This document shows positions 1 to 64,000 of a DNA stretch of 64,000 nt, one piece after another (position 1 is the stretch's first letter; the number at the start of each line of letters is the position of its first letter). The notes under the pieces are model-generated. The model was given only the letters and a program-made list of their open reading frames with translations, was not told the DNA's origin and did not search any database. Position numbers and translations under genes: made by a program. This stretch comes from Spirogloea muscicola. Taxonomy: Eukaryota > Streptophyta > Zygnematophyceae > Spirogloeales > Spirogloeaceae. The stretch spans positions 480,171 through 544,170 of the forward strand of contig WELB01000032.1 of assembly GCA_009602725.1 (NCBI GenBank), given 5' to 3'.

Positions 1-734
1 TTGTAGTTCTTGCGTTGAAAATTGTTTATATGACTACTTAAGCATAATATAGTCTGACATGTGAGGTTGATTGCCTTGAGTTCGACAATCGACAATTACA
101 CATAGACATCCATAGTTGAGAATGCAACACTTTGGACAGACATTTACGATTGTGGGAAGAGAAATACAAGCAGACAACTCTTAGTCATGTGGCTTGAGAA
201 GTCTTTGTGCATAAGATGTGGAGTAACCACCTTTAATTACAGGTAAGCTGACAGGTTACGCCACCTTTACTGTGATTCGGATCTTGACCTCTGCTCTTAT
301 TGTTTATGGTGGCTATATAAGCCACCTAGCATGTGTAAGAGTAGCTTATACAGCTACATGTACATGCAGCCTGCCCTTTGTAAGCAGGGGTTTCACCTTC
401 GTGCCAGACCGTTGGCAGCACGTGTGAGGTGAGCAGAAAGAGACTCCTAACTCACAGCTAGATCAAGAGGCCAGCCACGCTGCGCCAGACTCTGCCGAAG
501 CTGAAATGTACTTTGAGTGCGGAGTGCCCTGACTGACCCGAAGATAAATGAGCTTGAGCACAGGTGGTGCGGAAGCCGACCAAAGCTGGGGGCAGTGGAG
601 ATAAGTGGACTTCAAATGGAGAATGACTCTTTCAGTAGAGAGAAGGCTCGCGGTGCGCATGCAATTGAAAGGGAGGCCAATTCTAGCCTTACAAATGTCC
701 TGTTAACTGGGTGATGAGCTGGCTAAAGGGGACA
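1..734. other. Non-coding flank, no gene seen
   Basis: No reading frame here looks like protein. Positions 640-700 carry a weak copy of a dispersed motif (a GCGCGCGGTGCGCATG-like core followed by an A-rich run and GGCCAAT) that recurs near 9840, 26670, 47710, 47925 and 48110. It appears to be retroelement-derived debris. Confidence 0.4.
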
Positions 735-1075
735 CTAGTATCCCCGAGTGAGCACATGCATATCTGACATGCTAGTAGAGGGCGATGGCTGTGATCGGCC
801 AGCCCAGGAAAAAGGAATGGGTCTCAAGCTGTGAGAAGCCAGCGTAGGAGCAAAGATGGAGGTCCACAGAAAGGACGCCAACATTCCTTTTACAAAAGAA
901 AGCGCCTCCATACACAGAGAACGTCGTCTGCACATGGAGTTAGAGGCCAAATACGAGCGTTACGAATCCTGGTAACGGGGTAATAAGCTGGCTAAGGGGT
1001 TAGGAAGATTTCGTGTATTTGAAATAGACGAAGGCCAAAATGGCCAAGGGGGTCGCTATTACCCACGAGTGAGCA
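735..1075 (-). repeat. LINE-family 3' end fragment
   Basis: On the minus strand the frame closes with the peptide M-S-D-M-H-V-L-T-R-G-Y and a TAG at 735-737. This is the terminal signature shared by the retroelement copies in this window. Positions 789-812 carry the GGCCAGCCC half of the family stem-loop. A second partial terminus (V-L-T-R-G) lies near 1050-1070, so two broken copies may abut. Upstream RT sequence is absent. Confidence 0.6.
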
Positions 1076-1288
1076 CCGTACATAGCCGACAAAGGCGCCC
1101 AAAGGCGCCCCCCTGGTCCACAGACTGGTCCCCTGTCTGCCTAGCCTGTGGCTCCGTCATAGAACACCTGTATGCATCTGGCTGGCTTTTTACAGCCGAT
1201 TTTAATGATAAATAGCAGCCGCAGGCTTTGTCCCCAGAGGCGCCCCCCTTAGGGCGCGCCTTAGGGCACGCTCTGCGCCTCGCCGCCC

Positions 1289-4200
1289 ATGCTGCGGCCG
1301 CTGCTGCGGCTGGCCGCCCCCGTGCCGCGCGCCGCAGCGGCGCTCGCNGCCGCCCAGGGCCTCGTGCGAGCGCCCGGACGGCGGGAGGCGCTGCTGCGGT
1401 CCTGCAATGGGCCGCCGGGAAGCCGGGCTCGCCTGCGACCCCTCGGTGGCAGTGGCTGGCTTGCCGACGGCCCTGACAAGGGCACCGCTATCCCAGGGCC
1501 GCCGCAGCAGGCCGCGGGTCAGGTGAGCGATGCTCCGACTCGCGACCGTCAAGTGACCGTCAAATGCCACGCGTGGACATAGCTCTAGGCTGCCAGTGGG
1601 AGACTACTGCCGCGCTGGCCGCGCTTCCCATCAATTGGCCAGCTTCGGCGGCGGACTCACAAGCCCCCCTTACATACACTGTCCACCTTCTTCGTGTCTT
1701 CAGCTCACTGAGGCCTAGCTCCGTGTTTGCAGCTCACTAAGACCTATGAGGCGCTAACCGAGTACCTGCCTCCTTTCTGGGCGCAGCCACTGTCCCGAGG
1801 TAGTCTTGCACCTGCAGCCGGCGGAGCTGCGGCCGGAGTTGGAGGCACGGGCAGTGCCACTGCCCAGGCCACTGCCAAGAGGAAAAAGCGCGGCCAGCCG
1901 CTGCTGCATCCTGTCTTCCTCACCGTGGCTGCCCTCAGTACAGCAGCAACTCTCTGGATTCTGGGAGATGAAACTCACAAGGAGGACTCGAGCAGTCCGC
2001 TGAGCTTAGCAGCCATCGAGGCGCTGCTCAAGCGGCTGCTGCATAACGTTATGGAGGGCGCGAGCACAACATTGACTCGTGCCACAGAGGGCCTTCAAGC
2101 CGCATCTGTGCTCTGTCGCAGCATCGCCTCAATCGTCCTGTCAGGTTTGCAAAAGCATATTCTGGTGTGACAGCTGAGTAGCTCAGTTGGTGACCTTACT
2201 TGGTAGTGCAGATGCTCAACGGTTCTGGTTACAGAGCTGGAAAGACGACAGATCAAGGACAGCATGCTGAGCACCCTGCTCTATGTAGCAGCAGAGCTTC
2301 TAAGATTGCTCCAAGCATGTCATAGACGCATGTATGAAAGTCTGCCTGATTCTGCACAGATGTCCCATTACTCCTTGCAGTTGAAACAGACATCGCGTAT
2401 CCAGATAGGCTTGACATAAAGTAATCACGCTCAGGAGCTTATAACACAAGTGTGTCCTGGACAGAGAGGGCGAGGCAAGGGGCCAAGGGAGAGGACTGGT
2501 GGGCACCTGCAGTTGCCGCCCTTGTGGCCGACTTTGTTGCTAATGAGAGAAGGCGACGGATTCTTGCTGGAGATGAGAAAGTTCTGGATTGGCTGCTCCA
2601 CCAGGTGGCGGAAGGGCATCAACTGACCTCCCGAGAGGGTGGGAGGGCTCTGGCTCTCATGCTCAGAGACCCCCACAGCATGGCCATGGTGTTCAACCAC
2701 AGGGGAGCAGTGCCTTGTCTCCTCCAGTATGCATCGTCTCTGGACCAGCCTGACCTGGAGAAGGTACTCATTTCTCCATTGCTAACTATTGGATGAATGC
2801 TAAGAAGGACATGCCATGGGAGTTTATCTTCTTTGTCAATTTTCCAACTTCCATTGGCGCAGGATCAAGCTAGCTAAAAAACTCAACCGTATTGACAAGG
2901 TGATGTTGGTCGCCAGTTGTCTGTCAGGCCTTGCAAGGGGCGTAATGCACAGCTTGTGTGAAGATTGACAGGGCTGCAGTAACCATGCTTTACCAAAACC
3001 CCTCATCTCCCTTCTGCATGATGTGCAGATCAAAACTAGTTCAAGAAAGCACGGAGTCAGAGCATCAAATGACCAGCTCGTATCGGCCATCATGGACCTG
3101 GTTACATCGAGCTCGACCGAGCTTGAGAATACAAATGACTCTGTGCCCAGACTGTTGGAAGAGGCATGTGTGGGTGATATCGCAGCTGCTTTGAGAATAG
3201 TGAAGGAAGGGGGCTTGGAAACAGAGAGTACTGAACCCCAGAATGCTGGCCTTCTCACATCTTGGAGCCCACAGGCCGATACTAGCACGTCAGCAGGTGT
3301 AGCCAAGTCAGCAGAAGAGTTGCTGCAACAGGCGGAGCCAAAGGCTGTGAAGCCGGCGCCAATGATGAAGAGGTCAAGTGCCGTGAGACGCCTTACCGCA
3401 GCAGAAGGGGTTGAGTCCTCTCAGCGGCGAAATGAGCTCTTGAAATGGGAGGGCTACCAAACCCCTGGGCAGCTGCCAGAGGACAGCGATGAGCCTGACG
3501 AGCAGAGTGGCCTTTGGGACGACCTGACGGGGACTTCGGTTGCAGTGCTGCTTGCAGCATGGGCACTGGCAGCATGGGCGAAGGTGGGAGTTTGCTCTTC
3601 CCTCCCAGTGCTTCACTGAGATGGCCAAAAGTCTGTGTCCCCTTACCTGTGAAATGCTGTACCTCACCTTTCCTTCACTGTTGGCAACCTTTTGCATGGA
3701 CTCTGCATGGTCTTCTGCCTACGGTGATGCTAAGTAGCTACATGAAATCGACAAAAATTGAAAGTGGCTGAAATACCACCACAAGAAGTGAAACAAGATG
3801 AGCAGAGCTTAAACGTACAAGCCTCGCTTACAACAATGAGACCTGATGTCCTTCCATAGTTGCCTGGTCATATGGAGCCTTACAAATGTGAATCAAGTTG
3901 TAGCACTGGGCTTATAACTGAGGAAGGCAAGGCAATTTGGACCAGGCATGGAGAAGGACGTCGTTCATTGTCTGTATCAGTGTTTGCTGTATGATTGCTG
4001 TCTTGCTTGTCAGGAAGTGTGCACGTTATGTTGGACAAGTTGCACGCTGATCTTGCTCAGCAGGAACTAATAGAAGTTGTACTTGTGCCTTACCAGCGGT
4101 CAAGCAAGAACAGGACTAAGATTGTGGAGCTGGATGAGAGTGGACTGGCAGTGATGGCCGGAATCTTAGCCCCGGAGCGCAGCGTGCGGTTTCATGCCAC

Positions 4201-7200
4201 ATCAGTGATGAATCTTCTTCTCCAGTCAAAAGAGCTGGCAACCTCTGCAATTGAGGGCCTTGCTGATCTGTGGAGTGGCCCTCTCCTTGGGACCGTTGTC
4301 ACAGCAATTGAGGGCGACGACATCGACCTGGCCTCTGCGTCCTTGGGAGGGCTTGTTGACTGCATGCGGCACAGCCAGGCCGTGTGCTCTTGGATTGCTA
4401 AAGAAATGCTGCCAACACTTAGACAGCTTGTGCAGGCCACAGAGAGCGAAGCTGTTCTGCAGGTACTGTTACACAGTCTGCTCGTGCATATTGCTCACTG
4501 CAAAGATTGTACCTTTTCTCACTTCAGGATCTTCTGGTTTCTTACAGTGAGCAAGTGGGCATTTCATAACAGAGGCAGTTTGCTGAAGCGCTGGAAGTGG
4601 CATGGTGTCACAATAACAATCTCCCAACCGAGGAATGCCGGCAGTGGAGCTCGGTGCTGCTGAAGTGGGCGTGCAGTAGCAACTCAGACAACCCCACCAG
4701 GGCATTGGCCGTGGCAGTGCTGCAACGCATGCTAAATCAGATGGGCGAGGAAGGAGGAGCTGTACCACTCACACAGGCATGGCTTGCGGCCATACTCATG
4801 AACATCGTTACTGAGAATGCCAACCAGGGAAATCGTCAGCTGCTTCACATGGTTGTTCAACAAAGTGCTCTTCAGGTTGGCACCTATCGCAGGGCCTTCC
4901 TCCAGAGCGTATCTGCCTATGAATCTATTGGATGCGTCAATTGCTATCTCGCATTGAAGGAGGGGAGGATGCTTGGCAGTGATGGCAGTGAAGTGCACAT
5001 TACTTCAAAGTTGAGGCATGCTGCCTTTCCATCTTCAAATGTCAATCACCTAGTGCGATACTATCTGACCAACTTCAGTTTCAAAACCTTGATACTGGCA
5101 ATACTTCTTGCTCGTGCAGGACCAGGTAACAAAGAGAGCAGCAGCAGCGGCGGCTAAATTGGCAAGTGTGGTGGCTTGGGAGGCCCAGGATGCGCAGGAG
5201 GCTGCTGCATCAGCAGTCGAAGGCAGTGCCACGTCTGCGGAGTGGCATGCGGACTTGGCAGCTGACCTGCTTGGGCTAGAGAGCCTCAAGGATGCAAACG
5301 GCACAGAGACCTTGGTGCACCTGAAGAAGAAGAAGGCTAAAGCACCTGTACGAGCAGTGGAGGCTGTGATAGCTGTCTCGGCAGCGGTCAAGGCAGCTGC
5401 AGAGGTCTGTGCCCAGGATCCAGGGAAGCTTGTGCAGGTTGCCAATGCTGGCGGGTTGCCACTGCTGCGGAGGCTCCTGCTCTACAAGGACTACAGCGCT
5501 TGGCTTAGACAGGATGGAGCTCTGAGTGCTGACGAGAAGGAGATTCATTGCATGCACAAGCATGCTCTGAGGCTGCTGAAGCAGCTGCTTGCAGCAGGTG
5601 GAGGCGGATGCTGGCGTCAGCTGGCTGCTGACGAGGCCTGGCGAAGCTGGTTGACCCAGTGTGTGAGAGGGCAGGTTGATAGCTGCAAGGAGGACAAGAT
5701 GAGCTCATATGCTAGGGAGGCCTTGCTACACTCCTCTCCGTTGGCTCATAGTACACGTGCGCAATCTGGAAGGAATGACAAGCAGGACATGGATCCTTTA
5801 GACCGACCAAGGCCTAGATACGAGGACGGCGTCTTCCTTGTGAATCCCACATCGCCGCTCTTCTCCCTGGAGCCTGGGGCTGAGCCCAAGATGGACATCG
5901 TCTTTGTCCATGGTCTCATGGGCGGGCCCTTCAAAACATGGAGGGTGGCTGACGAGCCCACAGTTAGTAGGGCCACTCCTACTGCAACAAAGGGTGTCTT
6001 GGAAGATGCGGGCGTTGATGCAGGAACTCCTGGAACGTGCTGGCCTTCACAGTGGCTGGCCAAGGATGTGCCATATGCAAGGATGCTGACTATCAAGTAC
6101 AAGGTGAGCTCTTGAAGATGTCAGCCACTGAAATAGGGAGAATGGCGCATAAATAACTGCACCTACTTGCAGATTCGTTAGTAGATGCAGGGCTTCAATG
6201 AGGCATTTAGTGCGAATATGATGAGTGTTGCTTTTTGTAAGGCCAAGTTGTCTGCGTACCTTAGACTACCAAGAGTTCTCAGAAGTAACAGTACTGATGC
6301 AGACAAGTTGGCACATGCTGATCTACAGACGAATTTGTCTCGCTGGGCAGGCGTGACTCTACCATTACAGGTAGTGTATGCCGTGCCGAATGCAAGAGTC
6401 CCTCGTTTATTTTGCAACACTCTGGTCCTAATCTGCAGTAGTGGTTGCTGCTTCTAACAGCTACACTGCTTGTCCTTCAGGAAGCCAGCTCAATACTCCT
6501 CCAGAAGCTACGGGCTGCAGGTGTTGGTGATCGGCCAATTATCTTTGTGACGCACAGGTCTGTTCTCCCCTTCTTCGGCTTCTGAGTTTCACAGGCAGTG
6601 ACTTTGCTCCCTGCATCTGCTATGTGTGTAGTCTGAGATTAGTGTGCTTCCAACGTGGTGTCACTTTTGTGGGTGGCAAAGGTCTTTCTAATGTGCAGTG
6701 CTTCTGTAGTTGATGACAAACTTGTGTAAGAAAGATATAGATGTTGTTTGTCCGAGCCCATCTTCTCTTTGGAGTACATTTGACCAACAAATTGCAGAGA
6801 AGCTGGTACATACGTCACAGGTCTATTGACAGTCATTCATTCGGAACGCATGAGATACAACTACTATGTCGTCCATAAGAAACGCAATCACTTGCTTTCC
6901 TTCTGAATGGCAACCAAAAGGTGGCCTTGTTTGGCAGTATGGGCGGGCTCATCGTCAAGCAGATGCTCGCGTATGCAATGGCTGATGCTGCCTATGAGGG
7001 ATTTGCTAGACAAGTAGCAGGAATGGTAGGCATTGAGGCAACCTTTTCGAGCCATGTAGCTTCATACAGTTGAATGCTTTACCCTGACATTGGTGAACAG
7101 TCAGGTGCAGCAGCTGCAGAGACCTCATCATTGTAGCTGCAACTTCTGGTACTGGTCCTCGGAATTTGCAACTTAGCTGATGGACTTGCCTGGTGGTCCA

Positions 7201-8303
7201 GATCTTCTACACCTGCCCCCATTTTGGCAGTCGCCTCGCTGACATGCCGTGGGGTCACTTTGGCTTCAGGCCTGCTCCTTCGGTACAGATACAGTACTGA
7301 TTGTTTGGGGTTTAGGGTTTCACGAGTTCTTCCAAGCAGCCGATGTCATGCAAGCCAGGCTCGGTGGATGCACATATAGATCTGCTGAATTATGTAGCTC
7401 CTTCTGTCCCTTGTTTTGACGTCCGTGAGATTCTTGCTCTCACGGCTTAGGCACTTTCCTGTGCAGGTGGGAGAGATGCGTACAGGATCGCCGAGATTGG
7501 AGGAGCTCAACCGTAGATTGCGTCAGCTCCATCAGAAAGGCCTGGTGCAGGTCCTCAGTTTCAGTGAGGTACTGAAATTAATCACAGAGCTGCGTATAGC
7601 ATTGGCCTCCGCTTCGCTTCTAGCTCTGCGCGTTGTGGATTCTGTACTTCCTAATAGGAGCATCTTCAGCAAGAGCATTCATTTGCAATTTGGTGCAAAC
7701 TTGCGTACGAGCTTGGAGGACTCGCAGGGCGGCAAGCGTCACTTAGGCCATGTGAAGTACAAGGTGTCAAGAGGAGAGCGATCAGTAGTAGAGCCTAGTA
7801 GTCCTGCTTGCGATCATCCCAGGACTTGTAAGTAAAGGCAGTGCTAGTTAAAGCTCCTGCTGATGAGATTTCTGCTGCCTCAACCTATGTGGTGTCAGAC
7901 AAAGCCAACGCCAGTGGTTGAGAGTTACGGTGGACTGAAGCTGCGCATGGAGGTTGTTCCCATTGAGTCTGCATATCCAGGCTTTGGTGACATTGTGGTT
8001 TGGCTCCTCCCCGCCATCGTGCATTGTCAGGACTTCATTGCGTTCTTGGCAGCGGATGCTTTGCACGTGGTTTGTTGGCGTGCAGAGGCATGGAAAAGTA
8101 CTGCTTAGACGTGTGTTTGCACTTGCATGTGACTGCCACATCAGGCATGCTTGAGCTTAGGTATAAGAGAAGACCTCTATGTGCAGGTGTTGAGTGGTAT
8201 CGACCATGTGAACTCTTGCAAACCCAGCAGCAAGGCCGACCCTGCTTATTCCAAAACACTGGAGTTCATACAAAGCATCGCTAAGAAATCTGGAATAGAA
8301 TGA
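1289..8303 (+). CDS. SERAC1-like protein: armadillo-like region plus alpha/beta hydrolase
   Basis: This is a multi-exon gene. ATG 1289 opens exon 1 (1289-1522), which has an Arg/Ala-rich leader (MLRPLLRLAAPVPRAAAAL) that looks mitochondrial. Exon 2 starts at 1733. The middle exons (about 2230-5100) encode Leu/Ala-rich helices like armadillo or HEAT repeats. The hydrolase domain begins near 5890 with D-I-V-F-V-H-G-L-M-G-G, then W-P-S-Q-W-L. The nucleophile motif T-H-S-M-G-G is split by an intron between about 6556 and 6935. I-F-Y-T-C-P-H-F-G-S-R-L follows near 7200, an acidic P-I-E-S-A-Y-P-G-F-G-D near 7955, and the likely catalytic histidine in G-I-D-H-V-N-S-C-K-P near 8195. The stop is at 8301-8303. 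Human SERAC1 acts in phosphatidylglycerol remodelling at ER-mitochondria contacts; that role here is inference. An undetermined base at 1348 lies inside exon 1, so the leader may be incomplete. Confidence 0.86.
7305..7323 (+). repeat. Telomere-like motif in an intron
   Basis: A short run reads GGGGTTTAGGGTTT, about two units of the plant and trebouxiophyte telomere repeat TTTAGGG. It lies in a late intron of the hydrolase gene. It could be chance or a scar of break repair. Confidence 0.4.
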
Positions 8304-9542
8304 GTTGCCAAAGGGAGGCCTCAATTGCGCATGGCGGCCCCGAAGTGGCGATGACCTTGCTGGCCCACTTCAAGGTGCATGCTTCTATAGCACATGAGCT
8401 TTGATGTGTAGCATCGTCCTGCTATTGAGCATGTTGCACAGTGCTACTGACCACATTGGTGCAATCTGGCCTTTTCACAAGTTAAGCAGATTCTTACTCC
8501 CAGAAAGAACCTATCAAGCTGCGTTCACGATCAATTAGCCATAACACAACTTGATAAGTCAATTCATTACTCAGCATGATGGTGGCTTTTCTACAGGTTG
8601 AAGTTTTGTGGTTGGGACACACTGGTGTTCGTGGACTTAACAGTACCATATTTGTCAAGAGCTATGATAGCCTGGCTGGGAGAGGGTAAAATGAGGCTAT
8701 ACGCCTACCAGTTTGCAAGTGTTCTGTGATAGCCTTTCAAGCTCACTTCAGAGTCCTGGACATTGAGGGACCACAGGATTCGATGGTGTACCGTGTGTAA
8801 CAATGTTACGAGTAATGATGTAGCTTATGCATCTTCACCATAGTCAAAGCTCTGATCTGTCAGCAACCTGACATTCATCAAGCGATACTTCATTTCTAGC
8901 ACAAGAACGTCGCTGTCCATGGCTTGGCAGTCATAGTTGTGGTGGAAATGAAGTATTGCTGGACATACATCACTATTAAGATGATGAATCAGGCCAGCCA
9001 GAGGATTCACGGCACCATCACATTGTCCTATCAACCACTGCATTTTTGGGATGCAAGTCAATGACATGGGGATAGACGGTTACAACATGTTGGTCTGATG
9101 CCAGGGCGTGTATGCAGGAGCTTCAGGAGTTGTTGAAGACGAATAATACACAGTAATATCTATCTCTTGAGGAAAGAAGATAGGCATCGAAGAGAGAAGT
9201 GGCACTCCCAATGGGGGCAAGGGCTGTGAAGACAGGCATCTAAGAGGTGGCTGACAGGAGCTCTTGTGCAAGTATAGGTATAGGTTTTGGGTCGGTGGGC
9301 CTCTCTTCACCAGTACGGACATGTTACTCTACTATCAGTCGCTGATCCACCAGTGTGCATATTGATCCGCACCGCAGCTAATTCTTCATTCGGAGGACAA
9401 GTTTCTTGAGAAGGCTCTACATTGACAAAGCTCTGCTTTGATAGAAGTGCTCTCGGTTGTTTAAACACACAAGTAGTGCGCTCCTTGTCACACCTCGGTT
9501 TGGTTCCACTGATTGTGTGCAATTTCATCTCAGACAAGCTAT
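8304..9542. other. Intergenic, mostly empty
   Basis: No convincing exon is visible on either strand. A short piece at 9196-9225 matches the retroelement 3' segment seen at 26842 and 52507 (AGTGGCACTCCCAATGGGGG, then GGCTGTGA). Confidence 0.45.
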
Positions 9543-9544
9543 GG

Positions 9545-9562
9545 CCCTAAACCCTAAACCCT
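9545..9562 (-). repeat. Interstitial telomere-like motif (CCCTAAA)
   Basis: The plus strand reads CCTAAACCCTAAACCCTG, about two and a half units of the reverse complement of TTTAGGG. It borders a GC-rich retroelement-like segment. It is too short to be a telomere. Confidence 0.5.
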
Positions 9563-9563
9563 G

Positions 9564-9960
9564 ACAGTCGCCATCGCTCGCTGGCCTTCTGAGCAAGTGT
9601 ACAGCAGCTCGGCTCGGCCTCCCTCCTCGGTCCATGCGCGCCTTCTCGCCGTCTCACTTCCCCCCCGCGAGTAGGTGCCACTTGGCACGAGGCTTCGGTT
9701 AGCCACTTGGCGGCCTGCGGCCGCGTCCGGGTCGGATGACCACCACGTGGCGAGTTCAAGTGCCCCTCGAGACGCGGCCGAGGCTGCCGCCACGTGGAGC
9801 GGGTGAGCGGAGTGCGGGCGGAGGCAGGAGGGATGCGGCGCGCGGTGCGCATGAAATGAAAGGGGTTGGCCAATCCAAGCCAAAAAAATAAATTGATAAG
9901 CAGATAGCTAGTGCAAAAAATAGGTGCAAAAACTCGGGAGAGAGGAAAGGGACGGAGGAG
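9564..9960 (-). repeat. Retroelement-like GC-rich fragment
   Basis: The minus strand reads F-F-W-L-G-L-A-N-P-F-H-F-M-R-T-A-R near 9830-9895. The same words occur at 26660-26760 in another repeat copy (F-G-L-P-F-I-F-M-R-A-A-R). The frame is open but looks like debris rather than a gene. It lies directly upstream of the LEA gene. Confidence 0.45.
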
Positions 9961-9996
9961 GGAGGTAGGAAGGTAGTCCATACTCTGCGGTCACCG

Positions 9997-11842
9997 GTGA
10001 GAGCCGCCGCCGCCGCCGCCGCCGCCACCGCAGCCGCCGCCGCCGCCNGCTCCGCGGCGCTGCTCCGGGGGGTGGTGCAGGGCGGCCACGGCGGCGCCGA
10101 CGCCGCCCGGCTGGCCGCCTGGGGTGTGCACCGCGGCTCGCAGCTCGTGCGCGTGTCCGACGAGTTCGAGGAGCCCATGGGGGCCCTCTCCCAGACGCTC
10201 GGCGGCGCCCGCCCGCTCAGCACCGTCCCCGGCAGCGTGGGGGTGAGGGCCAGCCCGCCACTGTTACCGTTCTAGAGGTCGCAGCGGCGCTTGCGAGCAG
10301 ACGACCTTGTCTGTGCTACTAGCAGCCAGACTGCTCCAGCTTCTCACCGTCAGCCGCCATTCGTACGCAATGGGCAGCCCCAGGCGGAGCCGCACGTCGA
10401 CGCGGAGCACAACAAGATGGTGGGCGAGGGCGGTCCCGCGCACCTGAGCTTCGAGGAGGCCAAGCGCGGCCAGTCCCACGCCGACGCCCTGGACGAGTCC
10501 CACGCCTCCTCGCAGGCGGATGCCGAGGCCATGGCCGGAGGTGTGCGCACCAAGCCGAGCGCTCGGCAGTGCCCCATGCCCCAGCCAGCATTGGCGCTAC
10601 AGCTGCCCTGAGCTGTTTGGACTGGGTCGTACAGATGTCGAGGCACGGGTCAACCAGGCGTCCACGGCGTCGCATGCGGCCAAGGCTACCGAAGGTGTCA
10701 CGGCAGCGGGCGCGTCGATCACGCAGACAATCACGGAACGCGTGCAGAAGGAGTACGAGACGGCGAAAGCCATGGCCAGCGGCTCCGGCGCCAAGGTTGG
10801 CGAGACCATGGAGGAGCTGAAGGGCCTTGGCCAGGACGTCGTCACTGCAGCCAAGGTAGTGTCAAGCCTGTTGCTGCAGCTAGTCGTCATCGTTAAATAG
10901 TGTCTGAGAATGTTTGAGTGGATCAACTGGGGTGGTTAGTGAGGAAGTGCACTTACGAAACAATACCAAAGGAGCGTGGAGCCACTAATAAGCTCCAAGT
11001 CATGATTCTGAAGTTGCACAATTTGCTCCGCCTCTGGCAGCGAGATGCTGGGGGCTTGGCCAGCTGGCCAATGCAGGCTGGTGAGGCAGTGAAGGAGCGC
11101 GTGAAGAAGGAATACGACACTGCCAAGGAGATGGCCAGCGGGTCGGGTGCCAAGGTTGGGGAGACTGTGGAGGAACTCAAGGGTCTCGGTGATGAGCTCG
11201 TAAAGGCCGTGAAGCGGGATACTCAGAACGTGGTGGATACTGTCACAGGCTTCGCCAAGGACCGATATGCGAAAGAGTCCGGTCAGGCCAGCCAGATTGC
11301 TGACAACCTGAAAGGCACTGGCGAGCAGCTCAAGGGCATTGGCAATGTGACAGCTGACGCCGTCAAGGTGAGCCTGCCAGTGACGCTGACCTGCTGCAAG
11401 GACCAAGTTGCTTTGATACTGTGTATTGTAATAAGTTTGTATACACGGTTGTCCTTTTATTGAAAGTCACAGGCTTAAATTCAAAAGCAACAACATAATG
11501 TCCAAGTTTCGTTATGCAAGCGGTTGAAAGGTGCTGATACTTGGTACCGTGAGATGGCAGCAACGGCTGGGCATGGCTGGCGAGAAGGTGAATGAGACAG
11601 CTGGCATGGCAAGGGAGTCTGCAAACGTTGGCATGGCCAAGGCTCAGGTCGCAGCGTCTGATATGTCAGAGCAGGCCAAGGAGACTGTGGGGCATGTGAG
11701 GGAGGAGGCCAATGTTGGCATGGCCAAAGCAAGGGAAACTGTGTACGACGCAGAGGATGCTGTGAAGGAGGGGGCAAAGGACGTGGAGTCCCAGATAGGC
11801 CAAAAGCCTTCCAGAACGAATGACAGCTATGTGACGCAATGA
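9997..11842 (+). CDS. LEA-type (group 3-like) protein with duplicated module
   Basis: This multi-exon gene encodes a very hydrophilic Ala/Lys/Glu-rich protein of the late-embryogenesis-abundant type, a class linked to desiccation and freezing tolerance. Two exons (10637-10855 and about 11074-11367) carry near-identical modules: V-Q-K-E-Y-E-T-A-K-A-M-A-S-G-S-G-A-K-V-G and V-K-K-E-Y-D-T-A-K-E-M-A-S-G-S-G-A-K-V-G. Each is followed by E-E-L-K-G-L-G. The last exon (11551-11842) repeats A-N-V-G-M-A-K-A. The N-terminal exon has a long GCC/GCG alanine run interrupted by an undetermined base at 10048, then S-A-A-L-L-R-G-V-V, which could be an organelle presequence. No in-frame ATG is visible before the alanine run; 9997 is GTG, so the true start is unresolved. 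Exon joins are by eye. Confidence 0.75.
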
Positions 11843-13336
11843 GTCTGACATGGTATTTGGAGCTATTAGGTTGACGGAGTTGAGATGGCACAAGTATCGT
11901 CTTGTGGGTTTATGGGGCTATATCCACTGTGCGTGGATGTCATGTCCACAAATATTCACGCGCCTCTGTTTGGTTGTTATAGACCCATTTGCAGATGCAA
12001 GTTGAGGGTTGGAGCTGAGTGTTTCCTCCTTTCTCCTGAGACATTTCTATAAGGATTACTTGATCAATCTGCAATGAATGCAGCATGTGTACGTATGCAC
12101 AGCTTATATAAGGAGGTCTCAGAAATATGAGCCAAATGATATTGCTCCAAGTAGCATATGGCTTACTGATCTGGCATGATGTCCTTGGAGCCAAGCTCTA
12201 GCTACTTGAAGTAGTCGAGTCGAGTCGATCCGGAACTGCACCAGAATGTATTATGGTTCAAGGTGGGACCTGTGATAATATGTGAGGGTAGACAGTTCTC
12301 TCTGTATACACGCAAAAGTGCCAGGGTCTGGGTATCTGATGCTCACCCTGGAGTGCTAGCAACTCCATGAAACATTGAATATCCAGGCATGTTTTCCCTC
12401 ACAGCTTTGACCACTCTGCCGTGGAGGCCGCCAAGGCAGCACTCGTGAGAGAGCTCGTCTACTTACCAGAATGACACGAGGCTTGGTTGCTTCGTTACAG
12501 GTGGAAGCCCCTGCGGAGGAGCTTGTGAATTGATGTTCCGGAAGAAAACGCAGGTGGCCACTCCAGTTGGAAGGAACACTGATGCCGAGTTTGGGTGGAG
12601 AACAAGCATTGTCAACTGGAGGACTGGAGCATAGTGTGCAACACTGAGCTGGCCATCACATGAATATGGGACACTCTGGTGTTCTTACACAGGGATAGAA
12701 GATAGAGAAGTTCCTTCGATGTGACCATTGGCTGGGAAGGGCCAGCCCATAAGCATAGACAACAACACTCAATGCGACTGGAAAGTCTAAATCATCAGGC
12801 AGAGAAAGTGACCACCAGGGCTGGCTGGTCAGCAGCTACAACTGGGGAAATCCAGCAGCCGAGGTGGTTAGATAATAGCCAGCCGGAGGAGTGGGCGGTA
12901 GCAGCTTTTCCAGAAGGCCGTCAGAATGGGGAGAAGCTCTTCCTCATGGGGCTCTGAAAGGCCAGTCCAAAGCAGTAGCCGTATCGAACTGGAGCGAAGA
13001 AAGCTCCCTTGTCTGGGACAAGCCGACCAGACCGGGGGAGGTGGAGATGTGAAACGGCGGACGGAACGGCGACGACGAGGGGAGCGCAGCGCCGTCGCGC
13101 CCCAACGGATTGGCGGAAGATGCCCCGCGGGAGGAGGGGGGGAGGGCCCCCCCCCGCCGGGCGCCGGGGCGGAGATCCTGTGGCCGCCAGCCGCCCGCGG
13201 GGCCCGCCGGGCGACCCCGCCGCCGCTGGTTCCCGGGCAGGCCCTGGCTACCAATGGCCGCACGGTCCCGCGACCGCCGCACGATACCCCCGCGGACGGC
13301 CGCGATGCGCCACCGCCGGCCCGCTGATGCGGCGGG
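11843..13336. other. Intergenic with weak repeat traces
   Basis: No gene is recognised. Short inverted repeats at 12726-12748 and 12950-12972 (GGCTG...GGCCAGCCC type) resemble the retroelement stem-loop. Positions 13040-13330 are very GC-rich and open in several frames without protein character. They may be part of the 5' region of the transketolase locus. Confidence 0.4.
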
Positions 13337-13337
13337 T

Positions 13338-13372
13338 GAGGGAGGGAGGGAGGGAGGGAGGGAGGGAGGGAG
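13338..13372 (+). repeat. (GGGA)n microsatellite
   Basis: About eight GGGA units run in tandem. Four or more G-triplets in a row make it a candidate G-quadruplex. The left flank (GATGCGGCGGGTGAGGGA) resembles, in reverse complement, the right flank of the CCCT tract at 57612-57640. Confidence 0.85.
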
Positions 13373-13500
13373 AAAGACGGCTACCTCCTCTGGGCGACGT
13401 TCTTCCGCGCTCTCGTCAGTCTGATCTGCACTGATCTTGCTGACTGGAGATGATCGAAAGCCCACTCGCAGGAGCCATAATCGGTAGTTTCATGTGTTAG

Positions 13501-13560
13501 CGGGCCTCTCGGCCCTTCCGGACCTTGCCCGTTCCCTTGGGCTGGCCTCCCACAGCCGTT
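13501..13560 (+). repeat. Retroelement 3'-tail fragment at transketolase 5' end
   Basis: The words CCTTCCGGACCTTGCCCGTT and GGGCTGGCCTCCCACAGCC match the family 3' tail (CTTCAGACCTTGTCCATT and GGGCTGGCCTCTCCCAGCC at 58491-58532). The piece lies only about 45 bases before the first transketolase-like residues, so codons read through it are probably not native protein. Confidence 0.55.
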
Positions 13561-13603
13561 GCTTTAGATTGGAAGGGCTGTTGCTCCGCGGTTTGCGTCA
13601 GCN

Positions 13604-16600
13604 CGGCCAAGGGCAGCGGCCTCGGCTCCTTCCATGGCCTCCGCCGCGCGTCCCCCGCGGCCGCCGCTAAGGCCCGCGCTGCCGGCCGCGCCAGGCCGGC
13701 CTGCGCCGCCAGGATCTCCAACACGGCGACCGTCGAGTCCAAGCCCAAGGCTGACACCAAGGTCACCGAGCTCGCTATCAACACCATCCGCTTCCTCGCC
13801 ATCGACGCCGTGGAGAAGGCCAAGTCCGGTCACCCGGGCCTGCCTATGGGCTGCGCGCCCATGGCGTACGTCCTGTTCGACGAGTTCATGCGATTCAACC
13901 CCAAGAACCCCTACTACTTCAACAGGGATCGCTTTGTTCTCTCTGCCGGCCACGGGTGCATGCTCCAGTACGCGCTGCTTCACATCTACGGCTACGATAG
14001 CGTCCAGGTAATGTCCTATTTGTACAACCTGCGCTGGCCATACTGAGCTTGGGCATACACTCCTTGAGGGTGAACTGGATGGAGGTCTTCTCTGGCGGGC
14101 TCTCTCCCTCGGTCTTATGATGCAACAAATGATGACGTACATCAATGTCGACCTATGTGTGCCAGGAAGAGGATCTGAAGCAGTTCCGGCAGTGGGGATC
14201 TCGGACTCCTGGCCACCCTGAGAACTTTGAGACGCCTGGTGTGGAGGTCACAACAGGTGAGGATACGCTGGATAATGACATCCCACACGTACCTACTCAG
14301 GTGGTTGACGCTTGTTCATACATAAGTCACAGTGACTATAGATGGATCTTTCAGGCAGGTCCATGGCAGACAGTGAAGGGCTCATTTCTCCTCCTCACAA
14401 GCTCACGGGAGATACCAATGGTCGGTGTGCAGGTCCTCTTGGCCAGGGCATTGCCAATGCCGTTGGACTTGCTTTGGCTGAGAAGCATCTTGCTGCCCGC
14501 TTCAACAAGCCTGATGCTGAGATTGTCGACCATTACACGTGCGCCTTTCGTGTGTAGCACTTTCGTGGATTTTGAAACCTTCTCTTTGTTTGACAATCGA
14601 GCTGGTGTAGGCAGCACCTGTGCGCAGGCGAAGGTGCACAAGAAATTGCATTTGGACCATCACCAGGTCTGCTGACGACTGTCAGGTTGCACGCGCAGGT
14701 ATTGCATTCTTGGAGACGGCTGCAACATGGAGGGCATATCCAATGAGGCAGCCTCGCTCGCCGGCCATTGGGGCCTTGGGAAGCTCATTGCCCTATATGA
14801 TGACAACCATATATCAATTGATGGCAACACAGACATTGCATTCACAGAGGACGTGCAGACTCGCTTCGACGCCCTTGGCTGGCACACCATCCACGTCAAG
14901 GATGGCAACAATGACCTGGACGCTCTCCGTGCAGCAATTGAGGAGGCCAAGAGTGTGACCGACAAGCCCTCCATGCTCAAGGTGGCTGATTGCTATGGAG
15001 GACGGATCCACTACGTGAAACATGCCTCATACCATACTAGGACCCTGAGCCTGACTGAGATTAAATGGGGAGCAATATCGTCAAGGCTGAGGATATGTGC
15101 TTGTGATCTATTATCAACATGCTTGCTGACTGGGCTGTATATACTTGCTCTGCAGATTACTACTACCATTGGCTATGGTTCCCCCAATAAGGCCAACTCC
15201 TATGCTGCTCACGGTGCTGCGCTTGGTGAGAAGGAGGTTGCTGCCACCCGTGAGAATTTGGGCTGGCCTTACGAGCCCTTCGTTGTGCCGGAGGAAGTCA
15301 AGAGGTACGACAGAGGTGCCAGGCAAGCTGGAGCAAGCCGAAGTTGCTGATTCTTGTGTTGGTATTTACTTCATCCTCAGCTCATTGCAGCTTTTGCATG
15401 TATGCAGCCACACCCTGCGCAAGCTGGAGGAGGGCCCTGCTCTTGAGAACGAGTGGAACTCAAAGTTTGCAGAGTACGAGAAGAAATACGCAGAAGAGGC
15501 TGCAGAATTCAAGCAGCTCATCAGCCTTGAGTTGCCTGCTGGGTGGGCTGATGCTCTTCCGGTGCGTGGTGCATACCTGCCTGGTCTTACTGTAGTCTTG
15601 AGCTCAAGGTGTGACTTGCTCAAAACTTATACATATCATTGTCTTGCTGAGATATTGGAAGCCCTAGGTTGGCAGCATCTAGTGTAAGCTCTGACACTTC
15701 TGTCCACCTTCTCCCTGCAGTCCTACACCCCAGACAGCGCTGGCGACTCCACTCGGAATCTGTCTCAGGTCATGCTTAACGCCCTCGTCAAGGTCTTACC
15801 CGGCCTCATTGGTGGGTCAGCCGATCTTGCATCCTCCAACATGACTCTGCTCAAAGCTTACGGCAACTTCCAGAAGGATACCCCGGCAGAGAGGAACCTA
15901 CGGTTCGGCGTGAGGGAGCACGCCATGGGAGCCATCTGCAATGGCATTCAGCAGCACCTGTCTGGACTTATCCCATATTGCGCCACTTTCTTCATCTTCA
16001 CGGACTACATGCGCAATGCAATTCGTATCAGTGCTCTTTCCGAGACTGGTGTTATCTATGTCATGACCCATGATTCAATTGGCCTTGGAGAGGACGGCCC
16101 AACTCATCAGGTAAGGCAGGCTGCCTAGTTGCTTAAGATAATCCGCTACCTTCATGGTAGTCTGACAGATGTATGGTAGTGGAGAAGTGGAGACATGGAC
16201 AGATTTTACTACCTTAAGTAAAATGGTGCAGATTTGAGATGTTTCTCATGATAGTGCAGGTATGGTTGCAGTTGTCACATCAAAGGTCTGTGGCACAAAG
16301 TAGGTCTGTGAAGACTGCCCTTTACATGCCTACTAAAACATTGTATCTGCGGTGTTGATGCAGCCCATTGAACACCTTGCATCATTCAGGGCCATGCCCA
16401 ACATTCTTATGATGAGGCCTGCTGATGGCAATGAGACTGCTGGCGCTTACAAAATTGCTGTGGAGAACCGCAAGCGGCCGTCTGTCCTTGCCCTGTCTCG
16501 CCAGAAGTTGCCGCAGCTCTCTGGCACATCCATAGATTCTGTGGCAAAGGGTGCTTACACCATCAGGTACTATAGGTTTCTTGGTGGTCTCTGTGGCTTG

Positions 16601-17118
16601 CCTTGTAAGTTGTTTAGTATTTGCATGGGAGGAAGTCCACGTACTTAATGTGGTACATGATCATGCAAGCAGGGCAAACCTGGCAAGTTGCGCTTGCTCA
16701 TCATATATAGTAGCAGAAGTTGCAATGCTTATGCTGTCTCCATTTTGTTCTCAGCGACAACTCGTCTGGAAAGCCGGACGTCATCTTCTTGTCCTCTGGG
16801 TCCGAGGTTGAGATTGCGGAGAAGGCCGCCAAGGTACTGCGTGAGGAGGGCAAGGGCGTGCGGGTGGTCTCTTTCCCATGCTTTGAGCTCTTTGAGGAGC
16901 AGTCAGAAGAGTACAAGGAGAGCGTCCTGCCCAAGGATGTGACGGCAAGGGTTGTGGTGGAGGCTGGCTCATCCTTCGGATGGCATAAATATGCCGGTAT
17001 AAATGGAGGATTCATCTGTATTGATAAGTTTGGCGCGTCTGCACCTGCTGACATCATCTACCGGGAGTATGGCTTTAGCACTGACAACATTGTCAAGGTA
17101 GCCAAGTCCTTGCTGTAG
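13604..17118 (+). CDS. TKL: Transketolase, plastid type
   Basis: This TPP-dependent enzyme moves two-carbon ketol units between sugar phosphates in the Calvin cycle and the pentose phosphate pathway. The first exon gives a basic, Ala-rich leader typical of a plastid transit peptide. Mature sequence then starts: [26 protein letters not shown] and [10 protein letters not shown]. Later exons carry [12 protein letters not shown] (about 14430), the TPP/metal motif G-D-G-C-N-M-E-G...D-D-N (14714-14808), G-S-A-D-L-A-S-S-N (about 15814), [11 protein letters not shown] (about 15904), [14 protein letters not shown] (about 16069), L-A-L-S-R-Q-K-L-P and G-A-S-A-P. The stop is at 17116-17118. There are about ten exons. 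The initiator is not found: an undetermined base at 13603 interrupts the transit-peptide region and the upstream sequence is repeat. The feature therefore starts just after that base. Confidence 0.97.
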
Positions 17119-18222
17119 ATTTCCTTGTCGTTGCTTCTTCTTTCACCTTACCCCCTCCTCGGCTTCCGCTCTCTCCTGTGCTATCCACACTTTGGCCCCT
17201 GCTCTTGATAGCACCATAGCGCAAGCACATAGCACTTGCTCCGTCGTATGCATGCCAGACTCATTTTTTGAGTGTTTGTAGAGCTATGGCCGGGTAATTT
17301 ATGTTGAGAACTATCTGATGAGGCTTTCCAGCAGTCACAGTAGTAGGTGAAGGCTTGCATGGCATACTAGATTGTGACATGTCATGTACTGGGTCTCTAG
17401 ACTAGAATGTTACACTGCTGATTGCTGATCAAGCAAGAAGATTGATTGGCATTGATAAGTTCCTCGAAAGGGCCAGTGGTGGAATCGTAGGTTGGTGGCT
17501 TGGATATTGTGACGGGCAAGACGTCGAGGGCAGACAGGATACCCTGTAGGGTGTGACACCCGTCCGGTTCCTGGTATTTTTGGTCATTGTTGCTTAAATC
17601 GTCTGCTCACCGCTATCTACTATTGTCGGTAAGTCCGATTCGTACAATATGAGTTTACAGCGATCTGAGTAAGTTCAGTCGGGTACACATGAAAGGACTG
17701 CTGGAAGGTCTGGTATTTGTAATCTGGGGGCAAAATGGGCAGCACCTGTTCATGTTGACCGCCCACCCCAAACCCTTCATCCTTAACCCAAAGCCATCCT
17801 GACTTTGGAAGTATCACACGTACTTCGACGAAGACATGCAAGGGACTTCTGGCATGTCACTCCCTGTCATAACAGATATCTGGCCACCTCCTGTCTCCGG
17901 TGGCAACAGCATCTGCATGCAGAGGATGTAGGACGAGTGAGTGACGGAAGTACGTTACATGTTGGAATGAAAGTACTGCTTGTGTTATTTTACAGGAAAG
18001 GGATGCAACAAGCTGGTGAGAAATAGGAGCGAGTTGCATACAGAGGTTGAGTTGGAGCCATTGCCTCAAGCGTCAACGACATCTTATTTCTACTTCTATC
18101 TTTCTATCTAAGACAGTCAAGGATGTCTTCAGCCCTCTCATTGAAGAGAAACGAGAATATATACTGATCAAAGTGGCCAAAAACAACAGCAAGCACACCT
18201 GACGACGTATACCGCCGACTGC
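17119..18222. other. Transketolase 3' flank, no gene seen
   Basis: Probably 3' UTR followed by intergenic sequence. A minus-strand frame at 17620-17841 (with L-P-K-S-G-W-L-W-V-K-D-E-G-F-G-V) looks slightly protein-like but has no recognisable relative and no clear splice partners, so I do not call it. Confidence 0.4.
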
Positions 18223-18545
18223 AAATTGACCCGCTCAGGAACCACGCGTCAACACATGAAGGTCGCTAACTGATGCCTGAATACCAGGTGGCAAAGCCCA
18301 AGCCCTTCTGCCGCCAACTAGAGCTCGCCCAGCTTTCTGGTGAAAAGCATGAGCCTGAGCACGCGGAGGAAATTCCCGCCAAAGGTGCCGGCCCCCCCCA
18401 GAAAGCTGGGCGAGCTCTAGTTGGTAGCAGAAGGGCTTCGTTATCTGCCATCTAGTATCCAGGCATCGGTTAGCGACCTTTATGTTTTGACCCGTGGTTT
18501 CTGAGCGGGTCAATCTACTGTAGATTATGTAGGTCTTAAGATGTG
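18223..18545. repeat. Large inverted repeat of two LINE 3' ends
   Basis: The arms at about 18228-18341 and 18399-18512 are reverse complements of each other over about 114 bases, roughly nine bases in ten by eye, with a spacer of about 57 bases. Each arm encodes the family terminus: S-D-L-H-V-L-T-R-G-S-stop on the minus strand (18235) and S-D-L-Y-V-L-T-R-G-F-stop on the plus strand (about 18464-18502). Sequence to the right (TGCCTTTGTACTTGGCC) matches the 3' flank at 25964 and, reversed, at 41410. Confidence 0.8.
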
Positions 18546-18835
18546 CGTGCCTTTGTACTTGGCCATTTGGCCTTCGTTTGTTTCAAATACACGAAATCTT
18601 TTTCCCCAAACCTAACAGGAAGGGCTCGCCCATTGAGGATAGGGGCTGGAAAAGCCAGCCCAGAAATGAAGGGACAAAGTACGAGAAGGGGGCCAGGGGA
18701 AGCGCTAAGTAAAACAAGCACAAGGAGGAACAAAGCAGCTACGTATTATTCAGTAACCCCTGCTAAGCAGCCTCAGGTCAGAGAAGCTAGGCTCCTGGAA
18801 GTTGGGTCCCCTGGCCAGAGCTAGAGGCCCCCCCC
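18546..18835 (-). repeat. LINE 3' end fragment, second sub-family
   Basis: Positions 18618-18830 are, in reverse complement, nearly the same as 59925-60115. They share GGGCTCGCCCATTGAGGATA, the stem GGCTGGAAAAGCCAGCC, and the coding end S-F-S-D-L-R-L-L-S-R-G-Y-stop (minus strand, stop at 18750). Confidence 0.75.
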
Positions 18836-18938
18836 CCCCAATTCTCAAACCCCCGCCAATACGCAAACCTGGGAGGGGTTTGCGTATAATTGCCAAAGCC
18901 CACAGGCTGCAACCTCGGCCCCCCCATCGTCCGCCTCC

Positions 18939-21082
18939 ATGGCGCCGCCGCCCGCAGGAGGCGGCGGCGGCGACGGCGGCGAAGGTGGCGGCGCTCGAAG
19001 CGCACAGTGGCGACTGCGCACGCCGGAGGAGGATGCTGCTGCGCGTGCGGCGGCAGCAGCTGCGGCGGCTGCTGGCGGAGCCCCAGCGGTCGTCAAGGCG
19101 GTGAGCCCCGCTGAGACTACACATATGGCCGCCTTGTTCGTCCCCTGGAGCATATGTCGTGAGCTCAGCTCTATGGAAGCCAATTCCAAACGTTTGGGGA
19201 GATGAATCCGTCGCAGACGACTGCCGCTCATCTCCTGCTGCCGCGGCTGCGCAGCTGACGACGCAGCAGCAGAGGGCATCCATACACCGGGCTGCCGACG
19301 AGAAGCGCTTGCGGCGGCGCGCTGGGCTGGCTGGGCGCCGGCGCCGGCTGCGCATCTCGCAGACTGCCACCAATGCCCTCGCCGCCGCCGCCGCCGTTGA
19401 TGCCAGTCCAAGCGGCGCCGTCCCACCTCTCGTCACCACCGCCAATTCTCGTGAGCACCGTGGCCACCAAGGCCGCTACTTGCCCGTGCTCACAGTCATC
19501 ATGGTGCCTCCTCATCGAGCTGCTGCGCGAGCGCTGGTCCCTGCAGGTCCGGCGGTGCCCTCTGTCGCGCTTGGTCCAGGGGCCCATCCGAAGCTCACGC
19601 CAAGCCCTCCCATGCTCAGCCTGGTCGAGGCGTCCACGCCCACCCAGCTAGATGGCCTTGCCGCGGCGGCGCTGGCACCGGCAGTGACAATGAGCCTGGG
19701 CCGCGCCGGTTTCGAGCGCACCGCAGCGCTTGTTGATGACTTGATGCGCCTGGAGCAGCACCTGCCGCCAGAGCAACAGCACAAGTGAGCATTGCCGGGG
19801 TCAAGACCGCTGCCCTGTGTTCCCCCCTTCCCATGACGCAGAAAGCCTCAAGGTGGCTTGGTGGGTCATTGATGCTTCAGTTGAGACTTTGACGTTTCAG
19901 CTTTAGCTTTGAAGGCTCAAGCCTGACTGGCCTCCAATTCCGTCCAAGCTCGCCCGCAGCTCCCAGGAAGTCTGGGCGTGGCTGCGGCAAGACCACGGCA
20001 TGACCTGCAGCAGGCATTACGTGAAGCGCCGCATGCGCCAGTGGCGGCAGCAGCAACAGCGGAAGCGCCACAGGACCGCAGCCAGCATGTCCTCCCGGGG
20101 ACTCACCGGCGCCTCGAGCTCCTCCTCTGTGTCCTCCTACGAGGAGCTTGGAGCCGAGGACGAGAACCTGCCAGAGCACAACAAGTCCAATGGCGATGCT
20201 GGTGGCAGCGAGCGGCCGTGGATGACCTCCAGTGCGTCGTGGACCTGCCGCCTCTGCGGGGTCAAGGGTCACGCCCCGGGCATGGAATGCCCCTTGTTTC
20301 GCTTCTCTGTCGCCCAGGAGCTCCTGGCAGTCCGCCGAGTAGAGTCAGCGGTGGGATTGGCAGCTGCAGGCGCAGCGGGGGCCGTGTATCACCCAGATGG
20401 TCATCCAACAGGCCCATGCCAGACATCACTGCAGACCATCGGCCAGGAGTGGCGAGTGCAAGCAGTCGAACGGCAGCCGCCAGCTGCCGCCAGAGGGACA
20501 GCAGAGGAAGGCATTCCTGTTGGCCTCGGCGACGGCGACGGCGGCGGCGGGCTCCGGAAGCAGTTCCTTTGCGGCCATGCCAGCTGTCGGCGGACCGGCA
20601 GCTGGGAGTCCTTGCGGCAACACATGCAGCGGCGGCACAATTCTACATTTGCGCTGCCGACAACCGAGCCCTGCAGGCGGGCTGCAAGCAGGAGCTTGAG
20701 GACTGCCAGCGATGCTCTTCCCGCTGCTTGCGATGAAGACTGGACGGCAGCTCTGACAGAGGAGCAGGTGGTGAGGGCTCCCACCACATCACATTTCACC
20801 TTCTGCCCCATGTTAAGTATGGATTGTGGTCTGATTTTGGCTGGTGGATTGACGTAGCGAGCTGACTGGTCGGCTGCTGTGCAGGACGTCCGCGTCGCAA
20901 TACAGCAGCTGGCAGAGGACCGCTGCGCCGTGGCCGCCGAGCCACGGCTGCAGGGGCTGCTGTCGCCGCTCGCGCTCCGCTGTATTGGTAGGCGCCAATG
21001 GCCCCTCGAGTCTTGTACCAGCTGCAGGCTCCCAGCATATTTGGCTCATCCGTTTGTCGTCCTCTCATCGGCAACTTATTGA
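18939..21082 (+). CDS. Unrecognised zinc-finger protein
   Basis: ATG 18939 opens a GC-rich exon ending at a GTGAGC donor at 19101. Exon 2, from about 19250, runs to about 19786. It contains a basic helix (A-D-E-K-R-L-R-R-R-A-G-L-A-G-R-R-R-R-L-R) and ends at a GTGAGC donor. Exon 3 begins near 19920 and contains V-W-A-W-L-R-Q-D-H-G-M-T-C-S-R-H-Y-V-K-R. This resembles a DNA-binding Clr5-type helix, but that is weak. Next comes a zinc knuckle, C-R-L-C-G-V-K-G-H-A-P-G-M-E-C-P-L-F (CX2CX4HX5C, TAF1-knuckle-like), at about 20250-20300. A C2H2-like finger, C-X4-C-X11-H-X4-H, lies at about 20568-20640. A last exon (20884-21082) adds a short tail. A nucleic-acid-binding role is inference. Exon 1-2 phase is uncertain. 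Confidence 0.5.
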
Positions 21083-21812
21083 GTGCACGCATTGTATGAC
21101 TCAGAACTTCTGTAGCCAACATCCACAATCTTCATTCACCAGCTAGCTGGTAGGAGCTGCCTTGAAGTATGCACTGCAGGGTAGGTACAAGGCTTCCGCA
21201 GCTTCTGAGTTGCCGATGGTAGTGGCTGCAGGCATTGCAGTGGAGGCCTTTGCTATGGACCGGCTGCGAGCAACAAAGGCCTGATGCGGTGGTCACATAG
21301 TTGGCGGCCTCAATGCCTTTCCAAGTTGTCCTACAATACTGGAAGTGCACCGGGATTGGGATGTACTAGCTTGCTTCAAGTGCTAGCTGCATCACTGGAG
21401 CAGGTGTTAATGAAACTCAACGTCCAGCTTCGCGTTTATGCTAGAGCCTTGTAGGCTGAAGTGTTCTCAGGGTGATTTTCTGATCTAAGCTGCTCTTGGT
21501 GTTCAGGCCATTGCGGCATATTGAGGATTGAGCACAAGGGCGAGCTAAGAACGGCGCTCAGTTTGGTGCACGCAGCTTGGGATTGCCATTTCATTGCAAT
21601 CGTTGGAGGCTGCAGTGGCACGTGGTGAAGTGGTGGCAACAGTGGACAGGCAACTTGCAGGCTAGGTCACTCGCCCTGATAAGTAGATGCACAAAGAATT
21701 GAAGAGGAAGCAACCTGCTACTTGAAAGATCTAGTGTACAGAACAGGAGCCATGGGGCGGCCGCCTATGCAGCTGCATTACTGCTTCCTCATGTAAGTAG
21801 CGGGGGGGGCCC
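21083..21812. other. Intergenic, nothing recognised
   Basis: No long frame, repeat or RNA gene stands out between the zinc-finger gene and the minus-strand frame that follows. Confidence 0.4.
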
Positions 21813-22664
21813 TTAGCCCCCTGCTGCGACGGACAGTGGTGGTAGCGTGAAAACATCTGTTCCGCTGCCACTGACGGCACCTGCCTTCTTTGTGAGGGTA
21901 ATGGCCACAGTGCCAGGGTCGCCCCTTGCTGGGCTGCAGTCCAAGCTTGCCTTGCATGCTGCTGTGGAGGGTACCGTGGTGGACTCCACCGATGCCAGCG
22001 CAAGGCCAAATCCCAGCTGGATGGGGCCGTCGCTGATCGCTAGTTGTACCACGTTTGCGGCCGAGGGTGAAGGGCCAAGACTCTGGCCAATGCTGTCACT
22101 GGTAGCAGCTTGACACGAGTCCGGGTAAGATGGCTCCAGTTGACAGCTGCATCCACCACTGTGTCCTGGATTCCGCGCACTCCAGCGGGGTTGGGCCTGC
22201 CGAGCATCCAGCATGTCGGCTCCGCAGCTTCCGGCTATCAGCTCAGCCTCGGAGTGCACAACAGGTGGCTCCTGTATTTCGAAGCCCTTTATCAAGGCTG
22301 TGCTGCCAGAGGTATCCAGAGGTATGTGGGGGAACAGGACCCTGGCAGTTGGCTGACTGCAAATGTGTGCAGTGTGGCTGGACAAGTCCTGCGGCAACTC
22401 CTCGCGCTGAACAACTTGCGCTCTAATCGGCGAGCCACTCCTTGGCTGCTGCAATGTGGAGCTGGCCCTCTTCCTCCTGCACAAAGATAGAGGCAAAAGA
22501 GCAAGATGCTCCTCATGCAGTGCCACTAGTTGCTTAAGTGTAGTGCTACTTGAGACATCGCAAACGAAGATGACACTTGCGCAACATGCAGCCATGATGG
22601 ACATCGTGCGGACATTTGCAGGCCACTGTGAGCTAGTCAAAAGGGAGGCTGGCTCCAGTCTCAC
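21813..22664 (-). CDS. Open frame of unknown function, possibly not a gene
   Basis: An uninterrupted minus-strand frame of about 280 codons reads through S-V-I-F-V-C-D-V-S-S-S-T-T-L-K-Q-L. That is slightly reminiscent of the central strand of small GTPases, but no P-loop, NKxD or SAK motif is present. The frame starts at a non-ATG codon; the first ATG is about 20 codons in. It begins directly at the stop of the DUF1442 gene and could be its 3' UTR or another exon set. The low-complexity C-terminal half argues against a conserved protein. Confidence 0.25.
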   Translation of the reverse strand: MRLEPASLLTSSQWPANVRTMSIMAACCASVIFVCDVSSSTTLKQLVALHEEHLALLPLSLCRRKRASSTLQQPRSGSPIRAQVVQREELPQDLSSHTAHICSQPTARVLFPHIPLDTSGSTALIKGFEIQEPPVVHSEAELIAGSCGADMLDARQAQPRWSARNPGHSGGCSCQLEPSYPDSCQAATSDSIGQSLGPSPSAANVVQLAISDGPIQLGFGLALASVESTTVPSTAACKASLDCSPARGDPGTVAITLTKKAGAVSGSGTDVFTLPPLSVAAGG

Positions 22665-23746
22665 CCCAAGCTGAACTGCTCGCCATCAATTATCCATGTC
22701 ACCTCCAAGCCATTACCGATGGGCAGGGTGTATGAGTCAACACCCGGCTGGCTCCGCACATGCTGCAAGTACTCATCAGCCGCCTGCGGGAAGGCACCAG
22801 AGATCCTTGGTCATGAAACCCGAAGTGATGACAACGAGGATGACGCTGCCATTAACGTCCGAGCTTCAAGGTGAACGTACCGGAAGCAAAGCCTGGTTGG
22901 CGACGACCACCGCTCGCTCTCGCAGCTGCAGCGCGTCAAAGAGGATGACAAAGTCCTGGCAGTCGTCGAGGAGGAGAGCAAAGTCGAGCGCCTGGTCCTG
23001 CATGGCCTGCTGAAGCCGCCGACCATTGCCTCGGACAACAGTGACGTGCTCGGCGAGGCCGAGCGCTGTGACTGTGCTCGTCACCACGTCCTGGCCAGGC
23101 AGGACCAGCAGCGAAGACCAGGTAAGCAGACGTCCATGGCGGTGAAGCTGCGCGCCAGCGGCGGAAGTGTGGCTCACTGGCTCGCGTGAAGCGCAGACGT
23201 GGTGGCCGCGGGTGATCCTGGCGGCCGCCGCAAGGCTTGCAACGCACAGGCCGCTGCCGCCGACCTGCAGAGAGCGGCGTGCACGGACCCCGGCCGCCAG
23301 AGCCGCCACGAACTCGGCGCAATGAGGCTCGAAGCCGTCGACGTAGCCGCCCTCGGCCGTCACCCTGGCCCGCTGCAAAGCCGCAGAGCGGGCAACCTTG
23401 AAGATTGCACAGCAGTAGCTGAGCAAGGCACCGGTGGTCGCGGCGCGAGGACTCAGAACGGCTTTCGGGGCGAGCGTGCAAGCGGGGCTAGCCTGCCCAA
23501 GTGCTTGCTCTGGGGAGTTAGCGGGCTTTGTAGGCTGCCTGCAGGACTGGGAGAGCCATGCCCAGCGCCAGCCGCGGAGCGGCTGCTGCGGCGGCGGCCA
23601 TGCTGGTGCCGGCGGTGTGGGCGCCCGGGAGGAGACCGGCAGGCAGTTCGCGGCGCCTGGGAGGCCTGAGCGGGGCGCGCGCGCACCAGGAGCAGGGCGG
23701 CCTCGTAGGCGGCGAGCGAGAGGTCCGCGTCCCACCAGCTGGGCAT
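22661..23746 (-). CDS. DUF1442 family protein (SAM-methyltransferase-like fold)
   Basis: The plant DUF1442 family is related in fold to SAM-dependent methyltransferases and its reaction is unknown. ATG 23746 gives M-P-S-W-W-D-A-D-L-S-L-A-A-Y-E-A-A, matching the family's usual W-x-x-x-x-A-x-x-A-Y start. After an intron the frame changes and continues with G-F-E-P-H-C-A-E-F-V-A-A-L-A-A-G (about 23330-23280), L-C-V-A-S-L-A-A-A-A-R-I-T-R-G and D-F-A-L-L-L-D-D-C-Q-D-F (about 22975). The last exon ends with T-L-P-I-G-N-G-L-E-V-T-W-I-I-D-G and a TGA at 22663-22661. This conserved tail fixes the strand and the end. The GC-rich first intron boundary is approximate. Confidence 0.75.
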
Positions 23747-23749
23747 GGC

Positions 23750-24660
23750 GGCCCCCACGCCAGGCGCCCGCGCGGCGGCGGCGGCTGGGCCTGGCCGGCC
23801 GGGCGCCGGCGGGCAGCTCCTGCTGTGCTTTCCGTCACCCCATCCTCCTGTTGCATTTCTCCCTTTCCTTTTTACGCGCGAGATCACTCTCCATCACTAG
23901 TGGTCGCTCATGAAGCTCTGATCAGCAAGTCCAGATCGGTATCACCAGAGGGGCGGAAAAGCGTCGCCTGTCGGGACCCGGAGGCAGCCGCCAAGGCGCG
24001 GCCTGCACGCAAGTGGGACGGCAAATGCTTCTCACGCGCAGTTCTTAATGGCTTGCTTTGGTCCCCCTTTCACTTTGTGGGCTGGCTTTTCCCAGTCCCT
24101 ATCCTTTTTCCTCCTCCTTTCATTCCCTGCGCACCGGCTCGCCTTCTCGCCGTGTCGGCGGTGTCTCGCCGCCATCCCCCCCTCCTCCCGCATCATTGGC
24201 CTCCCAGGTCCTCCCTCCCCCCGCAGCCGCGGGCTACTGGGGGCGCCGGCGCGCCGCCACGTGGCAGCTGTGGTGGGGTGCCGGCAGCCCAAACCCCCCT
24301 CCGGGGCAGCTCCTGCAACTTGTGCTCTCCGGCCCCTCCGGTCCTCGTCCACTCTTTCTTTCCCACTCTTTCCCACGCTTTCCGGGCTGGCTTTCCGCAG
24401 CCGTTAGAAGAGCCACTTCACTTTCCACAGCCCTCGGCCCAATCAAATGAGCATACTTCATCACAGCCATTGCCTTACTGTGGATAAGCTGTTCTGTTGT
24501 TTCCCCAATCCCCCTGAAAAAGATAGTACGCGGCGGCTGATATCAAGTGGCGGCTGTGAATGCCAGCCGAGTGCATAAAGAGGAATTAATCTATACTACG
24601 CAGAGCCGCAGGCTGGGCAACAGGGCCCTCTCTTTTTGCTGGGCTGGCCTCTTCCAGTCA
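23750..24660 (+). repeat. GC-rich flank with retroelement 3'-tail pieces
   Basis: Stem-loop words recur at 24077 (GGGCTGGCTTTTCCCAGTCC), 24379 (GGGCTGGCTTTCCGCAGCCG) and 24637 (GGGCTGGCCTCTTCCAGTC). The intervening sequence is open in several frames but has no protein character. At least three truncated copies seem to be nested here, next to the presumed promoter of the DUF1442 gene. Confidence 0.5.
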
Positions 24661-24879
24661 CCACCCTCTCCTGGAAAGCGTCTTTCTTCTCAGTAACCCC
24701 CGTGTCAGCAATCATACATACAGATGAGCTAAGGGAGGGAGACGCACCCAGCTGCGCAAGCCAGAGGCTGCAGCAAGGGCGCGACAAGGACGGAGGTGCT
24801 AAGCAAGCAATTGGGACCGCTGGAGTGAAATGGAAAACTGGGCTCCAGGAGGAGTGCTGCACCCTGCTCGCAGCGCCGC

Positions 24880-25300
24880 TGGTCAGCTTGGGAGGCCAGC
24901 AGCGGAAGTAGCGAGGACCATCGTAACGACCGTAGATGTCCATGGCCAGCGGGTAGAAGGTGTTCCCAGCAGGTTGGCCGTTGTACTTGTTTATCTTCTT
25001 CTGCTCGGCCACCTTCACAGAATCGCCGGCCTCAGAAGTGACAGGGCTCTTCTTACGGAAGCTGTTGGTAAGGATGATGTCTAGTACTAGCCGCTTCCTA
25101 CCTCCCAGGAACGCCCGTCAGATCAACACCCCTCGTTTGGTAATCGCCGTGAATGGCATCACCAGGTGCTCTTCAGAGCCACTTGGTACCCGCCACCGGG
25201 ACAATGCCATACATAGAAAGTGCATACATAGCATCACGCAGAAGGCTGTAAGAGCCCCGTGCGCTCGCTGCCCTTGGCATACCTGAGCAAATGGGCGCCC
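24880..25300 (-). pseudogene. Broken LINE ORF2, C-terminal part
   Basis: Read on the minus strand: R-H-D-A-M-Y-A-L, L-V-L-D-I-I-L-T-N, K-V-A-E-Q-K-K-I-N-K-Y-N and N-T-F-Y-P-L-A-M-D-I-Y-G. The order 'H-x-A / LVLDV-x-x-x-N / A-x-x-x-K-x-x-K-Y / F-x-P-x-A-x-D-x-x-G' is typical of the region after the reverse transcriptase in algal and plant LINE-like elements. Stops and frame changes separate the pieces, so it is inactive. Confidence 0.65.
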
Positions 25301-25789
25301 ATCATCAAAACATCCTCCTCAATGTGGCCACGTTCACTCTGAGTCACCCCAGCCAAGCACTGGGAAGTGCAAGCAAGCCTGCGGAGCAGAGCATCACTGA
25401 CTTAAGCATTTTCTATATGCAAGCCTGCAAAGAAGGGCAACGCTCGGAAACCACTCAGACGCATTGATTTGGAATTGACAAAGCCGAGCCTGCCCACGAG
25501 CATCCCTTTTATGAGCATCTCGGAGACGCTTGAGTGGTAGAGCATCTTGAGCTACGTTGGTGATGTGGAGAAAAGAAAGGATATCCCAGAAAGGGGCGAC
25601 GGATGTGAAAGGCCAGGCCATGAGAAATTTCTACAGAGGAGGCGGGGGACCGTGACAGGCCAAGGAAGTGGCTGGTCGATGTCCAGGGGGAAGCCCTAAA
25701 TGAAAGTACACATCTTTCTGCGAATGCAAGGGCTGCCATAGGCAGTCAGTGATCCCTCGCCGTCGTCTGTCAGCCTGCTTGCAGCTAGC

Positions 25790-26012
25790 TCAGGCTCATG
25801 CTTTGCACCAGAAAGCTGGTCGAGCCTGACCTAGTTGCATATGAGCTTGTCAATTGCCGTCCGGTATTCGGGCCTCAGTTAGCGATCTCTATGTGCTGAC
25901 TCGTGGTTCCTTCACGGATCAGCTTAGCAGCAGGTGGATTCTGCCAATGTGATTGCCTTTGTACTTGGCCACACAGGCCCTCCATCACATGATACACTCC
26001 ATTTCCACGTCA
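25790..26012 (+). repeat. LINE 3' end fragment
   Basis: It carries the C-terminal coding words (CTTTGCACCAGAAAGCTGG, then S-D-L-Y-V-L-T-R-G-S near 25878-25907) followed by TGCCTTTGTACTTGGCCAC and ACACTCCATTTCC. The same order occurs, reversed, at 37425-37640. Confidence 0.7.
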
Positions 26013-26058
26013 ACAGCCACAAGCAATTCAAGTAGCGACGCAGATACACTTACGCCTG

Positions 26059-26400
26059 TTAATAAGCGATGCGTCCAGCCGGCTGCCGCCCAAGGCAGGC
26101 CCAGGCCCCAGTCGCACCATTCCATGCGACTGTGAGAGGCCTGTCAGCCAGTGAACTCGAGGCAACAAGATTGCTCAGAGCCCCGGAAAAGAGTCCCCTT
26201 GACGGAAGCCAGAGGCCGCAGCTAGAGCACGGCCAGCACGCAGATGCAAGGCGTGGGCCATGGACCGCCGGAGACTCAATGGACAGGCGCATGCAAAACA
26301 CCTGCGCTAGCAAAGCAGCCGCGTTGAAGTCGGCCTGCTCGTTCCGTCTGCGGGACACAGCGCGGCGCGCAAGCCGGGTCAACAGGTCTAGCCCCTGAGA
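26059..26400 (-). pseudogene. Broken LINE ORF2, C-terminal part
   Basis: The minus strand reads L-T-R-L-A-R-R-A-V-S-R-R-R and F-N-A-A-A-L-L-A-Q-V-F-C-M-R-L. It then needs a frame change to continue A-L-H-L-R-A-G-R-A-L. This parallels the intact-looking stretch at 28015-28200. The frameshift marks it as dead. Confidence 0.65.
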
Positions 26401-26640
26401 CCCAAAAGCTCAGGCTCGTGCTTTGCACCAGAAAGCTGGTCAAGCCTTAGCTGGTGGCACAAGAGCTTGTCAACTGCCGTCCGGTAACGGGCATCAATTA
26501 GCTACCTCTATGTGCTGGCTTGTGATTACTGAGAGGGTCAGCTTAGCAGCAGGTGATGTACATCTGTCAGTGTGCTTGCTTTCATAACTGGCCACACTGC
26601 CCTTCATAACTTCATATACACTCCCATTTCCGAAAGCCCG
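26400..26640 (+). repeat. LINE 3' end fragment, degraded
   Basis: It parallels 25790-26012 (CTTTGCACCAGAAAGCTGG, L-Y-V-L-A-C-D-Y-stop near 26497-26530, then CACTCCCATTTCC at its right end). The terminal peptide has drifted. Confidence 0.65.
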
Positions 26641-26735
26641 AAGGGGGCGGGGGCGCGGGCCCAAAAGAAGGAAGGCGCGCGGCCCGCATAAATATGAAAG
26701 GGAGGCCAAAATCGAGCCCCACAAGCCTGGTAACG

Positions 26736-26835
26736 GGACACATAAGCAAGCGCGGCCAGATTAACTGGTGGCTGGGAGAGGCCAGCCCAAAAGAATGGAC
26801 AAGGTCTGAAGGAGCCGGAGTGCTAAGGACACATA
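26736..26835 (-). mobile_element. Minimal LINE 3'-tail insertion with target duplication
   Basis: About 80 bases of the element 3' tail (CAAGCGCGGCCAGATTAACT through GGAGTGCTAAGGAC) lie between direct repeats GGACACATA at 26736-26744 and 26827-26835. Part of the right repeat overlaps element sequence (GGAC), so the duplication may be shorter than nine bases. The host sequence on both sides is another repeat. Confidence 0.65.
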
Positions 26836-26995
26836 GAAGTGGCACTCCCAATGGGGGCAAGGGCTGTGAGAAGCCAACCCGAAAAAGAATTGACAAAGGT
26901 TCGAAGGGGCCAAATGATGGAGGGTCCTAAAATGCGTTAAGGGGCCTGAAGATGCTGTCAGAACGGGCACAAGGAATGAACGAGGTCCGGAAATA
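26836..26995 (-). repeat. Retroelement 3' fragment
   Basis: It starts GAAGTGGCACTCCCAATGGG, followed by the stem GGGCTGTGAGAAGCC and TTGACAAAGGTTCGAAGGGG. The same segment occurs at 52505-52590 and, reversed, at 28405-28490. Confidence 0.7.
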
Positions 26996-27260
26996 AGCAA
27001 GCGCGGCCAGATTAACTGGTGGCTGAGAGAGGCCTGCCCAAAGGAATGGACAAGGTCTGAAGGAGCCGGAGTGCTAAGGACTGAGACAGCAGCAAGCGAA
27101 CTCTCAGTAACCTCTAGTCAGTAGATGCAAATCTGAATAGCTAGCAGGCGGAAAGACGTCGCCCTTACGGAAGCCGGAGGCCGCCGCCAGAGCGCGGCCC
27201 GCGCGCAAGTGGACCGCGAAAGCTAGGGACCGCTGCAACCGGAAAACGAACCGCGCTTCC
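26996..27260 (-). pseudogene. LINE 3' end with C-terminal coding remnant
   Basis: The minus strand encodes the C-terminal region ending P-A-S-Y-S-D-L-H-L-L-T-R-G-Y with a stop at 27104. Its 3' tail extends to 26996 on the left. It forms an inverted pair with the plus-strand copy at 27568-27830, with about 310 bases between the arms. Confidence 0.75.
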
Positions 27261-27550
27261 ACATTGACTGGTGGCTGTGAGAGGCCAGCCCAAAGTGAAG
27301 GACAAGGTCGGGTGGGGGCCGGATGGCGCAAAAAGAAGTGGCTCTCACAATGTGGGCAAGGGCTGTTAAAAGCCAGCCCGAAAAGAATTGGCAAAGGTTC
27401 GAAGGGCAAAACGCAAGAGACTTAGGGCTAAGACGGCTGCAAGGAAGAAATGAAGAAAAGAAAAAGGAAATAGCAGGGGGGTTCTAAGTAACCTCGAGTC
27501 AGTAAGTGCAAGAAATGGACAGCTCCAAAAGAGCAAGCGCGGCTAGATTA
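27261..27550 (-). repeat. Retroelement tail fragments
   Basis: Two further stem-loop copies (GGTGGCTGTGAGAGGCCAGCC at 27270 and GGGCTGTTAAAAGCCAGCCC at 27369) and the AAGTGGCTCTCACAATGTGG segment are present. No coding remains. Confidence 0.6.
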
Positions 27551-27567
27551 AGTCGCCCAAGTTTTCC

Positions 27568-27838
27568 GGATGCGCCTGGCCGTCTCTTTGCAGCGGTCCC
27601 TAGCTTTTGCGGTCCACTTGCGCGCAGGCCGCGCTCTGGCGGCGGCCTCCGGCTTCCGTCAGGGCGACGTCTTTCCGCCTGCTAGCTATTCAGATTTGCA
27701 TCTACTGACGAGAGGTTACTGAGAGTTCGCTTACTGCTGTCTCAGTCCTTAGCACTCCAACTCCTTCAGACCTTGTCCATTCGTTCGCTGGCCTCTCCCA
27801 GCCACCAGTCAATCTGGCCGCGCTTGCTCTGATTAACT
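27568..27838 (+). pseudogene. LINE 3' end with C-terminal coding remnant
   Basis: It encodes R-M-R-L-A-V-S-L-Q-R-S-L-A-F-A-V-H-L-R-A-type sequence through A-S-Y-S-D-L-H-L-L-T-R-G-Y with a stop at 27720-27722. A tail with stem-loop follows at 27786-27808. It ends CTGGCCGCGCTTGCTCT and runs straight into an inverted piece of the same tail (GATTAACTGGTGGCTGAGAG). Confidence 0.75.
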
Positions 27839-27839
27839 G

Positions 27840-28262
27840 GTGGCTGAGAGACTCCGCCAATCCCACCAGATCGGCGTCGTTTGCAGGGCACGCGGTCGGC
27901 CAGGCGGCCAGGGGCAAGGGCGAAAATATGCTGATCACCCGGTTGGGGATGAATTCGCGGCCCTGGCGATGGATGTACACGGGGCTTTCGGCAGCCGCTG
28001 GCTGGATCTCCTTCAGCGGCTTGCCCGCCAAGCCATTGACCGGCGGCCGGGTCTGCCAGGGGCGATGCCCGGCTTCAACGCCGCCGGTTCGCTCGCACAA
28101 GTCATCCGCATGCGCCTGGCCGTATCGCTTCAACGCTCCCTTGCCCACGCCGTCCACACGCGAGCAGGCCGTGCTATGGCCGCCGCCTCTGGGTCTCGGC
28201 GGAGTGCCTCTTTCCCTGCAGCGAGCTACTTAGACCTGATGTTGCTCACTCGTGGGTACTGA
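27840..28262 (+). pseudogene. LINE ORF2 C-terminal domain, 5'-truncated
   Basis: An open frame of about 140 codons contains D-H-P-V-G-D-E-F-A-A-L-A-M-D-V-H-G-A-F-G, then W-L-D-L-L-Q-R-L-A-R-Q-A-I-D, F-N-A-A-G-S-L-A-Q-V-I-R-M-R-L and L-D-L-M-L-L-T-R-G-Y-stop (28260-28262). This is the segment downstream of the reverse transcriptase; the RT itself is missing. It is the best preserved copy of this domain in the window. Confidence 0.75.
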
Positions 28263-28800
28263 GCTTCCCTCTGCATCGTTTCTGTGTTCTGCAGTGGTTT
28301 GTAGTGTAGTCCTTTTTCCGGCTCCTCTTTCTTTGGCCTTGGACATTGTCCATTCTCTTTTATTCTGCCATAGCCTCTTCAGGCCCCGCAGTCGCTGCTT
28401 AGCTCGTAGTTTGGCCCCTTCAAACCTTGTCAACTCCTTTCGGGCTGGCTTCTCACAGCCCTTGCCCCCATTGGGAGAGCCACTTCTTCTTTTTGGGCTG
28501 GCTTTGCCAGCCCCTCTTCTCTATGGGCGCGCACTTCTTCTTTCCCTGCAGCGAGCTACTCAGACCTGATGTTACTCACTCGTGGGTACTGAGCTTCCCT
28601 CTGCTTCGTCTGTGTTCTGTAGTATTTTGTAGTGTAGTCCTTTATCCGGCTCCTCTTTCTTTGGCTTTGGACATTGTCATTCTTTTTTGGGCTGGCTTTG
28701 CCAGCCCCTCTTCTCTATGGGCGCGCACTTCTCTGGAAGAGGCCAGCCCAAAGCAATGGACAAGGTCTGAAGGAGCCGGAGTGCTAAGGACAGCTCCGAA
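28263..28800 (+). repeat. Stacked LINE 3' tails
   Basis: Three tails follow one another. The first runs to about 28490 with the stem GGGCTGGCTTCTCACAGCCC. The second has the stem GGGCTGGCTTTGCCAGCCC at 28497 and a second coding end, S-D-L-M-L-L-T-R-G-Y-stop, at about 28561-28592. The third repeats that stem at 28688. An inverted tail piece begins near 28738. The segments from about 28540 and about 28190 are near copies of each other, so a local tandem duplication or repeated insertion is likely. Confidence 0.7.
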
Positions 28801-29459
28801 AGGAACAGCGCTTCCAATCCAAGGCCGGAAGGCCGAAAGTAGCAGAAGCGGGCGCAAATCCTAACTCCATCATTAGAGAAAAAGGCGCGACGTGCGCATG
28901 GAATCGGAGGGATGCCAAGCGGAGGCTGTACAGTTTTAAGGAAAAATTGGTGGAAAATAATAAACGCGCAATCAGGAGAGAAACTGCCGAGCATCGGGCG
29001 CCCGACGGCGGCGCGGGCCGGGAGCCCCGGACCGTTGGCAGCCGGCCCGAAAGCGACAACGCGCGCAAGTGGCGGCGAGGCCCGTTGGGCGGGAACCCCC
29101 CCCCCTCCCTCCTCAGCCTTTCCCCCCCCATTCCTCTGGAAGTCCGGCNGTCGCTCCGGCATTGCCTCAGCCCCCGCATTGCCTTCCATCCGCTCGCTCC
29201 ATCGCCCAGCTCAGACACCCGCGCGCCCGGCCTGGCCTGCCCCACCGAGCCCCCACGAGGCCAGCTTGCCGCAGCTGCCGCCCGCCGCTCGCAGCTTACC
29301 CCGGCTCGCCAGCTGCGGCCTCCCTCCCCAGCGCGCCAGCTGCGGCCTCCCTCTCCGCCAGTCTCGCTCTTCCTCCTCCACTTCCTCCCTGTGACGTGCT
29401 GCTCGCCCACCTCGGCTATCCGGACCGCCAACCTGCGAGCGGACGACGCCTTGACCGCG
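28801..29459. other. GC-rich 5' flank of the membrane-protein gene
   Basis: Retroelement traces end near 28915. The rest is rich in C and G, with an undetermined base at 29149, and probably holds the promoter and 5' UTR of the gene starting at 29460. Frames here are open but repetitive. Confidence 0.4.
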
Positions 29460-30230
29460 ATGGCCGCCCACGAGACCCAGCCCCTGCTGCCCACCAAGGC
29501 GGCCGTCGCCGGCAAGAAGCTGCAGTCGTCGTCGCAGGCGGCGTCGCCTGGATGCCACTTGCAGGACCAAGTTATGCTCCGGGTGCTGCTGCTGCTGGAG
29601 GTGGCCCTCGTCGCGGCCATCCTGGCGATGGCCGCGGCACTCCTGGTGCTCTATACCACGCACGTCGGGCGCGGCGCTGGCACGAACCCGGCAATGCTGG
29701 CAAAGGTGCTGCAGGAGGACTGCCACCACCGCCAACCGCACGTGCCGGACTCGACGGACCTCCTTTGCGCGCTCGCTAAGGCCAAAGAGACCCGCGAGGC
29801 CTTCATGGCAGGTGAGCCTGCTGGTGCACCAGTGGCTCACTCCGGCCAGTGATTGTGGCCCTCCTGTCTCCCCGCATTGTGTGCTGTTTGCTCAAAGCAG
29901 CAGGAGTAATCTGAGCTTCTTGTCCTGCTCATGACGTACCAGCAACTCCTTACGGCATTGTGCAGGATATTTCCGAGGCCGTCCAGCACATGGCAGCACA
30001 CACAAATCATCTTCGGCTCCACGGCCAAAAGCTGAGGTGTTTTATCGGACCCCTGCATTTGCTTCCGCTTAGCAGCACCCACTTGCAGGAAGTGCTGACG
30101 GTGGCCAATGTGAGTGATGTCCAATGTGCGGGCTGCTGGTGTCTGGCTCTAGCACCTCAGACCAGATTGATATTGCATGACTGCGCAGGAAACAAGGACC
30201 ACAGAGACAACCATGGGAGAAGTGCCATGA
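29460..30230 (+). CDS. Small single-pass membrane protein, function unknown
   Basis: My three-exon model is 29460-29811, 29943-30109 and 30189-30230. It has matching phases and gives about 186 residues. The N-terminus has M-A-A-H-E-T-Q-P-L-L-P-T, with an acidic-dileucine-like E-x-x-x-L-L signal that could direct sorting to vacuole or endosome. A strong hydrophobic segment at about residues 42-68 (L-R-V-L-L-L-L-E-V-A-L-V-A-A-I-L) is followed by a basic/polar domain with D-I-S-E-A-V-Q-H-M-A-A-H-T-N-H. I do not recognise the family. The exon 2 acceptor at 29942 was chosen because it keeps the frame; the stronger-looking site at about 29965 would end the protein early. Confidence 0.5.
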
Positions 30231-30568
30231 GCATCCTTCATTGATGTGGCTTGCTTACCTAGCAAGACATGACCACCTGCCACAGACTGCATTTCGTGTA
30301 CAAGTTATACACCTGGCATACTGAATTGCAAACGATCAATGTTTTCTTCATTAGCCAGTTTCTTTAGGCAATCCACTGCACCAATTGGTGCAGGGCAATC
30401 GAGGACATGGACGCCGAGCACCATGCTTCCATAGAATATGGAGAATATGGAAGAATACCCTTCCATGGTCGATCATGCTGGACCCTAGAGCTGAATTGTT
30501 GAGGAGAATGTCGTCCTCCTCATGCAGTCCAAAAAGTAGAAGCACTAAGGCAGTGTGTACTTTACCCC

Positions 30569-33500
30569 CTACCGGAACAGCATCTTGAGCTCCTCAATAC
30601 GGGCAGAGCGCACTTCTTGGTCTGTCAAAGCTCCGTTCACTAACTGCTGCTTTCTTTTCTGCACCACCTGCATTCGCTCCTCAACGGTTCCCTGAGAGTA
30701 GCAAAAGAGCCAGGCACTGTGAGTTCACCATCATCCAAAGTCTACTGCATATAGCTGAATGACCATGTTCGCTAGATGCCCTCAGACGTGCGCAGCGAGG
30801 ATCTCATCAATTATCTTACTGAAAGACATTCTTCCCCACATCAGCGGGAGCTCAAAAGTTGACAGGGAAGGAGACCTTGATAATGAAGCGAGTCACAGAT
30901 ACGGGTCTTGTTTGACCAATTCGATGAACTCGCATGATGGCCTGCTCCTCTACTGCAGGGTTCCACCATGGGTCCTAGAGTACATGATAGATGTGTGACA
31001 ATCATTCCAATCAGCAAGTAAAGTGCCAACTAGTAATAAATGATAAATAGTAATGTGGTGAAGCAGATGGCTTTGCCAATGAGCACACCATGAGTTTATT
31101 CGATTTATTGTATTTATGCAATGCAGATTGTATGTCATCAAGCGTCCACCATGCAATCAAGAGAAAAGACGTACCAGCAGGAATGCATTTGATGCTGCAG
31201 TCAGATTGATGCCAACCCCACCAGCCTTAAGTGATATCAGCATCACCTGGAATCTTCAATACACCAATAAGAGTCTAACACAATGTGCTCTTACATAAGC
31301 GAGGGCCTTAACAGAATTAGCAGGATGCCTTCGTCCAACGAGCTGACTATTTAGCAAATCAGGGCAAGCACTGACCTGTATGCAACTATTAGTACTGAAC
31401 TCCTTGATAGCCTTTTCTCGCTGTTGCTGACTTAGACTGCCATCTAATCGGACAAAGCTGTAATATTTCCTGAAACAAGGGCAATGCATGGCTTCAGAAA
31501 GAGGCTGAATCTCAAGGTGTAGCTTGCACACAGACTACATCTGCTATGAAAACTCAATGGCATCTTAGAACTGCTACTTTGCCTTTCAGCTTGAAGATGT
31601 GCATGTCCTTAAATCTAATCCCAAGATAAATGTTTATCATTATGTGCTTTCTCTGAAATTTTTCTTTGTGCTTCCAAAATCGTCAATAGCTGTCCACTGT
31701 TTTGAGTGGACTCCCTGAAATCTTGGGTAGTCTCTGTTGTGATGGGAAAGGCTCATCTCTCACCTTTTCAGGGGAATCTGTAGTAAATCCAGAAAGGCAG
31801 TCCACTGTGAGAAGACTATGCTTTTTTCCCCAGAGGCTCGAAGTGAGTCCAGAGCTGCCATGAGCGCGTTGACCTTGGCAGAAGGAGTCCAACTGGCCTC
31901 GACATCTACCTGGAATCGGCTCTCTGAGGGAGCCGTAATAAGATCCGCCTTGCCAACGTGGAGCCTGGAGCAGACACCAACAGCTGAAGTCAGGCAAACC
32001 AAACAAGACCTCCCACTTCACAAATGAGAGAGTTGTAGTGATCCCAGATACAGTCACAAGGAGCGTGTGTACCTGCACACAGGACAGATACCCCCACTTG
32101 TGTTGCTGAAGGAGCTCAGCAGGCACTCCCGGCAGAAGCAATGAGCACACGGTGTGAAGACAGCATCCTCAAACGGATCGAGGCAGATGGGGCACTCTGT
32201 ACTTTGGCCCTTTCTCAACTCCTCAACCACACCCTGTACAAATTTCTTGGACGGCCCGTCTGCGCCTCCGTTCTTGAGGAACTTCCTACCCAGCTTGTTG
32301 AGGTCTGCAAAATCTGCAGTGTCCCCGCGGCTGCAGGTACAACAGTTTGACTGTTTGGGGAACTGAAATGCACCATGTAATCTTTCCAGGACTGAAGCAA
32401 AAAATCGTGCAGATTACCATGCACAGTAGATGTATACATGCATTCATCAACAGCCAAGGGAAGGCATTGGTGCCAATATGACCTCAAAACAAGGAAGGGA
32501 TGGTCACAACACTGCCGAAGTCTCAGAAGAAGCTCCAAGATGGAGGCATAGTTGTGTAACACCTTTCCCTGCCTCACAAAATCGTCAAATTTGACCTGCA
32601 CCGACCAAGAGAGACATAAAATCTGTGTGGTCAACTGGGCTGTGATGGCCAAAGTGCTCCTTGCTGCCACATCATGAGCACTTCCAAGCTTAGAGTCTTT
32701 CTAGTGCATTATGGCACGACTCTGCATCAACAGGGATGTTATCAACATGTCCTGCAATGCATCACCAGGGTGTCAAGGAACACACCTTGGAACGCTTGTA
32801 CAAGGCATCATAGAAGTCCCGCTCTGTTTCTGATAAGTCGCACTCCACAACACGGCAAGTGGCGGCTGGAAGTATCAAGATAGGCTTGCCGTCTGTATCT
32901 GTGCTCTCTTTTGTCCTCCTCAGCATCAAGGGCTTCAAAATTCCCTGTAGGAGCTTCAGGCTGCGTTGATCGCCATCTTCATATGGTTTCTGTATGAGCT
33001 TGTTCCACCTGGAGAAGCATGCGAACATCAGCCTCAAGCTTGCACAGAAGGTCACCATGAGCCTTTGCAATCACATGTCCTGCTTTACATTCATGCTAGA
33101 ATAAGTTGGGTCATGGCAACATCCGTAGAATGAGGTCCTAAGCGCAAGCGCCTATTGAGACAAAAGTTGCAAGGCAATGTTGCAGGCATCACCATCCCCA
33201 ATTTGCCCAGGGCTCAACGCGCAGAAAGTGCAGAAGACTGAAGATGTCCTCCAGCTGGTTCTGCTCCCCAGGCAGGCCAGACAGCAGGTCAGCCTACTGA
33301 CTCCGACTTCATGACAATGATGTTCCATACTTTTACAATCTACAGAGACTTCTCACAACACGAAAGAAAGAGTAGAAGACCTGAATGGGCGTCCCTGTGA
33401 GGCACCATCGGTGGTCAGCATTCAGGTGGTAAACAGCTTTTGCAGTCTGCGATCGGAATGCCTTAATCGTGTGCGCCTCGTCTAGGACCACTCTGTGCCA

Positions 33501-36500
33501 ATGGACGGAATGAACAGGCCCATCATCAAGAAAATTCTGCACATAGCATTCAATCCAATGTCAGGAAGACCCCTCCATACATAGCAGCAACTGACATCAT
33601 CAACACAATCACTGGACTTGCACAAAAGCATGGCAACATTTATGGTAGGGTGTACCTCGTTGTTGCACTCAGATGCCAAGACACCATAGGATGTGAGGAC
33701 AACATCATGCTCTAGAAGTTGCCGGCGCTCCTTGGCCCTGTCTGTCCCGTAGTACGTATACACACTCCAGGTGCCCGCTTTCACATGAGTCTCAGACTCA
33801 GCCTGCCAGGCTGAAACGGTGTGAGCTGGAAGGCACCAATGGACTGAAGACAAGATTCACATGTAACATATATCTGCACGTACCAAATGTGCTGCACACA
33901 ATGGTGCATTCTGTCACAGATATTCATCAGTTGCTGGCAGACACAAAGGTTACCGCACTGCCAAACAACATATCTTAACATTTATTGACAGTGGGACACT
34001 AGAAACTCATCATACCTTCCACTGACTCAGTAAGGTCATTGGGCACACGATCAGTGTCCCTCCTCCGCGCGTATCTCTTTTGCGGCCCTTGCGAGAAGTT
34101 CTTCCTTCCACCTCGCCATCAGATTCTCCCCAGGCATGCGCTGTCCCAGATTCGATTTTGCTTTGCTCACTCGAGGCTGCTATGTCTGCCTTCAGGTTCC
34201 CTCCTCTACCTCTATTGGCCACAAGGAGAGACAGTGTCATCACGGTCTTCCCCAGACCCATTGCGTCTCCCAAGATCTGCACAATTGGCACAAGGTTTGA
34301 TTGGTATGTCTTCATCAGCTTGGTGGTACTGCATCGTCAATAAGAAAGCATGACACACCCCAAGGCACAATCTGCGCTTTCAGCAAGCAATAAGGTGCAC
34401 ATGTACATCCCAGTCAACCTGAACATCTCAAAAATTGGGCCACTGTGTGAGCATCACGACAGTCAAGCATGGCATATGGGGCATGAATTGCACAATGCAG
34501 AAAAGAAGTCATGAGCATCTGAATCTTTCATTCAGGCAGCAACTGGCCATCACTTACTCCGCCTCTTGCTCTTTGTAGCGAGCTTGGGAAGTCCAGGCTT
34601 GCCTCTCCAGAGAAGACATTGTGGTAGAAGGGAGTCCGTCTCCTGCATTCGCACGAATATAAGCTAGTGATGGAGGTGATCAAAGGACCATGTTATCAGT
34701 TTACAGACCGTGATGTACCTAGTGGATGTGTTCCAATGACAGAAGCTGTGTTCACCCTGTACACAAAAGAGGATCAATTTTCAACCAGCACTTACTCATC
34801 TGCCAATTCATATGCCTCCCAGCAAGGGTGGAGAGACTGTGATGTGCTGTCATCCAAAGCAGAGATCTCTTTATCCAACATCCAGTAAAGAGCTTGCTTC
34901 TGATATGGTCTCAGGTCGCATGTCATGGCATCTGGAGGATCCATTTCCTGCATCATTCCGAGCCAGGCCACAACGATCATTGAATCACAGATTCACCAAG
35001 TGAGCACACCATCATTCAAAAATTGACTGAAGCTACAATTGACGGCTCTGTTTGTGCTTTGGCTGCTCTAGCGCTTGATCATGGCACTTTCTGCAACATG
35101 CATTTCCGAGAAGCAGTGCTTACCGCAAGCTCATCCGCGGCGGTAGTCCCCACAAGCCTGCTGACCTCAGAATCAGAGAGCACTTTTCCGCCCTCTTCCC
35201 CACCTTCATCTCCTCCACCAGCCACGGCGGCCAAACCTGCCATTGCAGGCTCGATCCTCACCCGTTTTGCAGCAGGGAGAATTGTGGTAGGCTGGGCAGC
35301 CTGTACAAGGAATTACACATTTCAATGTATATCTTGCTTGGGCAGACTCAGCAACCACTCTCAGCTAAGAGCTACCACATTCAATCAATCTAATAGCTGT
35401 TTCCTCAGACAGCATGCGTAGTCACTTCAATATCACTGTTTACTGCATAACCAAGCAAACTCTCAGTCAAACAAGCCCTGTATTACAACACATGGGGGGA
35501 GCCTATGCAGGTGTGCTGTGTGAGGTGGCTGCTAGTTGAAGATCAACCTCTGCAGATGCAGCAGGAGCTGTTGCAGAGCCCTGCAGGGCCCTCTTGCTCT
35601 TCTCAAAGTCTTCGGGTGTAAATTCTGCCTGCACGTTCCAGCAGAAGGAAATGAGTCAGGCCCAAAGCACCTGCTTGAGTGTCTCAGGAAGAGGCTCCAA
35701 GAAGAGGTGAATTTTCCCTAACAAGGCCCTGGATTCAGGATTCAGAGACAGCAAAAGCCTGAACCTTCTGGCTGGGCTCCATGTGGAAGAATCGAAGCAG
35801 GAGCGACAGCGGGTGCCCAGTTGTGGTCTCGGAGAGGGCTGAGGCTGCGCTGGCCGACGCGCTCACTGCGGGGCTTTTGAAAAGGACGCTGCTGACGTAG
35901 ACCCTGAGCAGAACAAAGTGCTCATTCTCAGTCAGCCCCTTGCACTGGAGGCATCCAAGCTGATCTTCCGTGTCAGACCAGCAGAATCAGGCAAGGAGTA
36001 TGGCCCTGCTTGACCTGTCTCAAACTTCTACATGTACATAGGGATCACCAGCATCTGGTAGTTGGTCTCGTGGTAACGACCTCATGTCCAAGTAAACAGG
36101 GTCCATCATCTGCAAGTAGCTGGGAGCTGAGATACAAGTAGCCTCCACCCTGGCCTTGCCAGAGAGGACCAGGGGCACCAAGGCCTTGCCTAGCTCGTTG
36201 GGAAGCCTGCCAATCTGCAAGGCACGGCATAGTTGCTCATGCATTCAGCAATCACGAACTCCTAATATCACTGTCACTAGGTTACAGGCAGTTGTGCTAA
36301 CATCACCGGAATCAGAAGCAGAGCTAGTCAGGTCTCCTCACCTCCCCGCCAGCCACTGTGCCAAAGCGGACAATCTCGGAGCTACCGGCTGACAGCCTGC
36401 CCTTGACGCCCCAGGGCTTCTTCCTGTCCACGCCGCCAGGCTCTGCGATACGCTTGGGGAATGTGAACTGGACGACCTCGCCGACCTTGAGCTTCGGGCC

Positions 36501-37040
36501 CTTGGTTACGGAGCACGCCGCCACATGGGCCTGGCTGAACAGCCACCACTGGACGCCCCCGTGGTCCACCTTCTCCCTCGCCGAGCGACCAGATTTACTG
36601 GCCCCGCCGTTGGCTCTAGTAGCGGGCAAAGCGGAATTACGGCTCGCCATCGAGACGCTGGCTCGCCCTTTGCCCATGTCCGGCCCGCCTGACTGCGAGA
36701 GCGGATCCCTCTCTGCCGCATCCTGGCCCCCCTGTCGCTGAATGACCACCTGCTCCGCGGAAGGAGGGGGCGTCGGCGGGGCAGCCAACGCCATTGGCGG
36801 CGCCGGCGGGCTGCTGGATGCCCGTTGAGGTGCCTGCTGCTGCGGCTGCTGCGGCGGCGGCGGCGGCGGCGGTGTTTGTGGCTGCGGAGGACGATCCAGG
36901 AGGAGGTTGATGGCGCGCGTGACGTCGTTGTTGGCCAGGTGCAGGTAGCGGATGATGTCCATCTCGGAGAGGCCATCGCCGACGACGGCCTGCACGGCTA
37001 CGACGGCGCTGCGGCGCACCGAGCCTCTCATCTGCACCAT
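30569..37040 (-). CDS. RAD5: RAD5/SMARCA3-like HIRAN-SNF2-RING helicase
   Basis: RAD5/HLTF proteins are DNA translocases and E3 ubiquitin ligases that act on stalled replication forks (PCNA polyubiquitination). ATG 37040 is the first in-frame start. An N-terminal UBA-like helix set ([18 protein letters not shown]) is followed by a HIRAN domain, with E-I-V-R-F-G-T-V near 36370 and [10 protein letters not shown] near 36210. SNF2 motifs follow: [10 protein letters not shown] (about 34910), Walker A D-A-M-G-L-G-K-T (about 34255), D-E-A-H (about 33475), L-T-G-T-P-I-Q, and [10 protein letters not shown] (about 32920). A C3HC4 RING inserted between the helicase lobes (E-C-P-I-C-L-D...C-P-V-C, about 32200-32090) is the hallmark of RAD5. 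The C-terminal helicase lobe has [18 protein letters not shown] (about 31225) and V-H-R-I-G-Q-T-R-P (about 30915). The stop is at 30571-30569. It has many introns. Confidence 0.95.
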
Positions 37041-37414
37041 CACCTCGCGCTGCGGGAGGAGCTGAGCGGCCAGCAGCCCGACCAGCCACAGCCGACAAGG
37101 CGGCACATGGCCGACGCGAAGCCCGTCACGCCAGCCTTCTGAGCAAGCGCAGCTCCCAAGCAGCCCCAAGGCGGCGGTGGCGGCGCGGCGGTGGCGCTCA
37201 GCTCAAGTGCAGAGGTCGTGGCGGTACAAGGTGCGAAGCGAAAGCGTGCTTGCTCGGCAGCCAAGTTGCTCCAACCCATACATCTCGCGTGTGCCTGACG
37301 GACCGCCGTAATCGGCTGAGCCCTCTCGTGCTAAGGGCCGTCTAGCACCGTCGAGGCCCAATGCTGGAAGGTACACTTTCGCTGCCGCTTGTCCCGCTGC
37401 CAGCCTGAGGCACT

Positions 37415-37640
37415 GACTGACAAGCAATGGAGTGTGTATTGAGTGATGGAGGGCCTGAGTGGCCAAGTACAAAGGCAAGCACACTGACAGATCCACATCA
37501 CCTGCTGCTAAGCTGACCCGCTCACTAACCTCGAGTTAGCATGTAGAGGTCGCTAACTGTTGCCTGAATATTGGATGGCAATTGACAAGCCTCGTGTCAC
37601 TAGCTAAGGCTCGACCAGCTTTCTGGCGCTTTTTGGTGAC
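37415..37640 (-). repeat. LINE 3' end fragment
   Basis: The minus strand reads CAGAAAGCTGG, then V-S-D-L-Y-M-L-T-R-G-stop (about 37562-37520), then TGCCTTTGTACTTGGCC and ACACACTCCATTG near the left end. It is the reverse of the copy at 25790. It lies just upstream of the RAD5 start, separated by about 375 bases. Confidence 0.7.
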
Positions 37641-37769
37641 TGACAAGCGGTGCCGAGTGACCCAAGCGGGTAACAGTGACTATTGCCTTGATCTGGCTAC
37701 ATCTCATTTCATGCGCTCTACGAGCTCGTTTCGGATGAAACGTCACGGTTTATGGCTTCCTGCCCCTAG

Positions 37770-38190
37770 ATTCATCCTTTGGGCTGGCTTCACACCGCCA
37801 TCGCCTTACTTTGATTTCCATCTCTTCTAGGACCTTGACTGTGATCCTTCAGTGGACTGGCCTTTGCAGCCCTCTCCCCCGTCGGAAGAGCTACTTTGCC
37901 TCCTTCCCAGCCGTCCTCCCTCTTTTTAGGAGCTTGTTTACATTGCCATCATCTGTTCTTTTAAAGCTCTTCCTGAGTGAGGACAGCGGCTGGTACCCTG
38001 AACTGTGAAATGTGATACTTGAGATTGGTGGCCGCTCTCGCTCCTCCCCACTCCTGCAGCACCCTCTGCTCTATTTTGTGAGTTTCCTTATGCAGGCACT
38101 CTTCTTCCGCAGTTCTTCTGACTATCTCATGAGACAAGAGAAAGCTCTTCAGAACAGGGTGGTGTGAAGGGCCAGCCCTGACGAATAAGA
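37770..38190 (+). repeat. Stem-loop tail pieces in an otherwise empty stretch
   Basis: GGGCTGGCTTCACACCGCC at 37780 and GGACTGGCCTTTGCAGCCC at 37856 resemble the family tails. A minus-orientation one lies at 38156-38178 (GGTGTGAAGGGCCAGCCC). No coding sequence was found here. Confidence 0.45.
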
Positions 38191-38326
38191 AGAGGACAAA
38201 CAGAAGCACTCAACTAGCCATGAACCCCAGCATCTGCAGCTCCCTGTTGACTGACAGCTACTTTTCTATCAAGGCGCCAGGTGCCCATACTACACCAGAA
38301 CTTGCAGTTGGCCGCTTCCTACCTTG

Positions 38327-39115
38327 TTAGGCGGATTTCCTAGTTGGCGCATTCCACTTGACTTCCTGTGATTGCCTCCTCACAGCCCATACCTCGAAAG
38401 GGAAACAAGCATCTGCGCTCGCTGAAGCGCTTCCCTGGATCCTAGCCTCGCCGCACAGCCACTCACACCCCTTAGAGCTGGCGCCTAATGTGGCGTGGTC
38501 GCTCCTCTCCCACGTCATACTACCTGATCTCCTGTCTAGGAAATCGTGGATCTTGTCCAGTACAACCTCCATGTCTTCTTCAATTGCTGTCCGACTCTTC
38601 CTTGATTTTGCGCTTCTGCAAGATATGGACATGCCCTTCAACTAAAGAGCCTTTCTTGGAGCATTGTAAAGAACGACTTTGCAGATACGAATCCTCTGGT
38701 AAGTCAACAAGCTCCAGAGGGCACACGCACCTTAGATTCATGATTACTCCACTGCAATGCTCCTCAATAGCCTCCACAAGTTGCTGAGAGGTGCATGCAA
38801 CAACGTGGCAGCAATAATTGCCCTTGACTGAACCTGCTCCAAGGATTTGCGTTGCGATAGTTGGAGCTCTATCCGGCAGCCTCACAGACTGCCTAGCTGC
38901 TGCAATGTGGACGGCACAGACTAGCAGCAAGAATGCTCCGCACCCCCATAACAAAAGATGGGTAGGATAGAGTGCTCAGGTAGTGAGCAGTACATAGCCC
39001 TTAAGGGCTCAAGATTTCGAGAATCTGCCTGCAAATATTCTGTTGCTAAGAGAGTGGAATGCAGGAGTAAAATGAACAACATTGGCATCCGCATGGTCGC
39101 ATAAGACAACGTCAA
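38327..39115 (-). CDS. Hypothetical secreted or membrane-anchored protein
   Basis: The minus strand shows a likely signal peptide, either M-R-M-P-M-L-F-I-L-L-L-H-S-T-L-L-A (ATG-started, about 39091) or G-A-F-L-L-L-V-C-A-V-H-I-A-A-A-R (about 38945). A Cys-containing segment follows (G-N-Y-C-C-H-V-V-A-C-T-S-Q-Q-L-V). After a likely intron comes T-A-I-E-E-D-M-E-V-V-L-D-K-I-H-D-F-L (about 38590-38530). The frames are consistent with spliced exons, but I cannot fix the boundaries or name a family. The two signal-like segments may be one spliced leader or alternatives. Confidence 0.35.
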
Positions 39116-39201
39116 AAGACAACAGCTATAACTAGAAGCTCACCAAGGCGCTCAGAAATCTGTGGTGTGAAAGGGCTTCACTGAGGCCAAAGCTGGCAAC
39201 C

Positions 39202-39751
39202 TCAGAACCACGCCTTCTTCTTGTTTTCCTCTAGCCTGAGCATTCGCTGCAACGTGACAGGAGAGCAACAGCAATGAAAATTAAGGAGGTGCACAGTGTG
39301 CAGTTTTACTCAAAGTATGATACCTATTCCATGCTCGCAGCGTCATGTAAGTGATATCGTTGAGTTGCGGTCCTGTATCACAAACAATGGCATCAGGCCA
39401 AATGTGCGACTAAAGCAGACCTCAAGCTTCTTGCAGTCCTTGTAAGCCTGAAAGTAGTTCTGGCACTTGGTCTTATCGTATGCTGAGTCGTCAAGGCCTG
39501 CGCTACAACCATCCAAGATGGGTTGAAGTGGTACACAGATGAGCTTATCAGCACGTCCACAGGCATGAGGCTCTGCCAGCACATGACAACCTCCTTCGTC
39601 AGGAAACAACACAATGCAAATTGCGTGGCTCGTGCGACCTCAACAACTTGATGCAGGTACACTTACACTTGAGGGAGGCAGCGTACTCCTGCGCGCACGG
39701 AGAGCTGGCAAGCTTATTGACGCCTGTGCCGGCCCTGCTCTCAGACATCAT
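39202..39751 (-). CDS. COX23: COX23/CHCHD7-like twin CX9C protein
   Basis: Three exons (39751-39667, 39497-39421, 39246-39202) join in frame and give 68 residues. The protein reads S-S-P-C-A-Q-E-Y-A-A-S-L-K-C (first CX9C), then Y-D-K-T-K-C-Q-N-Y-F-Q-A-Y-K-D-C-K-K (second CX9C), then a charged tail ending E-N-K-K-K-A-W-F-stop. This matches COX23, a mitochondrial intermembrane-space protein imported by the MIA40 disulfide relay and needed for cytochrome c oxidase copper delivery in yeast. Splice sites are clean, with a GTAAGT donor after exon 1. The start was chosen as the first ATG of a double M-M; upstream in-frame codons have no ATG. Confidence 0.93.
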
Positions 39752-40309
39752 CGGCTGCGCAGCCAAGCCTGTGTGGGGCAACCAGAGTGCTTGCAATGTA
39801 CCGATGCGCGACGAGGCCCGAAACGGGCCAATCTGCTCGCTTGCTGATTCTACGATCGCCCACAGAAGTACAGCGCACCTTCTAAGTGACCTTCCACTTA
39901 GTTCCTTACCACGAAGTCTTTACTAGGGAGTAAGACCTGACACCCATCTTCAAGAGCCAGTAATTGTGCTTGCTGCAATCAACCAGACCGGCAGCTCTGC
40001 TGTCATTGCTGCAAAACATTCAGTAGGTGGTGCCGCAGCTCGAGGCAGCTGTGAGCGAGCTCGACTCCATGGCGACGGCGTTGCTGTGGTGCCGCGGAGA
40101 GAGCAGCGTGCCGCGAGCCGAGCAGCCCTTTTGGGGGACGTCTAGAGTCGGCAGCCGGCAGAGGATGAGACGGGCGGGGAGGCAAGCTGCCACGAGGTGC
40201 GACTGTCTCGGTGCGGAAGGCGGGGGGCTGAGCAGTGGTAATGGTTCCCTCGGCCAGCTGCGGAGCTGCGGGGTATGTGCTCACCGTCTCTGGAAGGAAG
40301 CGCGCAGAG
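39752..40309. other. COX23 upstream region, no gene seen
   Basis: The stretch 40020-40300 is GC-rich and open on both strands. A plus-strand ATG at 40070 gives about 90 codons that end inside the neighbouring repeat, so I do not accept it as a gene. Confidence 0.35.
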
Positions 40310-40400
40310 CGCATGCGATGAAAGAAGTGTTCGCCCATTGAGGATAGGGGCTGGGAACGGCCAGCCCAAGAAGAATGAATGATGAGAGGAGGCCAAAGCA
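40310..40400 (-). repeat. Retroelement 3' tail fragment
   Basis: TTCGCCCATTGAGGATAGGG and the stem GGGCTGGGAACGGCCAGCCC match the sub-family at 18628 and 60075. Confidence 0.65.
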
Positions 40401-41214
40401 AGCCTGTTTGAAGAAGCAATGGAGAGTCAACTAAAAGCAATAGATGGTCAATTGAAATCGATTGAGAGTCAAGGGGCCTTATGGAGTTGATCGGGCTCAC
40501 ATAACATGCAGCTCCAGGGATGACTGTTCTAATTGGTATGTTTCAAGCAAGCCCAGGACATTCGTCCTGAATGTCCTGGGCTATTTAGAGTCATAGGTTA
40601 GTCACCCCACAGATCCTCTATACATTCCATGTCCTGACATGGAATACTGCATTTCTTATGCACTGATAGTCCAGGTGGAGGCCTTTCAGGAGTGGAATGA
40701 CGATACCAAGGACCATACACCTGGCAAACAACAGGTTATGAGATGACATGGCTTGAATTTTCTCGCAGGTCGCATCGCATCCCAGATTTTGTTTAGTTGC
40801 AAGGTAATTAAGAGGAATGCTATAATCTGCATACATTGTGAGCTTGTGGTTGGTGTGCTTCCAAATTGGGGTAGTACTTGAAACACTGTCAATGCAGGCG
40901 GTGAAGGAGGCATTCAAGTGGTTGCAGCAACTGTACCAGGAAGAGGAGGAGAAGGAGGAGGAAAGGATTGATTTTGTTGGCGCAACTTTAGCACCTCAAA
41001 TTGTAGGGGGAGAGATGATGCAGAATTCACCTTCACTGACTTCAATCTCAGATGATGGCTCTTGTGGTATCTTGGATTATTAGGATGCCGGCCTCATCCG
41101 AGTCCGCTGGACGCCATCAGGGCCGCCGGAGAGGAGCCCCACCTTTGTACAGCGCACGAGTGAAACGTTGAAAGAACATACGCACAAACTTCTCCCCACA
41201 TTTCGTCAATTCAT
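40401..41214. other. Non-coding stretch with a perfect hairpin
   Basis: Positions 40551-40581 form a perfect 13-base stem (GCCCAGGACATTC) with a five-base loop. The rest holds no recognised gene. Frames at 40618-40917 (-) and 40838-41081 (+) are unconvincing. Confidence 0.5.
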
Positions 41215-41620
41215 TGAAAGCAAGCGCGGCCAGATTAACTGGTGGCTGGGAGAGGCCAGCCCAAAAGAATGGACAAGGTCTGAAGGAGTCGGAGTGCTAA
41301 GGACTGAGACAGCAGTAAGCGAACTCTCAGTAACCTCTCGTTAGTAGATGCAAATCTGAATAGCTAGCAGGCGGAAAGAAAATTTACGTGTATTTGAAAC
41401 AAACGAAGGCCACATGGCCAAGTACAAAGGCAAGCACATCTTAAGACCTACATAACCTACAGTAGATTGACCCGCTCAGAAACCACGGGTCAAAACATAA
41501 AGGTCGCTAACCGATGCCTGGATACTAGATGGCAGATACGAAGCCCTTCTGCCACCAACTAGAGCTCGCCCAGCTTTCTGGTGCAAAGCATTAGCCTGAG
41601 CACGCTGCAAACAGGCCGAA
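41215..41620 (-). repeat. Two fused LINE 3' ends
   Basis: The tail and C-terminal remnant of one copy (41215-41378) stops abruptly at GGCGGAAAG. It is joined to a second copy in the same orientation beginning near 41379 (GTATTTGAAACAAACGAAGG, TTGGCC, TACAAAGGCA). The second copy ends in S-D-L-Y-V-L-T-R-G-F-stop, with the stop at 41476. Confidence 0.7.
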
Positions 41621-41814
41621 ACTTGTCGTCGCAACAACGACAAATAAGCAGCTGGTAAGCCCATCTCAGCCGGGAACACATCTGCATGTCGTGTGTAGCC
41701 TAGATTGGCTATGTTTTGAAGGAGAGTAAGGAAACGAGGACCTAAGCAGCCGAAGATGTCGATTGCCGCTGGCAAGAGCTGATCACATCGGGGGTAATCG
41801 GAGTAAGAGAGCAA
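41476..41814 (-). pseudogene. LINE ORF2 C-terminal domain, 5'-truncated
   Basis: The minus-strand frame of about 112 codons contains D-Y-P-R-C-D-Q-L-L-P-A-A-I-D-I-F-G-C-L-G, then L-T-L-L-Q-N-I-A-N-L-G, and ends in the shared terminus. It parallels 27920-28262 but is a different sub-family. Confidence 0.7.
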
Positions 41815-42021
41815 GCGCGGCCAGATTAACTGGTGGCTGGGAGAGGCCAGCCCAAAAGAATGGACAAGGAGTAGTGCTGCAACTTTCTCTGTTCAGCACT
41901 GCCCACTGCGTGGCCAGCGATGTGTGACGATGCTGGACCTTTATAGGCCTCCGTAACCACAATATCGACCAAAGCCCTTGGTCCTCCACCAGGTTGCACG
42001 CCCACAGTGTCAAGTGTGCGG
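41811..42021 (-). repeat. Short LINE tail copy and unknown sequence
   Basis: A tail of about 58 bases (AGCAAGCGCGGCCAGATTAA to ATGGACAAGG) lies at 41811-41868. GGAGTA flanks both sides, a weak candidate for a short target duplication. What follows to 42021 is not recognised. Confidence 0.55.
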
Positions 42022-42270
42022 CGGAAAGACGTCGCCCTGACGGAAGCCGGAGGCCGCCGCCAGAGCGCGGCCTGCGCGCAAGTGGACCGCAAAAGCTAGG
42101 GACCTTGTCCATTCTTTTGGGCTGGCCTCTCCCAGCCACCAGTTAATCTGGCCGCGCTTGCTTCTTTAAAAGCTAGGGACCGCTGCAAAGAGACGGCCAG
42201 GCGCATCCGGAAAACTTGGGCGAGGGACCCGGCGACATGGAAGCCAGTCTGCTCGCCCTGCTGCCCGTGG
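42022..42270 (-). pseudogene. LINE C-terminal remnant hosting a nested insertion
   Basis: Minus-strand coding of the C-terminal region (GCGGAAAGACGTCGCCCTGA, GGAAGCCGGAGGCCGCCGCC) is interrupted at 42104 and resumes at 42168. If the insert and one target copy are removed, the two halves continue each other. Confidence 0.75.
42091..42181 (+). mobile_element. 63-base LINE 3'-tail insertion with 14-base target duplication
   Basis: Direct repeats AAAAGCTAGGGACC at 42091-42104 and 42168-42181 are perfect. Between them (42105-42167) lies only the element's 3' tail: TTGTCCATTCTTTTGGGCTG, the stem-loop, CTGGCCGCGCTTGCTTCTTT. The insert is opposite in orientation to its host copy. This is the signature of target-primed reverse transcription with extreme 5' truncation. 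Confidence 0.85.
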
Positions 42271-42600
42271 CGGCGGGCAATTCATTAACGTCAAAGTTGG
42301 TTCACGTTGGTCTGGTATGCTACAAACAGCGCTGCCAAATCGACTGATGGCTATGAGAGGCCAGCCCAAAGGAACGGACAAGGTCTGAAAGCTCCGGATA
42401 TGGAAAACAGGCATGATATTGTGGAATAGACGTCGCGGTGCTCTGGTGGAAGCTCACAAGAGAGCACCACAAAGCTCGCATGCGCACGGCGCGCCGTCCT
42501 CTTCGCAGCCAAGCAACCACGGGTGTGGTGTTGCAGCAGCAAGTTGCTTGGTGGCTAGAAAGAACAGCGCTTAGAGGTGTTGGCTTGAAGCCCATCCTTA
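42271..42600 (-). repeat. Further retroelement tail debris
   Basis: The stem TGGCTATGAGAGGCCAGCCC at 42346 and GGACAAGGTCTGAAAGCTCC mark another degraded tail. The rest up to the TRM1 5' region is not recognised. Confidence 0.5.
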
Positions 42601-42782
42601 AACCCTGGCTTGGGGCGCTTCCTTAAAGCCTCCTCTGAGCCAGCCGTCCCCCCAGGACGGCGCCCCCCCCGCCGCCCCATCCCTCCGTCAGCCGTGCGCC
42701 GTGGCCCGCCTCGCCGCCGCCGCGCACGCCGCCGCCGGCGCCCTCCGCCGNCTCCGGGGGGCTTTGGGTTTTGCGCCGCACC

Positions 42783-45700
42783 ATGGCAGCGGAGCCCTCG
42801 GCCGTGGCGGCGCCGCCGGCGCCGGAGGGCTTCACGGTCCTCGCTGAGGGCCGCGCACGCATCCTGCAGCACGGAAACGACGTGTTCTACAACAAGGCAC
42901 AGGTGCGTGTGCAGCGAGAGAGCGCTCCGCCGCGCGTCTCGGCGCCATGGCCGAGCTTGTAGCCAGTAGTGCAGGGGCCAGATGGCTGTGACGGACTGAC
43001 ATGGCAGTGGAAGCCGAGGCACAGCTCATGGTTTGCGACGTCACGTAGCTATCGTGGAGCTTGAGCGAAAGACACATTCAATGGCTGCCCTGACGCGGAG
43101 GCAGTGCCGGCTCGCCGGTTGCGCCTGCCTTGCTCAGATAGTGAACCGGGACATCTCTGTGGCGGTGCTGCGGGCGTTCGAGGCCCAGCGGCGGCGCGAG
43201 GTCGTCGCGGAGCGGGAGCGCAAGCGGTTCGCCCGCCTGGCGCAGGCCGCCGCGGCCAGCAGCGCTGCGCCCAAGGCGGCCGACGACGAGGCCCTGCCCG
43301 GCGAATATGCCGGAGGGGCTCCTGCAGACGCCTGTGCTGAGGCCCCTCGAAGCGAGACCGGCGCCACGGCCGGCACCTCTGACAGCGAGACCAGGGACGG
43401 CGGCGTCGCACCGCTGCGCGTCCTCGAGGTGGGTTGGCTGTGGCTTCTCTGAGCTGGAGTCCATTGGGTCCCTATGACAGATTGCACCATGCGCTGCTTT
43501 CGACGTGTTTGGGCTTTGCAGTAACACGGCTTCTCCTCATCATAACATGTGCTGGAGGAGTCCTGCGTGCGCAGGCTTTGGCTGCTTCCGGCCTTCGGGC
43601 CATCCGTTATGCGCTTGAGGTACAGGGCATTGGCTTCATACTGGCCCTCGACAATGACAGAGGTGAGCTTGAGCTCTGCATCCGAGTCGGTCTTAGCTTC
43701 AGGCAGGAGGGAGGGAGGGAGGAAGAGTGCAGTCTGCACTGCACTTCTCTGCCAAGATAGACACCAGATGAACAAGCAAAGCCGGGCTTGCGATTCTCTT
43801 TGACCCATGTTCTGCTTGGTCCCTCTCTAGTCTCCGCATGGACGTATGGTGGACTGCGCATGAGTGCATGATGCAATCTGTCTGAGGTCTCTATGTGTGA
43901 GGTCTCTATGTGCAATGGTGCTGCCACTCCAGTGGCTGTCCAGGCGTGCAAGCGCAACATTGCGTACAATGGCAACCAAGCGGCTGCTGTTTCTGTGGAG
44001 GAGGCGGACTCGCGGGTTTACATGTTGACCCACGAGAAGGCGTTTGATGTGGTAGACCACCCAGCATGCCACTTAGACAGCCAATGTTGCCAGCAATTGT
44101 TGCCACCTTCATCCCTCGGGCAAAGAAAGTTCCAGACTAGTCTGAAAATGGCCGTTCCAGCAAGGCCTCTGCTTCTGAACGTGGTACAGCCCTGTTCGGT
44201 TACCTTGGTGCCTGCCAGGTCGACCTGGACCCCTATGGCTCCCCGTCCATCTTCCTGGACTCTGCAGTGCAGAGCGTTGCCGATGGTGGGCTCCTGATGT
44301 GCACTGCGACTGATATGGCCGTCCTGTGCGGCAACAATGGCGAAGTGTGCCACTCCAAGTGAAGATTCACTTTCACCTACCCATTTACACCAACAGGAAT
44401 GATACGGTTGCACTGTTGCCCTGTTGCCTTGGCATCCGTCCTGCCTAACATGAGCACCTGAAGATTTTGTTGTTCTTATAGCTATACAGTGCTCGCGCTG
44501 CCTTAGGTATGGGTCGTTTCCGCTGAAAGGCAAGTACTGCCACGAGATGGCGCTGCGCATCCTGCTGGCTTCCATAGAGGTAATTTGTCCTTTAGTACTG
44601 GACTTAAAAGAATCTGAATGCTGCTCAAACTTGCACAGAATCATACAGGGGCTGTTCAGGATGGCAAGCTCTGAGAAACTACAAATAGTAGCGCAGATGA
44701 GGTGGATGTGCTCTGCCGTATTCATCCTGCTTCTGCCGGCTGTGCACTTCAGAGCCACGCAAACAGATACAAGCGCCACATCGTTCCAGTACTCTCGCTT
44801 TCGGTGGACTTTTATGTGCGCGTCTTTGTCCGCATATACACGTGGGTCTCAACAATCTACGATGCTATCTTGTGATCTCTTAAAAGGTTGGCAACCTGCT
44901 TCTGCAAGGACTGTCTGAGACTGGTTCTTGAAGCATCAACTTAAGCTGTGCTCTCAGGTAGTGCCTTGGTTGCTTGACTGCTGTCCTGCTTCCAGGTCAG
45001 CGGCGACCGTGAAGGCTACCCCAAGCAAGCTTGCTTATATCTATCAGTGTGTTGGATGTGAATCATATCATCTGCAGCCAGTCGGAAGGGTACTTCAAAA
45101 GGTAGGCGGAAGGACACAAAGGCAAGGGTCTCGTCTCGTTGTGCTCCAGTTCTTCCGTTGAGCCATTTCAACATTTCATTGAGTGTTGGTCGATTTTATG
45201 CATTGGCAATCCTGGAGTTTGTTCCAGGATCGAGGTCTTTTATGTCACGATGTGAGCAAGAAGCCAGGAGGTAAGAGGTAGGCCAATCACTCACCTGCCT
45301 CCCAATGTCCTCGCAACAGCATAACCAGGTGCGGTATACGCCGGGAGTGGGACCACCCATTGGGCAAGCATGCGAGCACTGTGGGAAGCATTTCTACATG
45401 GGAGGGCCGGTGTGGTCAGACCCAATCCATGACGCTTCCTGGCAGCAGCAGATTATGGACGGCATCAAGGCCGCTCCTGGCGAGTACCCTGCTTATGACA
45501 AGATCCACGCAATTCTGACGGCTGTGTCGGAGGTTAGTGGACTGCATTGCGGCTTTCTGCATATGGCACAAGAAAAGTCTGTAATCAATTTACTCCGTGA
45601 GGGTGCAATTTGTGCTAATTGCATGAGGGAGTGATCACGTGCAGGAGCTCCTTGATGTACCTTTGTACATCAGCTTGCATGCCTTGAGCAGCACGCTCAA

Positions 45701-46660
45701 GTGCACGCCTCCCTCTGCTGCAATTTTCCGGTCTGCCGTCGCCAATGCTGGCTACCGTATTTCCAGCTCTCACGCCAATCCCCTTGGTCTGAAGACAGAT
45801 GCTCCAATGAGCATCATATGGGACATCATGCGCTGCTGGGTACAGGCCTTCGCCCTTGCTTGCTGGTGACTGGTACCTTGAACATGTATGTATGTACGCC
45901 CATACAAATGTACATCTGGATGCAAGCTCGTTCACAGATGAGGCCCCAGGAAGTAGCTACTTGTCCATCAGAGTAAGAGCCTAATGCTTGTGCTGACGCT
46001 TGTGCTTGAGTACCTTTCGCTTTTGCTTAATCTTCGTCTTTTCATATTTTCACATCTTCTGCTGTTTTGCAGGTGAAGAGTCATCCCGTGAAGAAACAGC
46101 CCGAAGAAACAGCAGGGAGCATCATTCTTAAGAAGGAACCGGAGACCATGGTATGAGTCACGTAACACTGGCCCTTGAGTTACCCTACCATTGGTTATCT
46201 GAATCAAGATTTGCGTTGGGTCAAGTGGTTCAGGAAGTAGCTAGATCATGGTCTTCGATGTAAGACTGCAGGTGCCCCAGCATTTCAGTGAAGCTAATGG
46301 CAGGCTTCCTGCTATCAACAGGCCAACTTTGTGCGCGTCAACGCAGCTCTGAGCAAGGCCCAGCTGAGCGGTGTCTCGCGGTTTTTGCCAAATCCTGAGC
46401 AGTACTGGGGGCCAAAGCCCAGAGCTGGCCGTGCTGTGACAGCAAGGCATTTGGCTTCCACGGGCCTGCCTGCTACATTAACAAATGGTATGAAGCGGCT
46501 TGATCACAAGGAGGATGCAGGAAGCTCCTCCAAGCGATTAAAAGAAGATGGAACCGCTGACACCGAAGGTGACAGTTCTGTGGCGCCTGAAGATGGTTGC
46601 CAAGAAGGTCTCCACGTCAGCGTAAGAGATTGCAATGGGTCAATACATGATCCAAGTTAA
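42783..46660 (+). CDS. TRM1: tRNA (guanine26-N2)-dimethyltransferase TRM1
   Basis: TRM1 makes N2,N2-dimethylguanosine at position 26 of tRNAs using SAM, in nucleus/cytosol and organelles. ATG 42783 starts exon 1 (42783-42902, 40 codons) with F-Y-N-K-A-Q. Exon 2 (43138-43428) begins [11 protein letters not shown]. The SAM-binding core follows: [16 protein letters not shown] (43575) and V-D-L-D-P-Y-G-S-P (about 44218), the family's catalytic motif. Then come [26 protein letters not shown] and zinc ligands C-V-G-C...C-E-H-C, with G-G-P-V-W. The lysine-rich C-terminal tail ends at TAA 46658-46660. About eleven exons. An undetermined base at 42751 lies just before the start. No organelle leader is visible after this ATG. 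Confidence 0.97.
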
Positions 46661-47280
46661 ACGGACATGGCTGGTGATATTATCACCTGAAGGCTGCACC
46701 GGATATGGAGTCGCTGAGTTCGTCAAAGATTGGCTCACTCAGCTAGACTTGATAGTTGCACTGCTGGTGCGTCACTTCTTAGAGTGTGACAATAGAGCTC
46801 GGTAGTGCGACATTCTGTGGAATTAGCGTCGTGTGCTACTGCTTAAAGAGGTCGGGATCTCTTGCGTTGCAGTGCTTCTGGCCCTCCTGCGACTCCTAAA
46901 CCAGTGCAGACGTTTGAACAGTTGCAGGATATAGCTTCGGGTGCGACTCTATTGACGATTCAGTGGAGCTTATGTGAAGTTGGAGGAAGCGGTGCAGCTT
47001 GCTGCTAAAAATCGATAACCCAGTCGTCTAGGCATGCTTGTTGACGCTAAGCGGCTCAGAGAGCATGGTTGCTGGGGTCGCGACCTCCCTGGGCTGGATG
47101 AAGAGACTGGTGTTCCTGGGCCGGGCAGTTGATTTGCCTCCTTGGTGTTGCGATACTGAGCAAGGTCGAGGAGGCTGCGCGGCAGCCCTGGCAGCGCCGT
47201 TGCTGTCTCAGCAATCTTGAATGCCGCCGCTGCTGCCGCCACCTCCGCTAGCTCCGCTTCCGCAGCCACATCAGTCAGCG
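46661..47280. other. TRM1 3' flank, no gene seen
   Basis: No convincing coding sequence. A minus-strand alanine-rich frame near 46970-47335 overlaps a retroelement-like stretch and is not accepted. Confidence 0.4.
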
Positions 47281-48180
47281 CTCGCTGGTTGCGGCGGTGC
47301 GTAAGGGGGCCATGGTAATCTGGGGACTTCGACACACTGGCCTGCTTCCCAAGACCAATCCATCCGCCACAGTAATATCAGGCACATTATGCAGCAGATG
47401 TTGAACGATGGTCGTGAAAGCGAATGCGAGCAAGTGTTCTGGGGCGCAGTCCTCGTGGCCAGAAGAGCGTGCATTGAGTGACGGAGGCCCAGAGCAGCTA
47501 GTCACAAAGCCAAGCATATCAACCGGTGTGAATCACGTTCTTCGTAGCCGCCGCTCAGCAACCAAGGGTGAGCACGTAGAGGTCACGATGCAATGCCGGA
47601 AGTGCGGACGGCAAGATCCAAGCCCCGCTGCCATCGATGGTTGACGTCCAGCTTCCTGGTGGTAAAAGGCCACAAGCTCTCTGGCGCAATGCAAAGCTTG
47701 AGCCAGAAGAAGAGAGAAGGCGCGCGGCGTGCATGAATTGGGTGGCTGGGTCAAGCCAATATATTGTCCAGGCAAAAGCTAGAGCAAAGTTGGGCTACAT
47801 GATTCGAAGCCCTATCCTAAGGTGGCTAAGGTAACAGTGTCACATTAGTATCCAGGGGTGAGCACACACGATCTCGACAGGCTAACTTGGGGAGCCGGAG
47901 CACCGCCACGAGAGAAGGCGCGCGGTGCGCATGACATAGAAAGTAAGGCCAATTCTAGCCATACAAATGTCCTGTTAAGGGTAATGAGCTAGCTAAGGGG
48001 GACACTAAGAAAGCCACGAAAGCCTGTGGCTTGACTTAAAGCCCGCCCGCCCAGCACGCTGATGAATAGCCAGAGCTTGCAGACGATTCAATACACGGAG
48101 TAGGCGCGCGGTTTGCATGAAATGAAAGGGTGGTTAATCTGTGGCAATCGAAAATATAGCCAATATACTGTTCAGGCAAA
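47281..48180 (-). repeat. Mixed retroelement debris upstream of monooxygenase 1
   Basis: Minus-strand R-D-L-Y-V-L-T-L at 47562-47590 is a degraded copy of the family terminus. Three copies of a GGCGCGCGG...GCATGA motif (47712, 47927, 48108) follow. Two of them (47752 and 48158) are followed by AGCCAATATA-T-GT-CAGGCAAAAGC-like sequence. Confidence 0.55.
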
Positions 48181-48416
48181 AGCGAGTGCAGAGCCAGAGC
48201 TCGCGGCGGACAATGCTGACTAGCGACGACTCAAGAACAACGCCAATGCTGCCCCCGTGGAGCCCTGCCCGCCGCTTGCGCCCGGTGGCGGGGGCCCGTC
48301 GGTCGGTGGGGCCCCCGGTCGTTTAGCCGCTTCGCATCACCATCAGTCGAACGACGACCCCAACGCCCCGCCCGAGCAGGCCGGACTGCCCGTCCGCCTC
48401 CACCGCCGCGGCAGCC

Positions 48417-51400
48417 ATGGCGCCCGCGGCGCGGCAGCCCGTGCGCGTCGTGGTCGTCGGCGCGGGCCCGTCAGGCCTGCTCTTCGCGCACTACCTCCTG
48501 CGCCACGGCGCCGGCCGCTTCCAGCTCCAGCTCTTCGAGAAGGGCCCCGATTTGACGTCGCCCGCCCCCGAGCGGCCCGGCTATGACAAGAGGTGCGGAT
48601 GCTGCGCTATCGGCTTCACGGACCCCGTCGCAGCAGGAGTCTGCTGCGATTGAGAAGGCTGCTGCGGGCTGGCCGACGGCCTGCGCACACTGTGGTGTGC
48701 ACGACTTGCCATCTATCCATTGGACAGCTGAATTTCAACGACGCAGCACCTAACAGGTACTCCATGGGCATCAACTTGCGAGGCCAGCTCTGCTTGAAGA
48801 CAATTCCGGGTGTTTTTGAGAAGGTAAGGATTCGCGCCTTTCTGATAAGCTATCTGCGGTTGGATTGCTTGAAGCTGGCAGATGGCCATAGTTGACCAAG
48901 GCACATAACGGCTTGCAACAGGCATTCTAGTGCGTGATCGGTGCGTGCAGGCGCTTGTCTTGATCCCAATTGAGGTGGACGTCAGCAGGTGAAGGAGAAT
49001 GCCGTATTGGCAGAGCATGGAGCCGCCATCTTCATCGGGGGCAAGCCAGTGACCATCACGCCCGATGTGAGAAAGGTACATAATCATTGCCTCGTCACCA
49101 TACTGTCAGGGTGCACTGCAGCCCTCTTTCGGCTGGAGTTCTCCTCCTCGGCGGACAGTACAAGCGGAGCTGTCTGGAGCTCAAAGGCATCTTGTGCATC
49201 TGAAAGTCCACAGCCACCATACTGTTGTAATCTCTTTCCTTCTCACGGTCTGCTTGAGAGAGTCAGGCACTAATGCACCTGTCGCAAGGATGAATACATG
49301 TTTCTGAGTACGGCACCAATTCTTGGTGCCAGACCACACCTTCCCTTATGGTGGACAGGGATACTCTTTGCAAGGCCCTCCTTGAAGAACTTCTCGCCAG
49401 ATATACGGATTCTGAGTTGTTCACTATTCGGTACGAGTCAACCTGCACGAGTATCGACTTGGCAGAACAAACCATCTCTTTCTCAGCAACAGGCGCTCAG
49501 GCGGAGGGGGCAAGCATGGAAGCGAAAGATGGAGCTGTGCGTGATAGCAGTTGCACTACACCTTCTGCTTCTGGAGAGGTTATTCATTATGATTTACTGG
49601 TGAGACCAGCCTTTCAGTAAACAAGTCTATCAAGTGACAGAGAGACACAGAGAGATACTTTGCAGCTACATGATTGGATTTGTTAGCTGCTCCAAAGTAG
49701 TCGCTCCTGAGTTCAAAACCTGCAGAAATGTACACGTGGTAGGTTGCATAATGTGTCTACGCTTGTGCAATTGTATGACGTGACCTTGTTCTGGACTCCG
49801 TCTTCCCTCCCTCCTGTATCCAGGTTGGAGCTGATGGTGTTCGCTCAGCAGTGAGGCTTGCATTTATCCAGCAGAGTCGGAACTTTGCAGTAGAGATGCG
49901 AGACATTTTCAATGATTGGAGTGTTGTCAGAATACCTGCTCCATCAGGCTTTCCATTGGGCACCTTGCATGTCTTTCCGAAGGTATGGTTTTCTCCCTTC
50001 TGCTGCCATTTGAGCCTGGTGTTCATTCGCAAGATGGCTGAGAATGACAAAGGCTTCTTCTTTGCAGTGCTGGTCAGTGTTCCCGCTCGGTATGCATTTG
50101 CTTAGTTTGCTTGCTCATGGTCAGACTTTGTGGGACAATGTTTCATCCACAAATGCTCAGTGCTCATCTGCAATGTATTTAGGTACCACGGGCAGCAAAT
50201 TCAGGCGCCATGGGTCTGCCCTTACCAACTGGCGATATGTGCTTCCTCATTGGATGGGCCTCCAATGATCCCCCCATGAACCTGCTGACATTGAAGTCAC
50301 CAGAAGAGGCCAAAGAGTGGTTCGATGAGAGAATTCCTTACCTGAAAATCGGGAAACAGGCAGCTTGGAGCGTTGTCACACAAACCAAGAAGACCACAAT
50401 GCAGGTCCTTTCAGTTTCACCTTTATACCATGTATACAGTTCTGCCCTGTCAATGCACCTTTCATGCCAGGAGTATCTGGTGAGCAAGTCAATACAGATT
50501 TTCTGCAGGTCAAATGTGGTCGCTACCATGCCACACCTGGGCAGGCAGTGCTTATTGGCGATGCTGCCCACGCAACGTCCCCGGCCATAGGCCAGGGCTG
50601 CAATTCGTCCCTCGTGGATGCTGTGGTCTTAGCGAGGATGCTGACTGGGAAGGATGTGGATGAAACCAACCGAGTACCCCAAGCAGAAGATCCAACTCCA
50701 GCAGCTTGGGAGCCGCCTGACATACTGGCTGCCCTGCCTAAGATTTTGGAACGCTACTCTGCTCTTCAGGTCAGCTTTAGTTGTTTGAACAAGAAAGAGA
50801 TAGCAGTCACGACCAGGGCGGTTTCTAGCAGATCATATAGCGCAAGTTGTATCATTACCAGTCCTGCCAAGCACAAACATACGCTATTCTAATGCGTATG
50901 TCTCTGCTGTGATTTAGGTGAAAGAAGGTCACGCCGTAGTTGACATGTCATGGAGCGGTGCAGCCTTGGACAAAAGTTTGCAGGTAATGCAGAGTCCAGT
51001 GTGTCTTCATTGTGAGGTCGCACAGGATGATGCAGCTGCAAGCTGCTTGCCAATGATTCCGAAGCATGGATCCTAGCCACTTGTTTCATAGGGTGTTGTC
51101 AGCAGTCAGAACATCTCGATACACAAGACGCGCACATGAAGGGGGACCACCAGGTGTAGAGGTATCTCAGGTATATCATGCTGGAAGCCAAGGAAGATCA
51201 TCAAGCTGGAGTGCCGCAGGAGCTGACAATGTTTGCTTGCCAAAGCAGATGCAGCAACAGTTGATGTCGGCGGCGCGGAGCATACTCTACAAATACCTGC
51301 CATGGGCATTAACGCGCCCGCTCTTTGACCTTTGCGGCTCAACCTTGACGCCATACAGCAAGATCTACGAGATGTACAAAAGCGAGGTAGACAAGATTGG

Positions 51401-51515
51401 CGCTTCCAACGATCGTATCAGAGAGAAGTTCCTGGCGGAGCAGTTCGAGGCATGCTTGATACAGCCAAACTTCAAGCCTGAGCAGGAATCACAAAGTGCG
51501 CCTCTTGTTAGTTGA
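48417..51515 (+). CDS. Class A FAD-dependent monooxygenase (kynurenine 3-monooxygenase-like), copy 1
   Basis: ATG 48417 starts V-R-V-V-V-V-G-A-G-P-S-G-L-L-F-A, the FAD-binding GxGxxG strand-helix, ending L-F-E-K-G. Exon 2 gives R-Y-S-M-G-I-N-L-R-G. Later exons carry M-V-D-R-D-T-L-C-K-A-L-L-E-E-L (49348), the DG motif V-G-A-D-G-V-R-S-A-V-R (49825), V-K-C-G-R-Y-H and the GD motif G-D-A-A-H-A-T-S-P-A-I-G-Q-G-C-N (about 50557). A C-terminal exon (51248-51515) follows, with P-Y-S-K-I-Y-E-M-Y-K-S-E-V. The GD region and K-C-x-x-Y-H resemble kynurenine 3-monooxygenase, but the substrate is not decided by sequence. It is a tandem paralogue of 53455-56807, with introns at matching places. About nine to ten exons. 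Confidence 0.93.
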
Positions 51516-52320
51516 CAATTAGGATGGGGTGGGGCATCTTCAAGATAAGTTTAGAGGAGCAAAACTACCTGCTGCACTTAGATTGCATCACCATGTCTGC
51601 ACAAGCTGACACTGATAAATTCCGCCTGCCTCCGGCGACTGTGGTTATATTTATGACATTGTTCCCACTTCTGTATCTGCTTATAATTGCATTACTGATA
51701 CACAATAGGCTGTTGCTCTGTGAATGTTGCTGGGATCAAGGTTTTCGCAAGATGCTGGGTTGCAGACAGCTTGCTTGACACTCTTCACGTCCTTCGAGAA
51801 AAAAGATGCAGTTGTGACAAACAGTAACAGTTGCAGGTGCCGATGGTCAAAATGTCCTCGCATTACTTTCAGCTAACAAGCTAGGGAGAGAGCGAGGTCT
51901 GCACAGGTTTGCCGGTGTGGCTGCTCTGTGCAGGCGACAGAAGTGCAGCAAGTAGGCAGGAATGTGGGAATGGAACGCTTTGTGAAGAGGCGACCATAGC
52001 CTGATCACATCCAGAGGCACACTTGCTCCAGCATATATTACTGCTGACCTCATGACCTTGATTGCCTGCATACAAGTAGGTCACTCATACCAACAAAGCA
52101 TGGGTATTGGAAGGCTTCAACTATTTCAAGCACTTAGCAAGAGCTTGGTTGCGGGGTGGATAGCATGGCTGACTCGTCTGTGAGGACAGCGAGTTAGCCT
52201 TTGGATGTCTTTATTAATCGGGTCCTCCATCCCGTCCAAGGCACATATTAGACATTCTGTCACTAAGTACCCAGCGTCAAGAAATGGATAAATTATCTAA
52301 GCTCATTTGGAGAGCACAGA
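51516..52320. other. Intergenic between the monooxygenase paralogues
   Basis: Probably 3' UTR of copy 1 and unrecognised sequence. No gene is seen. Minus-strand frames near 51847-52084 are short. Confidence 0.4.
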
Positions 52321-52900
52321 TGCGCTGTTGGAACAAGCATTGCACGGCGGGACGGCGGCGTTAAATTTGGCGGGACGGAGACGTGGGCCCAGGGAGCGCG
52401 CGTGCCCCGACCGCGCTCTTTGCGCCAAGCTCGACCCGGCCGTCTTCGAGTGCGGGGGTTCGGAGGGAAACCCGGCGGCTCAGGGCGCGCCCAGCACGCT
52501 GGTGAAGAAGTGGCTCTCCCAATGGGGGCAAGGGCTGTGAGAAGCCAGCCCGAAAAGAATTGACAAGGTTCGAAGGGGCCAAACTACGAGCTAAGCAGCG
52601 ACTGCGGGGCCTGAAGAGGCTATGGCAGAACGGGGGAGGATGGACCACTTAGTAGTTACGAGTGAGGAGCCTCACATCCGACAGACTAGCTGCCGGTAAA
52701 CTATCCCCCTGACGAAAGCCGGAGGCCGCAGCGAGAGCACGGCCAGCACGCAGATGCAAGGCGTGGGCACTGGCCGCCATCAGCAGCAACTGGACTCGCA
52801 CAGCCATTGCTGTCAATTTGGAAGAGTTGTTTCTTCTGCTGCCAGCTTGAGAAGAGAAGTCGCGGTGGGCATGGTTCAAAGGGTGGCCTTTCAAGCACTA
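52321..52900 (-). repeat. LINE debris between the paralogues
   Basis: 52505-52630 is, in reverse complement, almost the same as 28370-28490 over about 120 bases. Next to it a minus-strand coding remnant reads A-L-H-L-R-A-G-R-A-L-A-A-A-S-G-F-R-Q-G-D and ends L-S-D-V-R-L-L-T-R-N-Y-stop, with the stop at 52649. A fragment at 52360-52500 is GC-rich and of unclear origin. Confidence 0.7.
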
Positions 52901-53224
52901 CACTACAAACCACTGCAAAGCACATAGACCATCACTTTCAAGCCAATCCATTGTTCAGGCAAAGAGTAGTGCAAAATATGGAAGGAGCGAGCAATGCGGG
53001 GCGGGTTGACCGCGCGTGCGGGACACGCTGGCCGCAGAGGAAGCGAGCGCCGACCAGCGGGGCTTCCGTGGCGGGAGCTGGGGACGCCAGCGGGCCAGCA
53101 GGTTGGCTGCGCAGAGACGGCCAGGCGGCGGCAACTGGTCCGACCACCTTTGGGGGCGACGGGAGGACGGCCGTGGACTCGATAAGAAGAGAAGCCCGTC
53201 ACTCCCCACCAGACGCTCTTTGAC

Positions 53225-53370
53225 CACAAATTCACGACAGCTCGCCAATCCCCCCCCCCCCTCGTCACTCAGCCGCCTGCAGCTGCGGGACCCAGATTGC
53301 CACTCCTCCCAGCCGCGCCGCCGCCGCCGCCGTCGCCGCCGCCGCCGCCGCCGTCGCCGCCGGCAAGCCA
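53225..53370 (+). repeat. C-run and (CCG)n microsatellite
   Basis: A C10-11 run near 53249 and a CCG-rich tract at 53318-53362 lie directly upstream of monooxygenase 2, in the presumed 5' UTR or promoter. Confidence 0.75.
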
Positions 53371-53454
53371 TTACCATTGCCCGCCGGCGTTCTGCGCGCT
53401 CCGCTGCCTCGCGCGCGGCCGGGAGCTGGGTCATAGCCGCCGCCGCTGCCAGCG

Positions 53455-56400
53455 ATGGAGGGCGAGCCGCTGCACGTCGTGGTGGCAGGGGCGGGCCCCG
53501 CGGGCCTGCTGCTCGCGCACTACCTCCTCCACTTTGGCGGCGGCCGCTTCCGCGTCTCCATGTTCGAGCGCGGCCACGACCCGCGCCGGCCCGAGGAGCT
53601 CGACTCCACCTCTGGGCGCAGGTGCACCCCCCCGGCTCACAACTGCTGCTTGCATCAATGACTCCAGCTACAAGTGCTCCCGATCTAGCCGCAGGACTCA
53701 CATTGCCTACTCACGCATCGCGGCCTGCGGACAGACCTGACCTCAGTTGTTCTCCTTGAAGTCGAGCTCCATGCCATTGACTGATGGGCCTCTGTCCTTT
53801 CAGTGGCGGTCGCAACTGGACCCAATGTGGGCTCCTGGATTTGGGGCTCCCCTCATCTTGCACTGCCAACACACCCGCAGCGTGCCTGCTCGAATTACGA
53901 GAACCAGAAAGACGGTGTCATGATGGTAGCTGAATTGTGACTCCTGCAACTGCTTCACAGGTATTCGATGGGCCTCAACAAGAGAGGACTCGCCTCCGTG
54001 GCGCAAATACCAGGCCTGCTGGAGAAGGTGCGACAAGGACTCAGGTCCTGATAGTGACACTTGCTAACGTTTCTCACACTTTCTGACACTTCCCACGTGC
54101 AATTCTGAGCCGCAGAGTGGCATTCCCGTGCAGGTGAAGGGATGTGGCGTCCAAGTGGAGCACATAACGTCAGTCATTGGAGGTGTCGTGAGAGTTCTTC
54201 GCAAGAGAAAGGGCTGGGTAAGTAGCATACGTAGTCCTCCCCCAGTAGCAACGAGCTGCAATATCAGACTTCCTTGTATTGCCTCCATGGAAAGTACAAC
54301 AATTACTATATACTTCTGAAGTGGCAACTGAAGCTGCCACTACTGCCCTTGTTCCGACCAGATGCCACCATGCATGGTTGACAGGCAGTTCCTCTGCAGA
54401 GCCATGCTTGAGGACCTGCTAGACAAGCATGGAAGTTCTAGCATGATAAATGTTACGCACAATGCTATGGGCAAAGCAGTGGATTTGACCAATCACAATA
54501 TCACGTTTGCCATGGGATATGATGACCTCGCGGATATACGTGTTAAGGGCAGCACTGTTAATGGTACAACAGCTCTAGCAGCATCAGAGACCAAGGATGT
54601 AATTGTTCCTTATGACTTACTGGTATGCGCCATCAACCCTGCCTATCTTTGTCTTATAACAGTATCAAGTCTTGTTCAGGTTTGTTCTAATAGATAGCTT
54701 CACTCCTTTGCCAGCCATGCATTCTGCCCAGCCATGCGGAGGAAGTCGTCTGCCCTCATGGGGCTGCTAAGTCAGTCTCTTTGAGTTGGTAAACTAGAGT
54801 GGGACTAGACTGGGACTACATAACGTGCTGACATTGTCTAGTCGAAACCTTGTCTGCTGCTCGCTGTTCAGGTAGGAGCAGACGGGGTCCGATCTGTGGT
54901 GCGGCTGAGCTTCATCCAGCAAACACGCAATTTTCATGTCGAGATGTCAGAGTATTTTAGGCGTTGGATTGTCACACATATGAAAACGCCTTCTGAGATG
55001 GATTCAAGCACTGTGCACTTCGTTGTCAGGGTAAGCTAACTGCCATTGGAGGGCCCAACATGCACTTCAGAACCTTGTGTAGATGAACATGGACAATGCA
55101 CAGCACACATGATTGATGGTATATTGATTGTCTACTAATGTAAGTGGGAAGCATGGTGCATGTCATGCTTCTCTATGACAATGTATATATGTGATAGCAT
55201 GTATGTGACTTGAAGGAGGTCACCAATTTCAAAAGCCACATATAGAGAGGTCGCTCACTGTACCGTCGGAATAACTGCTGAGCTTGGTCTTCTTCCTGAT
55301 TCACCAGGTTCCAAAAGGAGCAAGTTTCAGTGTTGTTGCTGTTCCCTTGCCAGGGCGTGAGTTGTGTATCATCGGCGGGTGGTCTCCTCATGAGCCGCCT
55401 TTGGAGTTTCTGAATAGCAAATCACCTGAAGAAGCTCAGGCGTGGTTAAATTATCGTGTACCTCATTTACATTTCACAGAGGAAGCAGCATGGACACTTG
55501 CCAAACAAACGCCAAGGATCACCGCTCAAGTACTAACTCATGGCTTTAGATCCTGGCCACGATATGGTTGCACGAAGTAGATTCTCAGCTTGCATAATGT
55601 GAACGAAGGTGAATGTGGATCAGACTCAAGGTGACCGAAGCCGATCTAGTAGGCATGTATTGAGCTTGGTTCACACTGACATTCAGAGCATGGCAACATT
55701 GCAGTATTTACAATGTACTGGTCCACCAGTTCATAGCTTGATCCTTGACGATGTGTGGCAGTCACATTGATGTAGGTTTCTTTCTGGCTTAATGCAGGTC
55801 AAGTGTGGCCGATACCATGACACGCAAGGAAGGGCTGTCTTGATGGGCGACGCTGCCCATGCCACATCACCTTCGCTAGGCCAGGGCTGTAATTCTGCCT
55901 TTGTGGATGCTTCGGTACTTGCTCGGCTGCTACTTGGTGAACGCGTGACAGAAACCACGCGTGTGCCTGAGGATATTGTGCCAAGCGCTGACTTCGCAGA
56001 GCAGCCTGGTGGTGTACTTGCCAATTTGCCCGCCATCCTCGAGCGGTACTCTGCATTACAGGTGAGCCATCAGCATGTTGATATAGGTGTTTGCATGGCC
56101 AAATAAGGCTAACACCTCTGAGCAGGCACTCTAGAAGGTAAGCCATGTAGGCTGAAGGTAGGCCAGATGGGTATTTGACAACATTGATCAACAGTGCGCT
56201 GCTGAGCGTCCTACATGTCAATGCACTCCAGGTGCCAGAAGGCCATGCTGTGGTTGATATGTCTTGTGGATCGCAAGCCCTGAACTCCAATCTGCAGGTG
56301 AGCTTACTGACCCTAAGTCTGGTGTGCCTGCACAAGTTAGCTCTTTTGCCTTTTGCTCTGAGCAGTGGACCTACTGTTGTGTGCTTCATGTGTGCTTGTC

Positions 56401-56807
56401 ATGAACAAGCTTCCTCCCTTTGACAATACAACCTGCAAATCTTGAGCTGCAAAATACCTTTTTCTGGTATTGAAGTGATGCGCCTCATGTGTTACACTGA
56501 TCGCATCATCTGATGCGTAGTATGTACTCACTTTCTGTAAGTGGCTTTTACAATTTCGGATGTATTTGTGCAGTTCCGGCAACAAATTTGGACCCTTCTC
56601 CGCACCAGGTTGTGCGAATACCTGCCTAGCCTCGTCGCAAAGCCTATCTTTGCACTTTGCGGGGAAACTAACATGCCATATAAGGAGGTGCATAAGATAT
56701 TCAAAAGTGAGGTCGACGTGATTGCTGCTGATAATGAGCGTATCAAGAGGCAGTATATTTCCAAGTGCAATCAAGCTGTACTTGAGAAGCCCTTGTGTGT
56801 GAGCTGA
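53455..56807 (+). CDS. Class A FAD-dependent monooxygenase (kynurenine 3-monooxygenase-like), copy 2
   Basis: ATG 53455 opens L-H-V-V-V-A-G-A-G-P-A-G-L-L-L-A-H-Y-L-L. It continues Y-S-M-G-L-N-K-R-G (53959), M-V-D-R-Q-F-L-C-R-A-M-L-E-D-L-L (54374), V-G-A-D-G-V-R-S-V-V-R (54871), V-K-C-G-R-Y-H-D-T and G-D-A-A-H-A-T-S-P-S-L-G-Q-G-C-N (about 55846). A C-terminal exon with P-Y-K-E-V-H-K-I-F-K-S-E-V ends at TGA 56805-56807. It keeps all FAD motifs and is about half identical to copy 1 by eye. Exon joins coincide at the Y-S-M-G, V-G-A-D-G, V-K-C-G-R-Y and G-H-A-V-V-D-M-S points, so the pair arose by gene duplication after the introns. Substrate unknown. Confidence 0.93.
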
Positions 56808-57590
56808 TGTCAAGCAATCATAGCACTCACAAGCTTGCTGCTTTACTAAGGCCTATCTGTTACCTAGTAAAGCATTGCCGGCAAACAAGGGCACAGCTCT
56901 CCTTACTTTGGCTGGGCATGAGTCCAATGGCAAGGTCAAATGATCCTCAACGCAGCAACATAGCTGTCTTCTGAAGTGTTATCAGCTGTAGTTGAGAGGC
57001 CCCTGCTTGAGCTACTTGTCAAGCAGTCACAGCCAGCTTGATTTTTGCTACTTGTGAATGCTTACTCAGAAGCAAAAAAACTCAACCTTTGCCCCGAAAT
57101 AAGGTACCGCTTGCTACGGCCGTCTGCAAGTCAGCAGAAAGTACAGCAGCGAGTGTGTGCAGCAGCAAGTGGGATGCTCGCAGCAGCAACATAATTCTCT
57201 TCCTGGATGTCTAAATTTCTAATGTGGAGCCCTTGCATGTAAGCTAATTGTCGGTCAATCAATATGAGCTTGAAGATTTGGCTTACCTAGGGCTTACAGA
57301 CAATTGAGATCCCTGTTCTCGTCATTATTGAATGTCTTTGCTATTGCTTCCTACATTCAGCAGCAAAAGCAACTGCTATTGCAGCTAGCATCGCGACCCC
57401 AGCGTCTCAGTATGTCACATGGAATTATGCTTCGTAAGAAGTCTGCTACTTCTACAGGACAATTATCGTGTGAGGGAGTCCGTCATGACGTGACTCTTTG
57501 TGATGTTGTCATGCTACCTGTCACATGTTGTAATACGTCGAATGTAGTAATATGTTGAATCAGCGGGCAGGGTTGGGTGACCAGCTAACC
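56808..57590. other. Monooxygenase 2 3' flank, nothing recognised
   Basis: AT-rich sequence without coding character. It ends just before the retroelement at 57592. Confidence 0.4.
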
Positions 57591-57591
57591 C

Positions 57592-58556
57592 GTGTCACTG
57601 GGCCGTGAGAGCCTCCCTCCCTCCCTCCCTCCCTCCCTCACCCGCTGCATCGGCCGGGCATGCTACTTGCAGCGGACAGTCGCCCAAATGGGCATGGTGG
57701 GCGAGCTCTACAAGGAATTCGACAACTCCCTGCTTCAGTCCCTGGCATCCCTTCTACAATCTTCCTCTTTCCCCTCCGCTTCATCTGCCCTCCAGGCTTC
57801 CCTCCCCACCCGCATGGGCGGCCTTGGCTGCCGGTCGTTGGAGCAGACGGCGCAAGCAGCCTTCCTGGGCTGCTGGCACCAGATCGCCTCTATGCTTCCC
57901 ATGCGCTTCCCTTGCCTCCACGATCCCGTACGCAACGTGGAGGAAGGCTCCTTACCCTTCCAAGCGGATCTGAGGAGCATCCGTGACTCGGCAATCGGCT
58001 CTTTCCCCTCTATACAACCCCTACTCACGCCATTCTCCGCCCTCGCCCAAGCTTCGGATAGAGGGGCACAATCCAGACTGGTTACGGCAGTNGCTGCATC
58101 CCACTTCTCTGGCAGCGGATCACCCCGTGGGCGACGAGTGTGTCCCACTCGCCGTCGACGTACACGGAGCCTTTGGCACAAATGGCTTGACCTGCTTCAC
58201 CACCTTGCGTGCCGAGCAGTGGCCCGCCGCCACTGGCAGCAGGGCGAGCAGCCTGGCTTCAATGTCGCCGGTTCCCTCGCTCAGGTCTTCCGGATGCGCT
58301 TGGCCATCACTTTGCAGCGGTCCCTTGCCTTTGCGGTTCACTTGCGCACAGGCCGCGCTTTGGCGGCGGCCTCCAGCTTCCGTCAGGGCGACGTCTGTCC
58401 GCCTGCTATTTATTCCGACTTGCACCTACTGACTAGAGGTTACTGAGAGTCCCCTTTGCTGCTGTCTTAGTACTTCGCACTCCGGCTCCTTCAGACCTTG
58501 TCCATTCCTTTGGGCTGGCCTCTCCCAGCCACCAGTCAATCTGGCCGCGTTTTTCT
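57592..58556 (+). pseudogene. LINE-like retroelement, 3' half of ORF2 plus tail
   Basis: This is the longest copy in the window. Within the frame opened near 57606 it reads Q-A-S-L-P-T-R-M-G-G-L-G-C-R-S-L, then A-A-F-L-G-C-W, the post-catalytic part of a non-LTR reverse transcriptase. After an undetermined base at 58092 the reading frame moves, with A-D-H-P-V-G-D-E-C-V-P-L-A-V-D-V-H-G in a second frame. It then returns for F-N-V-A-G-S-L-A-Q-V-F-R-M-R-L and S-D-L-H-L-L-T-R-G-Y-stop (58444-58446). The tail has CTTCAGACCTTGTCC, the stem GGGCTGGCCTCTCCCAGCC (58514-58532) and the CTGGCCGCG end. It begins at a CCCT microsatellite. The catalytic Y-x-D-D part is missing. Confidence 0.8.
57612..57640 (+). 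repeat. (CCCT)n microsatellite
   Basis: About seven CCCT units lie at the left end of the retroelement half-copy, followed by CACCCGCTGCATC. Confidence 0.85.
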
Positions 58557-58569
58557 AGCAGTTCCCGAA

Positions 58570-58935
58570 GCGAAAACAGGACAGGTCCCCAAGGCCCCCA
58601 TCGGCACTTCCGGCCCTCCTTCCCACCTCCGCCATCCTTCCTGCCACTGCTGCTGCCTCCCTCTCCTGTAGCTGCTTAGTAGCTGCTTAGTTTCTTTTTG
58701 TACTTGTTTTTCTTAGTGCTTTCCCTTGCCCCTTCTCGTCCTTTGTTCATTCCTTTTTGGGCTGGCATTTCCCAGCCCCTATTCTCAATGGGCGAGCCCT
58801 TCTTCTCTCCTCTAGCAGCTCCAGAAGCAAACGCAGGCCAGGTCGACAGAGGCCCCATCGGCACTTCCGGCCCTCCTCCCACCACCCCCCCCAGTCCCTC
58901 TTGCCACTGTTGCTGCCCCTCTCCTCTTTGATCAG
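58570..58935 (+). repeat. Dispersed units of a ~110-base minisatellite and a LINE tail
   Basis: Units at 58575-58670 and 58808-58930 carry CCCATCGGCACTTCCGGCCC, GCCACTGCTGCTGC and CAGGCCAGGTCGAC. Between them, at 58680-58800, is a tail of the 60075 sub-family (stem GGGCTGGCATTTCCCAGCCC). Confidence 0.7.
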
Positions 58936-59689
58936 TATCCACATGTACTTGAACTTCCCTTTGCTACTATCGAACGTAGTCGTATAGCACGACAGGCTTG
59001 CTGTCACGTGTGACACAGGTGACTAGCGTAGAACACAGCCATCATGGCTTTGCGGTTGTCCTTAATTAGTGTGCGGGCTTTTGTGCACCATCAAGAAACT
59101 TGCTCAAGGCCAGCCAAGCACACAAAGTGCAGATGCAGCAAGCAGATTGGAGGCACTCATCGTGCATGTTAAGGTATCAGGCTGCGTACCAGATAGTGCG
59201 CCGCTCTATAGTCTTCATCACATCTTTGCAGAGGCTACTGGTAGGTTTGCGCCATGTGGAGAGCCAGCAACTGCAGTGGCAGTCGACAGGGTATGCACTT
59301 CCAAGGCGCCCGTGGCAGCCCGAGTGGCATCCTCACCAGCGGCTTCTAAGGCAGAGGCGGAAGTGACAAACTCATTGGCAGACATGGCCAAGACGGACTG
59401 CGCAGTCTGTCCCTGTTCACACTCAAGCGCAGATCCAAGCAAGGCCTCCTGCCCTCGCGAATCCTTCTGCCCTAGGACCTCCGGGCTGCCACCTTTTGGC
59501 ACTGCAGAGCTGTCCCGAGGAGACAGCTGCCCATCCCTCTTGCGGCGCTTGCCTGGTTGAGGGCTGCTCGCAAAGAGGTGCGCCGACGGGCTGGAAGGAG
59601 ACGACAGCAGTGCAGGTGGAGGCAGGGGCCGGCACCTGCCACCGGTGGAGCTGCCCTTCCCCTTGCCACTCTGGCCCTGCCCTGCAGAC
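58936..59689. other. Unique-looking stretch, possible minus-strand coding
   Basis: A minus-strand frame (59733 to 59218, about 170 codons) includes K-R-R-K-R-D-G-Q-L-S-P-R-D and A-S-A-L-E-A-A-G-E-D-A-T-R. It begins within a minisatellite unit. No family is recognised and no splice structure is proven. Confidence 0.3.
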
Positions 59690-59880
59690 CGTTGAGCACC
59701 AGCTCCAGAAGCAGACGCAGGACAGGTCGACAAGATCCCAATCGGCAGTTTTGCCCCTCAATTCCCCACCCGCCATCCCTCCTGCCACTGCTGCTGCTCC
59801 ACTCCTCTAGCAGCTCCTGAAGCGGACGCAGGCCAGGTCGACAAGGCCGCCATCGGCTTTCGACCCCCCCGCGCGCTGCA
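59690..59880 (+). repeat. Minisatellite units (~110 bases)
   Basis: Two units share AGCAGCTCC-GAAGC-GACGCAGG and AGGTCGACAAG with the array at 60120-60600. Confidence 0.7.
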
Positions 59881-59919
59881 CCTGCGTGCGGCAGAGCCCT
59901 CGCTGCTGCCTCTGGCTCT

Positions 59920-60119
59920 GGCCAGGGGACCCACTTCCAGGAGCCTAGCTTCTCTGACCTGAGGCTGCTTAGCAGGGGTTACTGAGTAATATGTAGCTGC
60001 TTTGTTTCTTGCTGTGCTTGTTTTTCTTGGCGCTTCCCTTGGCCCCCTTCTCATACTTTGTTCCTTCTTTTCTGGGCTGGCTTTTCCAGCCCGTATCCTC
60101 AATGGGCGAGCCCTTTCTT
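59920..60119 (+). repeat. LINE 3' end fragment, second sub-family
   Basis: The coding end S-F-S-D-L-R-L-L-S-R-G-Y-stop (to 59985) is followed by a tail of about 90 bases and the stem GGGCTGGCTTTTCCAGCCC at 60077. It is the near-identical reverse partner of 18620-18830. Confidence 0.75.
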
Positions 60120-60605
60120 TCCCTCCCTGCCATCCCTCCTGCCACTGCTGCTGCCCCACTCCTCCAGCAGCTCCAGAAGCAGACGCAGGACAAGTCGACA
60201 AGGCCCTCATCGGCACTTCCAGCCCTTCTTCCCATCCCGGCCATCCCTCCTGCCACTGCTGCTTCTCCACTCCTCTAGCAGCTCCTGCAATGGACGCAGG
60301 CCAGGTCGACAAGGCCCTCATCGGCACTTCCGGCCCTCCTTCCCCCCCATGCCATCCCTCCTGCCTCTGCTGCTGCCCCACTCCTCCTATAGCAGCTCCA
60401 GCAGGACAGGCCAACAACGCCCCACTCAGCAGTTCCGGCCCTCTTCCCCCCCTCCATTCCTCCTGCCACTGCTACTGCCTCGCTCCTTTAGCAGCTCCAG
60501 AAGTGGACGCAAGAAAGGCCCCCAGGGGCTCTGCCGGCCCTCCTTCCCCCCCCATCCCTTCGCCTGCCACTGCTGCTGCCCTCCTCCTCTAGCAGCTCCA
60601 GTAGC
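60120..60605 (+). repeat. ~100-114-base tandem minisatellite
   Basis: The word AGCAGCTCC recurs at 60166, 60277, 60391, 60490 and 60591, spacings of 111, 114, 99 and 101 bases. Each unit has ATCGGCACTTCC-GCCCT or a variant and a GCCACTGCTGCTGCC box. On the minus strand the units translate as repeats of Q-Q-Q-W-Q-E-G-W and E-V-P-M-R-A-L-S-T-W-P-A-S-A-S-G-A-A, but plus frames are open too. Confidence 0.8.
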
Positions 60606-60774
60606 TGCTACATCATTTGATGTGCTTTGCCTTTGTACTTGGCCATATTGGCCTTCGATTGTTTCAGATACACGAAAGTTTGCTACCTGGATAAGGGAGG
60701 CCCTGGCACATCGGGCTGGTGGCTGGGCGATCCCGCTGCTCTGTGCGCCCTAGCCATGGCTGCCACTCACTAAG

Positions 60775-60985
60775 GGTGCGACTCTGTGTTGGGCCAGGCG
60801 GAGTTGAGTGCTCGCCGGCTCTGTGTGTGAATAGGTGGCGCTGTGTGCGCGGCAGCTCTGTGTGCGGCTAGGCGGCGCTGTGTGCGTGGCGGCTCTGTGT
60901 GCGGCGAGGCGGCGCTGTGTGTTTGCCAGCTCTGTGTGCGGCCAGGTGAAGCTGAGTGCTCACCGGCTCTTGCTCTGTGTGTAAC
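60775..60985 (+). repeat. ~40-base minisatellite
   Basis: Units of GGCTCTGTGTGCGGC plus AGGCGGCGCTGTGTGCG repeat about five times with drift. The array is G/T-rich and has no coding sense. Confidence 0.75.
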
Positions 60986-61827
60986 CTGGCAAGTCTATGT
61001 GCTACTTTGAACTTTGTGTGACGATGAGTGGGTCTGCGTCTGCACCGCCGAGACGAGGGCGGTCTGCTGGTCCTCCTGATAAGGGTAAACATGCAATGGA
61101 GGACTCTGAGTGGAAACGACAGGAAGTGATGGCTGTAGGACGTGAAAGACAGGGACAGACTGCAGAACGTGAACAGCAGGTACAGGTTGCTGAACGTTAA
61201 AGACAAGAGCAGGCCGAGCAAGAAAACTTTCACTACCTTCGTGGGACCTCCAAGATATCTTATGGACTATGGTGCATTTGTCAGAAGAAACCAAGTAACG
61301 TCTGCCTCCATGAACGGGTGCAGTACTGCTGCATATGGATCCTCCACAGAGGAATTGCAGAAAGAGTGTGCAGGAAGGCATGTCTTCCTTGTAACAAGGA
61401 AGCTCAGACAAACTGTTGACAGTAAAGAGAGCTGTGCTTCAGAGCTTTGGACTATATTGTCACTGAAGAAGATGCTGGTGATGGTGAGGACATTTATAAA
61501 CGGTGGAGAAATCCTGTTGGCTGTAAGCGCTGGCATCAATTCCTATGTTTGTGTCCTGTATGCCCTCCGGTACACCTGTTCTTAGATTCATCTATGGTTA
61601 TCTTTGAACGCAAGCCAGAGTGAAGTCACTGAATATGACAATTACTGGAGCTTTCACACATGCACCATCAACAGCTTGGTCTTGGCTGCAACGTACTTCG
61701 AATTTCCCCATTAGAGTGTTCCATAACAAAGGGAGCTTCAATGAACTTGGCAAGGTGCTAACAAGCATTTAGCAGTCAATTGGTCATGTTTGAGATAAAG
61801 GTACCACTCCTCAACTCTATCAGATGC
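60986..61827. other. Aldolase 3' flank with a decayed open frame
   Basis: A plus-strand ATG at 61024 gives a charged, coiled-coil-like peptide of about 58 codons (S-E-W-K-R-Q-E-V-M-A-V-G-R-E-R-Q-G-Q). Further plus-strand words follow but are broken by several stops. It may be a dead mobile-element gene; no family is recognised. Confidence 0.35.
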
Positions 61828-63943
61828 TTAGGGATCTCGGCAGAACGATATGCCCCCCTGGGGGGTTTTAGCTTTCATGACATCAGTAACAACTGCTTGG
61901 CGAATCAAAGCAACATCAGCACTTCCCACGACCACGTTGTAGCCCTTCTCAAACATCTCAGCTGGAGTTCTGCAATCACATCAAGCATACCAAATAGCAC
62001 TGAGAAGGTGTATGCAATTGCAGTTGCAATTGCTACAAGGATCTGCAGCTACAGATCCTTGTAGCAAGAAGAAGGAATTAGGAGCAATGCTTTTGAACTA
62101 GTTCAGTGTCATTGACGTGGACTTTGAACAATTGAGGCTGAGTCATTGCACATGCGAAGGGGAGAACTTGCAGAAGGTGCACCACATGAAAGTCCAGTAT
62201 CATCTATACTAGTGCTGCACATGTAAGAAGCTCACTGCATGACTCTCTTTCGCACTTTAAAAGTGTCAGTCAATAACCTGCCAGGTGGCACAAAACCTCC
62301 TAAGAGCTTCTTGCTGGCGAGAATTGCAGCCTCAGTCTGCTGGATCAGTGCCATGACGTCACTGTGGCCAGGCTCTGTTAACCTCCCAATGCTGGCGGCA
62401 AGAGGATAATGAGATCTATTAACAAGATGACCTTAAACAGCTTGTTGTGCCTTGACGGCCGGCAAGTACCAAGCAAAAAGTACAAGGGGCAGCATCAATC
62501 AGCTGGGTGTGCAGTCCTCGCTTATTTGCTTCATGGGATTTAGATGTTATGATTGCACGTCAGGCTTCAACGCCTAACAGCACACAGTTGCCCAGTAACT
62601 TGCTGCTCATCGCTGCGAGCAATCAACGTGAACATGGGGAGATAGAAAGGGCTTTGCTGGCAATGCCAGGAGTCAGGACGTTTAGACTACATGCGACTAC
62701 CTCACCTGGCGGCCAGATCCATGGGTCCAACAAAGAGGCAATCAATGCCGTCCACTGCCGCTATGTCAGCTATGTTGCTCACCGCGGACGTAGACTCCAC
62801 CTGCTCACTGAGCCTCCTTAACTCAGGGACTTGAGATTGAAGGCATACTTGCAAGTCTGGTGACTATCCAAAGCCAGGTCAACACTTGGACAAGACGTAA
62901 GCGAGTACTCAAGGCACAGGATGAGATCACAACCTGTGCCATGATGAGCAGGTCGTCTTCGCACGTTGCCAGGTACTCCTCGTTAAAGCCGTACTGGAGA
63001 AGTTGCCACACAAGGAGTAGAGCAGCTTCAGGTACACTGGATACAAACAACGAGAAACTACAACAAAAGCCTACAGATTATGACGGCTTAGACCTCTCAC
63101 AAGGAAAGGGAGAGCCAGGCAAGCTCACAAGCAGGTCTTACCTGCGATGCACGGACAATCGGGTAGGCACAGCTTTGCACGCCGCGGGGAGGATATCTGC
63201 AGCCGGCCACAACGGCTCGTGCCTCGTCGACGCTGTTGACCATGGGGACCATCACCTGAGGGAACAGTTGTCAACGTGGGAGCTCACTTCTTACCAGGGA
63301 GCTGGGTAGGTGAGGCCAAGGGCTCTCTAACGAGCTGCATGAGCCTCTCCACATCAGACCTCGCCGATGAAGGAAACATAGTAAGCCATCCAGCAGGATT
63401 GATTGGGAAACCTCGAAACACCAACAATGTGCACGGATTTGCCTACGTTAAGATAAGCCGCAAAGGCGCACGGGATTGCTGGTAGCGTTCGATGGTGCCC
63501 ATGGTCGCAGCAAGCGCACAGAGTGTGGGGAGGGGCAAGGAGGGCCGCACCCCGGCAGGCCCAATGTCCAGCGCCTTCTTGAGGTTCACAGCGCTGCCCT
63601 CGGGGACCCTGACGACCGCCGCGGCGCCCGTCCCTGCCAAGGCCTGCCGCAGCGGCAGTGGGCTGTCGTGCCGACGCAGGCTTGCCTTTGTATTTGGCCA
63701 CTCGGCCCTCCAGGCCATACACACTCCATTTCCCCGGCTGCGGAGCCCGACCTGCAGGAGCTGAAGGGCGGCCATGGTGCCGCCGGGGCCGTGCTCCGAG
63801 TCCACGACGACGAGGTCGTAGCCGGCGAGGCCCAGGAGCTCCGCGACGACGGGCGACGCGGTGTTGAGGAACACGCCGTAGGCCTTGCGCCCCGCCAGCA
63901 GCCGCCGCTTCAGGGACAGCGGCGGCGGCGCGGCGGATGCCAT
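61828..63943 (-). CDS. HpcH/HpaI-type class II aldolase
   Basis: This family (4-hydroxy-2-oxoheptanedioate and 2-keto-3-deoxy-rhamnonate aldolases) cleaves 2-keto acids to pyruvate with a divalent metal; the substrate here is unknown. Seven exons join in phase: 63943-63752, 63643-63551, 63255-63142, 62993-62934, 62800-62706, 62391-62278 and 61969-61828, giving 269 residues. Motifs are D-L-V-V-V-D-S-E-H-G-P (metal and catalytic His region), V-V-R-V-P-E-G, G-V-M-V-P-M-V-N-S-V-D-E-A, P-P-R-G-V-Q-S, C-E-D-D-L-L-I-M-A-Q, I-A-A-V-D-G-I-D-C-L-F-V-G-P-M-D-L and G-Y-N-V-V-V-G-S-A-D-V. The first residues (M-A-S-A-A-P-P-P-L-S-L-K-R-R) give no strong targeting signal. Intron 1 contains a retroelement fragment, and the last intron contains two perfect hairpins. 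Confidence 0.95.
62012..62067. other. Two adjacent perfect hairpins in an aldolase intron
   Basis: The first is GCAATTGCA-GT-TGCAATTGC. The second has a 16-base perfect stem (TTGCTACAAGGATCTG at 62030-62045 and its complement at 62052-62067) with a six-base loop. Both lie in the intron 61970-62277. Confidence 0.8.
63686..63737 (+). repeat. LINE 3'-flank fragment inside aldolase intron 1
   Basis: TGCCTTTGTATTTGGCCACT, then GGCCCTCCA and ACACACTCCATTTCC, match 25964-26010 and the reverse of 37425-37480. It fills about half of the 108-base intron (63644-63751). Confidence 0.8.
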
Positions 63944-64000
63944 CTTGGACGCAGCCGCCGCCGCCGCTACCGGGCCGCGGCGCCGCGGCCCGGCGCTGCC
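63944..64000. other. Aldolase upstream edge
   Basis: Only 57 GC-rich bases (GCC/GCG repeats) remain before the window ends, presumably the 5' UTR or promoter of the aldolase gene. Confidence 0.4.

Follow-up and report, generated by a model that had tools for sequence, protein, structure and literature searches.

Tail copies in the window

The window, that is, the whole stretch of 64,000 nucleotides of Spirogloea muscicola contig WELB01000032.1 that was analysed, holds many copies of a short hairpin, GGCTGG..CCAGCC. The exact pattern GGCTGG N(2-14) CCAGCC occurs 12 times (0.31 expected from 100 dinucleotide shuffles, none of which reached 12), and the looser pattern GGCTG N(4-12) CAGCC occurs 22 times (3.16 expected; 0 of 100 shuffles reached 22). 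BLAST with five tail sequences gave 33 tail-like places scoring at least 26 bits. Of these, 25 reached 35 bits, and a few of the lowest-scoring among the 25 may be chance matches. The "more than 20" retroelement tails of the preliminary description are thereby borne out, and each of the 14 positions given there has a hairpin copy no more than about 6 bases away; the copy at 42346 has one changed arm, GGCTA. Scans of the window with Rfam (gathering thresholds) and for tRNAs returned no matches.

The tails were assigned to types A, B, M, R and T (positions in the window, with strand). Complete or nearly complete A-type tails lie at 26745..26804 (−, 88.3 bits) and 26996..27055 (−, 79.7 bits), with older ones at 27253..27307 (−, 55.4 bits) and 42328..42383 (−, 56.8 bits). 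Partial A-type matches were found at 12729..12762 (−, 36.8 bits, arms exact and also an exact-pattern match), at 28733..28765 (−, 41.1 bits) and, weakly, at 13523..13557 (+, 35.4 bits and a looser-pattern match), the last within a frame holding a transketolase exon and possibly due to chance. Further A-type tails, located by BLAST, end a truncated copy of roughly 278 nt beginning near 27553 (27771..27828, +) and a copy of about 161 nt (41219..41278, −), and one forms a tail-only copy of 60 nt (41810..41869, −). Another tail-only copy, about 63 nt including the 3′ TTCTTT (42105..42167, +), has a 14-nt target-site duplication, AAAAGCTAGGGACC, on either side (42091-42104 and 42168-42181). The A-type LINE copy at 58118..58549 (+, 88% identity to the reference copy) encodes the C-terminus SDLHLLTRGY, has its stop codon at 58444-58446, and continues into a tail with the hairpin. 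Its stop codon also closes a chimeric open frame, P0001 (57589..58446, +), residues 16-168 of which resemble X-type LINEs and the end of which is the A-type C-terminus; P0001 had no Pfam match.

B-type tails were found at 26837..26901 (−, 78.3 bits), 27336..27399 (−, 74.0 bits), 28423..28485 (+, 86.8 bits) and 52508..52570 (−, by BLAST and reading; upstream ORF end SDVRLLTRNY-stop, by eye), with a partial copy comprising the 3′ part at 9197..9229 (−, 46.8 bits). One M-type tail follows SDLMLLTRGY and its stop codon (28669..28730, +, 78.3 bits), and a second is 5′-truncated (28487..28536, +, 71.1 bits). R-type tails lie at 18620..18679 (−, 79.7 bits), 40325..40379 (−, 56.8 bits), 58741..58801 (+, 72.5 bits) and, following SDLRLLSRGY and its stop codon, 60056..60115 (+, 82.5 bits), with a weak partial match at 24074..24105 (+, 36.8 bits). 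A T-type tail with the hairpin GGCTGGCCGATCACAGCC lies at 774..811 (−, 51.1 bits).

Across the 153-Mb genome, the 19-base sequence GGGCTGGCTTTGCCAGCCC occurs exactly 836+885=1,721 times on the two strands, versus 0 for the reversed control. With up to 3 mismatches the counts are 7,070+7,126 versus 4+4 in the control; because only 3 bases separate GGGCTGGCTTTGCCAGCCC from its own complement, these strand counts overlap, and the real number is about 7,100 places.

LINE families carrying the hairpin

The hairpin sits in the LINE 3′ UTR, some 25-30 nt before the 3′ end, in families A, M, R and B, for which the ORF end was seen, and at the same distance in T. The T family has the hairpin tail and is known from the tail alone. 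In A, M and R copies the hairpin is located 3′ of the stop codon of ORFs ending in SDLxLL(T/S)RGY (71 distinct C-terminal sites, all tail types), and the B ORF ends in SDVRLLTRNY (by eye). The A, M, R and B tails thus come after a LINE stop codon, and the earlier designation as retroelement tails was right. Tail types A, M, R and B each have their own C-terminus (SDLHLL, SDLMLL, SDLRLL and SDVRLL, respectively). The tails share one layout: TTGTYCATTC, the hairpin GGGCTGGC..CAGCC, a weaker TGGnnGnGC block and a short 3′ terminus that is frequently rich in C/T. The families differ in loops, spacers and 3′ ends; A, M, R and B tails terminate in GCGCTTGCT or CTT-type bases and have no poly(A) end. 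X-type LINEs of the same group carry GGCC(A)..(T)GGCC near the 3′ end in place of GGCTGG..CCAGCC.

The X-type frame P0002 (1,267 aa from stop to stop) contains RVT_1 at residues 554-752 (E 9.9e-19); the Pfam scan (E up to 1) gave, besides this, a weak, below-cut-off zf-C2HC_2 and nothing else. Neither an AP-endonuclease domain nor an endonuclease domain before the RT, a feature of the L2 clade, was found in this X-type protein by that scan. An RLE motif (R-x-D, 14 residues, D-(V/L)-V) is present in the C-termini of A, M and R, with R-x-x-D in X; both D residues are present in all four, one X copy having E as the first (by eye on the alignment). A KX2KY motif was read by eye in A (KERKY), R (KELKY) and locus L091 (KLHKY), X having KLRHY or KLQHY; in the M copy the first K is missing through a deletion. 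The four ligands of a cysteine/histidine knuckle are kept in A, M, R and X. The C-terminal part with the RLE motif had no Pfam match (four proteins) and no PDB match (one protein). Judged by these motifs, the hairpin LINEs are probably of the RLE type. Like RandI/Dualen, they are green-lineage LINEs; Dualen carries two endonucleases, unlike the X-type P0002, in which no AP-endonuclease domain was found.

Truncation and target sites

Loci L001-L008 were obtained with the M hairpin, L009-L038 by an RVT_1 search (almost tail-free), L039-L068 with a 60-nt A-type query and L080-L091 with a C-terminal query; because of the latter two queries, A-type copies and lengths of at least 60 nt are over-represented. 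A tail was extracted only if the match spanned nearly the whole query. The 3′ end was complete in 63 of 82 A-type matches, with lengths of 15-1,142 nt, and target-site duplications of at least 5 nt flank 22 of 42 A-type insertions, versus 8.0% of mismatched flank pairs. Type A shows the marks of target-primed insertion: a fixed 3′ end, 5′ truncation and target-site duplications. Given this shared end, the truncation to any of these lengths and the frequent duplications, no SINE has to be invoked for the tail-only copies; the smallest ones look like shortened LINE copies rather than separate parasites.

The earlier proposal that tail-only copies spread as SINE-like parasites found no support in this spread of lengths. 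Upstream of the 12 B copies that were read (of 41), only LINE sequence, other tails and unrelated DNA were seen, and neither a repeated non-LINE body nor a partner SINE was recognised; overlap lengths upstream of B, T, M and R tails were also compared, within 363 kb of sampled sequence. A separate element mobilised in trans would fit the clustering, at lengths of 58-62 nt, of 11 of the 63 A-type copies whose 3′ end is complete; this cluster stems in part from the 60-nt query. The corresponding discrete 60-nt unit was not confirmed by stepwise genome counts, which are confounded by subfamily differences and show no special drop there: the count falls from 891 to 724 across the six bases TTGTCC, from 2,068 to 1,410 across the adjoining six upstream (CAGACC) and from 1,410 to 774 across the six beyond these. 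Such an element is regarded as improbable.

Hairpin DNA might in addition be a preferred landing site, with LINEs inserting into older LINE tails, and self-targeting was striking by eye in 30 loci. Another tail is present 25 nt past the 3′ end in 18 of 60 A-type insertions, versus 9.3% of nearby positions (binomial p 1e-05), and at 8, 15, 40 and 80 nt in 11, 14, 13 and 14 of 60, respectively. The strict test speaks against it: a tail spans the rejoined empty site in 5 of 42 cases, versus 5.8% of 4,200 random nearby sites. The excess is also spread out (80 nt away, a tail is present for 14 of 60 insertions on their 3′ side and for 18 of 60 on their 5′ side), which resembles clustering more than targeting, and the self-targeting candidate was rejected; a landing preference of this kind is considered quite unlikely.

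Conservation between families

One copy per family was used for the comparison of C-termini and fourfold sites. The C-termini agree at 95/147 (A-M), 93/151 (A-R) and 84/147 (M-R) amino acids. Fourfold third positions are identical at 12/42 for A-M (chance 0.26) and 10/39 for A-R (chance 0.29); M and R are less diverged (17/38, chance 0.26). The 3′ UTR before the tail gave identities of 0.52 (A-M), 0.46 (A-R) and 0.60 (M-R), versus shuffled means of 0.49, 0.46 and 0.59. Hairpin identity is 0.84, 0.84 and 0.94 for the same pairs and lies above all 200 shuffles for every pair. A function of the hairpin is supported because it is conserved while the synonymous third positions of A versus M and R, like the 3′ UTR further upstream, agree no more than by chance. 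This is the look to be expected of a recognition signal of the stringent type.

The non-palindromic stretch before the hairpin is also conserved in A-M (0.83) and A-R (0.78); in M-R (0.61) it is close to the shuffled value of 0.59. The block following the hairpin is conserved in M-R (0.77), with A-M (0.63) and A-R (0.57) inside the shuffled range. Since these neighbours are kept as well, primary sequence rather than structure could be what is conserved. The tail would then be a protein-binding, RNA-processing or 3′-end-formation signal with an incidental palindrome, and no folded hairpin would be recognised. The near-invariance of the arms without covariation agrees with such a signal, as does the folding of A and B tails described below. 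Against it, 44 of 1,359 cells of the 10 arm bases deviate from the family sequence, compared with 715 of 6,997 in the rest of the tail (all extracted A, M, R and B copies), M and R tails fold far better than shuffles, and X-type tails have a different hairpin near the 3′ end. Recognition of sequence only is rated as rather unlikely.

The common tail might instead have passed between families by 3′-end swaps (template switching or recombination), with no selection. Exchange is possible, the LINE copies being densely nested and at least one, P0001, chimeric. A recent swap would have carried along the loops, spacers and 3′ ends, which are family-specific, and the tail types are tied to distinct C-termini; this origin appears very improbable.

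Folding and covariation

One alignment (A1) comprised 142 of 158 reference tails after removal by hand of 16 (8 A, 3 B, 5 M), namely 15 that closely resembled retained rows and the A-type tail L086:174-215, which has lost the hairpin. A second (A3) comprised 53 tails hand-picked from A, B, M and R, T being excluded. In A1, 88.3% of the cells of the six-pair hairpin are paired, compared with 88.2% after shuffling; tails were found by matches including the arms, and broken hairpins are therefore under-counted. The earlier remark that pairing is mostly kept is thus literally true, but it amounts to no more than near-invariant arms give. Two-sided changes occur in one of the six pairs (5 cells). 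RNAalifold returned no structure for A1 and, for A3, only the GGCTG..CAGCC hairpin, comprising 5 pairs that are each unchanged in between 48 and 53 of the 53 rows, with covariation in none of the 5. The compensatory changes proposed as a check are thus absent beyond chance in both alignments, a test low in power because the arms are nearly invariant. Unmatched changes in one arm, named beforehand as counting against a recognised stem-loop, are present: in 76 young copies, 21 one-sided and no two-sided pair changes were counted. The test has limited force, since copies decay neutrally once inserted and most of those tested are not full-length.

Single-strand folding of one copy each, relative to shuffles, gave z-scores of −4.30 (M), −3.62 (R) and −2.10 (T); A and B tails fold no better than shuffled sequence (−0.80 and −0.86). 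A basal helix around the hairpin, TTGTCCAT/ATGGGCGA, was suggested by the single M and R folds and was rejected as unsupported across families (pairing 85.0% versus 85.0% by chance, no covariation beyond chance).

Proposed recognition of the tail and comparison with known LINEs

The hairpin is most readily explained, with reasonable though not firm confidence, as the central part of a conserved 3′ recognition tail in a large LINE group of the green lineage, probably of the RLE type. The LINE protein would bind the hairpin tail of its own RNA, the RLE domain would nick the target, and the RT would begin to copy the RNA from its 3′ end at the nicked target (target-primed reverse transcription); synthesis would usually halt early, leaving 5′-truncated copies down to the tail alone. 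Protein binding of the hairpin and a need for it in mobility are inferred. For the proposed cis-signal for the RT, the 3′ position and the conservation between families speak in favour, and the missing compensatory change speaks against. Also weighing against the overall reading are the unremarkable folds of the A and B tails, the absence of the GGCTGG..CCAGCC arms from X-type LINEs, the loss of the hairpin in L086:174-215 and a knuckle spacing unlike that given for RLE LINEs.

A short 3′ stem-loop, here conserved and common to related families, is also found in the stringent L2-clade LINEs, eel UnaL2 and zebrafish ZfL2-1/2-2, where it is recognised by the LINE protein (excerpts of PMC4176376). 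The analogy with UnaL2 drawn earlier extends to the putative function alone: in L2 LINEs an endonuclease domain precedes the RT and every element recognises its own cognate stem-loop, whereas here RLE motifs follow the RT, the scan of the X-type P0002 revealed no AP-endonuclease domain, and the arm sequence, putatively recognised, is common to families. The order of RT, cysteine/histidine knuckle and C-terminal RLE motifs is that of R2 and its relatives, and the R2 3′ UTR is required for retrotransposition (excerpts of PMC4176376). Unlike R2-type elements, the hairpin LINEs are dispersed, and no single target was found. RLE LINEs have KX2KY and a PD-(D/E)XK variant, and their CCHC knuckle spacing is CX2-3CX7-8HX4C (excerpts of PMC5678591), versus CX1CX11-12HX3C here.

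Among plant and algal elements, the L1-clade LINE1-1_ZM and its SINEs share a conserved 3′ end of about 50 nt with a hairpin, for which compensatory changes and SINE partners are reported (excerpts of PMC3747384); here, neither covariation nor a SINE partner was found. In Chlamydomonas, RandI/Dualen LINE tails are shared with SINEX partners, one SINE having (CTTT)n ends (same excerpts). Zepp/ZeppL of green algae likewise form nested clusters of mostly 5′-truncated 3′ ends (excerpts of PMC8226300), but Zepp belongs to the L1 clade and has poly(A) 3′ repeats (excerpts of PMC3747384), and those described here carry RLE motifs and lack a poly(A) end. Among the open-licence papers listed by the nearest searches, most of them judged from the listing, none on RLE-only LINEs with such a shared hairpin in green algae was found.

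More tentatively, the hairpin may act as a shared "password", by which LINE families accept each other's tails, unlike the own-loop recognition of zebrafish LINEs; the synonymous sites of A match those of M and R only at chance level. If so, any active member could move the tails of all the others as well, and the thousands of copies would be easier to explain. In the literature found, 3′ stem-loop recognition by the LINE protein was worked out on animal LINEs. The present genome, of the green lineage, offers a large natural series in which the arms of the tails are invariant and the loops vary, and it also contains long-ORF relatives. With this series, one could ask whether stem or loop carries the specificity, and whether families cross-mobilise.

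Hairpin abundance and tail types

The preliminary description had reported a GGCTGG..CCAGCC stem-loop in more than 20 retroelement tails of the window, and this was confirmed: BLAST returned 33 tail matches, 25 of them with at least 35 bits, and the exact pattern GGCTGG N(2-14) CCAGCC was found 12 times (0.31 expected). A search of the assembly (153.1 Mb in 471 contigs), of which the window is G000:C32:480171-544170, with a single 19-base form of the hairpin gave 836+885 exact matches, against 0 for the reversed control. The hairpin is real and far more abundant than chance would give; all counts are per copy, the copies being related to one another, the loci were chosen by queries and thus non-randomly, and the tails were collected by matches that take in the hairpin arms.

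ORF ends were surveyed in the window and 91 further loci (92 sources, 363,283 bases) with the loose pattern SDLxxLxRG(Y/F/C)*, and up to 190 bases downstream of each of the 71 distinct sites were read. The hairpin is present in most copies of types A (SDLHLLTRGY*), M (SDLMLLTRGY*) and R (SDLRLLSRGY*), some copies being interrupted, and is replaced by GGCC(A)..(T)GGCC in type X (SDLYVLTRGY/F*); rarer ends also occur. Type B (SDVRLLTRNY*) lies outside the loose pattern and was recognised by reading upstream of tails; tails of another type, T, were seen without an ORF end. Of two 69-nt repeats (638-706 and 47910-47978, 90% identical), that at 638-706 falls within the 3′ UTR of another LINE type, whose ORF ends in SDMHVLTRGY*; no GGCTGG hairpin was seen in the 190 bases after this stop. 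An approximately 111-nt unit is repeated in tandem about 4-5 times at 59697-60605, next to and surrounding an R-type tail, and about 5 units of a 37-nt repeat lie at 60782-60970.

The host genes in the window are represented by transketolase exons (13501-15687, + strand), a RAD5A-type UBA domain (36324-37202, − strand) and a FAD-binding, squalene-epoxidase-like exon (50329-50892, + strand). The best PDB relatives of the transketolase are, in order, 1itz, from maize, 8ci0 (named chloroplastic) and 5nd5, from Chlamydomonas; with the RAD5A-type UBA domain, they make the window genes look plant-lineage.

Origin of the copies

Type A gave 82 distinct matches that stop no more than 14 bases short of the 3′ end; in 63 of them, 15 to 1,142 nt in length, the 3′ end is complete. 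Among copies with 97% identity or more, a length of 36 nt or more and no N in the 5′ flank, target-site duplications of at least 5 nt were found in 22 of 42, versus 8.0% for mismatched flank pairs; the clearest, AAAAGCTAGGGACC, flanks the copy at 42105-42167 on each side. Type A copies are ordinary LINE insertions with strong 5′ truncation. The proposed SINE-like, tail-only parasites were not borne out: the copies fit 5′-truncated LINEs, and no non-LINE body with this tail was recognised upstream in the B copies read there (12 of 41). The stretch upstream of one B-type tail (locus L070, about 3120-3300) resembles, by eye, the antisense 3′ end of 18S rRNA.

A 285-aa open frame at 57589-58446 joins an X-type LINE part to an A-type C-terminus and is therefore read as LINE remnants fused in frame. 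Listed open frames at RT/LINE matches of 7,286 aa (G000:C119:327124), 7,091 aa (C76:570958) and 4,073 aa (C108:125427) are far too long for a single element; some of them could be due to gaps filled with N, which in locus L084 were read as open frame.

Covariation and conservation of the hairpin

That pairing is mostly kept holds as a count (88.3% of 837 cells in 142 sequences, 141 distinct), but shuffling gives 88.2%. The compensatory changes looked for were absent from the RNAalifold result on 53 tails, in which the five inner pairs were recovered; in the 142 sequences, two-sided changes were confined to one of the six pairs, the outermost (5 cells). In the 76 distinct young copies, defined by no more than 4 differences outside the arms, 21 changes are one-sided and 0 two-sided; such unmatched changes, named beforehand as evidence against the hairpin as a signal, are also predicted by neutral decay. 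As neutral decay predicts, change rates in arms and rest are about equal in young A (0.038 vs 0.035) and M copies (0.038 vs 0.046); in the few young R (0.013 vs 0.046) and B copies (0.008 vs 0.033), the arms are slower. Covariation gives the hairpin no support.

The informative comparison for hairpin function is that between families, made with one copy each of A, M and R, the C-termini of which share 57-65% amino-acid identity. Fourfold third positions are at chance for A-M (12/42 identical) and A-R (10/39) and above it for M-R (17/38 vs 0.26), and 3′ UTR identity upstream of the tail is at the shuffled level, whereas hairpin identity exceeds 200 of 200 shuffles in each pair; the hairpin has therefore persisted through the turnover of synonymous sites. 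The stretch before it is conserved in A-M, equals the best shuffle in A-R and is not conserved in M-R; the block after it is conserved in M-R only. This conservation argues for function, and fits a folded hairpin and a conserved sequence alike.

Protein, endonuclease type and related systems

P0002, an X-type protein, is a 1,267-aa open frame from stop to stop in which RVT_1 matches with E 9.9e-19 and a zinc finger matches weakly, short of its cut-off; by shared C-termini and relatives, families A, M, R and B would also encode RT. One domain can be aligned across the C-termini of A, M, R and X. It has two conserved D separated by 14 residues, the second of them within D-(V/L/I)-V, and K-x-x-K-Y occurs in A, R and one further copy. 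PMC5678591 gives KX2KY as the site of the catalytic K in the LINE restriction-like endonuclease (RLE); knuckle spacing in the RLE LINEs described there differs from that in the present group. The RLE assignment rests on motif and position, because the domain matched neither a Pfam profile (four proteins) nor a PDB sequence (one protein). The group is filed as probably of RLE type, since the knuckle spacing misfits and the hairpin types were read from their C-termini.

The protein of zebrafish L2 LINEs was shown to bind its own stem-loop, and R2 is listed among LINEs needing their 3′ UTR (PMC4176376). A 3′ hairpin is described for one L1 lineage of plants, as are LINE/SINE tail pairs for Chlamydomonas (PMC3747384), and nested Zepp clusters are reported (PMC8226300). 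The position of the present hairpin argues for its recognition by the LINE protein, and the group most likely works like a stringent-type LINE.
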